Below the pieces are notes generated by a model. It saw only the letters and a list, made by a program, of their open reading frames with translations. It was not told the DNA's origin and made no database searches. From Oscillospiraceae bacterium (lineage in GTDB: Bacteria > Bacillota > Clostridia > Oscillospirales > CAG-272), in contig SVRZ01000001.1 in NCBI GenBank assembly GCA_015064555.1, forward strand, positions 1-64,000: a stretch of 64,000 bases of DNA, in the 5' to 3' direction. Of this stretch, positions 1 through 64,000 are shown piece by piece. Made by a program: the position numbers and the translations under genes. Positions within the stretch are counted from its first letter, which is position 1; each line of letters starts with the position of its first letter.

Positions 1-103
1 GAACAACAGGAGAGAACAAACAAAAATATTCAGTTGTAAAAGTCCAAAAATCCCTTATAAATCAAGGGTTTTCGGGGATAAGCCTTCCAATAACGAGTAC
101 AAA

Positions 104-142
104 TTTCAAGACCGCCTCGTTGTGACCGCTTCGATATTCCTG
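104..142 (-). pseudogene. Partial tRNA-Ser (UGA) 5' half, interrupted in the anticodon loop
   Basis: Reverse complement reads GGAATATCGAAGCGGTCACAACGAGGCGGTCTTGAAA, resembling the acceptor/D-arm/anticodon 5' half of bacterial tRNA-Ser; the 3' half (ACCGC..., variable arm, TTCGAATCC) is missing and replaced by unrelated sequence. Confidence 0.5.
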
Positions 143-180
143 CTTATATATGGTGTGGTTTACTACACCATTATAAGCAG
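140..180. repeat. Long inverted repeat (hairpin)
   Basis: CTGCTTATA..TGGTGT-loop-ACACCA..TATAAGCAG, near-perfect arms. Confidence 0.7.
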
Positions 181-583
181 TCCTATTTTGAAGTGGCTCG
201 TGAAACTCGTTTCACGAATCCGCTTCGCATACCCCACGAAGGCGCGTCAAGCTCGCTTGTAAGCGGCAAGTGCGAGTATCCTCGTCAGAGATAATCCTGC
301 GATGTAGTAAATCATCTTACCGGTTATTTAATTTTAAATTGTGATTTTGAAAAGTGTCAGATATCGGTATCCTTGCAATTTCAATCGGATATACCCGATT
401 CTTTTCTCACGCTCATATATGATATCATATTTTTTTGCGAATGTCAACAGTATTTTTTGCCGTGGAGCGGTTTTTTGAAATTTTTCCGAAAGTTTTTCGG
501 ATTGGTTGAAAATTCAACGGTATTTAGCCGGAAAATGTGTATAATAAATTGTGTGATATATGAAGAAACAAGAGGACAAAAAT

Positions 584-1615
584 ATGAAAGTTGCTTTTTT
601 TGATGCGAAGGAATATGACAGACCTTCATTTGAAAAATACAGCCGCGGAAGCGGCATTTCGATAAAATACTTCGAGACTAAGCTCAATGCCGATACCGCC
701 GAGCTGGCGGCAGGGTTTGACGCCGTTTGCGCTTTCGTTAACGACGTGATAGATGCCGCTGTTATAGACAAGCTCACAGAGCTTGGTATCGGGACGGTGG
801 CACTCAGATGCGCAGGCTTCAACAACGTTGATATGAAGCACGCCTATGGCAGGGTTCACGTTCTGCGTGTGCCGGCGTACTCGCCGTATGCGGTGGCAGA
901 GCACGCAATGGCGCTGCTCCTGACCTCGATCCGCAGGATACACAAGGCGTATATCAGGTCGCGAGATTTTAATTTCAGTCTTGTCGGGCTGACGGGCTTC
1001 GATCTGCACGGCAAGACGGTAGGCGTTATCGGTACGGGAAAGATCGGACGCGTTTTCATAGATATATGCCGCGGCTTCGGCATGCGCGTGCTGGCATACG
1101 ATAAGTACCCATCGGATGAGGTAAAAAACAAGGGCACAGAATACGTTTCGCTTGACACGCTCCTGAGGGAAAGCGATATAATTTCTCTTCACTGCCCTCT
1201 TACCGAGGAAAACAGGCATATGATAGACGCCGAGGCTCTTGCCATGTGCAAGAAAGGCGTTGTGCTCATCAATACCTCGCGCGGTGCTCTTGTGGATGCC
1301 GAGGCTCTGCTCGCCGCTATAAAGGCAAGGCAGGTGGGCGCCGCCTGCCTGGACGTCTACGAGGAGGAGTCCGATCTCTTCTTTGAGGATAACTCCGGAC
1401 ACATTCTCGAGGACGATACCCTCGCAAGGCTTATCTCGATGCCCAACATCATAGTTACCTCTCACCAGGCATTCCTCACAGAGGATGCGCTGGAGAATAT
1501 CGCGGAAACAACTATCAACAACCTCCTCCTGCTCTCGGAGAGCGGCAAATGCCCTAACGAGGTCTGTTTCAAACACGGAGAGGCAAGAGATTGCAAAGAC
1601 GGAAAATGCTTCTGA
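584..1615 (+). CDS. D-lactate dehydrogenase / D-isomer-specific 2-hydroxyacid dehydrogenase
   Basis: MKVAFFDAKEYD..., LRCAGFNNVD, GKTVGVIGTGKIGR Rossmann motif, LINTSRGALVD, LDVYEEE; the ORF opens at 560 but the internal ATG at 584 matches the family start. Confidence 0.93.
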   Translation: MKVAFFDAKEYDRPSFEKYSRGSGISIKYFETKLNADTAELAAGFDAVCAFVNDVIDAAVIDKLTELGIGTVALRCAGFNNVDMKHAYGRVHVLRVPAYSPYAVAEHAMALLLTSIRRIHKAYIRSRDFNFSLVGLTGFDLHGKTVGVIGTGKIGRVFIDICRGFGMRVLAYDKYPSDEVKNKGTEYVSLDTLLRESDIISLHCPLTEENRHMIDAEALAMCKKGVVLINTSRGALVDAEALLAAIKARQVGAACLDVYEEESDLFFEDNSGHILEDDTLARLISMPNIIVTSHQAFLTEDALENIAETTINNLLLLSESGKCPNEVCFKHGEARDCKDGKCF

Positions 1616-1680
1616 TGATGTCAAAAATAGAATTTTAGCTCTGTAATGAGAATATAACTTTACATTTTGATATAAAAAAT

Positions 1681-1737
1681 CGGCATCCGTTGCGGCGAGT
1701 ATCACACTCACCGCAACGGATGCCGTATTGTTTTTTG
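1681..1737. terminator. Bidirectional rho-independent terminator between convergent ldh and the minus-strand operon
   Basis: CGGCATCCGTTGCGG...CCGCAACGGATGCCG hairpin with T-rich tracts on both strands. Confidence 0.85.
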
Positions 1738-1918
1738 TTATTCAAGCAGCGGATATTCAGCCTCGGATGCACTGCTCTTAACGTTCAGATTATGCCCTTT
1801 CTGTATTTAGCATACAGGCTCGCAGCATTTAAGCATACGTCATCGGATAAGGCGCAGCGGACAGAGCGCTTCAGCTAACGCCCAAAAAGAGGCACCGCGG
1901 GATACGCGCTCTGCGACC

Positions 1919-2944
1919 TCAGGGCTCCGAGGGCTCAGACTGCTCGATCTTCTCCCACGCAGCATAAAGCTCGAGGTCGGAAAGAACGGGAGTGAGGTCG
2001 GTGAAGGCACTCATGGTCGCTGTATTTACCGCAGACTTTGTGTACCAGCCGACGAATTTATATCCGTCACGGGTGGCGGTAGGGATATCCGCACCGCACG
2101 CGGAAAAGTAATTACCGTTTGGAACGGTGAACACCGCCTGGCTTACGCTGAGGGCGGCGGAGTTATCTCCGGGGGCATTCTTGTAGAAGGTGACTGTATG
2201 AGTCATTGAGCCTGGAGTAAGGTCTACGACGGTCTCCCATGCTCCGAATGATTTTTTGTAGATTATCAGGTTGGTGGTGTCGAAACAGAAATCTCCGTCA
2301 TTTCCCTCGGATGCCGCAGGCTTTTCGACCGCGGTGAACCATGTGGGCGGATTCGCAAAAACGAATTCCTCACTCTCGGTGCCGTCCGTGTATATAAGCT
2401 TGATGTAATAGTAGCCGTTTGCATTGTAGCCGGAATCGACCGTTTCAACGCCTCTTCCATCCGCACCGTCGACTCCGTCCTCACCGGGCTTTCCCTCGGG
2501 GATGAGGAAGCGGTGCACGCTCTCGTTATCCATCACGAACACTATATACTTATCGCCGGTCTCGGGATCCTCCTCCTCGCTGACTCTTGCAACGGCAGAT
2601 CCGTCGGGAATGGAAAAGGATATAGGCTCCTCCCCCGGATCGGTGAAGGTTATAACTATGTCGGTCTGCTTCTTTTCGTCATCGTGGCTGTAGGTGACAT
2701 CGTCTATTCCGTTACCGCGCTCACCTGCGTCGCCCTGCTCTCCCTTCGGGATGACGAATACGGTGGGATCTATCATATCGTCACTGTAGCTTATGACGAT
2801 CAAGGTGCTTCCGTCCTCCTGGGGCTTTGCCGTTACCGAGCTTATAACAAGCTCCTCCTCGGCAAAGAAGCTGCCGCATCCGCTCAGCATAAGCACCGAT
2901 AAGAGCATTGCCGCAAGGCATACTGCCGATATTATTTTTTTCAT
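1919..2944 (-). CDS. Secreted lipoprotein with collagen-like Gly segments and a C-terminal InlB/Listeria-Bacteroides-type repeat
   Basis: Lipobox LSGCG; GEQGDAGERGNG, GKPGEDGVDGADGRG; GYKFVGWYTKS...LELYAAWEK. Confidence 0.75.
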   Translation of the reverse strand: MKKIISAVCLAAMLLSVLMLSGCGSFFAEEELVISSVTAKPQEDGSTLIVISYSDDMIDPTVFVIPKGEQGDAGERGNGIDDVTYSHDDEKKQTDIVITFTDPGEEPISFSIPDGSAVARVSEEEDPETGDKYIVFVMDNESVHRFLIPEGKPGEDGVDGADGRGVETVDSGYNANGYYYIKLIYTDGTESEEFVFANPPTWFTAVEKPAASEGNDGDFCFDTTNLIIYKKSFGAWETVVDLTPGSMTHTVTFYKNAPGDNSAALSVSQAVFTVPNGNYFSACGADIPTATRDGYKFVGWYTKSAVNTATMSAFTDLTPVLSDLELYAAWEKIEQSEPSEP

Positions 2945-5400
2945 TTTTCGTACTCCTTTGCATTTGCTATGAGATCCTGCACGTTCGGGGATTCTCCGAA
3001 GAGATATCCGTTCTTCACAAGATTGAATCTGAACGGCTCAAAGCCGGTCACGGCAATAACCGTCTTAAGCACGGGACCCTTGATATCCGATATGATATCG
3101 TCCTTCTCGGGTTCCGGCATATTGAGATATGAGTCGAGCAAACCGACACTGAGCGTGCCTCCGATATTGCTCTCTTCATCATCGAGATCAAATTTCACTA
3201 CCGAAAGGTTCGCGCCGCCGCCATAATACGCAACCGTCGCGTTGATGTAGGAATTGCCGCTCTCGGGATCGCGATATACCGTGCCCTGCGAGCCTGCGCG
3301 TGACATAAGCATCGAACGAAGCGGGAATATCGTATCGACCGTTATATCAATGCCACCGGTGGTGCCGATGACCTGATTTGCTATCATTGAGAAGTTTTCC
3401 TCTATAAGACCGCCGAGATCGAATCCCTCGGAGGACTTGTAATCGTAAAAGCGGGTGCTTCCCTTCACCTCAACGGTGACGGGGTATGCAATACCCGAGA
3501 CGCCCTTGGCAACATACGGAACGAGCGCCTTGCCCTGGCTGTCCTTCGCCATCAGCATACCGCCGAGTGTCTCTCCGAACATCGACGCCGAGCCCTCCTC
3601 GAGGAACGGACTGTTGAAAAGACTCTCCATACATATCGAAGAAATGCCGCTACGATAGAAATAAGTGTCCTCTACGGTCGCGGAGCCGTCATAGGCGAGT
3701 GTTTTACCGCCCGTGGAATTAAGCGCGTCCTGCATAGCTTCAAGCGCGCGACGCATGCTTGCCCTTTCGGCATCGTTCTTGCAATATTCGAGAAGGAACC
3801 GATTGAGAAGCGCATCCGCATCACCGTCGGGCTTTATGAACTCGCCGATCAGCATATCCTTCTGCGTGCCGTCCAGCATCTCGAAGGTGGCAACCGCATC
3901 CTTATCCATCGGCAGGTATTTATTCGAGCCGGTGAGGAACAGGAAATTACGCGCATTTGACAAAAGGCAATTCTTTACAGTGAGATCCTTCGAGGAGAAG
4001 CTCCTTATCACGTTCTTTCCGTTTGATATCCTCGAATTGATGACGGTGATACCGTCGCCGTAAACCTCAAGCACGGTGCCTACGGTATCCATATTCGCCA
4101 TTCTGTCGCCGAAATCGCAGTTCTTGATATTTACGTCATTGACCGTGATGCCGTCACCGTCAACGTACATACCGATATTATCCTGACCGTAAAGAGAGAT
4201 CAGGGGCAGATTGTTCGGATCTCCGAGGCAGTAGAGCTTGAGCGGACCGCGGAAAAGATTATCTGCGGTGAGCTCGGGAATACGGACTCCGTTCTGAGTC
4301 GAATAGGAGTATGGGTAGGTGAGATTATGGAGATTGATCGTATAGCCGTTTCCGTAGAAGTCCTTCTGCACATGCAGACCGACATACAGGCTATCGCTCA
4401 CAGGCGAATATCCGCGGTTATTCTTCGCAAACTCGTTCCACTGCTCTATGAACTCGGTGTTATAGGTCGTTCTGAAGCTGTAGACGTCGTCCGGGAAGGA
4501 GAACCTGCCCGTCTTTGTGTCATAGTAGCCGAAGCACTCGACGTTATTTGCCTTGCGGAGAAGCTTTCCGTCCGTCACCATCGGCTTTCCGTCCGAGCCC
4601 AGAACATAGGAATTCTCAAGCGACTCAAAATGGCGCCTGAGGACTACTATCTCGCCCTCTGCGCTTCTGTTGGTGCAGTTGAGAAGATCGTCATAGTTAT
4701 AGACGTTCACCCCGTCCTCAACTATATTGAAGCTATATGTCACGGGGGCGGCAACGCCGTCCTTAGCCCTGACCGTTATATATGCATCTCCGGGAGCAAG
4801 TATATACGCCTTGCCCGTGGATATGTCATAGCTCACGTTATCGCTCGTTTCGGCATATAGCGAGCCGTATATTCCGGCAGGCAGAGCGCGAAGCGTCATA
4901 TCTATGACAGCCGCCTCACCCCTTTTATGATCGTACTGACCGTAATAGACGGTAGAGTCTATATTACTCTGAGAGCTGCCTTCGGTGGGATACATAAGTA
5001 TCGCGGCATCCTTGTATATAACTGCGGTGAGTGAGCGGTAAACGTTACCCTTGGCGTTGCTGCAGGTGACGGTGACCTCTCCGGCTCTCAGTGCGCGCAG
5101 GTAGTATGAGCCCGATTTTTCAACGACCTCGGCATACGGCTCATCGGTGCCGTCCTTGTTTTTGACGCTCCATACGAGCGCACTGCCTCCGGAGACCTCA
5201 TAATGCCGCTGGTTAACGCCTACAGCCCTCAGCGAATACAGGTTCTCCGATATCTCAAACGCCTCCATATCGTTGTAATCCCAATCGATAAAGGATATAT
5301 CAACGTCCACCATATTGTAGGTGGTGTTGATGGTAACGATGCAGAATACCGATATCAGAAACGGAAAGAGAAGGAGGATGATCAGATTTTTCTTTTTCAT
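2941..5400 (-). CDS. Large membrane-anchored extracytoplasmic protein, probable parallel beta-helix
   Basis: MKKKNLIILLLFPFLISVFCIV N-terminal TM; repeated short beta-rich motifs (VNDVNIKNCDFGD, ITVINSRISN, LTVKNCLLSNARN). Start assigned at 5400, overlapping the stop of the upstream gene (TGATG). Confidence 0.65.
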   Translation of the reverse strand: MKKKNLIILLLFPFLISVFCIVTINTTYNMVDVDISFIDWDYNDMEAFEISENLYSLRAVGVNQRHYEVSGGSALVWSVKNKDGTDEPYAEVVEKSGSYYLRALRAGEVTVTCSNAKGNVYRSLTAVIYKDAAILMYPTEGSSQSNIDSTVYYGQYDHKRGEAAVIDMTLRALPAGIYGSLYAETSDNVSYDISTGKAYILAPGDAYITVRAKDGVAAPVTYSFNIVEDGVNVYNYDDLLNCTNRSAEGEIVVLRRHFESLENSYVLGSDGKPMVTDGKLLRKANNVECFGYYDTKTGRFSFPDDVYSFRTTYNTEFIEQWNEFAKNNRGYSPVSDSLYVGLHVQKDFYGNGYTINLHNLTYPYSYSTQNGVRIPELTADNLFRGPLKLYCLGDPNNLPLISLYGQDNIGMYVDGDGITVNDVNIKNCDFGDRMANMDTVGTVLEVYGDGITVINSRISNGKNVIRSFSSKDLTVKNCLLSNARNFLFLTGSNKYLPMDKDAVATFEMLDGTQKDMLIGEFIKPDGDADALLNRFLLEYCKNDAERASMRRALEAMQDALNSTGGKTLAYDGSATVEDTYFYRSGISSICMESLFNSPFLEEGSASMFGETLGGMLMAKDSQGKALVPYVAKGVSGIAYPVTVEVKGSTRFYDYKSSEGFDLGGLIEENFSMIANQVIGTTGGIDITVDTIFPLRSMLMSRAGSQGTVYRDPESGNSYINATVAYYGGGANLSVVKFDLDDEESNIGGTLSVGLLDSYLNMPEPEKDDIISDIKGPVLKTVIAVTGFEPFRFNLVKNGYLFGESPNVQDLIANAKEYEK

Positions 5401-6992
5401 CAGTATTGAGTCTCCAGATCCATAAACCATGCATCCATATTGCGCCACACGTTAATAAATACGGGGATACCTATGCCGATGAATATCAGAGCGCCAAACA
5501 GGCATATAAGCCAGATGGGCACACCGACAAAGCTCAGGACGAGCCCCAGTGCTACGAACATGATGGGCAAAAGGTATGCGAACAGCGACGACATAAAGGT
5601 CGAGCGCGGCTTTGCGTGCCTTATGTGGAGCTCCTCACGCATTGCTATCAGGTCGAATACGAACAGGAGCACTGTCGAGAGAAGGAAGGCAAACAGGCAT
5701 ACCAGAGGGGATGCGGCTCTTCCGATAAGTATTACCAGAATAGATATTACAAGCGCCGTCTCCGACATAATGAACGGGATAAGCACCTTTATTATCAGCT
5801 GCCGCTTCGGGCTTATGGGAATTGTTTTAAGGTTTTTTATGGTAGACGCCTCCATCGAGATATAACGGTTGGCACCCGAGCTTATAATGAGTGTTACCAT
5901 CATAACGAGGAAAACGCTTATCATCGACGTGAAATCCGGGAACAGGCTGACGTAATACATAAACGTTCCCGAGGTGAAGATGGTGCTCATGGCGACCACT
6001 ATGAGATAAAGCAGGAAGGGCTCGACCGCAAGAAGGCCCGAGAACGAGAATATGAAATCGGGATTCTTGGTTATAAGAGCAAGCTCCTTCAGGGCAAGGG
6101 CTATATTGACCTTGCGACCTCTGAATTTAAATATCCTCTCGCGCTGCTTCCTCTGAGGTGCAACGTGACGGATATAGCCGTACATAAATACGGTAACTGC
6201 GGTGCCCAGAATGAAAATTCCGAGCGATATGCAAACATAAGGCGTCATTTTCAAGCGTGAGCCCTTTATGAAGAAATCAACCAGGAAGTTGATGGGCACA
6301 AGCCTTGACGTTATTTTCGAGATCTTGGTTATCGATTCGTCGGTAAATATGAGGTTCAGATCGTTATTCGCGACCATATCCACAAATGCCGACAGAACTA
6401 TCGAATAGATGGTAGCTCCGGCAAATAGCAGGACTACCGCCACGGCAAACTCCAGCGCAACGTGCTTTTTCAGGTACTCTATAAGAAGCCATACGGGATA
6501 AACGAGAAGAAGTGCAACACCCACCTCAAAGAGGAAGGACGCGACAGGGTAAAAGATAGCCATATAGAAGAACCAGGCAGTCTTTCTGAATATTATTCCG
6601 TATGCGGTGAATATCGGAAAGGTGAAAAGAAAAGCAGTCGCATAGTGGTTCAGGAAAAGGAATATCAGCTTTGACGATATCATCATACCGTCGCTGACCG
6701 GATGATTGGCAAGCTGATCGATATCCTTCTTGTTGAAGAAGAGCTTCATCGCCTTCAAAACACCGTTTGCCATCATCAGCACCGAGATTACCGCCAGAAA
6801 CAGGCAGGTGAAGGTCTCGGGAGCGCCGCTGTAGCTTTTGATCTTCGTGAGGATAGCAGAGAACAGGAATACCTCTATAGCGATTATCAGCGCGGTCATT
6901 ATCACGCTGAAAATACCGTCCAGAAAACGGCGCGCCTTGCTTTTTCCCGTGGAAAACAAAAGCTTGAAATCCTTAATAAGCAGGGTAAGCAT
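5400..6992 (-). CDS. ABC transporter permease (ABC-2-like exporter)
   Basis: MLTLLIKDFKLLF start and many hydrophobic segments; directly follows an ABC ATPase with TGATG stop/start overlap. Confidence 0.8.
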   Translation of the reverse strand: MLTLLIKDFKLLFSTGKSKARRFLDGIFSVIMTALIIAIEVFLFSAILTKIKSYSGAPETFTCLFLAVISVLMMANGVLKAMKLFFNKKDIDQLANHPVSDGMMISSKLIFLFLNHYATAFLFTFPIFTAYGIIFRKTAWFFYMAIFYPVASFLFEVGVALLLVYPVWLLIEYLKKHVALEFAVAVVLLFAGATIYSIVLSAFVDMVANNDLNLIFTDESITKISKITSRLVPINFLVDFFIKGSRLKMTPYVCISLGIFILGTAVTVFMYGYIRHVAPQRKQRERIFKFRGRKVNIALALKELALITKNPDFIFSFSGLLAVEPFLLYLIVVAMSTIFTSGTFMYYVSLFPDFTSMISVFLVMMVTLIISSGANRYISMEASTIKNLKTIPISPKRQLIIKVLIPFIMSETALVISILVILIGRAASPLVCLFAFLLSTVLLFVFDLIAMREELHIRHAKPRSTFMSSLFAYLLPIMFVALGLVLSFVGVPIWLICLFGALIFIGIGIPVFINVWRNMDAWFMDLETQY

Positions 6993-8089
6993 CAGGTACT
7001 GCTCCTATAGATGTCCATAAAGATTTTTGAAAGCTGTATACGTCTGTTGGGATCGCGGTTAAGGTCGTACAGCGCGGCAACCTTACCGTCGTTTATTATT
7101 GCAACTCTGTCGCAAAGCCTTGCAACAAGGTCTATATTGTGCGAGGTGACGAAAACCGTCTTTCCGTGATTTGCATACTCACGCATCATAAGCTTGAGCT
7201 CCTCTACCGCCATGATATCAAGTCCGACGGTGGGCTCGTCGAGTATCCAGACCTTTGGATTATGGAGCAGGCTTGCGACAAGGCATAGCTTCTGCTTCAT
7301 ACCGTGTGAATAGTCGCTCGCGGGGTTGGCAAGCTCGCGCTCGTCGAGCTTAAGACGCGAGCAGAGATATTTGTAATTGCTGACGAAATCGCCCTCGGAC
7401 AGCTGATATATATTGGCTATGAACTCAAGATAGTCGTAGCCCGACATTACCTCATAGCAGGAGGGCTCACTGGCTACGTAGCCAAACGAGCGCTTTGCAT
7501 CGAGGCTCTGCTCCTTGACGTCGAAGCCGGCAAGACTTATACTTCCGGCATCGTATCTCTTGGAGCCTATAACACAGTCTATCGTGGTCGATTTACCTAT
7601 ACCGTTTTTACCTATGAAGCCGAAAAGCTCGCCCTCGTAAACGTCGAGATCGAGTCCCTTCAGGACCTTCTTCTCTCCGTATGCCTTATGGAGTCCTCTT
7701 ATCGATATCATAGGGGTGCGGCCGTCGGGATTTTTGACAACAGGAGCGGAGGGCTTTTCCTCTTCGGCAGTGTCGGCGGTCTGCGGCTTCCCGGCTTCGG
7801 CGCGCTCTGCTTTAGCCTTTTCGGCTTCGGCAGCCTTTGCCTCGGCGGCGAGCCTTTTCTTCTCTGCCTTCTCTGCCCTTTTCTTTTCGGTCTCTGCAGC
7901 CTTTGCCTCGGCGGCAAGCCTTTTCTTCTCTGCCTTTTCGGCATTTGCTGCTGCCTTAACCTTATCGGCCTCTGCCTTTTTTTCCTTAGCCTCGGCCTTT
8001 TTCTTTTCGGCTTCCGCCTTCTTTGATTCGGTATCGGCAGCCGCCGCGCTCTTCTGCGCGGCGCCGCCGTTTTCATTGATCATTAACAC
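6992..8089 (-). CDS. ABC transporter ATP-binding protein with a Lys/Ala/Glu-rich N-terminal extension
   Basis: Walker A GKNGIGKS, signature YSHGMKQKL, Walker B VWILDEPTVGLD; about 125 aa AEKKRLAAEAKAAE-type extension. Confidence 0.9.
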   Translation of the reverse strand: MLMINENGGAAQKSAAAADTESKKAEAEKKKAEAKEKKAEADKVKAAANAEKAEKKRLAAEAKAAETEKKRAEKAEKKRLAAEAKAAEAEKAKAERAEAGKPQTADTAEEEKPSAPVVKNPDGRTPMISIRGLHKAYGEKKVLKGLDLDVYEGELFGFIGKNGIGKSTTIDCVIGSKRYDAGSISLAGFDVKEQSLDAKRSFGYVASEPSCYEVMSGYDYLEFIANIYQLSEGDFVSNYKYLCSRLKLDERELANPASDYSHGMKQKLCLVASLLHNPKVWILDEPTVGLDIMAVEELKLMMREYANHGKTVFVTSHNIDLVARLCDRVAIINDGKVAALYDLNRDPNRRIQLSKIFMDIYRSST

Positions 8090-8098
8090 CTTAAAATC

Positions 8099-9346
8099 CT
8101 ACTTTCTGATTTTTCGGAACCAAACGTCATCGCCCTTGGAGTCAAGGAATACGTACTGAGAGCCACATTCGTTACAGGTGTAGATGCCCTTGCTCTCCGA
8201 TATCGCGCGAGCGCGGCAGACAGGGCAATATATGCTGTAGATCCTGTGCTCGAGCTTTGCAAGACGAAGCTTGCTCTCAAGCCAGCTTCTGACAAGATTC
8301 TTCTCCGAGGCGCATACGCGGACAGAGGCGGCATCGAGCGCGGTCAGTCCCCACAGCGACATAGACTCCTCCGAGTCATAGCTGCCGAGGATCTGCTCCC
8401 GGTTCTCCTCAACGTCATCAATACTGAATCTGAGAAGATGCTTCGCAGCAGATGCTCCCTTCGGCATAACCGTCATCGAAATAGCACCGTTTGCCACTAT
8501 TTCAAGCTCAATCGAGAAGTGCGCGCCCGAAAGCCTCAGCACGTCGTCACTCATATCGGTGCCGGCAGAGAGCTCGAAGCCCCTTTTCTTCACCGCCTTG
8601 AGTATAAGAAGCACGTAGTAGAGCATCAGGTCCGCCTTTATCGCCTCAACGTCCTCATAGCAGACGAAGCGGCGGTAGAAGCGGTAGCAATGGCAGTACA
8701 ATCTGTCCTTGGTGAGTATATTCGTCGGCTTTATTCTGCCCGAAATGGGCTTCTCGCGGCTGATGGTCTTATAGAAATACGTCCCCTTTATGAAGCGTAT
8801 CTTTCTTTTCAGCCTGTCAACCGTTATGATAAGATCGCCAACCTCGTTCTTCGGCAGACTTGCGCTTCGCGAATCGTAAGTCGGTAGCTTTGATACGTAG
8901 AAAGTGCTGTATTTGGTAAGCTCGCGGTCGACCATATCGATAAGCAGGCATACGAATTTATTTTCGTATATGCACATCTCGTCGATATGCTGATTATAAT
9001 GAACCTCCTCGGGTATCATCTCCATGCCGTGACGGTGCCAGAGCTTACTGTCGATAAGCACCTGGCGAAACTCGTCATTTCCGAGCGAGCCGACCTTTTC
9101 AACTCTGAGAACGACCTCCTCGGTCTTGTTGGAGATGTGAGGATGGTAGATTATAGATATTATAACGTTCAGCAGAGAGGTGACTGCGTGCAGAAACTCA
9201 ACGTCATGCTCCAACGAGGCATTCTGAAGCGAGATAAGCTCCATTTTTTCGATATCCGAGAAAAGAGCGGATACCGAGCGGCGTTTATTCAGCTTCAGCG
9301 ACTTGTGTATAAGGTCGTTGAGCTCTGCGGTTTCTATAAATCTCAT
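8099..9346 (-). CDS. Unknown protein with C-terminal zinc ribbon; possible DUF2357/McrC-like partner of the adjacent McrB-like ATPase
   Basis: CPVC...CNEC zinc ribbon at C-terminus; starts 1 nt after the stop of the McrB-like gene; family assignment rests mostly on context. Confidence 0.45.
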   Translation of the reverse strand: MRFIETAELNDLIHKSLKLNKRRSVSALFSDIEKMELISLQNASLEHDVEFLHAVTSLLNVIISIIYHPHISNKTEEVVLRVEKVGSLGNDEFRQVLIDSKLWHRHGMEMIPEEVHYNQHIDEMCIYENKFVCLLIDMVDRELTKYSTFYVSKLPTYDSRSASLPKNEVGDLIITVDRLKRKIRFIKGTYFYKTISREKPISGRIKPTNILTKDRLYCHCYRFYRRFVCYEDVEAIKADLMLYYVLLILKAVKKRGFELSAGTDMSDDVLRLSGAHFSIELEIVANGAISMTVMPKGASAAKHLLRFSIDDVEENREQILGSYDSEESMSLWGLTALDAASVRVCASEKNLVRSWLESKLRLAKLEHRIYSIYCPVCRARAISESKGIYTCNECGSQYVFLDSKGDDVWFRKIRK

Positions 9347-9347
9347 A

Positions 9348-11171
9348 TTACAAATTCTTTATGATGAACGAAGCGGTCCTTACAGATCTCTTCATTACAC
9401 CGTGACCGTAAGTCTTTTCAAGAAGCGATACAAGTCCCTCGAGAGAATCCTTGATGTGATCCTCGAATCTGCCCTCGAGCTTGGATATAAGCTTCTTGGA
9501 TATCATAAGGTCGATAGCGGTTTCCTTCTTGCCGCCCGCCGCAACGAATACGGGGACGATATTCTCTATCTGATTGAGTATACGGTTTCCGATAGCAACG
9601 TCAAACGCTTCGTACGCATACGCGAGCACCTTGTTAAGGCGCGTTCTGTCGGTATCGGTGAGCAGAAGCTCGGGATCCGAAAGAGCCTTGGTGTAAAGCG
9701 AACGAAGAGTCGAGTGGCTGAGGTTTATGGTAGGCGTTTGTGCCTCTACCTCAAACGGCTTGTTGTTCTCGGTGAAGTCCATGGTTATCGCACGGTCGTA
9801 AACCTTATCTGTAATAGTGAAGGTGGAATCGTCCTTGTTCGCAGTTCCTACGAAGTAGGAATTCTCGGGGATGCGCACGTATCCCTCCTCAAGCTTGATG
9901 GGAGGAACGAAGCCGAAGGGGAGCTGCATTACCTTGAGCTTCCACTCGGCAACAGGGTATTCGAGCACCGAGAGAAGGTCTGCAAAGTAGTACTCTACTC
10001 TCGATATGTTCATCTCGTCGAGAACGAAGATGTTGATCATATCGGGATTGTAGTTCGCCCTGTAAAGGCTTGAAAGAAATTCGGTTTCCGAATAGGTCTT
10101 TGAGAATTCATTGAAGAATCCGACAAGGTTGGTTTTATCCCTCCAGGTAGCCTGAACAGGCATAAAAAGTACACTACCGTTTACATATTTAGCGAAATAA
10201 CGGGGTAAAGAAGACTTACCTGTTCCGCTTAGTCCCTCGAGTATCTGGAAGTGAGAAGCCGCAAATCCCGATATAAAGAAGCGAATAACGTCTATATCGA
10301 AGTAGAGCTTTTCCTCCTTCGCAAGGTAATTTCTGAAGCCCTCGCAAAGAGCATCAAGGGTGGGTGTATCCGTCTTTTCGAGCTTTTCCTTGACGAATCC
10401 CTCATATTCAACGTCGATACGGGAGAGCTCGGGGAATACCTTCTCGCGGTCTGCGAGATTTTCGGTGTCCTTGACGACCATGTCACCCGAGCCGCCTTCT
10501 CCGCCGCCGTTTCCACCGTTTCCGCCCTTGCCGCCGGCGCCGCCTGTCTGATTTTCACCCTCGCCATCGCTCTTGACGTCGAACGAGCTCTTGACGTCAA
10601 GATCCGCCTCTATCTCATCGGCAAGAACAGGAGCCTTGTCCGAATCAAAGAAGCGATAGGGCTTGTCGACAAAGATGAAGTTGACAACGAGCATTACCAC
10701 CGAGCCTATCGCTATGAACAGCAGCACGTAAAGAAGCGTTGCAATAACGAGCGATTGACCGAGGAAGCTGAAGGTCAGACCGATATTTTCCGCGCTCCAG
10801 GGCTTCTGAAGAAGGAATCCGAAGCCTATCGAAAGAACAGCACAGGCAAAGAAGGTGCCCACGTAAACGCCGATCATCTTGGGAGCGAAGGTCTTTATTC
10901 CGTTTACGATAGCATATCTGCGCTCATAGCAGATAGCGCATATCATAAGGAGTATGTAGAAGTCAACGAGCACAAGGAAAAGGAATGCAGAGGTTCCCGC
11001 ATCTATCGGCTTGAAGCCGAATGCCCTTCCCAAGCCCGCTATGGGGTTCTTAGAGCTGATAACGCCGGATTTTGCATCGAGGCAGGCTCCGACAAACAGC
11101 AATATCATTGAGTAAAATACTGCGAGAGAGATCGTTATAAGATTCTTTCTCGTTATAAGCTTTTGAAACAT
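9348..11171 (-). CDS. McrB-like AAA+ NTPase with N-terminal transmembrane region
   Basis: Walker A LEGLSGTGKSSL, Walker B NIFVLDEMN, YYFADLLSVLE, VGTANKDDST (MNxxDR-like motif); about 4 predicted TM segments and a GGAGGKGGNGGNGGGEGGSG linker. Confidence 0.8.
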   Translation of the reverse strand: MFQKLITRKNLITISLAVFYSMILLFVGACLDAKSGVISSKNPIAGLGRAFGFKPIDAGTSAFLFLVLVDFYILLMICAICYERRYAIVNGIKTFAPKMIGVYVGTFFACAVLSIGFGFLLQKPWSAENIGLTFSFLGQSLVIATLLYVLLFIAIGSVVMLVVNFIFVDKPYRFFDSDKAPVLADEIEADLDVKSSFDVKSDGEGENQTGGAGGKGGNGGNGGGEGGSGDMVVKDTENLADREKVFPELSRIDVEYEGFVKEKLEKTDTPTLDALCEGFRNYLAKEEKLYFDIDVIRFFISGFAASHFQILEGLSGTGKSSLPRYFAKYVNGSVLFMPVQATWRDKTNLVGFFNEFSKTYSETEFLSSLYRANYNPDMINIFVLDEMNISRVEYYFADLLSVLEYPVAEWKLKVMQLPFGFVPPIKLEEGYVRIPENSYFVGTANKDDSTFTITDKVYDRAITMDFTENNKPFEVEAQTPTINLSHSTLRSLYTKALSDPELLLTDTDRTRLNKVLAYAYEAFDVAIGNRILNQIENIVPVFVAAGGKKETAIDLMISKKLISKLEGRFEDHIKDSLEGLVSLLEKTYGHGVMKRSVRTASFIIKNL

Positions 11172-11251
11172 TTTTTTCTCCGATCCGGTCTTACCCTGTG
11201 GGTAAGATACTGATAGAAATAAGATTGTTTAACAGTGTGGCGCAATACGCC

Positions 11252-12298
11252 TTATTCATCGGTATTGTCCTTAGCAGAGACATCTTTGCCGTCGGATAGC
11301 TCCTTCTCATCGGGGGGCTTTTCCTCGCCGGAGCGGGCTTTCACTTCGGAATCGGATACCGCTGCTGTGGCATCCTCCTCTTTTATCGGCTCCTCGGACT
11401 CAACCTCTGTCTTACTTATAAATTTTTTCTCGTTGAAGGTGTAAATAAAGTTTTTGAACCTTACGGTTTCAACAAATGAGCTTTCCAATTCATCATCGGG
11501 GACGGTTTCTCTTTTGAAATCAATAGAGCTTTCCAGAAAGGCGAGCCTATCCTCCTCCGCACGCGATATCTTATCGTTCACCCTATCGAGCATGATAAGG
11601 CAATATATCAGAGCAGCCATAGTCAGAATACCCGAATAGGACTGCAGGAACATAACGAAAAGACCTACCATATGAACGCTTTTTCCGGTATACTTACCGA
11701 TGACGTCATCAATGGTTGGGCGGTATTTATCATTGAGATTATTCGAGTCACCGCGCGTGACGTATCTTATACCGTCTGCGGTGTACTCAATGTCAACGAT
11801 TCGGTGGATAATATTATTTCCCTCATCGTTAACAAAGGCTATAACATCGTATTTTTTCAGCTCGGCGGTCGAATCGACCTTCTCCACAACTATCATATCG
11901 TAGGTGGGGATCTGATCGTCAAGACCTGCAAGATAGGTATTTTCCTCGTGCTTCTGGCTCATAGAGCCCGAAACGACTGCTATCATACCCTTATCAAAGA
12001 GCATAACCACACCGTTCTTCAGCTTGCTGACCACCGACAGTATAAGAAAGGGTATCAGAAGCGAAAGCGCGACACAGGATAGCACCTGCTTGATAACGGC
12101 AGATGCCTTACTCCATCTTCTGTTTTTTGCGATATTTTGCCAGATAGTGTCCTCTATCAGCTCAACGTCCTTTTGCCCCGATTCGAGCTCTGCCACCAGC
12201 GATGCGGCGTAGGAGCGATATAACAGTGTTATTATCGTCGCAAATCCCACTACGCCGACCGCCGAAACGAGCAGAGCGATTATTTCAAGGGATGTCAT
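11252..12298 (-). CDS. SipW-type (S26B, archaeal/ER-like) signal peptidase I
   Basis: VVSGSM catalytic Ser box, DVIAFVN...IIHRIV His box, TRGDSNN; followed by TM and a charged C-terminal tail. Confidence 0.85.
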   Translation of the reverse strand: MTSLEIIALLVSAVGVVGFATIITLLYRSYAASLVAELESGQKDVELIEDTIWQNIAKNRRWSKASAVIKQVLSCVALSLLIPFLILSVVSKLKNGVVMLFDKGMIAVVSGSMSQKHEENTYLAGLDDQIPTYDMIVVEKVDSTAELKKYDVIAFVNDEGNNIIHRIVDIEYTADGIRYVTRGDSNNLNDKYRPTIDDVIGKYTGKSVHMVGLFVMFLQSYSGILTMAALIYCLIMLDRVNDKISRAEEDRLAFLESSIDFKRETVPDDELESSFVETVRFKNFIYTFNEKKFISKTEVESEEPIKEEDATAAVSDSEVKARSGEEKPPDEKELSDGKDVSAKDNTDE

Positions 12299-12318
12299 TA
12301 CTTAGCGAGTCGCTTAAA

Positions 12319-13074
12319 TTACGGAGATGCGGTTATGGTTATTGTATACTCGGGAGCGGTATATTCGGTAGGGTTAGCGATATACTCGTCATAGCTTACA
12401 CCGCAAACGGTAGCTCTGAGAGTGTCAAGCTCACGCTTAACATTCTCCGAGGAAACTGCCTTTCCCGCAGCATCTTCATCGTAATATTCGCTGGGGTTTA
12501 ATCCGTTAAACTTCTCGCCCCACTCAAACTCAAGTCTGCAGGTGAGAACGCCTACCTTAACGGTGGAACCGCCACCGGTATCTCTATCCTCTACCTTGTA
12601 GCTCCAGCCGTCATCAAGAGAATGATCGGAGCTGTTCATACCGTTAACTATCAAAACCTGACTCTTTACCCATGCAGGAATCTTGATGTATCCTGCGGTC
12701 TCTGCTGCAAGAACGCCATCGGGTATTATCGAATCGATGGTGATGGTTGCAACAACGTCGAGATTGGTGAGCTCAACGAAGAACTCAACTGCAAGGTTCT
12801 CGGAATTCTCACCGTCCCAACGAACTCTTCCTGTGCTATCGTCTGCAAGGGGCTCGAAGTGTATTTCCTTCTTGTTATCAACATAGGTAACCTCGCTGAT
12901 GCCGATCTTAGCCTCGTTGGTTATACCGACGTTAACGTTTCCGCCGGCGTTTTTGCTAACCGATGTGGAAAGCACCCAGGTAGCAAAACCGGTTGCGGTA
13001 AGTGCGAGTGCTGTGAAAACAGCAACTCCGAAGACGATTATCTTCTTCTTAAATGAACTTCTTGTTAATCCCAT
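12319..13074 (-). CDS. Secreted protein with SipW-dependent (TasA/camelysin-like) signal sequence
   Basis: KKKIIVFGVAVFTALALTATGFATWVLS; RBS AAAGGAG; adjacent to SipW-like peptidase. Confidence 0.75.
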   Translation of the reverse strand: MGLTRSSFKKKIIVFGVAVFTALALTATGFATWVLSTSVSKNAGGNVNVGITNEAKIGISEVTYVDNKKEIHFEPLADDSTGRVRWDGENSENLAVEFFVELTNLDVVATITIDSIIPDGVLAAETAGYIKIPAWVKSQVLIVNGMNSSDHSLDDGWSYKVEDRDTGGGSTVKVGVLTCRLEFEWGEKFNGLNPSEYYDEDAAGKAVSSENVKRELDTLRATVCGVSYDEYIANPTEYTAPEYTITITASP

Positions 13075-13101
13075 TTTAATTCTCCTTTATCCGGGTTAAG
13101 A

Positions 13102-13833
13102 TCAGGCATTACCCTCGGTGCTGAAGGTAAGCTTGAAGGTAACGTCCGAAATAGCGGCGATTCCGCTGAGTGCAGCATCTGCCTCTGTAGCCTTCTCGGT
13201 GGAGTAAGCGAAGCTGTTGAAGTAATCGTAGGGGTTAGAGGGAGTGGTCTCTTCGGTCTTTGTGAAGTCGCCGCCCCATGAAAATTCTACGGTTACAACA
13301 AAATCCTGAGAAGCCTTGTTCTCATCAAATGCCTTCTTGGTGGTTACCTCCATAGCATCAGCTGCAGCCGATGCACCGTCGATCTTAACGGTGGTGTGAC
13401 CTATGTAGCCGTTGGTGGTAGCTGCCGCATATGCGTTGCCTGCATTGTCAACTATTTCAAAATCAACTACGAAATTCGAAAGGATCTCTGCAAGATCAAC
13501 GCCTGCTTCGCTGCCTGCCTTCGACTCAACCTTAACGTTAAAGGTTGCGGTAAGAACCTCGTTCTGAACGTCAGTTCCTGCATAAAGCCAAGGGTTGTTA
13601 ACCGACGAGGAAGCCGGCTTACCGAACTTGATTGCGGTGTTTTCAGAGGATACAAGAGTAATGGTAACGTCGTTATCCTCTACGGTGTAGACCTCAAACG
13701 AGCCGGTTGTTTCAACAGGCTCTGCGGGCTTGATGATAAGCCAGGATGCGAAACCTACTGCTGTGAGTGCAAGGCATGCTACGATGCTTGCGATTTTGAT
13801 TCCAAGTGATGTCTTAATTTTTCTGCGTGTCAT
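13102..13833 (-). CDS. Secreted protein with SipW-dependent (TasA-like) signal sequence
   Basis: MTRRKIKTSLGIKIASIVACLALTAVGFASWLII; start taken at the internal ATG at 13833 downstream of an AGAGG RBS. Confidence 0.75.
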   Translation of the reverse strand: MTRRKIKTSLGIKIASIVACLALTAVGFASWLIIKPAEPVETTGSFEVYTVEDNDVTITLVSSENTAIKFGKPASSSVNNPWLYAGTDVQNEVLTATFNVKVESKAGSEAGVDLAEILSNFVVDFEIVDNAGNAYAAATTNGYIGHTTVKIDGASAAADAMEVTTKKAFDENKASQDFVVTVEFSWGGDFTKTEETTPSNPYDYFNSFAYSTEKATEADAALSGIAAISDVTFKLTFSTEGNA

Positions 13834-13986
13834 AGTGTTTTCCTCTTTTCTTTCGCCACGGGGCTTTGCGATACCCCGGGGCATATTTTTTGTTTTTTGT
13901 TTTTGTTTTTTTGCTTTTGGACGTTTACTGAATTTTGCCTTGGGTATGTGCGATTTATTTAAAAGTATTTGCGCGTGGATTTGAAG

Positions 13987-14039
13987 TGCGCGATTGCGGT
14001 GCGCACATGCGCGGGCGCGGCGCGATTATTTGCGCCGCG
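13987..14039. repeat. Two tandem GC-rich hairpins in an intercistronic gap
   Basis: GTGCGC...GCGCAC (13987-14006) and CGCGGCGC-gattattt-GCGCCGCG (14016-14039). Confidence 0.7.
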
Positions 14040-14071
14040 TGCGCATATTTGAAGAAGTATCTGATATCTGA

Positions 14072-17000
14072 TCAGACGTAACCGTGCTTGACGAGGTAAT
14101 GCTCAATGTAAGCAACGATCTTTTCGAAGGTTATGTGTCCCTTTCCGACGGCTATCTTGAAGTACTGAGCCTGGAACATATTGTATACCTCCTCGGGGAT
14201 ATACTCCGCGAAGTCCTCATATGTGTAGAGTCCGTACTTTTCTATATCAGCCTTCATCTGCTCGGCATCGTAGTTAAGATCGCTGTCATATTCAAACATA
14301 TTGAATATACCGTCTATACCGCCGGGTATCGAAAGCATTCCGTCGATGAGATAGTTAAGATGATATACGGTTACCAAGCTGTAGCAGCCTGTGTACTCAA
14401 CCGTTACGTAAGCCTCCTCGAGAGTTACCGCGGTGAATCCGTCACCGTCCGCCATAGCGAACTCGTGACCTACGAAGTCCTCACAGTTACCCTCGGTGAT
14501 ATATACGTATCTGCCGAGCGTCATATCAAAGAGCGCGTGCTCGTAGATAAGTCTTGTAACGATTCCGTTCGAGAATCTGAGATTGATGATGCTGTATTCC
14601 ATCCAGCCGTCATCCTCAATGAAGATGATGCCCGCCTCAACGAATCTGCCGCTCTCATGGTCGTAAACCAGAAGGACATCATCCATTGTAAGCTCCTCAA
14701 CCGGCTTGACGCTTCCGTCTGCCAGAGTGATAAGAGTACCTGCGGCGATACAGCTTCCGTCACTACCGACAAGGGTTACCGATCTAGCTGTGGTAATTTG
14801 CTCGTATGCAGACAATCCGCTCTGCGATTTTGAATTACTGGGCTCGATCTTGACATATTGACCACTCATTACGTAGAAGTACTTCGTGCTGACTGCACTA
14901 TCGGTTACAGACGTATTGGATATTTCGTTGGTTCCATCAAGACTGAGTCTTACCGTATAGGTAGGAATCTTGCCTGAAGAAGCGTCACCATCTACACCCT
15001 TCTCTGTGATTACCTCAATAACTATTTTTTCCTTCCAATCGGGATAGATGGTCATCGTTCCGTCGCCCGAGTCGGTTACGGTCAGACTGTCGGTTATCTG
15101 GCCGGTCTTCGCTGAATCCAGATAGCATACAGTGCTGTACTCCGGGAACGTTAGGTCGTAATTGTACTCATTCACCCATTCGTCTATAACACTGAGTGCA
15201 ATATTCGTAGAGTGTATGTACCAGCGATGTGAACTCGTGCCATATGCCGAAGGAATATTAAGTACAACCTTGACCTTGCTTGCCATATTTGCAACCAGCA
15301 CTACAGAAGTATTATCGGCAAAGAGTGCGTAAAGGTCATCATCGGTAACTATAGTTGCGCTACCGAACTTCCAGCCGCCAAAGTACTTGTTGGTTGCGGT
15401 ATTGTCATCCTGTGCGGATGCCATCGAGAAGTAGGAGCTGTCAGAACCGGGTAACGGGTTATCAATGAAGTCTGTCTTTGCAGTCTTGATCTGTTCGGGA
15501 TTCAGATAAATCACAGCACCTGTGAACTGAACCCTGGTGCCGACAATGTCGGTTCCGGAATCTGCAATTGCCTGAAGCTGATATTTATCAGCCCAAACAC
15601 CGGAGATATCAAGGACGTTATCCTGCCATAATTCGGGAGGAACTACGCCGTTTTCAATCTTGACTCCGCCAACCTCCCAATGCGAGAAGTATCTGGTAAC
15701 ATTGATATCTTCATCCTTAGCAATTGCTGTTTTCGTATACTCTATGATTATTGCTTCGATCTGACTCTGAATTACATATTCGGTCTTGCTGAAGCTTATC
15801 GCATTTGTGCTTGCACCCGAGTTACCCGAAATGTTGAGAACGTACTTGTTCTCCCATACCGCGGTAACGGTGAGTGCACCGTCTGTGAACATACTCGGCG
15901 TGATAACGATTATCTCGTCACCCGAGGAATCAGTCCAACGGCTGAAGTACTTGTTGGTATCTCTTGCAAGATCATACTGCTTCGCCTGAGCTTCGTAGGG
16001 CTTGATATAATTTTCAAACGCCTCCGCGATCTGAGATTCCACAACGTAAACAGTTCCTGTAAGAGTTATAGGATTGACGCCGGCACCCGAGCTTCCGGTA
16101 ACCGTGATAATATTCTTATCGCCGAAGGTTGCTTCGACTGTAAGCTTCTTATCAACGAAATCGGAGATCGAGATGCTGTCCTTACTCCATCCGGTGAAGA
16201 ATCTGGATGTGGCAATGTTCGTATCCTGTGCCTGTGCCATCGTTCTATAGGACTCAGCGTTTTCAAGGTAGGGTATATTGAGGTATTCGCTTATCGCCAT
16301 GCTTATCTGACTTTCATGCAGGTAGATAGTGGGAACCGTTACCTGTACTCTGGTTCCGATAGCAGCGGCGCCCGAATCGATCAGGACGGTCAGTGCGTAC
16401 TTATCGGCATATTCTGCCGTAAGTGTAAGTGCACCGTCGTCTCCGAAGTACTCATTTTTAAGTCCTGCGGTTAGATCATACTCGGTATTACCGTTCTCGG
16501 TATCTATGAAGCGGAGGAAGTACTTGCTGATCTCTGTGTTGAGATCGGATGCACTTGCCTGTGCCACATATTCGTTCATTATAGTCGCATACTGAAGATG
16601 TGAAACGTAGATGTTGGTTATGTTAATGTCTATTCCAAGTCCGTTGCTTGCCACTATATTGAGAACCTTCTTTGCTGACGAGCCTGCGGTAAGCTCAAAT
16701 CTCGCTCCGTCCTCTGCATCCGCAGGGATAACGTCAGCAAGAGTCGTTACCTCTGCTCCGTTATAGAGCCAATGGTCGTAGCAAAGCTGCTTTGTTATAT
16801 CATATGCATCCACGCTGATAGGCAGAGGAGCTTCCTCTCTCTGAGTCGCCGCGTAGATCTGCTCTGTCGTGCTTCCGTCCGGATACGTGTAAACCACGTA
16901 ATACCTGAGCTTGGTCCATTCTCCACGGATGGTAACGGTTACGTTATCCTCATTCGGTACGGAGAAGTAGGAGAGTAACTCAATTCCGGAAAGGGTAGTC

Positions 17001-19861
17001 TTTGCAATTCTTGAATTGCCCGAATACCAGCCCGCGAATGTGTAATCATCAATCAGAGCTTCAATAGCAAGGCTTACGTTTTCATCAAGTGCCGTTACGC
17101 TTGTGGGAAGCCCCGCAGTCTTATCGCTTGCCGGAGTATATCCGTTATGCGTGTAGGTGATGTTGTAGGTTATAACATCCCACTTAGCATAGAGTGTTGT
17201 GTCTGCGAATATTCTGGCATTTGCCGCGGGATTCGTTAATTCCGCATCGAGATACCAGCCGCCAAACTTGTAATACTGCCTGGTGGGTACGGTCAGATAG
17301 GAGCTGTCAAGCACCAGACCGTCCGAATAGATTCCGCCGATATCCTTCGCGGAGAGGGATGTTCCGCCATTTGAGTTATATGTTATCCTTATGTTGTCTG
17401 CCGCGCATCTCCAATAATACGTGCTGCCGGATCTATAAGCCGTATAGGCTGTGCCGGTATTGAAGGGCGCAAGCGTTACACCGTCATAGATAACGCCGGT
17501 TGCCCTCATAAGAGTTGCGGCATTCAGTGCCTCTGCATTTTCAACTGCAGCACCGCTGATGGTCGTAGTGTCGTTTGAGAATACCGCCGCAAGATAGTTT
17601 ACTTCCTTGCTGACTATAAGGACGGTTATAGTCATCGTTGCGCTCTCGGTACCGACGATCTCGGGGGAGTCGACGGTATTGCTTCCGCTCACATTCAGGC
17701 GCGCGCTGCTTGATATAGGGCTGACTACACCGCCGAGGTTTACAATCCTCAGCTCGCCTTCTATTCCGAGGTATCCGTCGCTCTCATTTAAAACAACTGT
17801 ATACTTACCCTTCGTGGGAGTGTCCTTTTGCGCCGCAGCCGGCTTGTATTTCGTGCCTACTATCAGGTTGTAATCCTCGTGGTTTGTAGTACCCGTGGGA
17901 TCAAGAATTATCTTTGTTGATTCATAGTCGTAAACCGCTATCGAGGAAGCATTCATGATAACGTTCTCACCTATGGTGAGTCTTCCTCCGGGCAGGACCT
18001 TGATTCCCTGTCCCGTAGCATCTATCGTAGCGCGATTACCGTTCTCATACTCATTGAAGGATACGTCCCAGTTATAGGAAAGCGGGAAGAGCGCTTCAAC
18101 AGTCGAAAGCTTAACGACGATTATCGCCGTAGTTATAGATGCATCCTTCTCTATCTTCAACGATATAACAAGAGGATTCATCTTGGCATCTCCCTTGATA
18201 TCAAGATCTATGCGGCTGATCAGGGGATTGCTTTCATTGTAATTGAATTTAGCCTCAGCCACAGCATTGTTCTGAAGCTGCATTATACTGGTATCCAGCC
18301 TTCCGAGCAGATCAACGGTGGTTTCATTATTCACACCGTCTGCATAGAGGTTTACGTATCCGTAAAGCTGAGCAGCGCTTTCAACGCGCATTTTAGCGGT
18401 CGCCGATTGAACGAAGAATCGGTTGAAGGGGAAGCATTCCACGTTAGCAATATAGGGATCGGTCTCTCTTCCTACACCAACGTATTTTGAAAGCTCTTCA
18501 CCCGTAGCGCCCGACATTCCAAGGAAGGTCGATCCGCCTCGATGCTCTATCATTGTGAACATACTCGTGAAGTCACCGCGCTCGAGCCATATGCGGGATC
18601 CGTTATCCGCTGCCGCCTCGTCTATAAAGCCGTAGCACCATATCTTTGAGGAATCCGTAGCATTATGAAGCTCAGCGCCCGTGGCAAGTGATATCTTTGC
18701 ATGTACACCGACGGTAACAGAGTTAAACATCTGCTGTGCGCCTCCGCCCGTAATAACACCGGAAACTATTATAGTTCCGTTGTTCGTGAGAGTAGCGCCA
18801 TCGCCTATGTGAAGTGTATTTTTGGTAGTGTTCGCCGTCATTCTGGCATTTCCGCTGGCAGTGCTTACAAGCTTTCCGTTACTGTATGAGGCATATGCCG
18901 TACTGCTTGTATCTACTGTCGGTATCTCCAGCGTTACACCGGCAGCAACCGTGCTGTCAGAGGTTATCGAATGATTGAAATGGTTTCCGGACGCGTAGGT
19001 CGTTCCACCGTAGGTGAAGGACTGCATCGGCACGACCTTCGCACCGCTCGCCGTAACAGCGCCGAGGGCTGTGGATATATCGGCATAATATTTGGTTCCG
19101 GATGAGGTGGTCGCGTAGGTCGTTCCCAGAAGAGTATACGGAATGGCAAGCTTGTTATCGTTTGCTTTGCTGTAGCCGTCCTCACCGTCGGTGTTTATGT
19201 AATAATTAACATCCGAGTATGTGTAGTAATATTGCTTGGAAACGTTTACGGTAGCAGGCTGTCCGTAATCCGAAATTCTCGATGAAATGGTGACACTCTT
19301 CGAGGTCGCATATCCACCCGGAGCGGTCAGCGACAGGCTTATCTGAGCATTCTTTCCCGCAAAAAGCACCGTATTTTCGGGAATGGTGACAGTCAGCGCC
19401 CGCTTCTCAACCGTGAATACGTGGTTCTCGCAAACGACCTGACCTGTTGCTTTCTCAATTATTTTATAATAATGCTTGCCCGCGTATATACCCGCCTGCG
19501 CAACGTTCGCGCTCGCGAGCTTTCCCTGCGTCGGGTTATCGTATCCGCTATCATCACGCAGAGTGTAGGCGTAAAGCTCTGCCTCGAAATAATCATCAAA
19601 GCTACCGCTTGTTATTCCGTAGACTATTTTACCCGCGTCCGTGAGCGCGAGAGCGACCTTTTCACCGTCATAGATCTTAGAGGTCGTGAAGGATGCACTC
19701 GTATCTACCGGAGGAAGTGTAACGCTCGGTACACTATCCGGATTCGTGGTAACCGTTTTGTTATTCCACTTGACAATCAGCCACGAGGAAGCGCCGATTA
19801 CCGATAACAGAAGTGCCGTTATAGCCACCGCCAAAAGCGATAGCGAGAGATGCTTTCTCAT
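14072..19861 (-). CDS. Giant (1929 aa) secreted protein: SipW-type signal, beta-rich body, InlB-like repeats, C-terminal Hint (Hedgehog/intein) domain
   Basis: MRKHLSLSLLAVAITALLLSVIGASSWLIV; ITYNSNGG...YKFGGWYLDAELT...LYAKWD; CIAAGTLITLADGSVKPVEELTMDDVLLVYD...CYSLVTVYHLNYLIDGMLSIPG. Confidence 0.85.
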   Translation of the reverse strand: MRKHLSLSLLAVAITALLLSVIGASSWLIVKWNNKTVTTNPDSVPSVTLPPVDTSASFTTSKIYDGEKVALALTDAGKIVYGITSGSFDDYFEAELYAYTLRDDSGYDNPTQGKLASANVAQAGIYAGKHYYKIIEKATGQVVCENHVFTVEKRALTVTIPENTVLFAGKNAQISLSLTAPGGYATSKSVTISSRISDYGQPATVNVSKQYYYTYSDVNYYINTDGEDGYSKANDNKLAIPYTLLGTTYATTSSGTKYYADISTALGAVTASGAKVVPMQSFTYGGTTYASGNHFNHSITSDSTVAAGVTLEIPTVDTSSTAYASYSNGKLVSTASGNARMTANTTKNTLHIGDGATLTNNGTIIVSGVITGGGAQQMFNSVTVGVHAKISLATGAELHNATDSSKIWCYGFIDEAAADNGSRIWLERGDFTSMFTMIEHRGGSTFLGMSGATGEELSKYVGVGRETDPYIANVECFPFNRFFVQSATAKMRVESAAQLYGYVNLYADGVNNETTVDLLGRLDTSIMQLQNNAVAEAKFNYNESNPLISRIDLDIKGDAKMNPLVISLKIEKDASITTAIIVVKLSTVEALFPLSYNWDVSFNEYENGNRATIDATGQGIKVLPGGRLTIGENVIMNASSIAVYDYESTKIILDPTGTTNHEDYNLIVGTKYKPAAAQKDTPTKGKYTVVLNESDGYLGIEGELRIVNLGGVVSPISSSARLNVSGSNTVDSPEIVGTESATMTITVLIVSKEVNYLAAVFSNDTTTISGAAVENAEALNAATLMRATGVIYDGVTLAPFNTGTAYTAYRSGSTYYWRCAADNIRITYNSNGGTSLSAKDIGGIYSDGLVLDSSYLTVPTRQYYKFGGWYLDAELTNPAANARIFADTTLYAKWDVITYNITYTHNGYTPASDKTAGLPTSVTALDENVSLAIEALIDDYTFAGWYSGNSRIAKTTLSGIELLSYFSVPNEDNVTVTIRGEWTKLRYYVVYTYPDGSTTEQIYAATQREEAPLPISVDAYDITKQLCYDHWLYNGAEVTTLADVIPADAEDGARFELTAGSSAKKVLNIVASNGLGIDINITNIYVSHLQYATIMNEYVAQASASDLNTEISKYFLRFIDTENGNTEYDLTAGLKNEYFGDDGALTLTAEYADKYALTVLIDSGAAAIGTRVQVTVPTIYLHESQISMAISEYLNIPYLENAESYRTMAQAQDTNIATSRFFTGWSKDSISISDFVDKKLTVEATFGDKNIITVTGSSGAGVNPITLTGTVYVVESQIAEAFENYIKPYEAQAKQYDLARDTNKYFSRWTDSSGDEIIVITPSMFTDGALTVTAVWENKYVLNISGNSGASTNAISFSKTEYVIQSQIEAIIIEYTKTAIAKDEDINVTRYFSHWEVGGVKIENGVVPPELWQDNVLDISGVWADKYQLQAIADSGTDIVGTRVQFTGAVIYLNPEQIKTAKTDFIDNPLPGSDSSYFSMASAQDDNTATNKYFGGWKFGSATIVTDDDLYALFADNTSVVLVANMASKVKVVLNIPSAYGTSSHRWYIHSTNIALSVIDEWVNEYNYDLTFPEYSTVCYLDSAKTGQITDSLTVTDSGDGTMTIYPDWKEKIVIEVITEKGVDGDASSGKIPTYTVRLSLDGTNEISNTSVTDSAVSTKYFYVMSGQYVKIEPSNSKSQSGLSAYEQITTARSVTLVGSDGSCIAAGTLITLADGSVKPVEELTMDDVLLVYDHESGRFVEAGIIFIEDDGWMEYSIINLRFSNGIVTRLIYEHALFDMTLGRYVYITEGNCEDFVGHEFAMADGDGFTAVTLEEAYVTVEYTGCYSLVTVYHLNYLIDGMLSIPGGIDGIFNMFEYDSDLNYDAEQMKADIEKYGLYTYEDFAEYIPEEVYNMFQAQYFKIAVGKGHITFEKIVAYIEHYLVKHGYV

Positions 19862-19905
19862 AGGCTGCTGCTCCTTTCTTAGATTTTCGACTGTTTATAT
19901 AGCTC

Positions 19906-20661
19906 TCAGTTGGTCTTTTCCACCCATGCTGTGGACACAAATTCGGTGCCCGCCTTATCTCCGCTTGCCTCCCGGAGATATCTGCCAAGACAATGCCTGA
20001 AGTTTGCCGGAATATCAGATCCCGTAAGATTCTTTGGTATCGAGAAGGTATACACCACCTTGATATCCTTCGTGCCGGTGGAGGCAAGCCCTGTAAGAGT
20101 TGTGTCTATATTAAGTATTTTGCCTTCGATGTTTGTTATCGTTTTGCTCGCCCCATCAACCGTTGCCGTTATCGCGTACGAATATTTATATGCATCGTGC
20201 GCGATGGTGTTATTCATCGAGGTATTGAACAGCTTACCGTCATTAACATCCCTGACGTTTTTCGCAAGAAGCGAAAGGTGCAGGTCAAGACTGCCGTTCC
20301 AATCATTTCCAAAGCTTGACTTGCAATTTGCAAGATTTATGCGGTAGGTAACCGATATCTTTCCCGAATCTGTCAGGTTACCGCTTGCATCAACAAAGCT
20401 CTCTGCCCTGTAATCAAATATCTCAACGTCGCCGTAGAGATAAACGAGATCGGTCGAATGAGCGACACCGTATGAATGAAGCTCACCTGTCGCGGTCGTA
20501 TTCATCCCCGAGGGAGCAACAATTATCCAGGATGAAAATCCGATGCTCACCATCGTCATGCAGAAGAGAAGCGGCATAGCAAGCATGAGCGATCTGAGTC
20601 TTTTCATTGTGCTTCTCGACTTTTTTCTTTTCTTTCCGGTTGATTTGATCTCACCGTACAT
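19906..20661 (-). CDS. Secreted protein with SipW-dependent (TasA-like) signal sequence; first gene of the operon
   Basis: MKRLRSLMLAMPLLFCMTMVSIGFSSWIIVAPSG; RBS AAAGGAGG upstream of the 20661 ATG. Confidence 0.72.
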   Translation of the reverse strand: MYGEIKSTGKKRKKSRSTMKRLRSLMLAMPLLFCMTMVSIGFSSWIIVAPSGMNTTATGELHSYGVAHSTDLVYLYGDVEIFDYRAESFVDASGNLTDSGKISVTYRINLANCKSSFGNDWNGSLDLHLSLLAKNVRDVNDGKLFNTSMNNTIAHDAYKYSYAITATVDGASKTITNIEGKILNIDTTLTGLASTGTKDIKVVYTFSIPKNLTGSDIPANFRHCLGRYLREASGDKAGTEFVSTAWVEKTN

Positions 20662-20858
20662 CTGATTGCCGCCTCCTTTCTGTTATCATCAGGTCTTGCT
20701 CTTTTGATTTTGGGCGCGACCACCCGAATAAGTATATGCGCCGGCGCCCGTATATGTGAATCGAGCAGAAATGCTCGTAACTTAATAATATAAATAATAA
20801 ATAATTATTTTATAAGTATAACGCGCATCGCGCGTGCACGCATTCTTATATTAAAAAG

Positions 20859-20887
20859 ATTTTAGCATACTTTTATATATTTTTCAA
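20859..20887 (-). promoter_or_regulatory. Predicted sigma-A promoter for the 20.7-1.9 kb operon
   Basis: Reverse complement TTGAAA-N17-TAAAAT, about 190 nt upstream of the first start codon. Confidence 0.5.
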
Positions 20888-21390
20888 TACTTTTGAGTGA
20901 AAAACAGCAATATGCATAAATGACCCATATCGAATTTATGCAGTTTATTGCAAAAATAACGTATTTTTTGCCATATTTTGTAATTTTGTAGTTTTTTTGA
21001 CTTAGTGTGGGGGCGTGTAAAGATATGAAAAAAGGGTGTGACAAGTGTAAATTTCAACACCTATATAATATAATGAAGGAATTTTTCATTTTTGCCGCAT
21101 AAAAGTAAATGTTTGTTAACATTGAATTTTTGCGCAAAGAAATCAACAAAAAACCGATTCTCTGCTACCTGTCATTTTTGTACCGATATCTCCGGCATAA
21201 AGCTTTTTTAAAGATAAGTACCGAGCTTGCAGCTCTTTTTGCATTGTAACTAAATGTTTGCATAATAAAGACATTTACAATGAATTCTTGATCATTTTGT
21301 AAATATATATTATCATTATTCGCGATAGACGGTGCGATTTTTACTCCACAACGCCGCTTCCTTTAATTTTCAAAAAACACAAAATAACAA

Positions 21391-21432
21391 AAAAGAGCGA
21401 AAAACCGCGTCATAGCGGAATCTTCGCTCTTC
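21391..21432 (-). terminator. Rho-independent terminator downstream of rnc
   Basis: AAGAGCGAA...TTCGCTCTT hairpin followed by a T-run on the minus strand. Confidence 0.8.
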
Positions 21433-21530
21433 TTGTGCGGCCTCGGATGAAGCCATATCCCGATGTGTCAAAGACCGAGGATTCAAGAGAGAAAATTTGA
21501 TCTCTCCCGAATACGTCGGTGCTTTCCTGC

Positions 21531-22298
21531 TTAATGCTTTTTCTTTCCCTTGACAAGCGCCCGATACGCCGCCTCTGCGGCAGCCGCCTCTGCGAGCTTC
21601 AGACTTCTCCCCTTCCCCTCGCCGAGTCTTTTGTCACCGACAATGCATACACAGGTATAGCACTTATCGTGATCGGGACCGCTTTCATTTGTCTTTTCAT
21701 ACACAGGCTGGGGCATACGGCGCTTTTTATCCGCGCACCACTCCTGCAAAAGATTCTTATAGCTCCTCGTCGGAGCAGCAGCTGCGCGAAGGTATTCGGA
21801 GAGGTCCAACATTATAGAAACAGACTTTATCACCGCCGTCATATCGAATGCCGAATCTATATATATCGCACCTATTATAGACTCAAAAAGGTCCTCCATG
21901 ACCGAGCGCTCGTTTTCAATGCCGAGCTTCATGTCGCCCTCGCCCATTATGAAATACTTCTGGAGTCCGAGCCGCTTTATATTTTCCGACAGGTTCTTCT
22001 TATCTGCAAGATTAGAGCGGATATTTGAAAAGTCGCCTTCGTCAAGCTCGGTCTTTATTCCCTTCTCATAGCGAACAGTCTTTTCTCTTATCAGACTTGT
22101 GACTATGGCGGCGGAAAGCACGCTGTCACCAAAGAATTCGAGCACCTCGTTTGATTGAAACCCGACACTTGTATGCACGTTTGCCTCGTTGCAGAAGCTT
22201 GCTCTGGTGAATGCCTGTCTGATAAGCGACTTATCCTTGAAGGTATATCCTATTATTTTTTCGATCACAGGAAGGTTCTTTTCAAATTCCGAAATCAT
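21531..22298 (-). CDS. rnc: Ribonuclease III
   Basis: NEVLEFFGDSVL signature, EDLFESIIGAIYID, YKNLLQEW dsRBD with GEGKGRSLKLAEAAAAEAAYRAL. Confidence 0.95.
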   Translation of the reverse strand: MISEFEKNLPVIEKIIGYTFKDKSLIRQAFTRASFCNEANVHTSVGFQSNEVLEFFGDSVLSAAIVTSLIREKTVRYEKGIKTELDEGDFSNIRSNLADKKNLSENIKRLGLQKYFIMGEGDMKLGIENERSVMEDLFESIIGAIYIDSAFDMTAVIKSVSIMLDLSEYLRAAAAPTRSYKNLLQEWCADKKRRMPQPVYEKTNESGPDHDKCYTCVCIVGDKRLGEGKGRSLKLAEAAAAEAAYRALVKGKKKH

Positions 22299-22379
22299 TT
22301 TAATCTCCGATCCTTTTCTTCAGCCGTATCCAACGTAAAACGCATCCGATCCGGAGTTCGCGTTTACTGTTACTAAAAT

Positions 22380-22408
22380 ATATTACCATCATTTTGCCGC
22401 CGTGTCAA
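22380..22408 (-). promoter_or_regulatory. Predicted sigma-A promoter of rnc
   Basis: Reverse complement TTGACA-N17-TAATAT. Confidence 0.6.
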
Positions 22409-22437
22409 CCACATTTTCCGAAAATCGGCATATGTCA

Positions 22438-22466
22438 TTGACAAAAACAACAAATTATTATATAAT
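22438..22466 (+). promoter_or_regulatory. Predicted sigma-A promoter of the O-antigen-ligase-like gene
   Basis: TTGACA-N17-TATAAT. Confidence 0.75.
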
Positions 22467-22610
22467 ACTAAGAAGAGGGACGAGCCTGCCGCGAGAGCAT
22501 AAGACCTCTGCTCTCACATCGGACCTCCCGATAAAGATAACAGCGAGGGTGCGAGTCTTTTCTACAACACATACCACCCATCGGTAGCCATAAAAGGAGG
22601 CAACACAGAT

Positions 22611-24182
22611 ATGCCGGGCAAAAAGCACCTAAGAGCAAGGCGCACAGAGCTCACAGACGAGAGGATAAGAGCAACCGAAGAGGGATACTCTCCCGCCTCG
22701 GCAGAGCGCGGATGCGAAACAGAAAAAGGGGGATTCGAGCGTTTCCTTGAAGGGCGCGCGCTCGTTCCGATCCTTGCGGTAATAGTATTCGTCGGCCACG
22801 CAACAGGAACCGAGCTTTATCTCGGAACTTTGTTCACCGTTTTGGGATGCTTAGGACTCTGGGTTTGCAAGAGTATTAAGTTTTTCATCCCGTTTTTGCT
22901 AACATTTATTTACCAATTAAACCTTCAGCACACTCCCGGGGCACCAACCTGGTCGGATTATTATAAAGCCCCTCATAGGACGCTTTGGCTCGCTTGTCTT
23001 GCCGCACTGATAGTTATATCGCTGATAGTATACACCGTGAAGAACGTTATTCCGAGGACAAAGGGTGAAAAAGCGCCGCTCATTTATCCGCTGATTTTCC
23101 TCTCTGCGGCATTCATTCTCAACGGTGTGCTCTCGCCCGAATGGACTCCCGCAACTCTTATATTCGGTCTTTGCGAGGTGCTCATATACTTCTATCTTTT
23201 CTACCTTTTCTATTACGGTCTTGAGGGAGAGGATACAAAGAGCATACTTGATTACCTCTGCTACGTTGCTATATTTATAACCCTCATAATATTCGCTCAG
23301 CTCGTGCTGCTTTACGTGCGCGAGGGAAAGGATCTCCTTGTCGGACTTGGATATCTGTTCTCGGTATATATGTGCCTCGGATGGGGCATAAACAACCCCG
23401 TAGGATACTCTATCGCCTTAATGATACCTCTGCTTATAAGGGGCGCCGTCAAGAGCCGATACTACCCCGTTTACTACGTCACCGCCTTCATAGCCTGGGC
23501 AGGAACGGTAATGACGCTTTCAAGAAATGCTATCATCTGGGCTACACTGGCGCTCGGCTTCGGAATAATCGTCGGTTGTCTTTACGGCGAGCGAAAAAAG
23601 TTCTTCCGAGCATCTCTTTCGGTCGTGTGCGTTATAGCCTTCTTTGTGCTCTTCTTATTCTACAATCGCCTTTACGAGCTCTTCAGGCAGCTTATTATGA
23701 AGGGCTTTTCAAACAACGGAAGATTCGACCTCTGGGATCAGGCGGTTGATAATTTCAAGCGCTCACCGATATTCGGAACAGGCTTCTTCGGCTTCGGCAA
23801 GCCCGAAATCGAGCTCGCGGCTGACTTCCTTCCCACAATGGCGCATAACACTATATTTGAGCTTCTTTCGGCTATGGGCATCGTGGGCTTTATCGCCTTC
23901 GGCTATTACCGTCTCAGGTCGCTCGTTCCGCTTATTACGCGCCCGAGCTTCGACAAGCTTATCATCGGTATGACCTTCGGCATAACCATACTTTCAAGCA
24001 TGCTCGATAACTTCGACTTCTACTTCTATACGATGTATCCTTATATGATACTCCTTGCAGTGCTTCACCGCATGCGCCGTCTCGAGCTTATTGATAAGCA
24101 GAAAAAGCGAATCGCAAGGCTGGACAAGAAAATAGCTAAGATCGACAAGAAGCTATGGGATATCGCTCAGCGTCAATACTGA
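22611..24182 (+). CDS. O-antigen ligase/polymerase (Wzy-like) family membrane protein
   Basis: Polytopic; Wzy_C-like region SRNAIIWATLALGF...NNGRFDLWDQAVDNFKRSPIFGTGFFGFG...MAHNTIFELLSAMGIVG. Confidence 0.82.
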   Translation: MPGKKHLRARRTELTDERIRATEEGYSPASAERGCETEKGGFERFLEGRALVPILAVIVFVGHATGTELYLGTLFTVLGCLGLWVCKSIKFFIPFLLTFIYQLNLQHTPGAPTWSDYYKAPHRTLWLACLAALIVISLIVYTVKNVIPRTKGEKAPLIYPLIFLSAAFILNGVLSPEWTPATLIFGLCEVLIYFYLFYLFYYGLEGEDTKSILDYLCYVAIFITLIIFAQLVLLYVREGKDLLVGLGYLFSVYMCLGWGINNPVGYSIALMIPLLIRGAVKSRYYPVYYVTAFIAWAGTVMTLSRNAIIWATLALGFGIIVGCLYGERKKFFRASLSVVCVIAFFVLFLFYNRLYELFRQLIMKGFSNNGRFDLWDQAVDNFKRSPIFGTGFFGFGKPEIELAADFLPTMAHNTIFELLSAMGIVGFIAFGYYRLRSLVPLITRPSFDKLIIGMTFGITILSSMLDNFDFYFYTMYPYMILLAVLHRMRRLELIDKQKKRIARLDKKIAKIDKKLWDIAQRQY

Positions 24183-24202
24183 GCATGAAAGGATATGATT
24201 TT

Positions 24203-25003
24203 ATGAAATTTACGTTTTTAGGCACTAGCCATGGAATAACAGAAAAGGATCGCTTCACCTCCTCGATACTCGTTGAATCGGGGAAAAGGAGCTATCTTAT
24301 CGACGCAGGTGCTCCGATTATGAAGCTTCTTCGCGAGCGCGAGGTAGACCTCGCGTCTCTTAGCGGCATATTTATAACTCACTCGCACTGCGATCATTTT
24401 CTCGGACTTGTTGAGTTTATGAACCAGATCGAATGCTTCAACGAATTTGGCGGTATCAGGATAAACGTCTTCGGCCCCGAAAACTTCCCCTTCGCACCTA
24501 TGAGATATTTTCTCTTTGGCGATGAAAGCGAGCACGGCACAGATAAATTCATCCCGCCCAAGACCGGCGGAAGCAGAAAAAAGGATGACGGCGAAGGACA
24601 CCGTGTCAGATTTACGCGATACACCGAGGGCACCATTTTTGATGACGGTGCTATGAAGATCACGGCTATAAAGACCGAGCACTGTCCCGATTCGCACGCC
24701 TTTCTCTTAGAATCCGAGGGCAAGCGCGCGCTCATCACGGGCGATCTGCGCGTTGATCTTTCGGATATGCCCGAGATCGCGTTTTGCGAAAGGCTCGACC
24801 TTCTCATAACCGAGGCGGCGCATCCGCTCTGGTCTGAGGAAAGGATAATATCGAGAGCGAGGAGCATCCTCGCGCCGAAGATCGTCATCACTCACGTGTG
24901 CCCCTTCCGTAACACAGAGGAGCATCTCTCGGTGGCGAAGGAAAGACTTTCCGCATCGCATACCGTCATCAGCGTTACCGATGGCGATATTATCGAGATA
25001 TAA
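24203..25003 (+). CDS. MBL-fold metallohydrolase
   Basis: MKFTFLGTSHG..., FITHSHCDHFLGL (HxHxDH), ALITGDLR, ITEAAHPL, IVITHVCP. Confidence 0.9.
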   Translation: MKFTFLGTSHGITEKDRFTSSILVESGKRSYLIDAGAPIMKLLREREVDLASLSGIFITHSHCDHFLGLVEFMNQIECFNEFGGIRINVFGPENFPFAPMRYFLFGDESEHGTDKFIPPKTGGSRKKDDGEGHRVRFTRYTEGTIFDDGAMKITAIKTEHCPDSHAFLLESEGKRALITGDLRVDLSDMPEIAFCERLDLLITEAAHPLWSEERIISRARSILAPKIVITHVCPFRNTEEHLSVAKERLSASHTVISVTDGDIIEI

Positions 25004-25172
25004 ACTCTCACAAGCCTCCGAAAGCTGTACATATACGCAAGAGATTATAAACACGGATAAATATCTTATGCCGATAAATTGCTTTTAAAAATCAATATTT
25101 GTAAACAAAAGGCGACATATCAGCACCGAAGCCCCGGTGAAGATATGCCGTCTTTCGTATTCAAATCATGGC

Positions 25173-25203
25173 AGTATCACTTTTGCCTGTGATACTTTTT
25201 TAT
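25173..25203 (+). terminator. Rho-independent terminator
   Basis: AGTATCAC-ttttgcct-GTGATACT-TTTTTT. Confidence 0.75.
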
Positions 25204-25204
25204 C

Positions 25205-26809
25205 TTAAGCCTCTGCACCGACAGTTTCATCGGTGATGGTAGTCATCGCTTCCTCCATAGTCATACCGCCGGCAACAGCCTCCTTGCGCGCCGCATTCAC
25301 AGCCTGAATGGTCTTTAAGCGCTTGCCGTCAAGCGAGTAGCCCTTCATTGCAAGAAGAGTGAGCGCCCACGCGAGCATGGGGATAAGGCAGAACAGAACT
25401 ATAACAACGCCTCTCATGCCATCCGCATAGGGAGTCATCTTTGTGGGAAGATCGTTCACACCGATAAAGAGAAGTGCTATAGAAACGACAGTCGCGGAAA
25501 GGCTCGATACAAGCTTATCCACAAGGCTGAAGAGAGTTCCCATAATGCCGGGGATAAATTTACCCGATCTGTAGGTTTCGTAATCTGCACAGTCGGCAAC
25601 CATCGGGATAGGCATATCCGCAGTTGCGTAATACGCACCGTAGCCTACTCCGAAGAAGAGAATGAACAGAACCGTGTAAAGATTTATCGTTATTTTGAAG
25701 TCGGGGCCAAAGAGCTTTCCTTCAAATATAGAAAGGTTCCACTGAGGCTCGCCGAATCTCCAGAGCAGAAGGAGCACAAACACTCCGATGTAGCAAAGGA
25801 ACGCCACTGCAACGTAAGTCATAAGCGAGCGCTTCTGTCCGTGCTTCTGCGAGGTACGTACGGTAAGAAGGAAGAAGGGCGCCGAGAAAACATAGCCGAG
25901 AACCATCATTATAAGATAGAGGTTATCGTAGTGGTTGTCCGATACGATGCTTCCTGCGTCTATGTGAGTGCCGAACTGAGTCATGCAGCCGTAGAGCATG
26001 CAAAGAACGGTAACGTTGGTCGCAATAGAGAGAGCAAGCTTGCATCCGCCGCCTGCTACCATAAGGCGCTGAAGCGGCTTGTTATTCTTGACTATAGAAA
26101 CGTATTCCCGAAGCTTGATCTGCTCCTGCTTTCCACTGATTCCGAAATACTCGGTGCGGTCCTTTTCCCAGATGCCTATAACGGCAAGGGCAGTAAGTAT
26201 AACCGATATGATTACCCCGATGGGAGTCATAATGGCAAACCAGGTCGCATTATAGTCGCCCGCAACACCGTTACCTGCGATTATGGGAGCGATAAACTGC
26301 ATAGCTCCCATTCCCACAAGCGATGCCACCGTGTTGAATATGGTAAACAAGGGACGCTGATTCGAGTCATTCGTCAGGACCGGCTGCGCAGAGCGCGTAA
26401 CCGAGGTCTGGAGGGTGTAGCCTATTACCCATACCGCGTAAAGAAGAATAAAGAGCACGTAGCGAAGCCACATAGCAGATGCGGGGATAAGAGGTGTTAT
26501 TACGTAAAGAATTATCACGGATACCGCCATAATGAGGTTTCCGATGACCATAAACGGACGGAATTTACCGAACTTTCCGTCGGTCTTGTCCATTATCGCA
26601 CCTATTATGGGATCGGTTATCGCATCAAATACGCGCATTCCCGTAACCATAAAGGATGCAAAGACCATAGCCAGCCCGAGAACCTTGTTACCGAAGGTTG
26701 CGATATAGCTCAGTATGAGCACGAAATACACGTTAGTCGCACCGTTGTTCATCGGGAACAGGGCAAGCTGGTAAAGCTTGGCACGGTTAGTGCCCTGATT
26801 TTCGTTCAT
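25205..26809 (-). CDS. MFS transporter, GPH (glycoside-pentoside-hexuronide:cation symporter) type
   Basis: 12-TM pattern; VFDAITDPIIGAIMDKTDGKFGKFRPFM hallmark; ADCADYETYRSGKFIPGIMGTLFSLVDK. Confidence 0.9.
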   Translation of the reverse strand: MNENQGTNRAKLYQLALFPMNNGATNVYFVLILSYIATFGNKVLGLAMVFASFMVTGMRVFDAITDPIIGAIMDKTDGKFGKFRPFMVIGNLIMAVSVIILYVITPLIPASAMWLRYVLFILLYAVWVIGYTLQTSVTRSAQPVLTNDSNQRPLFTIFNTVASLVGMGAMQFIAPIIAGNGVAGDYNATWFAIMTPIGVIISVILTALAVIGIWEKDRTEYFGISGKQEQIKLREYVSIVKNNKPLQRLMVAGGGCKLALSIATNVTVLCMLYGCMTQFGTHIDAGSIVSDNHYDNLYLIMMVLGYVFSAPFFLLTVRTSQKHGQKRSLMTYVAVAFLCYIGVFVLLLLWRFGEPQWNLSIFEGKLFGPDFKITINLYTVLFILFFGVGYGAYYATADMPIPMVADCADYETYRSGKFIPGIMGTLFSLVDKLVSSLSATVVSIALLFIGVNDLPTKMTPYADGMRGVVIVLFCLIPMLAWALTLLAMKGYSLDGKRLKTIQAVNAARKEAVAGGMTMEEAMTTITDETVGAEA

Positions 26810-26898
26810 ATCAATATCACCTTTCTTGGAATAAGCTCTTGTAAAAAAGTTTTAATAAATGCCGCAAAGCACCGATTCCCGACACACCATGTGGGTTA

Positions 26899-28818
26899 TC
26901 AGGTCCAGTTGCCTCCGCCTGCCTTCTTTTTGCTGAGCTTATATGCCGGGTTCTTTTTCTCTGCCCGACGTATTTTTATAGTATCCGAAAGCTCGCCGGC
27001 AGATGCCCTTATTTCACACTCACCGACAAGGGGAATGCGGAAGTTAAAGACCTTTTCACCGACCTTTGTTTCGTATTTTTCTCCGTTTACATAAAGTGTT
27101 ACCTCAGAGCAGTTGGAGTATACCTTTATATTGGTCTTACTCTCGGCTCTGTCAACGTAGCGCCTGCCCGTGATATAAACAAAGGGCTCCTTTGACCACC
27201 ACGCCTTGTAGAGATAGAAGCTGTCCTTCTTCGTTTTACGGTCGAAGGTGACAAGCCCCTTATGATTCATTCCCGGCTCGCCGCCCTGATTCCTGGCATC
27301 GGCGGCAAAGTCGAACATGTTCCAAAGATGCGTAGCCCACATAAACGGGCGCTTATCGAAGAATCTCAGCATAAATTCGTGATACTTGCACTGATACTCC
27401 TCGGTCTGATCTCCGCGCACAGGGTGCGAGGAATGAAGATTCGGCATACATTCACAGCCGTACTCGGAATAGCCCAACGGTCTGTTCGGGTATACCGCGT
27501 GGAAGAAGTCCACCCATAGGTTATTAAGCCACATGAACGGGGTGTACCACCCGAGATACAGATTCCAGCTTACGAGATCGGAAATATGCGCCACGGGGTT
27601 GAACGGACCGCAGACCGCATAGCAGGCAAGCGTAGTCAACCTGTCGGGATCCATCTCGTGAACAAGATCGTTCAGCATCCTGTGATTATCGAGCATATCC
27701 TTCTTATCCTTGGTGGAAATGGTTATCTCATTTGAGAGTCCCCAGAATAAGATCGAGGGGTGATTGTAGCACTGGGTTATAAGCTCCTTCATCTGACTTA
27801 CGGTATTTTCTCTGCCGCTTGGCATATGCTCGGAGATGTAGGGTATCTCAGCCCACACCACCATACCGTATTCGTCGCAAAGATCGTAAAAATACTGATC
27901 GTGCTGATAATGCGCCAAGCGGATAGTATTTGCTCCCACCTCGCGTATCATAGCCATATCCTCATCGTGATGCTCCTTTGTGAGCGCATTGCCTATTCCC
28001 TTACGGTCCTGATGACGGCAGACACCGCGCAAGGGATACGGCCTTCCGTTAAGGAAGAAGCCCTCCTTGGAGTCAACGCGGAAGTATCTTGCTCCGAAGC
28101 GACAGCTGACGCGGTCGGTCTCGGTGCCGTCTACCGAAAGAACAGCCTCACAGGTGTAAAGATAAGGATCCTCGATTCCCTGCCACAGGTGCACGTTTTC
28201 AACCTTCACGGTAGTATCGGTTCCGCTTCCCTCTCCAACGGTATTCCCATCGGCATCCTTGAGTATTATCCTGACCTCGCCCGACTCGGCGTTATGCCAG
28301 CTCCTTACCCATACCTCGGCATCCTTTTCCTTTACTCGCGGGCATACGGCAAGCCCCCTGCCGCCGAAATGATCCATGTCGAAGTGATAACGGTTCACGC
28401 TGACAAGCTTGACATCGCGGTATATTCCACCGTAGAAGGTGAAATCTGCCTTCTGCGGATATATTTTATCGTTCTTCGAGTTATCAACCTCAACGAGAAG
28501 ATGATTTTCTTTCGAAAGAAGATCTGTAATATCCGCGCGGAAGGTCGAATAGCCTCCGTCATGTATTAAGACGGCGCTTCCGTTCAGCACGACCTTCGCC
28601 GTCGAATTAACTCCCGAAAACTCTATATAAAGCCTTTCGTTTTCCGAAAGCTCGGGCGCGGCAAAGACCTTTTCGTATTGACAGCTGCCGCGGAAATAAT
28701 CGTCGCCGCCGTCCTGGCCGTCCTTGTTGTTCCATGTGTGAGGAATATTCACCTGCTTCTCCGTACCGTCGTGATAGCGGAAAAGCCAATTTTCGTTTAT
28801 AAGCTGCTCTTTTCTCAT
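26899..28818 (-). CDS. Glycoside hydrolase family 2 (beta-galactosidase/beta-glucuronidase-like)
   Basis: WLFRYHDG...NIPHTWN, RGVCRHQDRKGIGNAL, HPSILFWGLSNE acid/base motif, LGYSEYGCE. Confidence 0.93.
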   Translation of the reverse strand: MRKEQLINENWLFRYHDGTEKQVNIPHTWNNKDGQDGGDDYFRGSCQYEKVFAAPELSENERLYIEFSGVNSTAKVVLNGSAVLIHDGGYSTFRADITDLLSKENHLLVEVDNSKNDKIYPQKADFTFYGGIYRDVKLVSVNRYHFDMDHFGGRGLAVCPRVKEKDAEVWVRSWHNAESGEVRIILKDADGNTVGEGSGTDTTVKVENVHLWQGIEDPYLYTCEAVLSVDGTETDRVSCRFGARYFRVDSKEGFFLNGRPYPLRGVCRHQDRKGIGNALTKEHHDEDMAMIREVGANTIRLAHYQHDQYFYDLCDEYGMVVWAEIPYISEHMPSGRENTVSQMKELITQCYNHPSILFWGLSNEITISTKDKKDMLDNHRMLNDLVHEMDPDRLTTLACYAVCGPFNPVAHISDLVSWNLYLGWYTPFMWLNNLWVDFFHAVYPNRPLGYSEYGCECMPNLHSSHPVRGDQTEEYQCKYHEFMLRFFDKRPFMWATHLWNMFDFAADARNQGGEPGMNHKGLVTFDRKTKKDSFYLYKAWWSKEPFVYITGRRYVDRAESKTNIKVYSNCSEVTLYVNGEKYETKVGEKVFNFRIPLVGECEIRASAGELSDTIKIRRAEKKNPAYKLSKKKAGGGNWT

Positions 28819-28839
28819 AAAAGCTCCATTCGATAAGGA

Positions 28840-28889
28840 ATCCCCCCTGCCCTACTGTGCAAGAATAGACCGCGGACAGGGGGATTTTT
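28840..28889. terminator. Hairpin between GH3 and GH2 genes (attenuator/terminator-like)
   Basis: AATCCCCCCTGCCC...CAGGGGGATTTTT long stem; A/T tract at the end. Confidence 0.6.
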
Positions 28890-28910
28890 CAATTCAGATA
28901 AGTCTTATAA

Positions 28911-31871
28911 TTAATCGTCAAGCTTGCGTTTGATAACAACAAACAGCACAGCGAGCACACCTATAGCAATCGTAGCATAGGTTACGGTATTGATAATACC
29001 GGGTGTTACGGCATGAACCACGGTGTCAGGGCCGACCTCATTCATAGCCGCAGAATTGATGATGGTGTAAAGGTTGTGATGCATAGCCTCAACCATGGCA
29101 TTTACAACAACGGGATCATCCTTTGCACCCTTGAGTGCGTTTACAGCGTAAGGAAGCATAGCATCGAAGCAGGTAACACCGCCGGCAAGAACCGCATCGG
29201 CACCGTTACAGTAGGTAACGAGGATGTTGTCGGTGATGGACATAGCCCTGTTACCCCACTCTCCGCGGAGAATGCCGGACATAAGTCCCTGGTGCATACC
29301 CGACCAGGTGGTGCCCCAACGGGTGTAAGCGGTCATAACGCCACCGAGACCGTCGTTCTCCTCAAGTGCCTTCTGGAATGCCTTGAGATATATCTCACGT
29401 GCAGCCTGCTCGGTAATCCATGCAGCCTGACCAAGGCGGTCCTGCTCGCAATCGTTAAGAGCAAAATGCTTCATAACAACGTCAACACCCTTGGAGCGGA
29501 TACCCTTAACCTCGATACCGCCCATCTCACCGGAAAGGAAGCCGTCCTCGGAGTAATACTCGAAGTTACGTCCGCCATAGGGAGTACGGTGAGTGTTTGC
29601 GCCGGGGCCGTAAAGACAGGAAACACCTGCATCTATACAGTCGTTACCTATCATCTTACCAACCTCATACATAAGATCAAGATTGAAGGTTGCCGCCATA
29701 ACGTCCTCGGAGGTAAATGCGGTAGCCTCCGCACCGAGACCGGAGCCGAAGAGCGAAACGGTAAGTCCCTGAGGACCGTTCTCGTCACGCGAGCCGGGAG
29801 CACTTACCGATGCTACGGGCTGACGCCAGTGGAAGCAGTCACCCATCTTGATAAGCTCGTCGATGGTTACGTTCAGAAGGAGCTTATCCCAAGCGGGATC
29901 GTCATAATCTTTAGCCGCCATAACGCCGTCATTATCCTCGTCCATCTCGAACATATCGTAAAGGGTAAGTCCGTTCTTTGCATCAAGCACGGGCATATTC
30001 TTCCATTCCTCGGGAACGGTGAAGTATTTCTCACCCATAGTAGCCCAGCGGCCCTCGGTGAGCTCGGTAACCATGCTGTCAACAAGGTTCAGCTTAACAC
30101 TCTCGGTGGGCCAGGTTCCCGTCCAGTCGTTTCTCGAAAGGAAGGTAACGGTGTTCTCACCGAAGTATACGTTGGGATCTGCATCCTGAAGCTGATTTTC
30201 GATCTTAGTTCCGTTAAGAGAGGTGGAATAGGTAACGGAATCAAATACCATATCCCAGTTGTAAACGAGTGCGGAATTGCCCTCGCCGTCCATACCGTTA
30301 GCGGCGGTGTAGCCCTTTGCGGCAAGAACGTTGTTCACAGCATTGTGAGAATCGGTAGCCGCGGTAAGGTAATAGGTTCCCGCATCAATGATGTAGGTGC
30401 CTGCGCCCTTGGCATCGTAAGCCGCCATATCGCGCTCGTCTACCTGAACGGTAACCACCTCGGATGCGCCCGCCTCAAGAACTGCGGTCTTGCCGAAGCC
30501 TATGAGCTGAACTGCAGCCTTCTCTATTTCGTTATCAATATCGTACTGAGTGTAGGGAGAGGAAAGATAGATCTGAACGGTCTCCTTGCCTGCAACAGAG
30601 CCTGCATTGGTGACCTTAACGCTTACGTTGTAGCAAGTCTCGCCGTATGCGTTGGTAGCCTTCTCAACAGTCATATCGCTGTAGGTGAAGGTGGTGTAGG
30701 AAAGGCCGTATCCGAAGGGGAATGCAACCTCGTTTCCGTACTTTGAAGCATAATCGCCTGCATTGCCCATGCCCATAACGGCATCTGCATAGCGGGTTTC
30801 ATAATACTTGTAGCCTACGTAAATGCCCTCCTGATATACCATATAGGTGGAAGCATTTTCGGGGATCTGAGGATCATCTGCGTTGAATCCGCCGTAGGTC
30901 ATAGCTATGAAGTTCTGCATAGCGGGAGATGTGAAGTTATCGTAGCAATAGGTATCGACAAGGCTACCCGAGGGATTTACCTTACCTGCGAGGATATCGG
31001 TAACCGCATTGGTGCCCGCGATACCGAGTCCACCTACCCAGAGGCAAGCGTCAACGGTGTAATCCTTGAGGAAGTCTACCTCAAGAGCGTTGGAGGTGTT
31101 GATAAGAACCACAACGCTCGAAACCTTACCCGCCGCCTTAAGATCGGTAGCGTACTGAAGAAGCTTTCTTTCACGCTCGTCAAGCTCAAGATAGTTCTGA
31201 GCATTCTTCTGTCCTTCGTAGCCGGGGAAGGAGCAATCGTAACCCTCGCCGCCTACACGGGAGAAGGTAATGATAACCGCATCGCCGTACTCGGAGATGG
31301 AATTCTTTACGTTTTCGGGATATTTGTCAATGTCGATCTCAACGATGGGTGCCTGTCCTGCAAGAACCGCACTCTCGCCCTCGGATGCACCTGCCTCGTC
31401 CATTATCTTTTCCATGAGCGATTCGGCATCCTTGCTGCCGTACCAATCCCAAAGAACGGGATTCACGGTAAGACCTGACTTTTCAAGTGCCGCCTTGAGA
31501 TTGTCTGCCTTGGATGCATCAACGTTACCCGATCCGGTACCGCCGTATGTCAGGCTCACAGAGTTCGTGGAAAGTGTGCTGACCTTAGCTCCGCTCTTGA
31601 GAGGAAGCGCGCCGTTATTGAGAAGAAGTGCCGCGCCTTCTGCTTCTACCTCGTAGCAAAGCGCGTTACCTGCGGCTATTCTGTCGGCCTCAGAGGCATA
31701 ATCGCCCTTGAAGTATATTGCCGTCTTGTCCGCATTTTCAAGCTCCCAGAAGGTATTACCGGGAACAAGAAGAGAAAGTGTATTGTCAAAGAGTCTGACA
31801 ACAACGTTCACAGGGATCATAATGACCAAAACGATGATCAGTAAGACCGAGATGAATTTAATGAGTCTCAT
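28911..31871 (-). CDS. Glycoside hydrolase family 3 with permuted domain order (C-domain, FnIII-like, then N-domain) and TM segments at both ends
   Basis: GAALLLNNGALPLK near the N-terminus; GYGLSYTTFTYSDM...VTVKVTNAGSVAGKETVQIYL mid-protein; GVDVVMKHFALNDCEQDR...MSITDN late; hydrophobic helices at residues ~5-25 and ~955-980. Confidence 0.88.
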   Translation of the reverse strand: MRLIKFISVLLIIVLVIMIPVNVVVRLFDNTLSLLVPGNTFWELENADKTAIYFKGDYASEADRIAAGNALCYEVEAEGAALLLNNGALPLKSGAKVSTLSTNSVSLTYGGTGSGNVDASKADNLKAALEKSGLTVNPVLWDWYGSKDAESLMEKIMDEAGASEGESAVLAGQAPIVEIDIDKYPENVKNSISEYGDAVIITFSRVGGEGYDCSFPGYEGQKNAQNYLELDERERKLLQYATDLKAAGKVSSVVVLINTSNALEVDFLKDYTVDACLWVGGLGIAGTNAVTDILAGKVNPSGSLVDTYCYDNFTSPAMQNFIAMTYGGFNADDPQIPENASTYMVYQEGIYVGYKYYETRYADAVMGMGNAGDYASKYGNEVAFPFGYGLSYTTFTYSDMTVEKATNAYGETCYNVSVKVTNAGSVAGKETVQIYLSSPYTQYDIDNEIEKAAVQLIGFGKTAVLEAGASEVVTVQVDERDMAAYDAKGAGTYIIDAGTYYLTAATDSHNAVNNVLAAKGYTAANGMDGEGNSALVYNWDMVFDSVTYSTSLNGTKIENQLQDADPNVYFGENTVTFLSRNDWTGTWPTESVKLNLVDSMVTELTEGRWATMGEKYFTVPEEWKNMPVLDAKNGLTLYDMFEMDEDNDGVMAAKDYDDPAWDKLLLNVTIDELIKMGDCFHWRQPVASVSAPGSRDENGPQGLTVSLFGSGLGAEATAFTSEDVMAATFNLDLMYEVGKMIGNDCIDAGVSCLYGPGANTHRTPYGGRNFEYYSEDGFLSGEMGGIEVKGIRSKGVDVVMKHFALNDCEQDRLGQAAWITEQAAREIYLKAFQKALEENDGLGGVMTAYTRWGTTWSGMHQGLMSGILRGEWGNRAMSITDNILVTYCNGADAVLAGGVTCFDAMLPYAVNALKGAKDDPVVVNAMVEAMHHNLYTIINSAAMNEVGPDTVVHAVTPGIINTVTYATIAIGVLAVLFVVIKRKLDD

Positions 31872-31922
31872 AATTCTGCTCCTTTTTCTTTCGGGCTGTA
31901 CCCGAATATGTTTTGGGTTTTA

Positions 31923-31957
31923 AAAAAGCAACGGCGCAAAAAGCTCCGTTGCTTTTT
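31923..31957. terminator. Rho-independent terminator (bidirectional)
   Basis: AAAAAGCAACGG-n-CCGTTGCTTTTT. Confidence 0.8.
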
Positions 31958-31973
31958 AAAACGTCCATTTTAC

Positions 31974-32002
31974 ATTATAACATTGCAAACGCGAGTTGTC
32001 TA
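31974..32002 (-). promoter_or_regulatory. Predicted sigma-A promoter of the GH3-GH2-MFS cluster
   Basis: Reverse complement TAGACA-N17-TATAAT. Confidence 0.55.
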
Positions 32003-32180
32003 CAGAAAATCGCGCATAATATAAAATAAGTCGGTTTGTGTTATATAATATTGACAAAAAGCTTTGTATAAAACTATCAACGCGGTGACTTTTACCGGTG
32101 ATTCATTTTCCGGGATCGGTCGGATCCCGCCCGACGTCAAAGCATATTCTCAAAGAATATTTGCCCCGATAGCACCGCTA

Positions 32181-33863
32181 TTATTCAAGGTAAGAGGAAA
32201 GACCGCGCACGAATTCGTAATCCTCTGCGGAATAGATACCGTCAGGCTCGGTAGCAAGCACGCGGTCTATATATCCGCCAAGGCTCAGATACCATAACGT
32301 GTTGGTCGAAATTTCGGCACTGAAGTACATCTGCACCTCAAGCTCATATCGGTGCGAATAATCGTCGGCATCTATTTCTATGCTGAGGCATATGTATTTC
32401 TCGCCGTTCTTTTCGGCTCTGTGCCAGTCATCGCTTGCGCACACCTCGCCGTCCACCTTAACTCCGCTGTAATTGATGACGCCCTCGTCATCAAAGCTCG
32501 CAGGGAAATAAACATTCAGGAAAAGACCTTCGTTTTCGCTTACGCTGACAAGCAGGGGACCGTCATATACACATGCTACAACGTAGAGGATGCTTCCATC
32601 CTCCTGATATCTCATCTGCCAGTCATATTTGTACACGCCCTCCTCCTTATTGCCGGGAACGGCATAAGGGAAATCGGGATCTTCGTCCTTTGCCCAAAGC
32701 TGAGTGATCGACTGCTTATCCTTCTTGAAGGTGTATTTCTGCACATCATCCTCGCTCACGTAACGGACGGGCGCGGGGATAACATCCATTCTCTTTTCAT
32801 AATAATTCCAATTCGAAAATCCGTCAAGATACCTTACGGTCTTTCCGCCGCCGTGAAGCTCGTATTCATTCTTGGTTATTACCTTGACCAGGGGCGTGTC
32901 GGATTTTATAAGAGACATATTCGCTTCATCCGAGTTTGCAAAGACGTTTCTGCCCTCAAGCTCAACAACACCTTCAGATGAGGATTCGGCAGAGCCGAGC
33001 ACAAAGTTTGAGATGCAGTTTCTGAATACGACCTTACCTACCGCGCTGTTGAAGATCTTCTGAGAAGCACCGTCCGCCTGAAGCAAAACACAGTCCTCAA
33101 TATTTAACACGGTCTCGGGTCCTGCCGAATTTATCAGCGCTCTTACGTCCATCATAACGATGTTCGCATGCCTGATATTGAGGGTTGCCTTGCCGCATCT
33201 GGGTACGATAAAGCCCGAATAATCGTGGATTATGCTATAGTAATTTCCTCCGTCTATATTAACGGCACAGTTCTCATCGCAAAGGCGCCCTCCGTCCGCC
33301 GTCATTATAAGGTCTATCAGACAGGAGGAGTAGGTGGTCAGATTTTCGCCGGGATAAGTCACATCTCCTACGGTAAACTTTCCCGAATTAATAACGGCCG
33401 ATTCGCCGCCTATGGTGAAAATATTACCGCCAAGACTTATATTTTCAACGTTTGTTCCGTATATTTCACCGCCGGGGAGCGAGGAATATACGTTAAGAGT
33501 TGTGTAATCTTTTACACTTATCAGATTAATCTTTTCAAGCGCATAGAGCGCGTTGCCTCCAAGGTCGAGATTTATAGTTCTCGGTGCCTCGGCGCTTGAT
33601 ATAAATCCCAGCGTTCCCGTCATTCTCAAATCGCTATTCAAAACTACGGTATCTCCGTCAGAAAGAAGGGGAAGCGCAGCGCGCAGATCTTCAAATTTCT
33701 CACCGGAAAGCTCGCTTTTCTCGGTCATTGTGTCATCGTAAACGGTGAATCCGACTGCACTTTCCTCGCCCTCTGCATATACGGTCACACCGATAACAGC
33801 TACTGTAAGCAGGGCTACAAAAAGTATAAGAGGTATGAAAGCTGTTTTTATTTTTCCGAACAT
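32181..33863 (-). CDS. Secreted protein, probable beta-helix, with a cleavable signal peptide
   Basis: MFGKIKTAFIPLILFVALLTVAVIGVTVYAEG; repeated beta motifs; AGGAGG RBS upstream of ATG at 33863. Confidence 0.7.
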   Translation of the reverse strand: MFGKIKTAFIPLILFVALLTVAVIGVTVYAEGEESAVGFTVYDDTMTEKSELSGEKFEDLRAALPLLSDGDTVVLNSDLRMTGTLGFISSAEAPRTINLDLGGNALYALEKINLISVKDYTTLNVYSSLPGGEIYGTNVENISLGGNIFTIGGESAVINSGKFTVGDVTYPGENLTTYSSCLIDLIMTADGGRLCDENCAVNIDGGNYYSIIHDYSGFIVPRCGKATLNIRHANIVMMDVRALINSAGPETVLNIEDCVLLQADGASQKIFNSAVGKVVFRNCISNFVLGSAESSSEGVVELEGRNVFANSDEANMSLIKSDTPLVKVITKNEYELHGGGKTVRYLDGFSNWNYYEKRMDVIPAPVRYVSEDDVQKYTFKKDKQSITQLWAKDEDPDFPYAVPGNKEEGVYKYDWQMRYQEDGSILYVVACVYDGPLLVSVSENEGLFLNVYFPASFDDEGVINYSGVKVDGEVCASDDWHRAEKNGEKYICLSIEIDADDYSHRYELEVQMYFSAEISTNTLWYLSLGGYIDRVLATEPDGIYSAEDYEFVRGLSSYLE

Positions 33864-33959
33864 AAATCCTCCTGTTTTTAAAAAAGTGATAGCGAATTTC
33901 AAAGCACCCAATACCGTTTACAGGCAATAATCCGGACGGGCGCATATAAATCCATTTTC

Positions 33960-33988
33960 ATTATATACCAAAACCAAGCGGTTGTCAA
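33960..33988 (-). promoter_or_regulatory. Predicted sigma-A promoter of the 32181-33863 gene
   Basis: Reverse complement TTGACA-N17-TATAAT. Confidence 0.7.
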
Positions 33989-34067
33989 TAGGTATCGGCC
34001 GCTTATATCGCGCGCATGCTGACAGCATAGAGAATGAGTCTGTGTCACTTGAGCTCAGGCGAACAAA

Positions 34068-34134
34068 AAAAGCTGCATCATCAGGGTGCAGCCCAACGAA
34101 AAGGGGGTGCACCGAAATGAAGCAGCCTTTTTGG
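34068..34134 (-). terminator. Long hairpin terminator downstream of dpaB
   Basis: Minus strand: AAAGGCTGCTTCAT...GGTGCA...TGCACC...ATGATGCAGCTTTTTTT. Confidence 0.7.
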
Positions 34135-34175
34135 GGTACTCTTAAATGAAGCAACCCGCGGGAGCCGTAGGCGTG

Positions 34176-34736
34176 CTACACGAACATAGGCCGAAGCACC
34201 CTTCCCTCCTTCATAGCAGAAAGAGCCTCCTCGACTCGGTCAAAATCGGCAACAAGAGAATACGGCTTGCCTCGCGGATCGTCCTGGCGCATAGGCACGA
34301 AATAGACTCCGCGCCTGGTTATAAGTCTGCCGATATTCGAAAGATTCTGCGACATGGCATCGTTTGATGCAGCGGCGATAAGGAGCGGCCTGTCTGAGCG
34401 CAGATGCGCCTTTGCCGCCATCGTTACGGCGGAGTCGGTTATACCGTTTGCCAGCTTCGCAAGAGTATTTCCCGTACAGGGCGCGATTATCAGCGCGCTG
34501 AGCGGAGATGACGGGCCGAGAGGCTCGGCATCCCGAACGGTGTGGATGATGCTTCTGCCCGTCAATTCCCTGACCTTACTCCTGAGGTCCTCGCACTTAT
34601 AGAATCTTGTGTCGGTTTCATACGTCCTCTCGCTCATTATGGGCTGGATCTCGTATCCCTTGCGAGCCAGCTCACCGAGCACCCTCAGCGAATCCTTCAA
34701 CGTGCAGAAGGAGCCGCACAGAGCATATCCAATCAT
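34176..34736 (-). CDS. dpaB: Dipicolinate synthase subunit B
   Basis: Flavoprotein-like MIGYALCGSFCTLKDS..., LIIAPCTGNTLAKLANGITDSAVTMAAKAHLR, NIGRLITRRGVYFVPMRQDDP. Confidence 0.93.
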   Translation of the reverse strand: MIGYALCGSFCTLKDSLRVLGELARKGYEIQPIMSERTYETDTRFYKCEDLRSKVRELTGRSIIHTVRDAEPLGPSSPLSALIIAPCTGNTLAKLANGITDSAVTMAAKAHLRSDRPLLIAAASNDAMSQNLSNIGRLITRRGVYFVPMRQDDPRGKPYSLVADFDRVEEALSAMKEGRVLRPMFV

Positions 34737-34760
34737 ATCGTCATCTCCGTATATAAAGCC

Positions 34761-35525
34761 TTATTGTAGTTTCGGTTTTCCGATCATACGCAAAATCGAA
34801 GCGGCAAGCGCCTCTCCCGCGCTTTTCGGATACATCACCGCAGGAACAGAGGCGAATCGCTCATAATTTATACCGCGCGGCATATTTTCTCCCGATGCCA
34901 GCTCGATGATGCGAAGCCCCTCGGGGATCCTGACAGAGTCTGATATGAGCTTTGCCGGTGCGGTGTTTATGAGTATATCGAGTCCGGAAAACGCATCACA
35001 CCCCGCCGTGTCGAGCGAGGTCGAGTCGGCACCCGAGATGCCCAGCATACACAGATCCCGCTTCACCTCGTCTTTGGAGGTGAATACGGTTATCCCGGCA
35101 CCCAGGAAGGAGAGTATATAGAGAAGCCTTTGTCCTATTCTGCCATATCCGATTATTCCGACAGACAGTCCCGACGGTGCCACAGACTCCTCTGTGAGTA
35201 TCCTGCCGACAGTTCCCACTGCGGTGAGGTCGGCATTCGCAAGCAGAAGCTCCTCGTCGCGGCTGACGTCCACCGACGTCATACCGCTCTTTGAGATCAG
35301 CGCCCTTACCTCCTTTGGCAACGAATAGCCGGCAACTACCGTTCCGGGAGAAAATTCACCGATAATATCGGCGAAGCTCATATCCGTTCCGAGGACGGTT
35401 TTTCCGTCACGGGTAGAGGGTATCGGTAAGATAAGCATATCCCCGGCAAAGCCGCCCAGCTCCGAGAGCAGTTTTTCTCTGCAGAACCGAAGCCGCGGAT
35501 CCAGACCGTAAATATGGATATTCAT
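34761..35525 (-). CDS. dpaA: Dipicolinate synthase subunit A
   Basis: SVGIIGYGRIGQRL Rossmann motif, DILINTAPAKLI, IELASGENMPRGINYERF; adjacent to dpaB. Confidence 0.9.
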   Translation of the reverse strand: MNIHIYGLDPRLRFCREKLLSELGGFAGDMLILPIPSTRDGKTVLGTDMSFADIIGEFSPGTVVAGYSLPKEVRALISKSGMTSVDVSRDEELLLANADLTAVGTVGRILTEESVAPSGLSVGIIGYGRIGQRLLYILSFLGAGITVFTSKDEVKRDLCMLGISGADSTSLDTAGCDAFSGLDILINTAPAKLISDSVRIPEGLRIIELASGENMPRGINYERFASVPAVMYPKSAGEALAASILRMIGKPKLQ

Positions 35526-35543
35526 AAAATATCACAGCCTTCC

Positions 35544-35616
35544 CTCGGCGCTCGCGCCGAGATATGGTCAGCCGAAGCCGAGGCTCGCTCGGCTGAGATC
35601 GGCTTGACCTGCCGAT
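35544..35616. repeat. Three consecutive hairpins in the dpaA leader
   Basis: CTCGGCGC-TC-GCGCCGAG (35544-35561); CAGCCGA...TCGGCTG (35569-35595); ATCGGC...GCCGAT (35598-35616). Confidence 0.7.
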
Positions 35617-35832
35617 GCGCGGTACATCTTACGCCGCAAAAAAGCATCGGCTGTTATAAGTATATGTGAATCCTCGCGAAAGCGTCACCCCGTCCGACAG
35701 GCGTAGCCTTTCCCCGGAATATACACAGGCTTTGCCAAAGTGCGCCGATCGCCTTGCCGCTTCCCGGATGCGTCCGCTTGGTATTCCATATCCGTTTGAC
35801 GCGGATTCCATATTGATTTTACGCGCGGGGCA

Positions 35833-35861
35833 TTGACATTATCCTTTGTCGATGCTATAAT
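35833..35861 (+). promoter_or_regulatory. Predicted sigma-A promoter of the SPFH gene
   Basis: TTGACA-N17-TATAAT. Confidence 0.75.
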
Positions 35862-35947
35862 AAAATTGACGGACGGGACTTCAAGCCTTCTATGGTATTT
35901 ATGCCAACGCTAGACCTTCCGAACAATAATTTAAAAGGAGAAAAATT

Positions 35948-37339
35948 ATGTGGTGGATTTTTATTCCCATCGTTCTTGCCGTTGCCCTGTTTGCGGCAGG
36001 ATACCTCAAAGCGCCCCCGGATACCGCTTACATAGTATCGGGACTCGGTAAAAGAAAAATATTCATAGGACGTGCCGGTTGGAGATTGCCCTTCCTCACC
36101 CGTGTGGATAAGCTTTCTCTCAGCGTTATGCAGGTCGACGTCAAGACCAGCGAAGCTGTTCCTACAAACGAGTTTATAAACGTGACCGTAGACGGCGTTG
36201 CGAATATAAAGATATCATCCTCTCCCGAGCTTCTCGAGCGCGCGGCAGAGTCACTTCTCGGCAAGACACGCCAGGAGCTTATCGCCCTTGTCACACAGGT
36301 TCTTGAGGGTAATATGCGTGAAATAGTCGGCTCTGTAGGACTTAAGGAAATGGTTCAGGACCGTCAGGGCGTTGCGAAGAAGATAACCGAGAACGTTGTT
36401 CCCGATATGGAAAAGCTCGGTATCGAGGTAGTAAACTTCAATATCCAGAACTTCAAGGATGCCGCAGGCACTATCGAGAATATGGGTATCGACAACGTTG
36501 AGCAGATCAGAAAGAACGCGCAGATCGCAAAGGCGAATGCTCAGCGCGATATTGCAATAGCAACCTCTCAGGCTCAACAGGAGGCTAATGCCGTTAAGGT
36601 TGAGTCCGAAAAGATGATCGCTGCACAGGATGCAGATCTCGCAGTTCAGCAGGCGGACATGAAGGTGCGCTCGGATACAAAGCGCGCAGAGGCGGATGCG
36701 GCATACCTCATCCAGCAAGAGAACCAGCGTAAGATCGTTGAGATCGCTAAGGTCGGTGCCGATATAGCACGCAGAGAAAAGGAAGCAGAGCTTGCGGAAA
36801 AGGAGATCGCGATCAAGGAGCGTAAGCTTGATGCAGAGGTCAGAAAGCAGGCAGATGCTATGAAATACGCGACCGAGAAGCAGGCAGAGGCAGACCTTAT
36901 CAAGCGTCAGCGCGATGCAGATGCGGCGGCATATGAGGCGATCAAGGAGGCCGAGGCAAGAAAAGCCGAGGCGGATGCAACCAGATATGCGATGGAGCAG
37001 GAGGCTGAGGGTATCAGAGCCAAGGGTATTGCCGAAGCAGAGGCTATAGAGAAGAAGGCCGAGGCACAGAAGAAGATGGGCGAGGCGTCCGTTCTTGAAA
37101 TGTATCTCACCGCACTTCCCGAGGTCGTTAAAAACGCCGCGGCTCCTCTTGCACAGACCGATAAGATCGTTATGTACGGCGAGGGCAATTCCACCAAAAT
37201 CGTACGCGACGTTATGAACAGCACCGATCAGGTGGTTGAGGGAGTTAAGCAGACCACAGGTCTTGATCTTGCAAGCATACTTGCAGGATTCGTCGGAGGC
37301 AAGGCAGCGGCAGCTACCGATAATAAATCCGATCAATAA
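35948..37339 (+). CDS. SPFH/band-7 (flotillin-like) membrane protein
   Basis: N-terminal TM, DTAYIVSGLGKRKIFIGRAGWRLPFL, NFNIQNFKD, long A/E/K/Q coiled coil (EKKAEAQKKMGEASVLEMYLTALPEV). Confidence 0.9.
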   Translation: MWWIFIPIVLAVALFAAGYLKAPPDTAYIVSGLGKRKIFIGRAGWRLPFLTRVDKLSLSVMQVDVKTSEAVPTNEFINVTVDGVANIKISSSPELLERAAESLLGKTRQELIALVTQVLEGNMREIVGSVGLKEMVQDRQGVAKKITENVVPDMEKLGIEVVNFNIQNFKDAAGTIENMGIDNVEQIRKNAQIAKANAQRDIAIATSQAQQEANAVKVESEKMIAAQDADLAVQQADMKVRSDTKRAEADAAYLIQQENQRKIVEIAKVGADIARREKEAELAEKEIAIKERKLDAEVRKQADAMKYATEKQAEADLIKRQRDADAAAYEAIKEAEARKAEADATRYAMEQEAEGIRAKGIAEAEAIEKKAEAQKKMGEASVLEMYLTALPEVVKNAAAPLAQTDKIVMYGEGNSTKIVRDVMNSTDQVVEGVKQTTGLDLASILAGFVGGKAAAATDNKSDQ

Positions 37340-37498
37340 ACATCTCGGAATACCGTGTTAACGGTATTGGGGGATACCCCGATAAAAGCAAAAGGCGGCA
37401 CTGTGATGGGTTCTTAGCGGAGAATTATAAAAATACCACTAAGTGCGAGCATCGCATTTGACCGGTCAAATTAAGCCCAAACCCATATTACAAGCAGA

Positions 37499-37549
37499 AA
37501 GAGCAAGAGTACAAGGAAAAATCCTTATATTCTTGCTCTTGTTTTTCTT
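37499..37549 (+). terminator. Rho-independent terminator
   Basis: AAGAGCAAGA...TCTTGCTCTT-GTTTTTCTTC. Confidence 0.75.
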
Positions 37550-37575
37550 CTGTCGATATATTCAGCACATATCGA

Positions 37576-37644
37576 GTTTGTATATCTCGCCTTTGGCGAG
37601 GTATGCAAACCATATCGAAAATCCCGCAAGGGATTTATCTCGAT
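37576..37644. repeat. Hairpin-rich intergenic element
   Basis: GTTTG.ATA..CTCGCC-ttt-GGCGAG..TATGCAAAC then ATCGAaaATCCCgcaaGGGATTtatcTCGAT. Confidence 0.6.
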
Positions 37645-37684
37645 GCGTGTTCTCCGTTAAGGATAACACGCTGATTTCGTGTTC

Positions 37685-37891
37685 TTAATATCCCGACTCG
37701 CTATCTTCGTCATCCATCTCCGTTTCGCATTCTTTTTCCTTCTTTTTGAGAACATTTGTTAGCATTTTAGCCTTATTACAGCACATCTCCTTTAAACACG
37801 ACACCATACTGTAAGCTCCGTAGACGGCGGCAACGCCAACGCCTACAAGCAGCCAGGTGTGGTGTTTTTTCTTTCCTGCTTTCATCATCAT
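37685..37891 (-). CDS. Small single-pass membrane protein of unknown function
   Basis: MMMKAGKKKHHTWLLVGVGVAAVYGAYSMV...KKKEKECETEMDDEDSESGY; AAAGGAG RBS. Confidence 0.6.
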   Translation of the reverse strand: MMMKAGKKKHHTWLLVGVGVAAVYGAYSMVSCLKEMCCNKAKMLTNVLKKKEKECETEMDDEDSESGY

Positions 37892-37958
37892 AATTTTTTC
37901 TCCTTTTGAAATTCGAGTCAACTATATTTTTACCCAAAATATCTTGATTATTTACGTA

Positions 37959-37987
37959 TTGACAAAAGTTTAGCTTTATAGTAAAAT
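37959..37987 (+). promoter_or_regulatory. Predicted sigma-A promoter of the Sel1-repeat gene
   Basis: TTGACA-N17-TAAAAT. Confidence 0.65.
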
Positions 37988-38021
37988 AGAGTCGAAAAGA
38001 TTAACCGATATGGAGAATTAT

Positions 38022-39806
38022 ATGATCACCTGTAAGGAATGCCACCGTGCATACGATTACGACGGAGGTGTCTGCCCTGTTTGCTCGGCACCGCCCGTCA
38101 TTGATGAGAAGGATATAGCCGCCACTCAGGATGAGCTGGTGCGCGCGACCTCTCACAAAAATGCCGCCCTGATACAGTCCTGCCGCCATCTGCTCGCAGA
38201 TGCGGGTGACACCGAGTCGGAGCGCGAATACGCGAAGCTGCTTGAGCGCAGTGATCCGAGAGTGCGCGATCTCGACACGGCTATGGAGTATTATCGCCGC
38301 GCGGCAATAAAGAACGATCCCTTCGCGGCATACAGATATTCGCGTCTTGTCAGCCGCTCGAACGAAAGAGCCGCACAGATATGGCTTAAATATGCGGCAG
38401 TTCTCGGTTGTATCGAGTCGTATCCCGATGCATCCGAGCTCTTCTCCGCCGAGGGCAGAGAGGATATCTCAGCGCATTACTGCGCTCTCGCCGCCGCCTG
38501 TGACGATACCGATTCCATCGTGAATATGGCAAAAAGATGGTATGAGGGGACAGGCGTTCCTCAGAATGAGGCATACGCGAAGTGGTATCTCGACAAGATG
38601 ACTCTGCCGCCCATCAGCGCCATAAAGCTCGCGTACAAGCTCAGAACGGTAAAGAGCGAGGAGCCTCCGAAGCTCGAATTCCCCGAATATATCAGCTATC
38701 TTCGCTCCCTATGCCGCGAGGCAGATTCGTTTAAATTCGACACGATGACCTTCCGTCTTTCCTCTACACTCGCAAAGGTCGGTGACGTGAATGCCACCAC
38801 GATGCTCGGAAAGATGCTCATCGAGGGGCGCGGATGCACCGCCGACGCTGCCGAGGGCAAGAATCAGCTCGACTCGGCAATAGCGCAGGGCTCATTCGAG
38901 GGAGCGGTCTATCTCGGCAGAGCATTCATTGAAGGAGATCATCTTCCGAAGGATCTTTCCGCCGCTATGGCTTACTTCGACAAGGCAGCATCTCTCGGAT
39001 ATACCGGCGCATATGAGGAGCTCGGTAATATATATCACGACGGAAAACTCACCGAGCGCGATATCCCGCGTGCGCTTGAGCTTTATGAGCTTGCGGCTAC
39101 TGGCGGCTCAGCAACCGCGAGAGAAAAGGCAGAGCATATAAAGAGCACAAGAGAGCAGCTCTTCCTCGATGCCTATGAGGCTATCGTGCTCGGCAAGGCA
39201 ACCGATGCCGAATCGGCATTCAATGCATTCAGATCCGCCGCGATATCCACCGCTATGGGCGAGACGCGCGCGCCGAAGCTCCTTGCCGATTGCTATGCAC
39301 GCGCAATAGGCACAAAGCAGGAGAGAAGCACGGCATTTTATTGGTATCAGAAGGCGGTCGGGCTTGGAGACGTCTCGGCGTATATGCCGCTTGCGATATG
39401 CTATTCGCGCGGATTCGGTACCGAATTTTCCTACAAGGATGCGATAAATTATCTCAAGATCGCGGAAAAAACAGGATTTGCCGGTGCGACCGAGGAATTG
39501 AATATCCTATACGAAAGACGGATGAAAAAGATGGTGCGCTCGCTTTACTCAAAGGCTATGCGCCTGATACATATGAAGAAGTACGGTGAGGCGGTAAGAT
39601 TCCTCCGCTCCTTCGAATCGCTCGGCTATCCCAAGGCACTGTACACGCTCGGCTGTATGTATGAATTCGGCAGAGGTGTTACAAGAAGCGACGTCGGTAT
39701 GGCTACCAAGTATTATAAGCTGGCATTTGCCGGAAGCCCCGTCTTCGGCAACTTTGCCGATCCGCGCTCGGACTATAAGCGCAGAATTCTTCTTATGCTG
39801 AGATAA
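38022..39806 (+). CDS. Sel1-like/TPR repeat protein with N-terminal zinc ribbon
   Basis: MITCKECHRAYDYDGGVCPVC; repeats such as AKWYLDKM, AMAYFDKAASLGYTGAYEELGNIYHDG, AFYWYQKAVGLGDVSAYMPLAICYSRG. Confidence 0.88.
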   Translation: MITCKECHRAYDYDGGVCPVCSAPPVIDEKDIAATQDELVRATSHKNAALIQSCRHLLADAGDTESEREYAKLLERSDPRVRDLDTAMEYYRRAAIKNDPFAAYRYSRLVSRSNERAAQIWLKYAAVLGCIESYPDASELFSAEGREDISAHYCALAAACDDTDSIVNMAKRWYEGTGVPQNEAYAKWYLDKMTLPPISAIKLAYKLRTVKSEEPPKLEFPEYISYLRSLCREADSFKFDTMTFRLSSTLAKVGDVNATTMLGKMLIEGRGCTADAAEGKNQLDSAIAQGSFEGAVYLGRAFIEGDHLPKDLSAAMAYFDKAASLGYTGAYEELGNIYHDGKLTERDIPRALELYELAATGGSATAREKAEHIKSTREQLFLDAYEAIVLGKATDAESAFNAFRSAAISTAMGETRAPKLLADCYARAIGTKQERSTAFYWYQKAVGLGDVSAYMPLAICYSRGFGTEFSYKDAINYLKIAEKTGFAGATEELNILYERRMKKMVRSLYSKAMRLIHMKKYGEAVRFLRSFESLGYPKALYTLGCMYEFGRGVTRSDVGMATKYYKLAFAGSPVFGNFADPRSDYKRRILLMLR

Positions 39807-39842
39807 CGTAACGTAATACACGTAATACACAAAAAATAAACA

Positions 39843-39893
39843 AAAACGGATGCCTCAAATGCTAAAATATGCATTTGAGGCATCCGTTTTTTA
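39843..39893. terminator. Strong bidirectional terminator
   Basis: AAAACGGATGCCTCAAATGC...GCATTTGAGGCATCCGTTTTTT. Confidence 0.9.
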
Positions 39894-40021
39894 ACCCCGC
39901 TGTTGACAAAGAGCCTTTTTTGAAAAGAGGCGATTGCCGTTTTTTCTAATATGACCGCACTTAAAGCTTGGATATAGGCGGTCATATTTGGTTATTCGTT
40001 TTACTTGGTGGCAGTTTTTTG

Positions 40022-41704
40022 TTAATTGCTCTTGAAATTGTTAACAATAGTTGCCATTTGGAGTATTTTTGAGCTTGCGTAGTTGTAATAAACGGTATCT
40101 ATGTAGAACGCCTCGCCGTAATGCTCGAGGATCATTTTCTCATAATCGGATAACGCCTTTTCATACGCCTCGTCGCTCTCAAAATCATCCTTATCCTTCT
40201 GCGTATAATAGAAGTAATCGTTCTCAAGCTCGGAGCGATATATCTCGTCAAACACCGAATCGCTCGGAACGAGCTTTTCTTTTCTGATGATATAGTAGAA
40301 TATAAGCTTTTCGGTCACCTCGTCCTCGACGTTGTTTCGGAGAAGCTTCTGCCAATCAACATCTCTTTCTATCCCGAGATAGTCTGCCATGAAATCATCG
40401 AAGCTCTCATAGTCGTATCCTGCCTCGTTGGTCTTCTCAAATTCAAGACGATAGGAGTAGAGATAGTCCTCATAAACGCGGTTTATCTCACGCTCGGGAA
40501 GCTCCTTGATATCGACCTCTTTCTTAAGCCTTTCCCACATCGCATCCTCTGCGGCGGAGTTTACCTGCTCCTTGTACTTCAGCATCAGCTCCTCCATAAG
40601 GTAAGCGCGATACTTCTCTGTCAGGCTCTCTCCCTCGTAGGATGCAAGCGAATCCGCTTCTATCTTAAGCTTATCGGTAATAAAGCTATCGTTGAATTCG
40701 TCATTCTCATAGCAGAGAACTCTTGTGATGAAAACATCAAAATAAACCGTTTTGCTCCTGAAGCTCGGCTCGCTGTAATCATACGGGAACACCGTCTTTA
40801 CCGTGATCGGGTTATCCTCACACTTTGTAACGTAATTTACGTGACAGCTGGTGATGGTTATATACTCTCCCGAGGGACGGGCAAGAGTTATGAGGTCCTC
40901 ATTGGTTATTCCAATATTCTTTTCCTTAAGATAGCTGAGAATTCCGACGCCCCACTTTTCCTCGACGTTCGGATCTCTTAAGTCTATACGAACGTTCGCC
41001 TTATCGTAGATAAGACCGGACTCCTCGACGTATGTGAGAGTGGCATATACAACGTCATTCTCCATAACGGTTCCGCCCTTATATATCTTGAACTCGTTGT
41101 AATCCATAGGTATCTTGCCTATAAGACCGAGCTCAAAGCCGGGGACGAAGCTTCCGCTTCCGATGACAAGCTCGTCACCAACGGCGCCCGCCTTATAGCC
41201 GGAATAATTGCTTGTTCCGGGGAGCTCAATGCGCTCGCCCTTTTCATTTATCTCATATCCCGTGTAGAAAATATTGACCTTGTCGCCGGGGGTAACAGGC
41301 TCGCTGATCATATATTTTCCGTCGTTCAGTATCTCGCCCTTGTGCTTATTGAGAAGCTTGATTATCTCGTTTTCAACACTGCTCTCGTCGGGAATGGGAA
41401 CGTTTATCTCTATATCGTAGTCCTTATAATCCGATTCCTCAACGTCTATGTATTTATCAAGATTCTCTTTGAGGTAATCCATTCGCCGCTCGGTTATTCC
41501 AAGCAGCTCCTTGAAGGTAAATCCGCGCGCGGTCATAGCGACTATAGCCATTGTCGCCACGAGCAGCACGCACGCCGCAACAGAGATCGTAACTATAAAC
41601 CAGATCTCGGTATAAAAGTGCTTTTTGCCCTCTGTGCTCTCAGCGCTCTCTGCAGACTCAGAGGTCTTTGGCTCTTTTACCTCGGTATCCTTGATATCGC
41701 TCAT
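40022..41704 (-). CDS. Membrane-anchored trigger-factor-like protein with FKBP-type PPIase domain
   Basis: N-terminal TM; PVTPGDKVNIFYTGY...LVIGSGSFVPGFELGLIGK; C-terminal helical region. Confidence 0.65.
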   Translation of the reverse strand: MSDIKDTEVKEPKTSESAESAESTEGKKHFYTEIWFIVTISVAACVLLVATMAIVAMTARGFTFKELLGITERRMDYLKENLDKYIDVEESDYKDYDIEINVPIPDESSVENEIIKLLNKHKGEILNDGKYMISEPVTPGDKVNIFYTGYEINEKGERIELPGTSNYSGYKAGAVGDELVIGSGSFVPGFELGLIGKIPMDYNEFKIYKGGTVMENDVVYATLTYVEESGLIYDKANVRIDLRDPNVEEKWGVGILSYLKEKNIGITNEDLITLARPSGEYITITSCHVNYVTKCEDNPITVKTVFPYDYSEPSFRSKTVYFDVFITRVLCYENDEFNDSFITDKLKIEADSLASYEGESLTEKYRAYLMEELMLKYKEQVNSAAEDAMWERLKKEVDIKELPEREINRVYEDYLYSYRLEFEKTNEAGYDYESFDDFMADYLGIERDVDWQKLLRNNVEDEVTEKLIFYYIIRKEKLVPSDSVFDEIYRSELENDYFYYTQKDKDDFESDEAYEKALSDYEKMILEHYGEAFYIDTVYYNYASSKILQMATIVNNFKSN

Positions 41705-41716
41705 CGCTTTCCTCCT

Positions 41717-42160
41717 TTATTGAATATCGTCGCTTGCGAACGAATCCGCAAAATTACAGGCGAGCGTATCACAGCGCTCGTTATATACGTGCCCGTCATG
41801 CCCCTTAACCCAGACGAAGGACACCTTATGTATCCTTGTGAGGGCGAGCAATCTTTGCCACAGATCGGGATTCTTGACCTTTCCTCCGCGGAACGCAGAT
41901 TTCTCCCATCCGTATATCCAGCCCTGCTCAAAGGCATCCACAAGATATTTGGAATCAGAGTAAAGAGTCACCGAGCAGGGCTCCTTCAGAGCCGCAAGCC
42001 CCTCTATCGCCGCGGTGAGCTCCATTCTGTTGTTAGTCGTTTCGCGCTCGCCGCCGCTGAGCTCCTTCTCATATTTTCCGTAGACGAGGATCGCTCCCCA
42101 TCCGCCTCTGCCGGGATTTCCGCGGCAGGCGCCGTCGGTATATAAATTAACCTCTTTCAT
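41717..42160 (-). CDS. rnhA: Ribonuclease HI
   Basis: [66 protein letters not shown]. Confidence 0.96.
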
Positions 42161-42245
42161 AGCAGTGCCTTCTCTATCCTGTTTATAAAAACGGAGCTGC
42201 GGCGTTCGGTCGCGGCAGCCCCGTTGTCATTTTTTCGCGCCGGAA

Positions 42246-44138
42246 TTACTTATCCTTTGCTTCCTTTGTGGTGAACTTAACTCTGATATACTTAAGAGTT
42301 CCGTTGTCGTTCTTGACAGCCTCGCCCTCGGAATCCTTCTCTACCTCGAGGAAGTAATCCATGAGCTTATCGAACTGGAATGCTGCAAGAGCATTTGCCT
42401 CACCGTAGGAGAACTCATCAGAATCATAACCGGAGGTGATGTCCTTCTTGTACTCTCTGATTTCCTTCTTGGTGCAGGTCTGACCATAGAGCTCTGCAAC
42501 GTAGTATACCTTTATGATGGGCTTGATGTATGCAACAGCCTCTGCCCAAACCGCATTCTTAGCAGCCTCAAAGCTATCGGTAGCGGTCTTCTTCATAAGG
42601 AAGGACTTGAAGCTTCCCTTATGCTGGAGATAGTAAGACTCCTTGGTGGTAGTATCGGACTCGGTGTAGAACTCGTGCTCATACTCCTCGTAAATTCTGT
42701 TATAAGCATCCTTGATAGCCTTCTTGGGGAGCTCGTCATCCTTTACCTTGATGGTAATAGTCTTATCAATAGCCTCCCAGATAGCGGTTGCAAGGTTCTT
42801 GTTGATAGCCTCGTTATACTCTGCCTCGAGAGTTTCGGAAACAGTCTTCTTGTACTCATCAAGAACGGTAGTTGCGCCCTTCTCTGCATCATCCGAGCCA
42901 ACCTTCTTGATTATAGCCTGTGCAGCAGCCTTGACCTCGTTCTTAGCGGTGGTCTTGTTAGCCTCTGCGGTTGCAAGCTCGCTCTTAGCAGTGTTAAGAG
43001 TAGCCTCGGCATCCTTAACGCCCTGGTTTTCCTCAACCTTCTCGCCGCTGGGTACCTTACCCTTAGCGGTCTCAACAGCCTTCTCGGCATTCTCAACGGC
43101 GGTCTTCTTGGTGGAGACCTCCTTCTCCTTATCGGAGAGTGCCTTCTTCTTATCGGTAAGTGTCTTTATAAGATCATCGAAGCCTTCCTCGAGGCAATCG
43201 AGAGAATCCTTGGTTACAGTAGCGAGAATGTCGGTGAAGACAAGCTCTGCGGTAAGCTCTTCAACGTCGAGGTAATGAACGGGATAGATGTGATAGGTGA
43301 GCTCCTGATCCTTGAGCTCAACCTTGCCTGCGTCTGCAGCACCGTCAACAACAACGGTGGGGGTAACCTTCTGAGATTCGGTGAAGGTCGTGTTGGTAAC
43401 AACTATCTCCTTGCCGCTCTCAACTACCCAGTTAACAACAGCGCCGGTATAGGTGTACTTCTCGTCCTCGCTCTTGAACTCTGCAACAGCGGTTCCGATA
43501 GTGGAATCAACGAGCTTGTTAGCAACGAGATTGCCCTCTTCGCCGAGAACTACTCTCTCGTTGGTATGAGTCTCCTTAACGTTGGAAACCTTATTGTTTT
43601 CATCTGTCTCCTGATAGGAAACGGTATAGGTTACGTAAGCTATAGCATCCTTGAGCGCCTTGCCCGAGGTCTTGGTCTTATACGCCTCGATCTCGCCTGC
43701 AGCAAGAACTGCCTCAGCGATCTTCTTCTGGAGCTCGGAGTTGTCACCGATTCCAAGCTGGAAGTTCACCTTGGAGGACTCCTTCATATAAGAGGAGTAA
43801 ACGGTGTAATCCTTGCTGTCCTTGGTAAGGGTTACATAGTAGCAGTAGTAAAGTGCATCGTGTGCAGTAAGTGCGCCCTCGGTCTTGGTATCCTTGGTAT
43901 CAACCTTTCCAAGAAGCGTTTCGTATATACGGTCAAGCACCTTTGCGGTTCTCGTCTCGGGATCTGCGGTGTAGTCACCGTCCTCGATCTCGATTGCCGC
44001 AAGAAATGCGTCAAGAGCAGCCTTCTCGCCTGCCGCATACTGAGATTGATCTTCCTTTGCATAGTTGTAGCCGCATCCTACAAGAGTGAGCGCAACGGTT
44101 GCAAGGACTAGAATCATACTGATAATTCTTTTCTTCAT
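42246..44138 (-). CDS. Secreted lipoprotein with long coiled coil, possible trigger-factor-like C-terminal part
   Basis: MKKRIISMILVLATVALTLVGCG lipobox; KKKALSDKEKEVSTKKTAVENAEKAVETAK coiled coil. Confidence 0.6.
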   Translation of the reverse strand: MKKRIISMILVLATVALTLVGCGYNYAKEDQSQYAAGEKAALDAFLAAIEIEDGDYTADPETRTAKVLDRIYETLLGKVDTKDTKTEGALTAHDALYYCYYVTLTKDSKDYTVYSSYMKESSKVNFQLGIGDNSELQKKIAEAVLAAGEIEAYKTKTSGKALKDAIAYVTYTVSYQETDENNKVSNVKETHTNERVVLGEEGNLVANKLVDSTIGTAVAEFKSEDEKYTYTGAVVNWVVESGKEIVVTNTTFTESQKVTPTVVVDGAADAGKVELKDQELTYHIYPVHYLDVEELTAELVFTDILATVTKDSLDCLEEGFDDLIKTLTDKKKALSDKEKEVSTKKTAVENAEKAVETAKGKVPSGEKVEENQGVKDAEATLNTAKSELATAEANKTTAKNEVKAAAQAIIKKVGSDDAEKGATTVLDEYKKTVSETLEAEYNEAINKNLATAIWEAIDKTITIKVKDDELPKKAIKDAYNRIYEEYEHEFYTESDTTTKESYYLQHKGSFKSFLMKKTATDSFEAAKNAVWAEAVAYIKPIIKVYYVAELYGQTCTKKEIREYKKDITSGYDSDEFSYGEANALAAFQFDKLMDYFLEVEKDSEGEAVKNDNGTLKYIRVKFTTKEAKDK

Positions 44139-44345
44139 TTTTTCTCTTCCTTTATATAATTTTATAAACAAAATTGATGTTGCCCGATGCATTTTTTACA
44201 TTTTTTACCCAAACGCATATCAAGCACAGAACATTATAACATATAAAATCAAAAAATGCAAACGTTTTTTGAAAAAATATTTATTTTATTTTAAATTCAT
44301 CGAAAAGTCGCCGTACCCGGGAAGCGAAGCATCGGTGAAAAGTGC

Positions 44346-47282
44346 TTACTTTATACCGTCGGGGTACGCAACGTTGTTATCGAGCCTCTCTCCGTTCAGG
44401 ATCATAAAGTAGTTGTTTACGAGCTTCTTGAACGCGAGAGTGGAGATGAAGAAGTCGGAAACCACGGTATTCCCGTGAATGCCGATCTTGCTCTCCTCAT
44501 ATATCGTTACCATAACGCGTCTGTCGGAGATGCGGCGGAATTCGTAAACGTAATCGTGGCTGTTACCGATAAGATTCACGCGAAGGCGCATCAGACACTT
44601 TGCATCCTTGCCTGCCGCCTGCTCCTCATCCGAAAGGCTCTTCTCATACTCGGTCAGGAACAGAGTCTGTATAAACTCCTTGAAGTTAGCCGTTCCCTCC
44701 GAATCCATATCACGGAAGTTCTTCGAACCGTAGAACTCGCGCAGACTCGCGTATTTATTTCCGTTTTCGTCTGTGAGAACACCGTTTGCGGCGATGTAAT
44801 CGGAGAGCTTGGTATCAATGCAGCTGCCCATAGGCGTTACCGTAACCTCAATAGCATCGTAGGGGCTGGCCATAGAAAGCTGCTCTGCGGTAAGCTGATC
44901 CTCTCTGTAGAGTCCACCCTCATAGGCATAGAGGTTATTGTGTATGAGCTTATTCACGTATTTTCCGTAAACGTCATCCATAAAGAACTCGACCGAAAGG
45001 CTGTTTATATTGGAAACGTCTGTAAGAACAAGATTCTTTCTTGCGTAGAAGTCGGGGAAGGTCTGATCGAGGAATACGAATTTATCACCGTCAACGAGCG
45101 CGATAATATCATAAAGGTCGGAGGCTATATATCTCTGACCTGTGACAGGATCCGCCTCGCTTATCCAGAGTGTGAAGCCCATCTCGGTGTAGTACTTGTA
45201 ATCGTCAAGCGAGTCGAGTCCGTTATCACCGTCGCCGTCGTCAGCATACTGGACGCTGAGAATTCCTCTCGGAAGCTCAAAGTATATCTTGTGCGCGTAG
45301 AGTCCCTTATTGGAGTTCTTCGGGCCGTACTTTTTGAGCTTCTCGGGGGTGATATGCATATCAACCACCTTGAGACCTACAAGTCCGTTAGAGGCGGTCG
45401 CATCATCGTTTATTCCGCCGAGGACCTCGACCACAGACTCACACGCACCCGAGTGAAGCGCGTACATAGCATACTTATTCTTCATCGTATTCGCATAGAA
45501 CGATTCGCCGTAATAGGGATCGCGGTCGGATGCCTGAACAAACTCGAAGGAAAGTATATTCTCGCCCTTCATAAAGTACTTGATTTCACTTATGGAATAG
45601 GTGACGAAATCGTCCAACCTCTCGGTATATTCAACGTGATCGGCGGTGTAAACATCCGAATAATCTCCGACACCACGTCCCAAAAGGGCATCTGCGATAA
45701 GGTTATCCTCGGCACTGAGATCATCGGTGATATCTATGAAGTCGGAAATGAGCTTGTCGGACACGACACCATCCACAACGTACTTATACTTATACCATAC
45801 ACGGGTGCCGCTTGCGGCCTTATCAAGAGTTGTGACCAGATCCTCAAGATCGATTATCGTAACGATCTCGCATATCTTCATAGCGACGGTTCTCTTTTCC
45901 GTGTTATCCTTCGTGTAGTCGATGCTTACGGTAATATCCTCGGAGAGTTCGCCTATTTTTGAGGCTCTGAGAATAGCTCTTTCGCTTTCGTTCACAAAGT
46001 TTCCGCCAAGGTCTATGACACCGCGGTAGGTGCCGAAGTCTTCCTTGCCGTCAATCGTGATGGCATACTTGATCTTGATAAGATTATTATCACCGATTAC
46101 GGTACCCGCCTCGGTAATATCGCCGCCTTCCGTGAGTATCGCTTCTATGTCAAGTATCCTGTATTTGTAATTAATTGTTTGCTTTTCGGCAAAATCAATG
46201 AGCTTAGTCCTGCTTGTCTGGGTTATATTTATGGGGGATGAAAGAGGACCTATCTTGATACCTTTAAGCACATTTCTCAGTCGCGTGGCATTCGGATCGC
46301 TGCCGAGAGATGCAAGATCTGTCATCACGTCGGTTTTGCTTACCGAATACTCCTCCTTTGAGCCGGGGGTATAGACAAGAGCACCGTACACCACGTTGGC
46401 ATCACCGACCACAACCGTTCCCTCCTCATCATAGAGGGTGTTTTTCCAATGCTCGTAGCCCGTGGTGAGATAAGGCTCGAAAGCGTTATCCTGCGCCAGG
46501 CCCGCCGCAGTGAGAACAGGGCTTATATAATCGGTGAAATTAAGGAATGCGTAATCGAGGTAGTTAACATTTGTCGAATATATGACAGGGCGTGTATCTA
46601 TCATAAAGTAGTAGCCCTGATTGTTGATGAGCTTATCGCCGATCTTTATCTTGTGCGACCTATTCTCTGTCTTTCCGTCCTCACCCGTGAACGTGTATGC
46701 GAAATAGACCTCTATCGGATCGTCCTCATCCGCAAGACCGTAATTCGGGAGAATATCCTTCTGCTCGCTGTAATAGGGAGATATCTCCATGCGGTCATTG
46801 AAATACAGATATCCGATAGCCGAGCAAAGGTAGCTGAGCTTGTATATCTCACCGAAGGTGTCATCCTGCGTTACTGCATAGAGATCCTCATAATCGAGGG
46901 TGGGATCCTTTTCCATAATGGGTGGGAGATAATATTCCTCCTTGCCCCGCTCGTCAACGTAGCTGAGGTAGAAGGGGGGAAGCTTATCCGAGCCCTCTTC
47001 CTTTTCACCTCTTATGAAGCTATACTCGCGCTCGCCCTTTACCTTTATATACTGAATGGTCTTTTCTGCGACGGGGGTATATGCAACGGGCTCTCCGTTA
47101 ATCACCGCCTCGCCGATATCGGTATCGACCTCTACCTTGGTTGTGCCTGTATCATCTCCTGCACCCGTGTTTGCTGCAAGGAGAGTGTTGAGAACTACCG
47201 CAAGCACCGTGAGAAGCACGAGCGCGCCTGCGAGGATCGCAATAAGGATAGGCTTTTTCATCTTCTTTTTAACAACTATCAT
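44346..47282 (-). CDS. Large membrane-anchored extracytoplasmic protein associated with the Gld-like exporter (978 aa)
   Basis: MKKPILIAILAGALVLLTVLAVVLNTLLA; same strand, immediately after the GldG-like genes. Confidence 0.6.
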   Translation of the reverse strand: MIVVKKKMKKPILIAILAGALVLLTVLAVVLNTLLAANTGAGDDTGTTKVEVDTDIGEAVINGEPVAYTPVAEKTIQYIKVKGEREYSFIRGEKEEGSDKLPPFYLSYVDERGKEEYYLPPIMEKDPTLDYEDLYAVTQDDTFGEIYKLSYLCSAIGYLYFNDRMEISPYYSEQKDILPNYGLADEDDPIEVYFAYTFTGEDGKTENRSHKIKIGDKLINNQGYYFMIDTRPVIYSTNVNYLDYAFLNFTDYISPVLTAAGLAQDNAFEPYLTTGYEHWKNTLYDEEGTVVVGDANVVYGALVYTPGSKEEYSVSKTDVMTDLASLGSDPNATRLRNVLKGIKIGPLSSPINITQTSRTKLIDFAEKQTINYKYRILDIEAILTEGGDITEAGTVIGDNNLIKIKYAITIDGKEDFGTYRGVIDLGGNFVNESERAILRASKIGELSEDITVSIDYTKDNTEKRTVAMKICEIVTIIDLEDLVTTLDKAASGTRVWYKYKYVVDGVVSDKLISDFIDITDDLSAEDNLIADALLGRGVGDYSDVYTADHVEYTERLDDFVTYSISEIKYFMKGENILSFEFVQASDRDPYYGESFYANTMKNKYAMYALHSGACESVVEVLGGINDDATASNGLVGLKVVDMHITPEKLKKYGPKNSNKGLYAHKIYFELPRGILSVQYADDGDGDNGLDSLDDYKYYTEMGFTLWISEADPVTGQRYIASDLYDIIALVDGDKFVFLDQTFPDFYARKNLVLTDVSNINSLSVEFFMDDVYGKYVNKLIHNNLYAYEGGLYREDQLTAEQLSMASPYDAIEVTVTPMGSCIDTKLSDYIAANGVLTDENGNKYASLREFYGSKNFRDMDSEGTANFKEFIQTLFLTEYEKSLSDEEQAAGKDAKCLMRLRVNLIGNSHDYVYEFRRISDRRVMVTIYEESKIGIHGNTVVSDFFISTLAFKKLVNNYFMILNGERLDNNVAYPDGIK

Positions 47283-47295
47283 CTGTTTGCCTCCC

Positions 47296-49044
47296 TTATA
47301 GATATTTGCGCTTTATGGATACGACAACGCCTGTAACGGCTATCGCAAGCGGGATAAGCGCGATAATAACGGTATATACGATCTTTTCGGTCATGGTAAG
47401 ACCGTAGATGGTTCTGACAGCCACCTGCATCTGCTTTTCCTCGGACCATTCTCTTATGACTCTGTCGTCCTCGGATATCTCGGTATCAACGAGGTATTTG
47501 CCGAGGAAGGTATCGTCCGAATTGTTTGCGCTCATACCTCCGAGTTCCGAATCGGCATGAGTTTCAAGCCTTGCAACGTTGTGTATCATAGCCGAAACTA
47601 TATCGTAATTTGCATAAGATGCGTTTCCGAGAAGGTCGCTCGAGAAGAAGTCCGCACTGGCGGCTGCAAACAGATAGGAGTGGGTGCGCGAACCCGTGTC
47701 AATGTCCATGATCTCTCGTCCGCAGATGGCGGCAAGCGTTCTTCTGCCGTCCTCACCCGCGCGGTCCACGTACGTGCCTGTAAGATCGTTCAGTGCATAA
47801 TCGTTTGATGCGGCGGTGCTGAACAGGAAGGAGTCGTATATTCTCGTTATCTGTGCACTTCCCTGCTCGTATTTTGCAATAGGCTCACCAAAGCCCGAAA
47901 CTATATGTCCGCTATCCGATATGACAACGTGAGGCGAGGTGCCGAGGTCAACGTACTCCGAGTAGATGCCGTAGCCATAGCTGTCGGTCTTATCGTTGTA
48001 CTCGGTGACGATGGTCGTTCCCTCCTCGCTACCGTTCTCGATAAAGCTCACGGGATCCTTTACAAGATTGTTAACAAAGCCGATTCCCCATTCACGGCAG
48101 AAGTCCTCAAGGATGGGGAGCTCTATCTTATAATCCTTTGCCACAAGCACAGAGCCGCGCGTCTCGGTGAGGTATCTGTCCACAAGCTCGGTCTCGGAAA
48201 TATACGAGAGGCTTCCGTACTTGTCCGGATCGGTACCGAAGTCCTCCTTCGGGTTATTTATTATGAGCAGAGCACAGTCGTCGTATATTCTCGGCTCGCC
48301 CTCCGAATTTTCTATTATTTCGTTGAGATTCAGCGTTTTTATCTCGAAGCCGCGCTCGGTCAAAAGATCCACGAAGGTTCCCGTTTTTGCATTTTCGGGG
48401 TTGTCGGGATTCTCAAAATCGTAAACGTCCTCGCCGTGTCCCGTCACGAAATATGCCACGGGGCGGTCTATCATAGTGAGCGACAGGAGTATCGACGCGA
48501 GCTTGTACTCTCCGTCATAGGCATACACCTTCTTGTTTCCGACGTGCCAGAAGCTGTCCGCCGATGCTATCTTGTATCTGAGCACACGCTCACCCGTTCC
48601 GTAGGATATTATTATATCGTTCGGTGTGATGGATGAAAGCGAGGTAGTCTTGTAATCGGCAACCGCAGTGGGATTCATCTGCACGTTTATCGCCTCTACG
48701 TTAAAATTATCGAACCTTTTCGATATCTCGATAGCCATATAATATATAACACGGGTATAGGTGTTCTGAATTATACGGTCGCGATCGTTGCAGAAAATAA
48801 CGGTTATTTCCTCCTCGCGCGGGCTTCCATCCTCATTGCAGAGTATATCCTCGCATACATCCATCATAAGAGGACGCACCGAATAAAGCCCCTCCGGCGT
48901 CATATCAATATAGAAGTTGCCGTAATAAATACCCGGGATGGAGATAAGAAGCGTTGCCGCTACCATGACCACCACCAGAGCTATTGATATGACGGTGAAT
49001 ATTTTAGTACGGGTGCTTTTACCCGTAAACCAACTGTTTTTCAT
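47296..49044 (-). CDS. GldG-family ABC-associated extracytoplasmic protein
   Basis: N- and C-terminal TM; DMTPEGLYSVRP, VAYFVTGHGEDVYD, ALLIINNPKEDFG. Confidence 0.72.
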   Translation of the reverse strand: MKNSWFTGKSTRTKIFTVISIALVVVMVAATLLISIPGIYYGNFYIDMTPEGLYSVRPLMMDVCEDILCNEDGSPREEEITVIFCNDRDRIIQNTYTRVIYYMAIEISKRFDNFNVEAINVQMNPTAVADYKTTSLSSITPNDIIISYGTGERVLRYKIASADSFWHVGNKKVYAYDGEYKLASILLSLTMIDRPVAYFVTGHGEDVYDFENPDNPENAKTGTFVDLLTERGFEIKTLNLNEIIENSEGEPRIYDDCALLIINNPKEDFGTDPDKYGSLSYISETELVDRYLTETRGSVLVAKDYKIELPILEDFCREWGIGFVNNLVKDPVSFIENGSEEGTTIVTEYNDKTDSYGYGIYSEYVDLGTSPHVVISDSGHIVSGFGEPIAKYEQGSAQITRIYDSFLFSTAASNDYALNDLTGTYVDRAGEDGRRTLAAICGREIMDIDTGSRTHSYLFAAASADFFSSDLLGNASYANYDIVSAMIHNVARLETHADSELGGMSANNSDDTFLGKYLVDTEISEDDRVIREWSEEKQMQVAVRTIYGLTMTEKIVYTVIIALIPLAIAVTGVVVSIKRKYL

Positions 49045-49079
49045 AAATTATCTTTTCCTCGTTTTTCAAGAGCTGGGAA

Positions 49080-50630
49080 TTACTTGTTTTTGCGCTTTAC
49101 GTAAACAACTGCGCCTACCGCAGCAAGCACCACGGGTACTGTCATTATTATAACGGTATATACAGTCGCGGCTCTCATAGTAAGATTTCTGAGGGTGGTA
49201 TTCTCATGGATGTATATCGGCTCGCAGCCGTGGATAACGCTATCGCATCCATATACGTCCTCGAGCAGCGCGTGTATAAAGCTGCGGTTTGCATATCCGC
49301 CCGCGAGAAGGATATCACTCGCGGTGAGATATACACCCGGAGTCACAAACAGATTCGACGTCTGTCCATCGCTATTGGTATAAGTGGAGATCGCCGCAAC
49401 GCAGTATCCGCCCTCGTCATCGGTGACGTCCTTGCCTGCGTGGAGCGAAGACTGTGCGGAGGATACAAGAAGCTCTCTTGCATTTCCGGAAAGCTCCAGT
49501 GCCGCACACTCCTTAAGTATAACACCGCTATCGGAATACTTTTTAACAGTGTCGGCAATTTTGGTCGCTTCGCCGTTGTCGGCGAATTCGCATACCATAG
49601 TGAAGTTATCAAGCGTTATCGCATTCGAGGAATCCTTAACGATATTCCTGTATATCTTGCCTTCCCTCTCCACAGAGGAGACTTTTATGCCGTAGTCCTC
49701 GAGAAAATTCTCAAGCACGTGCAATTTATCCGTATACGGATCGAGCGCAACATAAAGGTTGCCGCCGTTCTCCATATAAGTACCGAGTCTTTCTATCTCG
49801 GAGCGGACCTTACTGTTTGCAGACCTCTCGAAATCCTTAACGGGATTCGATATAACCACAAGCCCCGCATCCTCGGGAATCTCGCTCTTGCGGAGATCTA
49901 TCATACTTATATTATAGCCGGCATTGGCAAGCATGGTTGCAAAAGCAACGTCGGTCTTTTCTCCGTGATAGCTTGTGAAGTAAGCCGTTTTATCCGCATC
50001 GGTCTTAAGAACGCGGTTTACCATAGCGGCAAAGAATTCCTCTCCGCTATACGCAGTGAAGTCACTGCTGTTGGAGGCGGGATCATATATAAATGCGGAT
50101 GCACCTATATCTACTACCGCCTTGTGAGTAACGTCGGAAACAAAAATGACCGAGACCTCGCCAAGAGGAACAGGACTTCCGTCCGCATTCTTTTCCTGGT
50201 ATTTGCTGAGATCTGCAAACTCACCCGTTTCCTTACCGTCCTCACCGTATACCTTCTTCGTATATATGTTGACAAACTCGAGCTCTATAAATTCCGGGTA
50301 TCTGGTCTTGTATTCGAGAGCGGTGCGATAGAAGGCAACGACCTCCTGTGCCGACGTATCGGGCACTCCCGCCTCGTTCAGCGGAGCACAGAAGATGACC
50401 TTTACACCGTGACCGTCCTCCTCTGCCTTTCTGAAGCTTTCATCCATAGCGCCGGATAGACTGTAATCATCAACGTCCGGCGAATACAGATACAGCGAAA
50501 ACCTTACCGTAAGAGCATAGACTATTACGTTAAAGGCTATTATCAGTCCTATTATCAGCGCCATGACGGCATTTGCGGAGAAATTCTCGCCGCGTATCAC
50601 GCCAAGGAGCTTATTCTTGATTTTTTCCAT
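49080..50630 (-). CDS. GldG-family ABC-associated extracytoplasmic protein (second copy)
   Basis: N- and C-terminal TM; TAYFTSYHGEKTDVAFATML, GLVVISNPVKDFE, NLYVALDPYTDKL. Confidence 0.72.
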   Translation of the reverse strand: MEKIKNKLLGVIRGENFSANAVMALIIGLIIAFNVIVYALTVRFSLYLYSPDVDDYSLSGAMDESFRKAEEDGHGVKVIFCAPLNEAGVPDTSAQEVVAFYRTALEYKTRYPEFIELEFVNIYTKKVYGEDGKETGEFADLSKYQEKNADGSPVPLGEVSVIFVSDVTHKAVVDIGASAFIYDPASNSSDFTAYSGEEFFAAMVNRVLKTDADKTAYFTSYHGEKTDVAFATMLANAGYNISMIDLRKSEIPEDAGLVVISNPVKDFERSANSKVRSEIERLGTYMENGGNLYVALDPYTDKLHVLENFLEDYGIKVSSVEREGKIYRNIVKDSSNAITLDNFTMVCEFADNGEATKIADTVKKYSDSGVILKECAALELSGNARELLVSSAQSSLHAGKDVTDDEGGYCVAAISTYTNSDGQTSNLFVTPGVYLTASDILLAGGYANRSFIHALLEDVYGCDSVIHGCEPIYIHENTTLRNLTMRAATVYTVIIMTVPVVLAAVGAVVYVKRKNK

Positions 50631-50644
50631 GTGCTACTCCTTTA

Positions 50645-51352
50645 TCAGTTGAAGCGGCGGCGGTCGTAGACACGGATGGTAAAGTAAACGAATACCGCAC
50701 TGACCGACAGGTAGTAGATCAGTGACGACAGGTCAAAGTAACCGTTGGTAAATGTCTGGAATCTCGTGAATATCGAGATGCAGTTGAATACGTATCTGAG
50801 CCAGTATGCGGATGGGAGAAGCGAATTGAGAACTCCGATCAGAAGGAATACTACGATTATAGCCATAGTTCCTACCGCGGCACTGAGCTGATTCTCGGTA
50901 AGAGCGGAAACGAATATGCCTATTGCGATAAATGTCATTCCGACAAGCAGAAGGGCTACCACGTTACCGATAAGGTTAGCCGTCTTTATCTCGGCATATC
51001 TGTAGAGAATAACGAAGTAGAAGGAATTCACAAGCAAAGCGCCGCTGTACATAGTGAGCGCGGCAAGAAACTTACCGAGCACCATACCCGTGATGGATAC
51101 GGGCGCGGTCAGCAAAAGCTGCTCGGTCTTGGTCTTTCTCTCGTCGCTGAACGACTTCATCGTAAGAAGCGGAAGTATTACCGCGGAGAATATAAGCATA
51201 TAGGTGAAGAAGCTCGAAACGTCGGCATTCATCGCAAACAGAGTCGTAAGACAGAATGCAGCTCCTCCTATAGCAAGGAACAGAACTAAAAATACGTAAC
51301 CTATAACGCCCGTGAAATATGAGCGCATTTCTCTTTTATATATAGCTAACAT
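50645..51352 (-). CDS. ABC-2 permease (GldF-like)
   Basis: MLAIYKREMRSYFTGVIGYVFLVLFL, LPLLTMKSFSDERKTKTEQLLLTAPVS. Confidence 0.88.
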   Translation of the reverse strand: MLAIYKREMRSYFTGVIGYVFLVLFLAIGGAAFCLTTLFAMNADVSSFFTYMLIFSAVILPLLTMKSFSDERKTKTEQLLLTAPVSITGMVLGKFLAALTMYSGALLVNSFYFVILYRYAEIKTANLIGNVVALLLVGMTFIAIGIFVSALTENQLSAAVGTMAIIVVFLLIGVLNSLLPSAYWLRYVFNCISIFTRFQTFTNGYFDLSSLIYYLSVSAVFVYFTIRVYDRRRFN

Positions 51353-51380
51353 TTGTTTTTGCCTTTCTGTTTTCTAAGAT

Positions 51381-52361
51381 TCAGTGCGCTTTTCTGCGCC
51401 GGGAGTCACGCTTGGTCTCGGGCACTCCGTTATCCCTGTCAACGAGTCGGATAAAGATGCTCTCAAGGTCTGTGCCCACAGGAGCAAGTCCGACTATCGG
51501 CCAAGACCTCTCGGCGCAGAGATTGAACACAGGCTTCCTTACGTCAATGCCCTTCTCGCTCTCTATAACGTAGCAATATGCATCTCCGTCCTTAGCTCCT
51601 GTCGCGCTCACCGTCTTGACTCCGCGCACCTTCTCAATCCCTGAGATAACGTCCTTCTGAGGACCGGATATTCTTATCTCGTAATGATAGCTGTCTTCTA
51701 TCGCACGAGTGAGATCGGCGGTCTTTTCGTCGGCAATTATCTTACCCTGATTGATTATTATTACTCTTTCGCAAACAGCCTGCACCTCGGCGAGTATGTG
51801 AGTCGAAAGAATGACCGTGTGATTCTTCGAGAGCGTTCTTATAAGGTTTCTTATCTCAAGTATCTGCTTGGGATCAAGGCCTACCGTGGGCTCGTCAAAA
51901 ACTATAAGCTTCGGATCTCCGACAAGCGCCTGAGCAATACCTACTCTCTGCTTGTATCCCTTAGAGAGATTCTTTATAAGACGCGTGCGAACGTCTGAAA
52001 GACGGACGACCGAGATTATCTCGGCAAGGTGCGCCGCCCTGTCAAGAGTACAGCCCTTCAGCTCATAGACGAAGTTCAGATACTCATCCACCGTCATATC
52101 CTGATAAAGAGGCGGCTGCTCGGGCAGAAATCCTATCATGCTCTTAGCCTCTATGGGATATTCCACTATATCTATTCCGTCTATAGACGCATTTCCCGAG
52201 GTTGCAGAAAGATATCCGGTAAGTATATTCATAGTGGTGCTCTTACCCGCACCGTTCGGGCCGAGGAGTCCTACTATCTCGCCCTCTCCTATTTCAAAGC
52301 TAACGTCATTCAACGCGTAATTCTGACCGTATCGCTTAACAAGATGCTCAACTTTTACCAT
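51381..52361 (-). CDS. ABC transporter ATP-binding protein (GldA-like)
   Basis: GLLGPNGAGKSTTMNILTGYLSAT, LSKGYKQRVGIAQALVGDPKLIVFDEPTVGLDP. Confidence 0.94.
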   Translation of the reverse strand: MVKVEHLVKRYGQNYALNDVSFEIGEGEIVGLLGPNGAGKSTTMNILTGYLSATSGNASIDGIDIVEYPIEAKSMIGFLPEQPPLYQDMTVDEYLNFVYELKGCTLDRAAHLAEIISVVRLSDVRTRLIKNLSKGYKQRVGIAQALVGDPKLIVFDEPTVGLDPKQILEIRNLIRTLSKNHTVILSTHILAEVQAVCERVIIINQGKIIADEKTADLTRAIEDSYHYEIRISGPQKDVISGIEKVRGVKTVSATGAKDGDAYCYVIESEKGIDVRKPVFNLCAERSWPIVGLAPVGTDLESIFIRLVDRDNGVPETKRDSRRRKAH

Positions 52362-52499
52362 TTTTATTTCGCCGGAATACCGGCTCCTTCCTTTTTAGCA
52401 TTTCCCAACCATTATAACACACAATTGTAAACAAACTTTTAACATTTTATAATTATTTATAAATATTAAAAATTACCAAGCCGATAGCCTTTTTTGGAC

Positions 52500-52528
52500 T
52501 TGACAAATGCCGCTTTAGGTTGTATAAT
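52500..52528 (+). promoter_or_regulatory. Predicted sigma-A promoter of trpS
   Basis: TTGACA-N17-TATAAT, 40 nt upstream of the ATG. Confidence 0.8.
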
Positions 52529-52568
52529 GCTTTTATCAACTTTTTGAACGAATCACAATGGGGGATAT

Positions 52569-53564
52569 ATGGAAAAGGAAATCAAGACAGTGTTTTCCGG
52601 CGTTCAGCCGTCCGGAAATCTTACAATAGGAAATTATCTCGGAGCGATAAAGAACTTCTCGCGCTTCTCGGAGGACTACAGAACCTTCTACTCGGTCGTC
52701 GATATGCACGCGATAACCGTAAGACAGGTACCCGCAGAGCTTCGTAAAAGGACATATGAAACGCTCGCTCTCTATATGGCTTGCGGACTCGATGAGAAGA
52801 AAAATACGCTCTTCGTTCAGTCGCACGTTCCCGAGCACGCAGAGCTCGGTTGGGTGCTCAATTGCTACACCATGTTCGGTGAGCTTTCAAGAATGACACA
52901 ATTCAAGGATAAAAGCGCGAAACACGCGCAAAATATAAACGCAGGCCTGTTTACCTATCCCACTCTCATGGCGGCGGATATCCTGCTTTACGGAACCGAC
53001 GTGGTTCCCGTAGGTATCGACCAGAAGCAGCATCTCGAGCTCGCCAGAGATATCGCTATCCGATTCAACCAGACCTACTCGGAGACCTTCACCGTGCCCG
53101 AAGGATATATCCACACCGACACGATGAAGATAATGTCGCTGGCTGAGCCCACGGCAAAGATGTCAAAATCGGATACCAACCCCAATGCCGTCGTTTATAT
53201 TCTCGATTCAAAGGACGATATTTTGCGTAAGTTCAAAAGAGCAGTCACCGACTCGGATTCCTCGGTGCACTTCTCGGAGGATAAGCCCGGCGTTTCCAAC
53301 CTTATGACGATATACAGCGCGTTCACCGGCAAGAGCCTCGATGATATCGAGCGCGAGTTTGACGGTCGCGGCTACGGCGACTTCAAGCTTGCCGTAGGTG
53401 AGGCGTGTGCCGATGGACTTGCCACGGTCAGAGATGAGTTCGCAAGGCTCATGGCAGATAAAGCTTACCTCGAGCAGGTTATGAAAAACGGTGCAGAATC
53501 AGCACACCGCGTAGCCTTCAAAATGATGTCTAAGGTTAAGAGAAAGATAGGATTTGTAAACTAA
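52569..53564 (+). CDS. trpS: Tryptophanyl-tRNA synthetase
   Basis: FSGVQPSGNLTIGNYLGAIKN, PVGIDQKQHLELARDIA, AKMSKSD. Confidence 0.97.
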   Translation: MEKEIKTVFSGVQPSGNLTIGNYLGAIKNFSRFSEDYRTFYSVVDMHAITVRQVPAELRKRTYETLALYMACGLDEKKNTLFVQSHVPEHAELGWVLNCYTMFGELSRMTQFKDKSAKHAQNINAGLFTYPTLMAADILLYGTDVVPVGIDQKQHLELARDIAIRFNQTYSETFTVPEGYIHTDTMKIMSLAEPTAKMSKSDTNPNAVVYILDSKDDILRKFKRAVTDSDSSVHFSEDKPGVSNLMTIYSAFTGKSLDDIEREFDGRGYGDFKLAVGEACADGLATVRDEFARLMADKAYLEQVMKNGAESAHRVAFKMMSKVKRKIGFVN

Positions 53565-53582
53565 AGTTTTCATAATTGTAGA

Positions 53583-53632
53583 AAACCACCGCAGTCTGCA
53601 AAAAATATGCAGAATACGGTGGTTTTATTTTT
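53583..53632 (+). terminator. trpS rho-independent terminator
   Basis: AAACCACCGCAGTCTGCA...TGCAGAATACGGTGGTTTTATTTTT. Confidence 0.8.
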
Positions 53633-53691
53633 GCGGTACTTCCGCCACATTTATATGAAGCGATCTCCCTGCCGGAAAGGTGAGATATTCT

Positions 53692-54615
53692 ATGACAGTT
53701 GCAAAAACGCTTATCCTGGTGCTTTTATCCTACTCGCTCTCATATCTTCTGACACCGCTCACCGTGCCGCTCTGCCGCGCGATGGGTGCCTTCGATATAC
53801 CGGACGGATACAGGAAGATAAACACAGCCGCAATTCCGCGGCTCGGAGGTCTTGGCTTTTTCTTTGCCGCCACCCTCGTCCTCTTTCCCTTGGCAGGCGA
53901 GGATGCGAGCATTGCCGCCACTCTTGCAGGCGGCGCGGTGCTTGTCGCGGGCGGAGTGATGGACGACACGTTCTCAGCCCCTGCCTCCGTCAAGCTTGTA
54001 CTGCAGCTCGCGGCGGCTCTCGTCACGGTGAGCATTTTGGGCACGCCTGAGTCGTTTTCCTTCTTCGGCATATTTACTCTGCCACTCAACGGGGTGTTTG
54101 GCCTCGTCTTCACCGTTTTCAGAATGATATTCACTATGAACGCCGTTAATTTTGCCGATGGGCTGGACGGGCTTGCCTCAGGGCTCTCGATAACCGCGCT
54201 TTTATCTCTTGCCGTATTCGGTATGATAAATTCTAACACATACCCCGCCATAGCCGCACTTGTGCTTGCCGCCGCAGTTCTCGGCTTTCTCCCATATAAC
54301 CGCTATCACGCGAGCCTTTTTATGGGTGACTGCGGCTCTCAGTTTCTCGGTCTTGCTATTGCCGTTCTATCACTCGGCGCAGCCCCGGGCGATAGCTTCA
54401 CCTTTGAGACCTCGCTCTTTCTCGCCGTTCCCACTCTTGATACCGCATTCTCGGTAGTAAGACGGCTGGCGAAAGGAAAAAGCCCCTTTGTTGCCGATAA
54501 GGGGCATATTCATCATTTGCTTATCGGTGCCGGACTTTCGCACCCGAATGCAGTGCGTATACTCGTCACGCTATCAGGGGTAATAGCACTTTTGACGCTT
54601 CTCTGTCAGCTCTGA
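53692..54615 (+). CDS. Undecaprenyl-phosphate GlcNAc-1-phosphate transferase-like (WecA/TagO/MraY family)
   Basis: IPDGYRKINTAAIPRLGGLGFF, AVNFADGLDGLASGLS, FMGDCGSQFLGL, DKGHIHHLLIGAGLSH. Confidence 0.93.
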   Translation: MTVAKTLILVLLSYSLSYLLTPLTVPLCRAMGAFDIPDGYRKINTAAIPRLGGLGFFFAATLVLFPLAGEDASIAATLAGGAVLVAGGVMDDTFSAPASVKLVLQLAAALVTVSILGTPESFSFFGIFTLPLNGVFGLVFTVFRMIFTMNAVNFADGLDGLASGLSITALLSLAVFGMINSNTYPAIAALVLAAAVLGFLPYNRYHASLFMGDCGSQFLGLAIAVLSLGAAPGDSFTFETSLFLAVPTLDTAFSVVRRLAKGKSPFVADKGHIHHLLIGAGLSHPNAVRILVTLSGVIALLTLLCQL

Positions 54616-55517
54616 GAGCTATTTTCCGAAAAGTCAGCCCCCTGAGCTGTCCGACTCTCCCGAAGGAGCGCATTTATCCCCTCTATGACCGAATTTTTAT
54701 CCTTATTCCATAGTGGTGCTATGAGAAGCTCGGGCGGACAGTCGCCTGTCAGTCTGTGCACAACTGTGTCGGGTGATATATTTCTCAAAACGTAGACAGC
54801 CCGGTTAATATAGCTCTCACGGTCTATCGGCTCGTATTCGCCGCGGCGGTACATTTCCGCAAGCTTCGTCCCCTCCGCAACGTATACCGAATGAATCTTG
54901 ATACCAAAGGGGCGTGCAAGATTTACTGTGCGAACGGTTTCAGCCAGCTCTTCGTCCCCCTCCCCCGGAAGTCCTATCATAAGATGAGTCACCGCAGGAA
55001 TATTGTATTTATGAAGAATACGCATAGCCTCAAGATATACCTCTGTCCTGTAACCGCGGTTTATAAGCTCTGCCGTCCTGTCGCTCGCGGTCTGAAGCCC
55101 GAGCTCCACCCATACGTCAACCCTGTCGCGGTAGGATGCTATGAGCGCGGCTATCTCGTCGGTGATGCAATCGGGACGCGTGCCTATCGCAAGGCAGACT
55201 ATCCTTCTATCTATGAGTGCCGAATCATAGCGAGCTCTGAGGGTAGCCACATCGGCATAGGTATTCGTGAAATTCTGAAAATAAGCTATAAAAAGATCCG
55301 AGTCGGATGCCGAGAAAAGTCCGCGCACAACCTGATCGCGTATACCTAAAGACGCGTCTATATGCTCGCCCGAGCCTCGCTCGCTGCAGTATATGCAGCC
55401 GCCCGTGCCGCATCTGCCGTCACGGTTAGGACAGCTGAAGCCGCCGTCAATACATATCTTGCGTACACGTCTGCCGTATTTTTCACGCAGATATCCGCTG
55501 AGGTTATTGTAAAGCAC
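54606..55517 (-). CDS. Radical SAM protein, TIGR01212/YhcC family
   Basis: CIDGGFSCPNRDGRCGTGGCIYCSERGSG, AYFQNFTNTYA, WVELGLQTASD, THLMIGLPGEG. Confidence 0.92.
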   Translation of the reverse strand: MLYNNLSGYLREKYGRRVRKICIDGGFSCPNRDGRCGTGGCIYCSERGSGEHIDASLGIRDQVVRGLFSASDSDLFIAYFQNFTNTYADVATLRARYDSALIDRRIVCLAIGTRPDCITDEIAALIASYRDRVDVWVELGLQTASDRTAELINRGYRTEVYLEAMRILHKYNIPAVTHLMIGLPGEGDEELAETVRTVNLARPFGIKIHSVYVAEGTKLAEMYRRGEYEPIDRESYINRAVYVLRNISPDTVVHRLTGDCPPELLIAPLWNKDKNSVIEGINALLRESRTAQGADFSENSSQS

Positions 55518-55643
55518 GCATCCGTCCTTCCTTTCTTTTTTGTTAGAAATACATCATATGCCGGGCGCGGGAGCATGAGCTTCCGCGCAGGAAAATTGCC
55601 TGCGGTAATGAAATACCAAGCATAGGATTTATTAACCAAAAAA

Positions 55644-55664
55644 GGGTAGCTCAATGAGCTACCC
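55644..55664. terminator. Hairpin terminator downstream of tRNA-Thr (usable on both strands)
   Basis: AAAAGGGTAGCTC-aat-GAGCTACCCTTTTT. Confidence 0.8.
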
Positions 55665-55672
55665 TTTTTCTT

Positions 55673-55748
55673 TGGAGCTGCTACCCAGATTCGAACTGGG
55701 GACCTCATCCTTACCAAGGATGTGCTCTACCAACTGAGCCATAGCAGC
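55673..55748 (-). tRNA. tRNA-Thr(GGT), CCA encoded
   Basis: Reverse complement GCTGCTATGGCTCAGTTGGTAGAGCACATCCTTGGTAAGGATGAGGTCCCCAGTTCGAATCTGGGTAGCAGCTCCA folds as a cloverleaf; anticodon loop TTGGTAA. Confidence 0.95.
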
Positions 55749-55957
55749 ATGCCCTCGCAGGCTCTTGCCCACATGGACTTTTACATTATATCAAATACTT
55801 TTCGTTTTGTCAATACGTTTTTAAAAATATTTTTTCATTTTTTCTACAGCTTCTATCCTTTTTTATTTTAATCGCTAATATCATTGACTTTTGAAGACAT
55901 CCGTGTTAATATTGATTGTGATTTTCAATACAACGATTTCAGATGAAAGGAACAGCT

Positions 55958-56923
55958 ATGAAAGAAAACACAAAAGGCTCGGTGTTTTTCACCAACCCGA
56001 TAGTCTTAACAGCTATCGCCCTGCTCTGCTGTGCACTTTGGGGCAGCGCAACACCGTTTATAAAGATAGGATACGGGCTTCTGCTCCCCGAAAAGGACGT
56101 GCCCTCCACCATACTCTTCGCAGGAATAAGATTCTTCTTCGCGGGTCTGCTTACAATAATCATTTTCAGCATTGCAAGGAAGAAGCTGCTCGTTCCCAAG
56201 AAGGAGAATCTCGGCAGAGTCGGTATAGTATGCATATTCCAGACCGTCCTTCAGTACATATTCTTCTACGTCGGACTGGCTAATACAAGCGGAGTCAAGG
56301 GTACTATACTCACAGGCTCCTCCACCTTCTTCGCAATAATCATATCCTCGCTCATATTCAGGCAGGAGAAGCTCACGGCAAAGAAAATAGTTGCCTGCGT
56401 GCTCGGTCTTGGCGGAATCGTGGCGATCAACCTGAACGGACTCAACCTCAGTATGAATTTCCTGGGTGACGGCTTTGCCATCTTCTCGGCTATATCTTTG
56501 GCTATATCCTCGGTTCTCATAAAGAAATTTTCGGCTCACGAGGACCCCGTTACGATAAGCGGATATCAGTTCGTTGCAGGCGGTGCCTTTATGGTCGCGC
56601 TCGGTCTTATCCTCGGCGGTAAGATAAAGCTCGGCAGCTTTGGCGGAATTATGGTGCTGGTCTATCTCTCCTTCCTCTCGGCTATCGCATATTCGCTCTG
56701 GGGAATACTCCTTAAGTATAACCCCGTGTCGAAGGTTACAGTATTCAGCTTCACAACACCCGTATTCGGAGTCCTGCTCACCCTGCTCCTTCTCAACGAG
56801 GATAGCAAGGTGTCTATAGTAAATATAATAATCGCACTTCTTCTTGTTTCGCTCGGTATCTTCATTCTCAATTACTCAAAGGCTAAAAGATCGGATGCCG
56901 CGACCGAGACAGTAAAGGAATAA
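55958..56923 (+). CDS. EamA/DMT-family transporter
   Basis: 10-TM pattern; ALLCCALWGSATPFIKIGY, LSAIAYSLWGILLKYNPVSKVTVFSFTTPVFGVLLTLLLLNE. Confidence 0.92.
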   Translation: MKENTKGSVFFTNPIVLTAIALLCCALWGSATPFIKIGYGLLLPEKDVPSTILFAGIRFFFAGLLTIIIFSIARKKLLVPKKENLGRVGIVCIFQTVLQYIFFYVGLANTSGVKGTILTGSSTFFAIIISSLIFRQEKLTAKKIVACVLGLGGIVAINLNGLNLSMNFLGDGFAIFSAISLAISSVLIKKFSAHEDPVTISGYQFVAGGAFMVALGLILGGKIKLGSFGGIMVLVYLSFLSAIAYSLWGILLKYNPVSKVTVFSFTTPVFGVLLTLLLLNEDSKVSIVNIIIALLLVSLGIFILNYSKAKRSDAATETVKE

Positions 56924-57016
56924 ATACATCTCGCACACCGGAACGTTCCTAAAAAAACAAGCTCGCAAGGAGTAAAAAACACACAGGGCTCCGCGCGGTA
57001 AAGAGAGGTAATGCTT

Positions 57017-58117
57017 ATGTCAAACATTTTAAAATATTCCCCTGCGGTCTTTGCCGTAGGAAATAATTACAAAATATTTGTCCCCGTCAACGAAAGCTCG
57101 GTTATGTGGGTGAAGGTCGGAGATGAATGCTATTACGATGATGCAAACGGTGTTTTGCGCTCGTCTGTGAATATGCACAAAATGACCGTGCCCATGGAGA
57201 TGCTCGACCGTGTCAAAAAATACACCGTCTGCTATCGGAAAATGACAGAGCGAAAGCCTTACTTCTCTGTGACGGGCGAGGTCGAACAGATCGAATATGA
57301 TTTCTATCCCTTAAAGAAGGATCACTACAATATATTTCATATAGCGGACGCACACGGAATGGTAAGTGCACCGGTTGCGGCGGCAGACACATTCCGCCGC
57401 GAATACGGAGAGATAGACCTTCTTGTGCTCAACGGCGACGTAATAGATCATAGCGGAGATATAAAAAACTTCGACGTCATATACGACATCATCTCGCGCA
57501 TAACAAAGGGCGAGCACGCGGTAGTCTTCTCGCGCGGAAACCACGATACCCGTGGTATTTATGCCGAGAATATAGTCGATCACACCCCCACCCGCGACGG
57601 ATATTCATATTTTTCGTTCAGGCTCGGCAGTCTTTGGGGATTGGTGCTCGATTGCGGAGAGGATAAGGACGATTCCCACGCGGAATACGGAAACACCAAC
57701 TGCTGCCACGCATTCAGAATAGGTGAGACGCGCTATCTTGAGTCGCTTATTGCAAATGCCGATCGGGAATACGCCGCAGAGGGTGTCACCGAAAGGCTTA
57801 TTATCGCACACTCCCCCTTCACCAAGCGCTTCAATCCGCCCTTCAACATAGAGGAGGATATATACGCGCACTGGACCTCCCTTATATCGAATAACATAAA
57901 CCCGGAGCTTCTCCTTTGCGGTCACACGCATAAGGCAAGCATCTATCTTCCGGGCAGCAAGGATGATGCCTACGGTCAATCCTTTCCCACCGTGGTGGCG
58001 GCAGAGCCAAACAGAAGGATAGACTACTTTATCGGCGGCGGCTTTGCCGTACGCGCGGACGGAATGAGTTATGTCCTTTGCGATGATAAGATCATAAAGG
58101 AAGTACACCGTATCTGA
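57017..58117 (+). CDS. Metallophosphoesterase (calcineurin-like)
   Basis: HIADAHG, LLVLNGDVIDH, VVFSRGNHDTRG, LLLCGHTHKAS. Confidence 0.92.
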   Translation: MSNILKYSPAVFAVGNNYKIFVPVNESSVMWVKVGDECYYDDANGVLRSSVNMHKMTVPMEMLDRVKKYTVCYRKMTERKPYFSVTGEVEQIEYDFYPLKKDHYNIFHIADAHGMVSAPVAAADTFRREYGEIDLLVLNGDVIDHSGDIKNFDVIYDIISRITKGEHAVVFSRGNHDTRGIYAENIVDHTPTRDGYSYFSFRLGSLWGLVLDCGEDKDDSHAEYGNTNCCHAFRIGETRYLESLIANADREYAAEGVTERLIIAHSPFTKRFNPPFNIEEDIYAHWTSLISNNINPELLLCGHTHKASIYLPGSKDDAYGQSFPTVVAAEPNRRIDYFIGGGFAVRADGMSYVLCDDKIIKEVHRI

Positions 58118-58158
58118 AGCATACATATAATTTCCCCATGCATTATCACAAATAAGGT

Positions 58159-58203
58159 AAAAAGCCTTATACATTCGGTACGACCGAATGTATAAGGCTT
58201 TTT
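58159..58203. terminator. Bidirectional terminator between convergent genes
   Basis: AAAAAGCCTTATACATTCGGTACGACCGAATGTATAAGGCTTTTT perfect palindrome. Confidence 0.9.
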
Positions 58204-58248
58204 ACTTATATTGAGAATAATTGTTTACAAAATACGGCAAATGTAAAA

Positions 58249-60135
58249 TCAATGCTTTATTCCAAGCTTAATAAGTAATACACTTATGTCAGCAGGATTA
58301 ACACCGCTTATTCTTGATGCTTGACCGATGCTTGCCGGGCGTATTGCCGAGAGCTTTTCTGCAGCCTCAAGCCTGAGACCTGTTATTGCGAAGTAGTCTA
58401 TGTCGGGCGGCAGGATCATTCTTTCAAGATGCGATACGCGCTCGACCTCGGCAAGCTGACGCTTGATGTAGCCGTCATATTTGACGGTTATTTCGGCAGT
58501 AGTTCTTATAGCAGGCGAGAGCTCGGGGCGCTCCTTATCTATCTTTGCGAGCGCATCATAGCTGAGCTCAGGCCGGCGCAGAAGCTCGGCAAGCTTTGCA
58601 CCCGTGGTGATTGGCGTTGAGCCGAAGGATGCAAGCAGCTCGTTCACCTCCGCGCTCGGAGGTATATTCGTTTTCTCTATACGGCTCACCTCTTCCTCGG
58701 TAAGCCTGCGCTTCTCGAGAAATGTCGAATATCTTTCGTCCGAGATAAGTCCTATCCTGTGTCCGATCTCGGTGAGTCTTACGTCTGCGTTATCCTGTCT
58801 TAAAAAAAGCCTGTACTCGCTCCTCGAGGTCATCATTCTGTAGGGCTCGTTCGTGCCCTTGGTGACGAGATCGTCAATAAGGGTGCCTATATACGAGGTG
58901 GCGCGCGGCAGGATAAGCGGATCACGCCCTAGGGCGGCAAGAGCGGCGTTTGCTCCTGCAACGAGTCCCTGAGCTGCCGCCTCCTCATACCCGGACGTGC
59001 CATTGAACTGACCTGCTCCGTAAAGTCCGCCGATGCGCTTGAATTCAAGTGTCGGCAAGAGCTCGGTCGGATCAACGCTGTCGTATTCTATAGCATAGGC
59101 ATAGCGCATTATTTCGGCATTCTCGAAGCCATCAAGGCTCCTGAGCATCTCATACTGCACGTCGGTTGGCATCGAGGTCGAGAAGCCCTGAATATACATT
59201 TCATCGGTGTCCGCACCGCAGGGCTCAACAAAAAGCTGATGCCTTTCCTTGTCGGCAAAGCGGACGAGCTTGGTTTCTATCGAGGGGCAATAGCGCGGCC
59301 CTGTGCCGACTATGTTACCCGAATACATAGCACTTCTTTCAAGGTTTTCGGTAATTATCCTATGCGTTTGCCGATTTGTGTAGACTATATGGCAGTCAAC
59401 CGCCCTGTGAGTTATACGGGCAGGATCCGAGCGCACAGAGAAGGGTGTTGCCACCTCCTCGCCGCTCTGGACCTCAAGCCGCGAAAAGTCTATACTCCTG
59501 CGGTGTACCCTGGCAGGCGTGCCTGTCTTAAAGCGGCGAAGCTCTATACCGAGCCTACGCAAAGAATCAGAGAGCCCCTCTGCAGGCATCATTCCGTCCG
59601 GCCCCGCGGAATAGGACTTATCCCCGACAAAGATCACGCTGTCAAGGAAGGTTCCTGTCGCAATAACGACTTTTTTCGCATACCAGCGCTCCCCGAGTGC
59701 CGTGATGATGCCTGCGACCGAAAGAGATGCCTCATCGCCTTCTGTCAGTATATCCACCACCTGCCCCTGTATAAGGCGCAGATTCTGCTCGCACTCAAGC
59801 GTGCGCTTCATATATCTTTTGTAGGCGTCCCTATCCGCCTGTGTTCTTTTTGAGTGAACGGCAGCACCCTTGCCGAGGTTCAGCGTCCTGGACTGTAAGG
59901 TCGCCTTATCCGCCGCGTAGCCCATTTCACCGCCGAGTGCATCGATCTCGAAAACGAGATGCCCTTTTGCACTGCCTCCGACAGAGGGGTTACAAGGCAT
60001 ATTTCCAACCGCATCAAGATTAGTGGTAAAAACCACCGTATCCGCGCCTATTCTTGCTGAGGCAAGAGCCGCCTCTATGCCTGCGTGTCCCGCGCCGATG
60101 ACTATAACGTCGGCATTAAAATCTTTCTTAAGCAT
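58249..60135 (-). CDS. mnmG: tRNA uridine-5-carboxymethylaminomethyl modification enzyme MnmG/GidA
   Basis: VIVIGAGHAGIEAALASARIG, GNMPCNPSVGGSAKGHLVFEIDALGGEMG, GRDPLILPRATSYIGTLIDDLVTKG. Confidence 0.98.
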   Translation of the reverse strand: MLKKDFNADVIVIGAGHAGIEAALASARIGADTVVFTTNLDAVGNMPCNPSVGGSAKGHLVFEIDALGGEMGYAADKATLQSRTLNLGKGAAVHSKRTQADRDAYKRYMKRTLECEQNLRLIQGQVVDILTEGDEASLSVAGIITALGERWYAKKVVIATGTFLDSVIFVGDKSYSAGPDGMMPAEGLSDSLRRLGIELRRFKTGTPARVHRRSIDFSRLEVQSGEEVATPFSVRSDPARITHRAVDCHIVYTNRQTHRIITENLERSAMYSGNIVGTGPRYCPSIETKLVRFADKERHQLFVEPCGADTDEMYIQGFSTSMPTDVQYEMLRSLDGFENAEIMRYAYAIEYDSVDPTELLPTLEFKRIGGLYGAGQFNGTSGYEEAAAQGLVAGANAALAALGRDPLILPRATSYIGTLIDDLVTKGTNEPYRMMTSRSEYRLFLRQDNADVRLTEIGHRIGLISDERYSTFLEKRRLTEEEVSRIEKTNIPPSAEVNELLASFGSTPITTGAKLAELLRRPELSYDALAKIDKERPELSPAIRTTAEITVKYDGYIKRQLAEVERVSHLERMILPPDIDYFAITGLRLEAAEKLSAIRPASIGQASRISGVNPADISVLLIKLGIKH

Positions 60136-60158
60136 TCTTTTTCCCTTCCCGAAAAGGA

Positions 60159-60932
60159 TTAAAATCTGATTCTCTTAACAGAGCTGACGCGCGAGGATGC
60201 ATCATCTATATCAAAGATAACTCCGTCCGCCACCGCATTTCCCTCGGCACATTTGAACTTACCGGGAAGCTTTGTCTTCATTTTAAATATAACTGAGCCT
60301 ATCTCCATACCGAGAATTCCGCCGCTCTCACCGCACATACCGAGATCGGTAACGTAGCCTGTGCCGTTCGGCAGGACCGAGAGATCGGCAGTCGGCACGT
60401 GGGTATGCGTGCCGAATATAACGTTAATCTTGCCATCAAACGAATGAGCTATGGCAAGCTTTTCGCCTGTTGCCTCCGCGTGGATATCGAGGATCGAGAA
60501 ATCGTAATTTCCTCTCTCAAGATCAAGAACCGCCTCTATAAAAGAGTATGGCGAGTCGAGTTGTGGATCAATATGGACCACTCCGAGCACATTCATAACG
60601 AGAACACGGCAGCTTCCGCAATTTATCACGGTATAGCCCCTCCCGGGCGCAGATGCTCCGTAATTGAGCGGCCTTATCACCTCCGGCATCTCGTCAAGCA
60701 TACCTTGCGCCGACTGATTCTGCATGGTGTGATTTCCGCCCGTGATAACGTCTGCGCCCGAGCGCAGAAGATTCTCCGCCCCCTCGGCACTTATACCGGT
60801 TATAAAGGATGCGTTTTCCCCGTTTACCACGCAGAAATCAATACCGTATTTTTTTCTTACACTCCATAGATTTTTCTCAAGATGTAAAAGCCCTCCGCGA
60901 CTCGTTACATCTCCGATTGCCAGAATTTTCAA
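60159..60932 (-). CDS. ymdB: YmdB-family metallophosphoesterase (TIGR00282)
   Basis: MKILAIGDVTSRGGL, FCVVNGENAS, VITGGNHTM, DIHAEATGEKLAIAHSFDGKINVIFGTHTHVPTAD. Confidence 0.93.
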   Translation of the reverse strand: MKILAIGDVTSRGGLLHLEKNLWSVRKKYGIDFCVVNGENASFITGISAEGAENLLRSGADVITGGNHTMQNQSAQGMLDEMPEVIRPLNYGASAPGRGYTVINCGSCRVLVMNVLGVVHIDPQLDSPYSFIEAVLDLERGNYDFSILDIHAEATGEKLAIAHSFDGKINVIFGTHTHVPTADLSVLPNGTGYVTDLGMCGESGGILGMEIGSVIFKMKTKLPGKFKCAEGNAVADGVIFDIDDASSRVSSVKRIRF

Positions 60933-61025
60933 GCTTGTTTCTCTTTTCTACCGGGCATTGCCCGAAATGTTTTTGCAAGTTCACCCAAGAGCTTATCTCG
61001 AGGACTCACCCGATTTTTTAAACAG

Positions 61026-61067
61026 AAAGAGTGAACAAAACAGCCTTAACTGCCATATTCACTCTTT
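61026..61067 (-). terminator. Hairpin downstream of rny and its repeats, possible terminator
   Basis: AAAGAGTGAA...TTCACTCTTT with a T-rich 3' flank on the minus strand. Confidence 0.55.
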
Positions 61068-61113
61068 ACCGTTAAGGTATATTTACTTCTTTTAACAAAT
61101 TGAAGTTTTTGCG

Positions 61114-61612
61114 CTTTTGAGGAGGGCAGATTCGGATGATAATCGTCGTTCTTCACACCGACAGGCGTACAAGCGTACGTCGAGGTGAGAAAACAGCAAT
61201 CAGCGCCTGATACGTCCAAAATTCCCGACTCTTTCAAAAACTTGACCTTTTGAGGAGGACAGATTCGGATGATAACCGTCGTTCTTCGCACCGACAGGCG
61301 TACAAGCGTACGTCGAGGTGAGAAAACGGCAATCAGCACCTGATACGTCCAAAATTCCCCACTCTGTCAAAAGCTTGACCTTTTGAGGAGGACAGATTCG
61401 GATGATAATCGTCGTTATTCACACCGACAGGCGTACAAGCGTACGTCGAGGTGAGAAAACGGCAATCAGCACCTGATACGTCCAATTTCCCGACTCTGTC
61501 AAAAGCTTGACCTTTTGAGGAGGACAGATTTGGATGATAATCGTCGTTCTTCACACCGACAGGCGTACAAGCGTACGTCGAGGTGAGAAAACGGCGATTA
61601 GCGCCGAATATG
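61114..61612. repeat. Four tandem ~133-bp direct repeats
   Basis: Copies begin with CTTTTGAGGAG(G)ACAGATT at 61114, 61247, 61380 and 61512; each contains CACCGACAGGCGTACAAGCGTACGTCGAGGTG. Confidence 0.95.
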
Positions 61613-61624
61613 TCCCCTCAAAAG

Positions 61625-63166
61625 TTATTTAGCGTAGTCGACGGTGCGACTCTCTCTTATTACACTAACCTTAATCTGTCCGGGATAATCGAGTTCGCTT
61701 TCTATTTTCTTTGCTATATCGCGGGCGAGGATCTTCATTTTATCATCGTCTATAAGCTCGGGTTTAACCATAATTCTGACCTCGCGGCCTGCCTGGATAG
61801 CGAAGGTCTTTTCTACACCCTCGAAGTCTGCAGCGACCTCCTCGAGCTTCTGGAGGCGCTTGATATAATTCTCGACGTCCTCGCGGCGAGCGCCGGGACG
61901 TGCTGCGCTGAGCGCGTCTGCCGCCTGGATAATGAAATCGAGGATGGTGACGGGATCAACGTCATTATGGTGAGCCTCTATAGCATGGATTATATCCTTA
62001 TGCTCACGATACTTTTTGGCGATATCGACACCGAGCTGAATATGTGAGCCCTCCGCCTCGGCGGTAACAGACTTACCTATATCGTGAAGAAGACCTGCGC
62101 GGCGAGCGGCAGCAACGTCAGCACCGAGCTCGTCCGCAATAACACCTGCGAGCATTGAAACCTCAATAGAGTGACGAAGAGCATTCTGACCGTAAGAGGT
62201 GCGGTACTTCATACGTCCGAGGAGCTTTATGAGCTCGGGATGGAGACCGTGAACGTTTGTTTCGAACACAGCACGCTCTCCTGCCTGCTTAATGGAATTT
62301 TCCACCTCGCGGCGAGCCTTTTCTACCATCTCCTCTATTCTTGCGGGATGTATTCTACCGTCGGAAACGAGCTTTTCGAGCGCGATACGTGCTATTTCTC
62401 GACGCACGGGATCGAATCCGGAGACGGTAATAACGTCGGGCGTATCGTCTATAATAAGCTCAACGCCGGTAAGGTTTTCGATAGTTCTTATGTTTCTTCC
62501 CTCGCGACCTATTATTCTGCCCTTCATTTCATCGCTGGGTATCTGAACCACCGATATTGCTATTTCGCTGACGTGATCTGCGGCACAGCGCTGGATCGCA
62601 AGAGAGAGGATATCCTTCGCACGGCTATCCGCCTCCTCCTTGAATTTCTCCTCATACTCTGCTATCTTCATAGCAGTTTCATGCTGCATTTCGGTATCGA
62701 GTCTTGCAACGAGGTCTGCCTTAGCCTCCTCACTTGTGAGACCTGCGATTCTTTCGAGAGTTGCTATCTGAGCCTGAAGAGTAGCATCGGTCTTCTCCTT
62801 GAGGCTATCGATTTCAGCGCGCTTTTCCTGAATGAGAGCCTCCTTCTTTTCAAGGCCTTCGATCTTAGCGTCCAGTGCTTCCTCCTTCTGAGCAATTCTT
62901 CTTTCCTGTCTTGAAACCTCCTTACGACGCTCCTTAACGTCGAAATCGGCCTCCTTTTTCATCTGGAATATTTCATCCTTAGCGGCAAATATAGCTTCCT
63001 TCTTAGTGGTTTCCGCATTTTTTATTGCGTCCTCAAGGATCTTCTTTGCCTGTTCCTCGGCAGAGCCTGTCTTTTTCTCTGCCACCGTTTTTCTTATAAT
63101 AAAGCCTGCGCCGCAACCTACTGCGAGACCGCCGACGAGGCCGATTATCAAAGATAACGCATCCAT
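61625..63166 (-). CDS. rny: Ribonuclease Y
   Basis: N-terminal TM, KH domain [42 protein letters not shown] domain [19 protein letters not shown]. Confidence 0.97.
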
Positions 63167-63268
63167 TATGGCAACTTCCTTTCCTTTTTTGATTTTTATA
63201 AACGATTAGTTTAAAGAGATTGTATTTATAAAATGCAAAGATCTTTTTGCGAATAATCGTACTATTTT

Positions 63269-63297
63269 ATTATATAATAATTTACAAGCAAAGTCAA
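63269..63297 (-). promoter_or_regulatory. Predicted sigma-A promoter of rny
   Basis: Reverse complement TTGACT-N17-TATAAT. Confidence 0.65.
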
Positions 63298-63455
63298 TAT
63301 ATTTTAAACAAAAAAGCCACGGGTGGTGGTTTTTTATCCGATTCTTTTTATCTTTTCCCGGTGGGATAGTTTGTTTTTTTACAAGATAAATAGCAATCGC
63401 AAGGCTTTTTTGCTTAATGTTAACAAAAAATTCATATATTTTAATTAAAATACCC

Positions 63456-63484
63456 TTGACACGCACCGAAAAATGTATTATAGT
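63456..63484 (+). promoter_or_regulatory. Predicted sigma-A promoter of hrcA
   Basis: TTGACA-N17-TATAGT immediately upstream of CIRCE. Confidence 0.75.
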
Positions 63485-63497
63485 ATAGACGGTTGAT

Positions 63498-63524
63498 TTA
63501 GCACTCTGATATGTTAAGTGCTAA
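63498..63524 (+). promoter_or_regulatory. CIRCE operator (HrcA binding site)
   Basis: TTAGCACTC-TGATATGTT-AAGTGCTAA; one mismatch to TTAGCACTC-N9-GAGTGCTAA. Confidence 0.93.
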
Positions 63525-63543
63525 AAGAGAGGAGTTGTACAGT

Positions 63544-64000
63544 ATGGACGAAAGCAGGCTCAGTAAAAGAAAGCAGCAGATCCTGAAGGCGATAATAGAT
63601 GCGCACATAAGTCACGGAGAGCCGGTCGGCTCAAAGTTTCTCTCGCAGGACGTTCATATAAGCGCCTCATCCGCAACCATAAGAAACGAGATGGCCGAGC
63701 TTGAGGAGATGGGATATCTCGAGCAGCCACATACCTCCGCGGGCAGAGTCCCCTCGGTTCTCGGTTACAGATACTACGTAGATTCGCTGGTCCGTCAGTA
63801 TGCTGAGACGAAGAACGAGATAGACGAAATGAACGAAAAGCTTCGCTACAAGCTCACTGAAATGGACCAGATACTTGCCGAGGCATCGCACCTCGCATCC
63901 TCGTTCACAGATTACACGGGTATAGCCTTCAAGACCGGAGTCGGCAAGGTTCGCATCAACAGATTCGATGCGGTCTACATCTCCGAGAGGAGCTTTCATC
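63544..64000 (+). CDS. hrcA: Heat-inducible transcription repressor HrcA (truncated by window end)
   Basis: MDESRLSKRKQQILKAIIDAHISHGEPVGSKFLS...SSATIRNEMAELEEMGYLEQPHTSAGRVPS. Confidence 0.95.
   Translation, partial: MDESRLSKRKQQILKAIIDAHISHGEPVGSKFLSQDVHISASSATIRNEMAELEEMGYLEQPHTSAGRVPSVLGYRYYVDSLVRQYAETKNEIDEMNEKLRYKLTEMDQILAEASHLASSFTDYTGIAFKTGVGKVRINRFDAVYISERSFH

Follow-up and report, generated by a model that had tools for sequence, protein, structure and literature searches.

A conserved operon joins a membrane McrBC-type pair to a SipW-type signal peptidase, candidate surface proteins and an ABC transporter

McrBC is a defense machine that targets DNA or RNA. In these systems the McrC stalk activates the McrB ring, as outlined in Bell et al. 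2024 (eLife, PMC11090510), who also name, in a few sentences that defer the details to later work, a group called CoCoPALM, in which an McrBC with the NxD motif has a membrane/coiled-coil domain and lies near signal peptidases. The CoCoPALM GTPase is described there as fused to an FtsB-like domain (a transmembrane (TM) segment plus a coiled coil), and a coiled coil fused to McrC as usual, not universal (PMC11090510). Another McrB relative, PcdA of Staphylococcus aureus, is now a cell-division placement factor of low turnover (PMC10602043). On the secretion side, the tapA-sipW-tasA and sipW-tasA-calY fiber operons of Bacillus combine a dedicated SipW with small, co-encoded secreted substrates (PMC10151520, PMC13082335). 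An ABC transporter of S. aureus compensates for a lost signal peptidase (PMC5013292), a case which suggests by analogy that a functional link between ABC systems and the processing of signal peptides can exist. A literature search for McrB and SipW jointly yielded nothing related to the system described below.

The window analyzed here is a stretch of 64,000 nt from an Oscillospiraceae bacterium (GCA_015064555.1 SVRZ01000001.1:1-64000), and all positions are counted from its first letter. A first-pass annotation, made from the sequence alone, had proposed an 11-gene minus-strand block as an undescribed surface-protein system. ORF calling in the window recovered all 11 genes, which are given here in the order of reading, with their flanking elements:

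20859-20887, minus strand: promoter-like TTGAAA-N17-TAAAAT, a motif match not above chance
19906-20661, minus strand: substrate 1, 251 aa; ORF with the SipW-type signal GFSSWII, common to the substrate family
14072-19861, minus strand: giant surface protein, 1929 aa; SipW-type signal GASSWLIV, List-Bact repeats and a weak C-terminal Hint motif
13102-13884, minus strand: substrate 2, 260 aa; SipW-type signal GFASWLII
12319-13074, minus strand: substrate 3, 251 aa; SipW-type signal GFATWVLS
11252-12298, minus strand: SipW-type signal peptidase, 348 aa; TIGR02228 at 67 bits (cut-off 51.9), SipW model E = 1e-20
9348-11171, minus strand: membrane McrB, 607 aa; four N-terminal TM segments, a Gly-rich linker and an NxD-type AAA+ domain
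8099-9346, minus strand: McrC-type partner, 415 aa; DUF2357 domain and a C-terminal zinc ribbon (C374, C377, C391, C394)
6992-8089, minus strand: ABC transporter ATPase, 365 aa; PF00005, E = 2e-23
5400-6992, minus strand: ABC-2-like permease, 530 aa, about 12 TM segments; PF12730 in 2 of 14 and PF16949 in 1 of 14 family members
2941-5400, minus strand: membrane-anchored extracellular protein, 819 aa; probable right-handed beta-helix
1919-2944, minus strand: lipoprotein, 341 aa; LSGC lipobox, short collagen-like G-x-x stretches and a List-Bact repeat
1681-1725, no strand assigned: strong, bidirectional, intrinsic terminator; 20-pair stem with 13 GC

The block lies between rnc upstream and a dehydrogenase gene downstream, and its composition is unremarkable. 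Intergenic gaps are mostly small (the largest are 187 and 80 nt), and the tight junctions reported earlier are all present: TGATG at 6992 and 5400, ATGA at 2944, and a 1-nt gap at 9347. The strong terminator that had been placed downstream of the block is also there, as the hairpin 1725-1681 is exceptional for the region and has T-runs on either side; it can act as a terminator shared with the convergent gene at 560-1615. The proposed single promoter is a candidate at most. The motif match at 20887-20859 is present, but matches of this type number 28 against 25.7 expected, and because this frequency is not above chance the match was rejected as evidence for a single transcript.

The assignment of the 607 aa protein to the McrB-like AAA+ proteins was confirmed by a profile of 15 relatives, which matched only McrB in the PDB (6hz4, E = 1e-6). 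Its Walker A (GLSGTGKS), Walker B (VLDEMN) and shortened NxD (NKDD) motifs are intact, and it belongs to the NxD clade, the motif being present in every relative of the alignment. The N-terminus of the window protein consists of the four TM segments and the Gly-rich linker, with no DNA-reading specificity domain, and four TM segments were counted in 37 of 38 McrB proteins of the window kind by a hydropathy measure (TM and coiled-coil calls throughout are simple measures of hydropathy and composition). The protein also resembles PDC-M26A, a defense candidate of PADLOC (E = 3e-34).

The 415 aa protein encoded next to it had been described as a zinc-ribbon partner. The ribbon is present, in 36 of 36 McrC proteins of the window kind, but the description has to be corrected to that of an McrC homolog lacking conserved nuclease residues. 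A single-sequence search gave no confident family match for the protein alone, and a profile comparison between three such sequences and the coiled-coil McrC set reached a probability of only 24%, a question settled later with 26 members. DUF2357, the N-terminal domain of McrC, was matched by 16 of these 26 (best E = 3e-13), and a profile built from window-kind McrC alone retrieved 59 further proteins at E < 1e-3, every one of them an McrC gene product adjoining McrB. Invariant among the 26 aligned members are I65, Y127-E128-N129, T208-N209, Y217 and the four cysteines. In an AlphaFold2 model of the protein (mean pLDDT 85.5), the N-terminal part is helical and includes beta strands, an alpha-beta region follows, and the C-terminus, which carries the cysteines, is rich in strands. 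PDB profile searches with the three-member and coiled-coil McrC alignments found no McrC, whereas the fold search did: McrC chains took ranks 1 (6hz4_M, E = 0.01, probability 0.90), 3 and 9 in Foldseek, and 6ut6_G is a further McrC structure matched by the model. With its modest E-values and low TM-scores, the Foldseek result backs the sequence evidence and cannot stand alone. The stretch of C-terminal sequence that precedes the zinc ribbon contains neither an acidic residue nor a lysine conserved among the 26 members, which makes an active nuclease improbable on sequence grounds. With the 415 aa protein recognized as an McrC homolog, the two neighbors thus form an McrBC-type module.

The SipW-type peptidase had been called correctly, its score lying above the family cut-off, and SipW and its candidate substrates were both borne out as members of the conserved set described below. 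We define the SipW-type signal as a hydrophobic N-terminus that terminates in a GF(A/S)xW-like motif. Judged by motif and position, it occurs in 69 of 92 proteins of the substrate families and in 27 of 511 others; among these 27 are several large surface proteins from the same operons. The number of substrate genes per locus ranges from none to eight, with the lowest counts in loci cut at their ends. The earlier description of the substrates as TasA-like gained no support: the AlphaFold2 model of substrate 3 (pLDDT 83) is beta-rich, and it gave no significant match to a TasA-like fold or any other in the PDB. The giant protein matches Flg_new (E = 1e-10), while its proposed Hint domain is weak (E = 0.04), with the motif CIAAGTLI present. 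Large proteins with SipW-type signals recur in many related operons, but Hint was found in only one other, and it was rejected as a core part of the set.

The ABC transporter part stands as annotated with regard to the ATPase, which has a charged N-terminal extension of about 104 residues that is absent from its relatives (these align at 102/104-363). The beta-helix call is supported at the family level, by PF13229 in 3 of 16 members; profile searches of the PDB found no convincing relatives of this protein or of the permease. A GTG start at 5448 (835 aa) merely gives the longest ORF, and the alignment favors ATG 5400, where the relatives begin with the same MKKKNLII. The lipoprotein matches Flg_new (E = 1e-7), and its lipobox cysteine is invariant among relatives.

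The gene-neighborhood search that the first-pass annotation had suggested found the set conserved together. A scan of 85,462 species genomes gave at least 582 McrB relatives, of which the best 80 were fetched; these, with the window and two relatives, provided 40 loci of the window kind, and as two of them lie on the same contig (L028 and L050), at most 39 are independent. In six-frame profile searches, SipW, McrB, McrC, ABC ATPase, permease, beta-helix protein and lipoprotein were all present in 33 of the 40, and the remaining seven (L026, L052, L057, L072, L073, L079 and L081) are cut at contig or fetch ends, so that among these 40 loci, drawn from the best 80 of at least 582, there is no counterexample to the linkage. 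The conserved order is that of the window: substrates, SipW, McrB, McrC, ABC ATPase, permease, beta-helix protein, lipoprotein. SipW lies directly upstream of McrB here and in all window-kind loci long enough to reveal it, and gaps are mostly -4 to +10 nt. A second arrangement, in which the lipoprotein gene and a gene for a large surface protein separate McrC from the ABC genes, is found in six loci (L076, L077, L078, L083, L092 and L097). The order is kept in dozens of genomes, with coupled reading frames, down to about 32-36% McrB identity, which far exceeds chance. Almost all loci are MAGs, mostly from the animal gut and labeled Clostridia, Bacilli or Acholeplasmatales. Within the order to which the window belongs the operon is patchy, since among 394 genomes the beta-helix gene is convincing in G000 only (the match in G174 is short and weak) and just three of the 98 closest relatives (G000, G001 and G002) carry the set. 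Such patchiness suits defense genes and surface genes alike.

A tree of 97 AAA+ domains has two supported sides. The first is a sister kind, here called kind A: the TM segments number one or two, McrC is a long coiled-coil protein that lacks the zinc ribbon, SipW flanks the pair on one side or on both, and GGDEF/EAL proteins are often encoded nearby. As a composition proxy, the highest EKRQA fraction per 100 aa of McrC has a median of 0.35 in the window kind and 0.71 in kind A. The other side combines four TM segments with a zinc-ribbon McrC, and comprises the window kind and a pilus-linked group, in which the pair closes a type IV pilus cluster containing genes for PilD, T2SSF, T2SSE and pilin-like proteins (L084, L086, L088, L090 and, in part, L087, a short contig with part of PilB only). 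By Pfam, L086 encodes a prepilin peptidase, T2SSF and T2SSE (E = 6e-129), with pilin-like proteins upstream. These five loci form one clade and therefore represent one evolutionary event, not five. In a separate sample of the class (390 genomes, 42 with a match, the best 20 loci taken, the window's own locus not among them), SipW adjoins the pair in 14 of the 20 loci, and none of the 20 has a pilus or ABC arrangement.

CoCoPALM, as described by Bell et al. in the main text, fits kind A, with its one or two TM segments and coiled-coil McrC. The window locus resembles it in the NxD McrB, the membrane anchoring, the McrC-type partner and the neighbor from the signal peptidase family. It differs in having four TM segments and a Gly-rich linker, not a TM segment plus coiled coil (as judged by TM count), in an McrC with a zinc ribbon and, by the composition proxy, without a coiled coil, and in the additional genes for ABC ATPase, permease, beta-helix protein and lipoprotein. 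With two CoCoPALM features found and two lacking, the window locus is a sister variant beside CoCoPALM as there described, not a member. It had been put forward as not being a named system; CoCoPALM already names NxD McrBC with signal peptidases, but no description of the four-helix ABC/beta-helix variant was found in the main text of that article (PMC11090510). Within the literature searched, the term DUF2357 turned up in five papers and was used more than once only in Bell et al., in both the preprint and the journal article.

Like the type IV restriction system McrBC of E. coli, the window pair has an McrB AAA+ domain with Walker A, Walker B and Nx(x)D motifs and an McrC with DUF2357. It differs from that system in its membrane domain in place of a DNA-reading domain, in NxD where E. 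coli has NxxD, and in an McrC that has gained a zinc ribbon, lacks conserved nuclease residues and lies in a secretion operon. The SipW-type peptidase and the substrates with SipW-type signals (by motif and position) recall the Bacillus operons, which as described are without the AAA+ and ABC parts that the window has. PcdA offers a precedent for a member of the McrB family that works at the cell envelope and not in restriction, a role which for the window is proposed from its genes; however, PcdA carries EVE domains, lacks McrC and has a degraded Walker A, whereas the window keeps its NTPase motifs and McrC (PMC10602043). In the pilus clusters of gut Clostridia, the last genes encode this four-TM McrB with its zinc-ribbon McrC, but the clusters belong to another filament machine (PilB, PilC, PilD and pilins) and have no SipW.

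A link of the window system to the cell surface is well supported. That the pair accompanies two unrelated filament systems argues for a surface structure, and not DNA, as the common theme, and the related kinds also point to a surface role, with SipW in 14 of 20 sampled loci, GGDEF/EAL proteins in kind A, and the pilus loci. Our preferred reading, to which we give a probability of about 0.5, is that the operon is a dedicated secretion/assembly system for SipW-processed surface proteins, with the membrane McrBC as an NTP-driven machine. Several small subunits and one giant protein would leave the cell as precursors, and their signals would be cleaved by the operon's own SipW. McrB, membrane-anchored and probably hexameric, would sit with a nuclease-dead McrC at the inner membrane face, its AAA+ domain in the cytoplasm, and the DUF2357 stalk of McrC would stimulate NTP hydrolysis as in McrBC. 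Instead of moving DNA, the pair may remodel or drive a membrane assembly complex formed by ABC ATPase, permease, anchored beta-helix protein and lipoprotein, to which McrB would have to be coupled, and this complex may assemble or anchor the SipW substrates, perhaps as a fiber or sheath. An NTP-driven machine acting on a membrane secretion/assembly complex is the simplest reading. Of the surface fiber or sheath machine with an AAA+ motor envisaged in the first-pass annotation, the surface-assembly role is thus the best reading, and the motor role of the McrBC pair is one that we infer.

Several other explanations were weighed, and their confidences overlap with that of the preferred reading. 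The ABC transporter, beta-helix protein and lipoprotein may be an independent exporter or envelope complex that merely shares the operon, McrBC serving only SipW and its substrates. Kind A, in which SipW and McrBC occur but the ABC, beta-helix and lipoprotein genes are missing, speaks for this, as does the second arrangement, where the ABC block is separated from McrC (L076, L077, L083, L092 and L097). Even when rearranged, however, the block remains in the same cluster, and the beta-helix family was not convincingly found outside the operon in 394 genomes of the order, so we consider this account somewhat unlikely; it overlaps the preferred reading and differs only in the target of McrBC. The membrane McrBC might alternatively be an NTP-dependent regulator that places, times or gates the surface machine and does not drive it. 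McrB proteins have already been co-opted as low-turnover placement factors, as in PcdA (PMC10602043), of the two unrelated filament machines that the pair accompanies, one comes with an extension ATPase of its own, and kind A is linked to c-di-GMP enzymes. Against such a sensor or switch, the motifs for NTP hydrolysis and the activating McrC are all kept, unlike in PcdA (PMC10602043), and we regard it as rather doubtful.

It is less probable again that the pair is an anti-phage module watching surface structures, which are frequent phage receptors, from the membrane and triggering a response. McrBC ancestry, the match to PDC-M26A, the patchy distribution and a zinc ribbon that could bind nucleic acid would all agree with a guard of this kind, but McrC lacks the conserved nuclease residues, the operon has no other obvious effector, and the module has a set place within a secretion operon, which is flanked by rnc on its upstream side and by a dehydrogenase gene on the other. 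That a secretion operon and an unrelated McrBC locus are neighbors by chance might be entertained given that each part is known separately; it is extremely improbable, and the conserved set (complete in 33 of 40 loci, the other seven being cut at their ends) rules it out, with gene order and coupled frames persisting across dozens of genomes down to about 32-36% McrB identity.

If the preferred reading of an NTP-driven assembly system holds, a conserved, nuclease-less membrane McrBC in surface-protein and pilus operons would show that defense motors were recruited for envelope assembly, and the SipW-type fiber systems of gut bacteria would gain an NTP-driven component not described for those of Bacillus. 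The fixed gene set also defines the parts, which makes the CoCoPALM idea, as sketched by Bell et al., testable. More tentatively, nuclease-dead membrane McrBC rings might be a general, transferable module that drives or controls surface filaments and was inserted independently into machines for SipW substrates and for type IV pili; if true, this would be a class of secretion/assembly NTPase so far unrecognized.

At the level of whole genomes, the presence of SipW proved uninformative as a marker, since 59 of 98 relatives encode a SipW-type peptidase that scores higher than the family cut-off, against 22 that have McrB relatives. In the assembly from which the window comes, which is 82% complete, the operon SipW is the only copy above that cut-off.

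Among the loci of McrB relatives fetched from other genomes (L-numbers), the pair type of the window operon, a four-TM McrB with a zinc-ribbon McrC (DUF2357), also stands last in the type IV pilus clusters of L084, L086, L088 and L090, and the same layout is partially present in L087.

L084, L086, L088, L090 (L087 partial): type IV pilus cluster genes before the McrB-McrC pair (pilins, PilD, PilM-like, PilC, PilB)

L080 carries a complete operon of the window kind and, immediately upstream of it at 76-4451, another McrB-McrC pair (923 aa, many TM). Relatives of the window's genus (L039, L040 and L041) carry an McrB with about eight TM segments, the partner of which is a zinc-ribbon DUF2357 protein in L039 and McrC-type in L040; SipW was not found near these McrB genes in the three loci. 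Arrays, where one McrC is flanked by two or three McrB genes, occur in L098, L100, L105, L121, L123 and L126, and also in L172-L174, L176 and L177. The two smaller McrB copies of a single array may be nearly identical (L098, L100, L123 and L126), and after the arrays of L100 and L105 comes a large membrane protein that contains a transglutaminase core. In L035, L037, L038 and L101-L103, the coiled-coil kind of SipW-McrB-McrC clusters with GGDEF/EAL (c-di-GMP) proteins.

The ABC ATPase of the window operon (6992-8089) begins with about 104 residues rich in Ala, Lys and Glu, an N-terminal extension that relatives leave unaligned. Elsewhere in the window, a further set of ABC genes, judged by eye, looks like a gliding-type (GldA/GldG-like) cluster.

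44346-52361: ABC ATPase, permease-like protein and large membrane-anchored proteins

A second Hint-like motif (SCLVAGTMISMADGT) is present in a giant surface-like protein close to the operon in L060 (19133-21775).

Follow-up and report, generated by a model that had tools for sequence, protein, structure and literature searches.

In an uncultured Clostridia-type bacterium from the gut, a giant secreted protein ends in a Hint (Hedgehog/intein-type) domain followed by a conserved helical tail. These two parts form one module, found again on hundreds of secreted proteins that are otherwise unrelated; the obligate tail and this recurrence go beyond what a first-pass annotation of the same DNA had noticed. 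Judging from sequence, we favor with moderate confidence the reading that the module is a C-terminal autoprocessing element, which would form a thioester before its first residue, Cys1, and then release the ectodomain or transfer it to an acceptor, without splicing.

The carrier gene and its locus

Within the window, which is the whole stretch of 64,000 nucleotides that was analyzed, the carrier gene sits in a cluster of SipW-type secreted proteins that has its own signal peptidase (11252-20661, minus strand):

19906..20661, minus strand: small secreted protein with a SipW-type signal, upstream neighbor of the carrier
14072..19861, minus strand: secreted carrier protein of 1,929 amino acids, its reading frame open throughout 1,929 codons
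13102..13884, minus strand: small secreted protein with a SipW-type signal, downstream neighbor of the carrier
12319..13074, minus strand: small secreted protein with a SipW-type signal, near the carrier
11252..12298, minus strand: SipW/archaeal-type signal peptidase I, matching TIGR02228 above its cut-off

The carrier starts with the SipW-type signal MRKHLSLSLLAVAITALLLSVIGASSW and has an InlB-type B repeat at residues 826-893 (Pfam PF09479, E 1e-10). Its C-terminal 226 residues, beginning at the Cys codon 14750-14752, are the Hint domain and the helical tail. Elsewhere in the window, a series of large proteins without Pfam matches (1919-11171, minus strand) flanks an ABC ATPase (6992-8089), and an InlB-repeat protein lies within this run at 1919-2944. 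At locus L046, a SipW that is 56% identical adjoins another Hint carrier.

The C-terminal domain has a Hint fold

The module and its flank comprise the following features, numbered from Cys1 where residues are given:

14753..14782, minus strand: linker immediately upstream of Cys1, Ser/Gly-rich in relatives
14321..14752, minus strand: Hint domain, module residues 1-144, delimited by an AF2 model, structure matches and profile matches
14750..14752, minus strand: Cys1, the presumed thioester-forming residue, found in 91/91 family sequences
14615..14617, minus strand: Glu46, the putative equivalent of the Hedgehog general base D303/D46 (numbering of PMC9163320)
14537..14539, minus strand: His72, the block-B histidine, found in 91/91 family sequences
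14318..14386, minus strand: block F/G region CYSLVTVYHLNYLIDGMLSIPGG, with His131 retained and Ile-Pro in place of His-Asn
14075..14320, minus strand: helical tail of 82 amino acids, with invariant or near-invariant D169, Y173, G174, L175, K204 and G205

By predicted fold, Cys1 and block-B His, the window domain is confirmed as a member of the Hint superfamily. When the window sequence is searched alone, Pfam gives a weak match to PF01079 (E 0.04-0.08, under the curated cut-off), and the alignment covers the Hint part only, not the tail. Hint identity is nonetheless settled, because both the profile of the relatives and the predicted structure match Hint. A 13-member family profile matches BIL2 of Tetrahymena (6y75/6tmm) with an E value of about 1e-5, and a relative from Pumilibacter muris (L065) exceeds the Pfam Hint cut-off (46.9 vs 29.7 bits). 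The AlphaFold model of Hint and tail has a pLDDT of 92.7, and Foldseek matched it to inteins, BIL and Hedgehog with E values down to 4.5e-8. In VIA-align, residues 1-145 of the model superimpose on inteins, BIL and Hedgehog with Z of 15-19, including BIL2 (Z 19.1) and Hedgehog 1at0 (Z 18.3), these two over 136-138 residues with an rmsd of 2.0 A. The Hint fold that had been proposed for the carrier's C-terminus is thus supported by predicted structure.

Residues at the upstream junction and active site

Residue counts refer to an alignment of 91 family sequences, of which 35 remain after thinning at 60% identity. The patterns used in the scan for relatives contained neither Cys1 nor His72. Both residues are kept in all 35 thinned sequences, and they are invariant even between members that are only about 35% identical. 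Reading of the ORF agrees with the first-pass annotation that codon 14750-14752 is a Cys that starts CIAAGTLITLADGSVKPVEELTMDDVLLVYD. This Cys is the very start of the domain and directly follows a variable linker. Among the 10 residues preceding it, Ser is enriched 2.2 times and Gly 1.4 times, and hydrophobics are depleted, a composition that would fit an exposed, flexible junction.

The C-terminal block CYSLVTVYHLNYLIDGMLSIPGG is present as originally described, ending in the window as ...LIDGMLSIPGG, without His-Asn. C-terminal His-Asn occurs in 0/91 family sequences, most of which have Met-Pro at those positions. His131, at or adjoining the block-F His, is retained in 80/91, and position 143, which is the Cys of SCYA in Hedgehog, is Pro in 72/91. 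Because the terminal His-Asn is missing, canonical splicing is excluded, and the earlier judgment that full splicing is unlikely extends to the whole family. A canonical intein or type A BIL is rejected on the same count.

Position 46 is acidic in 71/91 sequences, and 19 of the remaining 20 have a His within a few residues. An acidic residue near this position is also frequent in inteins. On the tree, this alternation of acid and His amounts to only 4-7 changes, and after correction it is not significant. It could be a real swap, since D303H in Hedgehog has been characterized as a working replacement of the general base (PMC9163320).

The strongest argument against activity is the absence of the block-B Thr, which in inteins aids step 1 (PMC4031507). 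At this site, three residues ahead of His72, the window has Ile and the family has Ile (68), Val (13), Ala (5), Ser (3), Met (1) or Asn (1); Thr is found in 0/91, where TxxH is usual but not universal in the Hint superfamily. However, inteins tolerate wide variation of the active site (PMC7664689), so the missing Thr is not decisive against activity.

The helical tail is an obligate partner of the Hint domain

The first-pass annotation had the length of the 82-codon tail right. The tail (14075-14320) is no incidental extra; it proves to be conserved and inseparable from Hint. Its conservation is close to that of the Hint part (mean information of 2.54 vs 2.67 bits, with 2.83 in the core). Among 341 class genomes, 20/20 strong tail matches sit immediately after a strong Hint match, and each strong Hint match has a tail. 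Because the two are never apart, they constitute one module. Of the weak Hint matches that lack a tail, those inspected include other kinds of intein or BIL, with His-Asn in L129 and L133.

Modeled alone, the tail is predicted to be a helical unit (pLDDT 87.8). It is acidic, and aromatics make up 17% of its residues vs 10.7% in the ectodomains. Tail profile searches against Pfam and PDB gave only chance-level matches, and Foldseek of the tail alone against PDB returned nothing, so that no known ligand-binding fold is resembled. With no PDB structural match, the fold is unassigned and is not claimed to be new. As a partner of Hint, this 82-residue helical tail is previously undescribed in the literature searched.

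Distribution and carriers of the module

The source genome encodes a second copy of the module, 45% identical to the first. The gene for this second Hint carrier (G000:C40 75323-75985; L002 946-1449, minus strand) is followed by one for a small protein with a SipW-type signal. Within the family, 13/196 genomes carry the module, the source genome included, and carrier genomes have 1-3 copies each. A scan of species genomes found at least 232 stretches encoding relatives, mostly in MAGs of uncultured Clostridia-type bacteria from animal guts, and 78 of these loci were read. Farther afield the module is rare: the remaining 397 genomes in the phylum sample gave no match at E 1e-12. Records titled Paludibacteraceae, Saccharibacteria and Corallococcus likely reflect MAG labels, not real hosts.

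The module is the last part of every carrier, with at most about 50 residues beyond it. Carrier N-termini are of the Sec, SipW or type IV pilin type, and the proteins are otherwise unrelated: InlB-repeat, subtilase, lipase-like, SLH, camelysin-like and pilin-signal carriers all occur. At two loci (L029 6299-10672 and L070 6116-10672), giant proteins pair a type IV pilin methylation signal with the Hint module, an unusual combination. SipW-type genes lie beside the module in a minority of loci only. Clustering of neighbor genes gave just generic ABC-type proteins, at 11 loci, and no recurrent neighbor. Because no neighbor gene is common to the loci, the module seems self-sufficient.

A sister module in phage contigs

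In three IMG/VR contigs, tail-fiber-like proteins have at their C-terminus a Hint domain that lacks His-Asn and, after it, a conserved tail of their own of about 65 residues:

L141, 1327-1947: phage sister module
L147, 3613-6615 (same as L142): phage sister module
L145, 5001-5618: phage sister module

The carriers of these modules are collagen-like as well as tail-fiber-like. A profile-to-profile comparison of the phage and bacterial modules gave a probability of 99.8% and an E value of 5e-29 over columns 1-196, which reach into the tail; the phage Hint-plus-tail is thus a sister of the bacterial module. Searches of PHROGs with a few members and of annotated phage genomes gave no real match. 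Two further viral contigs (L144 from 2493 and L146 from 5001) encode one protein with a tandem pair of Hint domains, each ending in His-Asn.

Proposed mechanism and alternatives

In the autoprocessing reading that we favor, Hint and helical tail would together cap the end of secreted proteins. Once the protein is outside the cell, Cys1, aided by His72, would attack the preceding peptide bond and produce a thioester. Lacking a C-terminal Asn and a following nucleophile, the module undergoes neither splicing nor C-terminal cleavage. The thioester might instead be resolved by an acceptor that is positioned with the help of the tail, which would leave the ectodomain covalently attached, or by water, which would set the ectodomain free. 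The invariant Cys1 and His72, the flexible junction, the lack of C-terminal chemistry and the obligate partner together fit an N-S acyl shift and then cleavage or transfer, the course taken by Hog domains and type B BILs, and we infer that these steps may occur here. The position of the module at the end of very different carriers, the lack of another C-terminal anchor and of a shared neighbor gene, and the acid or nearby His at position 46 also speak for this reading. Release of the ectodomain or its covalent ligation, as the first-pass annotation had suggested, is a possible outcome. Several facts count against autoprocessing: a general sorting system would be expected to have more than 1-3 copies per genome, the tail is unlike any known ligand-binding fold, and the block-B Thr is absent in all 91 sequences.

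The autoprocessing reading divides into two sub-cases of equal weight, covalent transfer and self-release, each of which is possible but by itself somewhat unlikely. In the first, self-catalyzed covalent anchoring, the tail would bring in an envelope nucleophile (lipid, glycan, peptide or fiber subunit), to which the ectodomain would be transferred without sortase, much as Hedgehog ends up covalently attached to cholesterol. The combination of Hint with an obligate C-terminal partner parallels that of Hint with SRR/ARR (PMC2362128), and the aromatic-rich tail is also consistent with anchoring. So is the finding that the 78 carriers have no other C-terminal anchor, in that no convincing LPXTG and no C-terminal membrane helix were found in them. 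Within the family, sortase is rarer in the genomes that carry the module (3/13 vs 108/183, p 0.018), although in the class sample the trend is not significant (5/13 carriers vs 182/328, p 0.26); with both samples combined it has p 0.024, uncorrected for kinship. Against anchoring, an acceptor candidate is lacking, SLH domains are already present in one of the scanned carriers, and the sister module resides on phage tail-fiber-like proteins, which need no wall anchor.

Because of these phage sisters, a role in folding and self-removal stays alive beside anchoring. In this second sub-case, the module would aid folding or attachment of its carrier and then hydrolyze itself off, much as some phage tail fibers lose self-cleaving C-terminal chaperone domains. 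The sister Hint-plus-tail likewise ends collagen-like, tail-fiber-like proteins, many bacterial carriers are long and fibrous, and hydrolysis requires no specific acceptor. However, subtilase and lipase-like carriers do not need a fiber chaperone, and a Hint domain of 144 residues is an elaborate means to plain hydrolysis.

The module might instead be an inactive Hint fold that serves with its tail as a structural or binding cap, as the loss of the block-B Thr throughout the family and of block G would suggest. We regard this as rather unlikely, since it explains poorly why Cys1 and His72 are invariant at about 35% identity and why Cys1 stands at the very start of the domain. A pre-toxin HINT of a polymorphic toxin, with the tail as toxin, is very improbable: the carriers are secreted and two relatives (L065 and L067) give weak PT-HINT scores, but the reading is rejected because a single tail is conserved across members and not exchanged, with no recurring immunity gene downstream. 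Least probable of all is a degenerate intein remnant or assembly artefact, which the missing splice residues might suggest but which is refuted by the conservation of more than 200 copies on unrelated carriers, two of them in the source genome.

If the module is active in autoprocessing, uncultured gut bacteria would process the C-termini of unrelated adhesins and exoenzymes by self-catalysis, without a dedicated enzyme. It would then become testable whether bacterial surfaces use acyl transfer of the Hog type, and whether the two-part design of Hog has a bacterial or phage parallel. Active modules might also supply protein labeling with new small domains that form thioesters.

Comparison with known systems

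BIL domains on secreted proteins are already in the literature (PMC2362128, PMC3403396, PMC4031507). The literature searched holds no description of the Hint-plus-tail family, and no curated Pfam model covers it; NCBIfam was tried on one member and PHROGs on a few. Burglin described in 2008 (PMC2362128, additional files 16-17) a group of secreted bacterial proteins, which Dassa and Pietrokovski had been the first to see, that end in a divergent Hint. These resemble the present carriers in having a signal peptide and a divergent C-terminal Hint; however, by their description they are set apart, since the members listed come from myxobacteria and gamma-proteobacteria and have an N-terminal region in common. 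PT-HINT (PF07591) likewise places Hint ahead of a C-terminal domain on secreted proteins, but in the present module that domain is uniform and there is no immunity gene.

The best solved match by both profile and fold is BIL2 of the Tetrahymena BUBL1 locus (6y75, 6tmm), which has a C-terminal Asn143 and a block-B Thr, whereas the module has neither. Type B BILs are defined by having no similarity to intein block G (PMC4031507). The module shares with them the lack of block G, its location on bacterial proteins and the expected N-terminal cleavage, but differs in its obligate, conserved C-terminal tail, in always forming the protein end and in the loss of the block-B Thr.

Hedgehog Hog (PF01079) is also C-terminal on a secreted protein and also consists of Hint and then an obligate partner of similar size. 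The two agree in the spacing of Cys1 and block-B His (1 and 72) and in the absence of a terminal His-Asn. They may also agree at the D303 site, where the module mostly has an acid or a nearby His, but the alternation is not significant on the tree. Unlike Hog, the module has no block-B Thr (Thr69), has mostly Pro at position 143 and no SCYA, has a tail without detectable kinship to SRR, and is bacterial, with no known sterol link. We suggest only tentatively, and consider it unlikely, that bacteria here have their own version of Hedgehog autoprocessing, in which a self-contained Hint-plus-recognition unit would covalently fix adhesins and exoenzymes made by gut Bacillota to a specific envelope molecule without sortase, the acceptor being chosen by the tail. 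Judged by sequence, the module would work in the manner of Hog or of type B BILs, and membership in neither is claimed.
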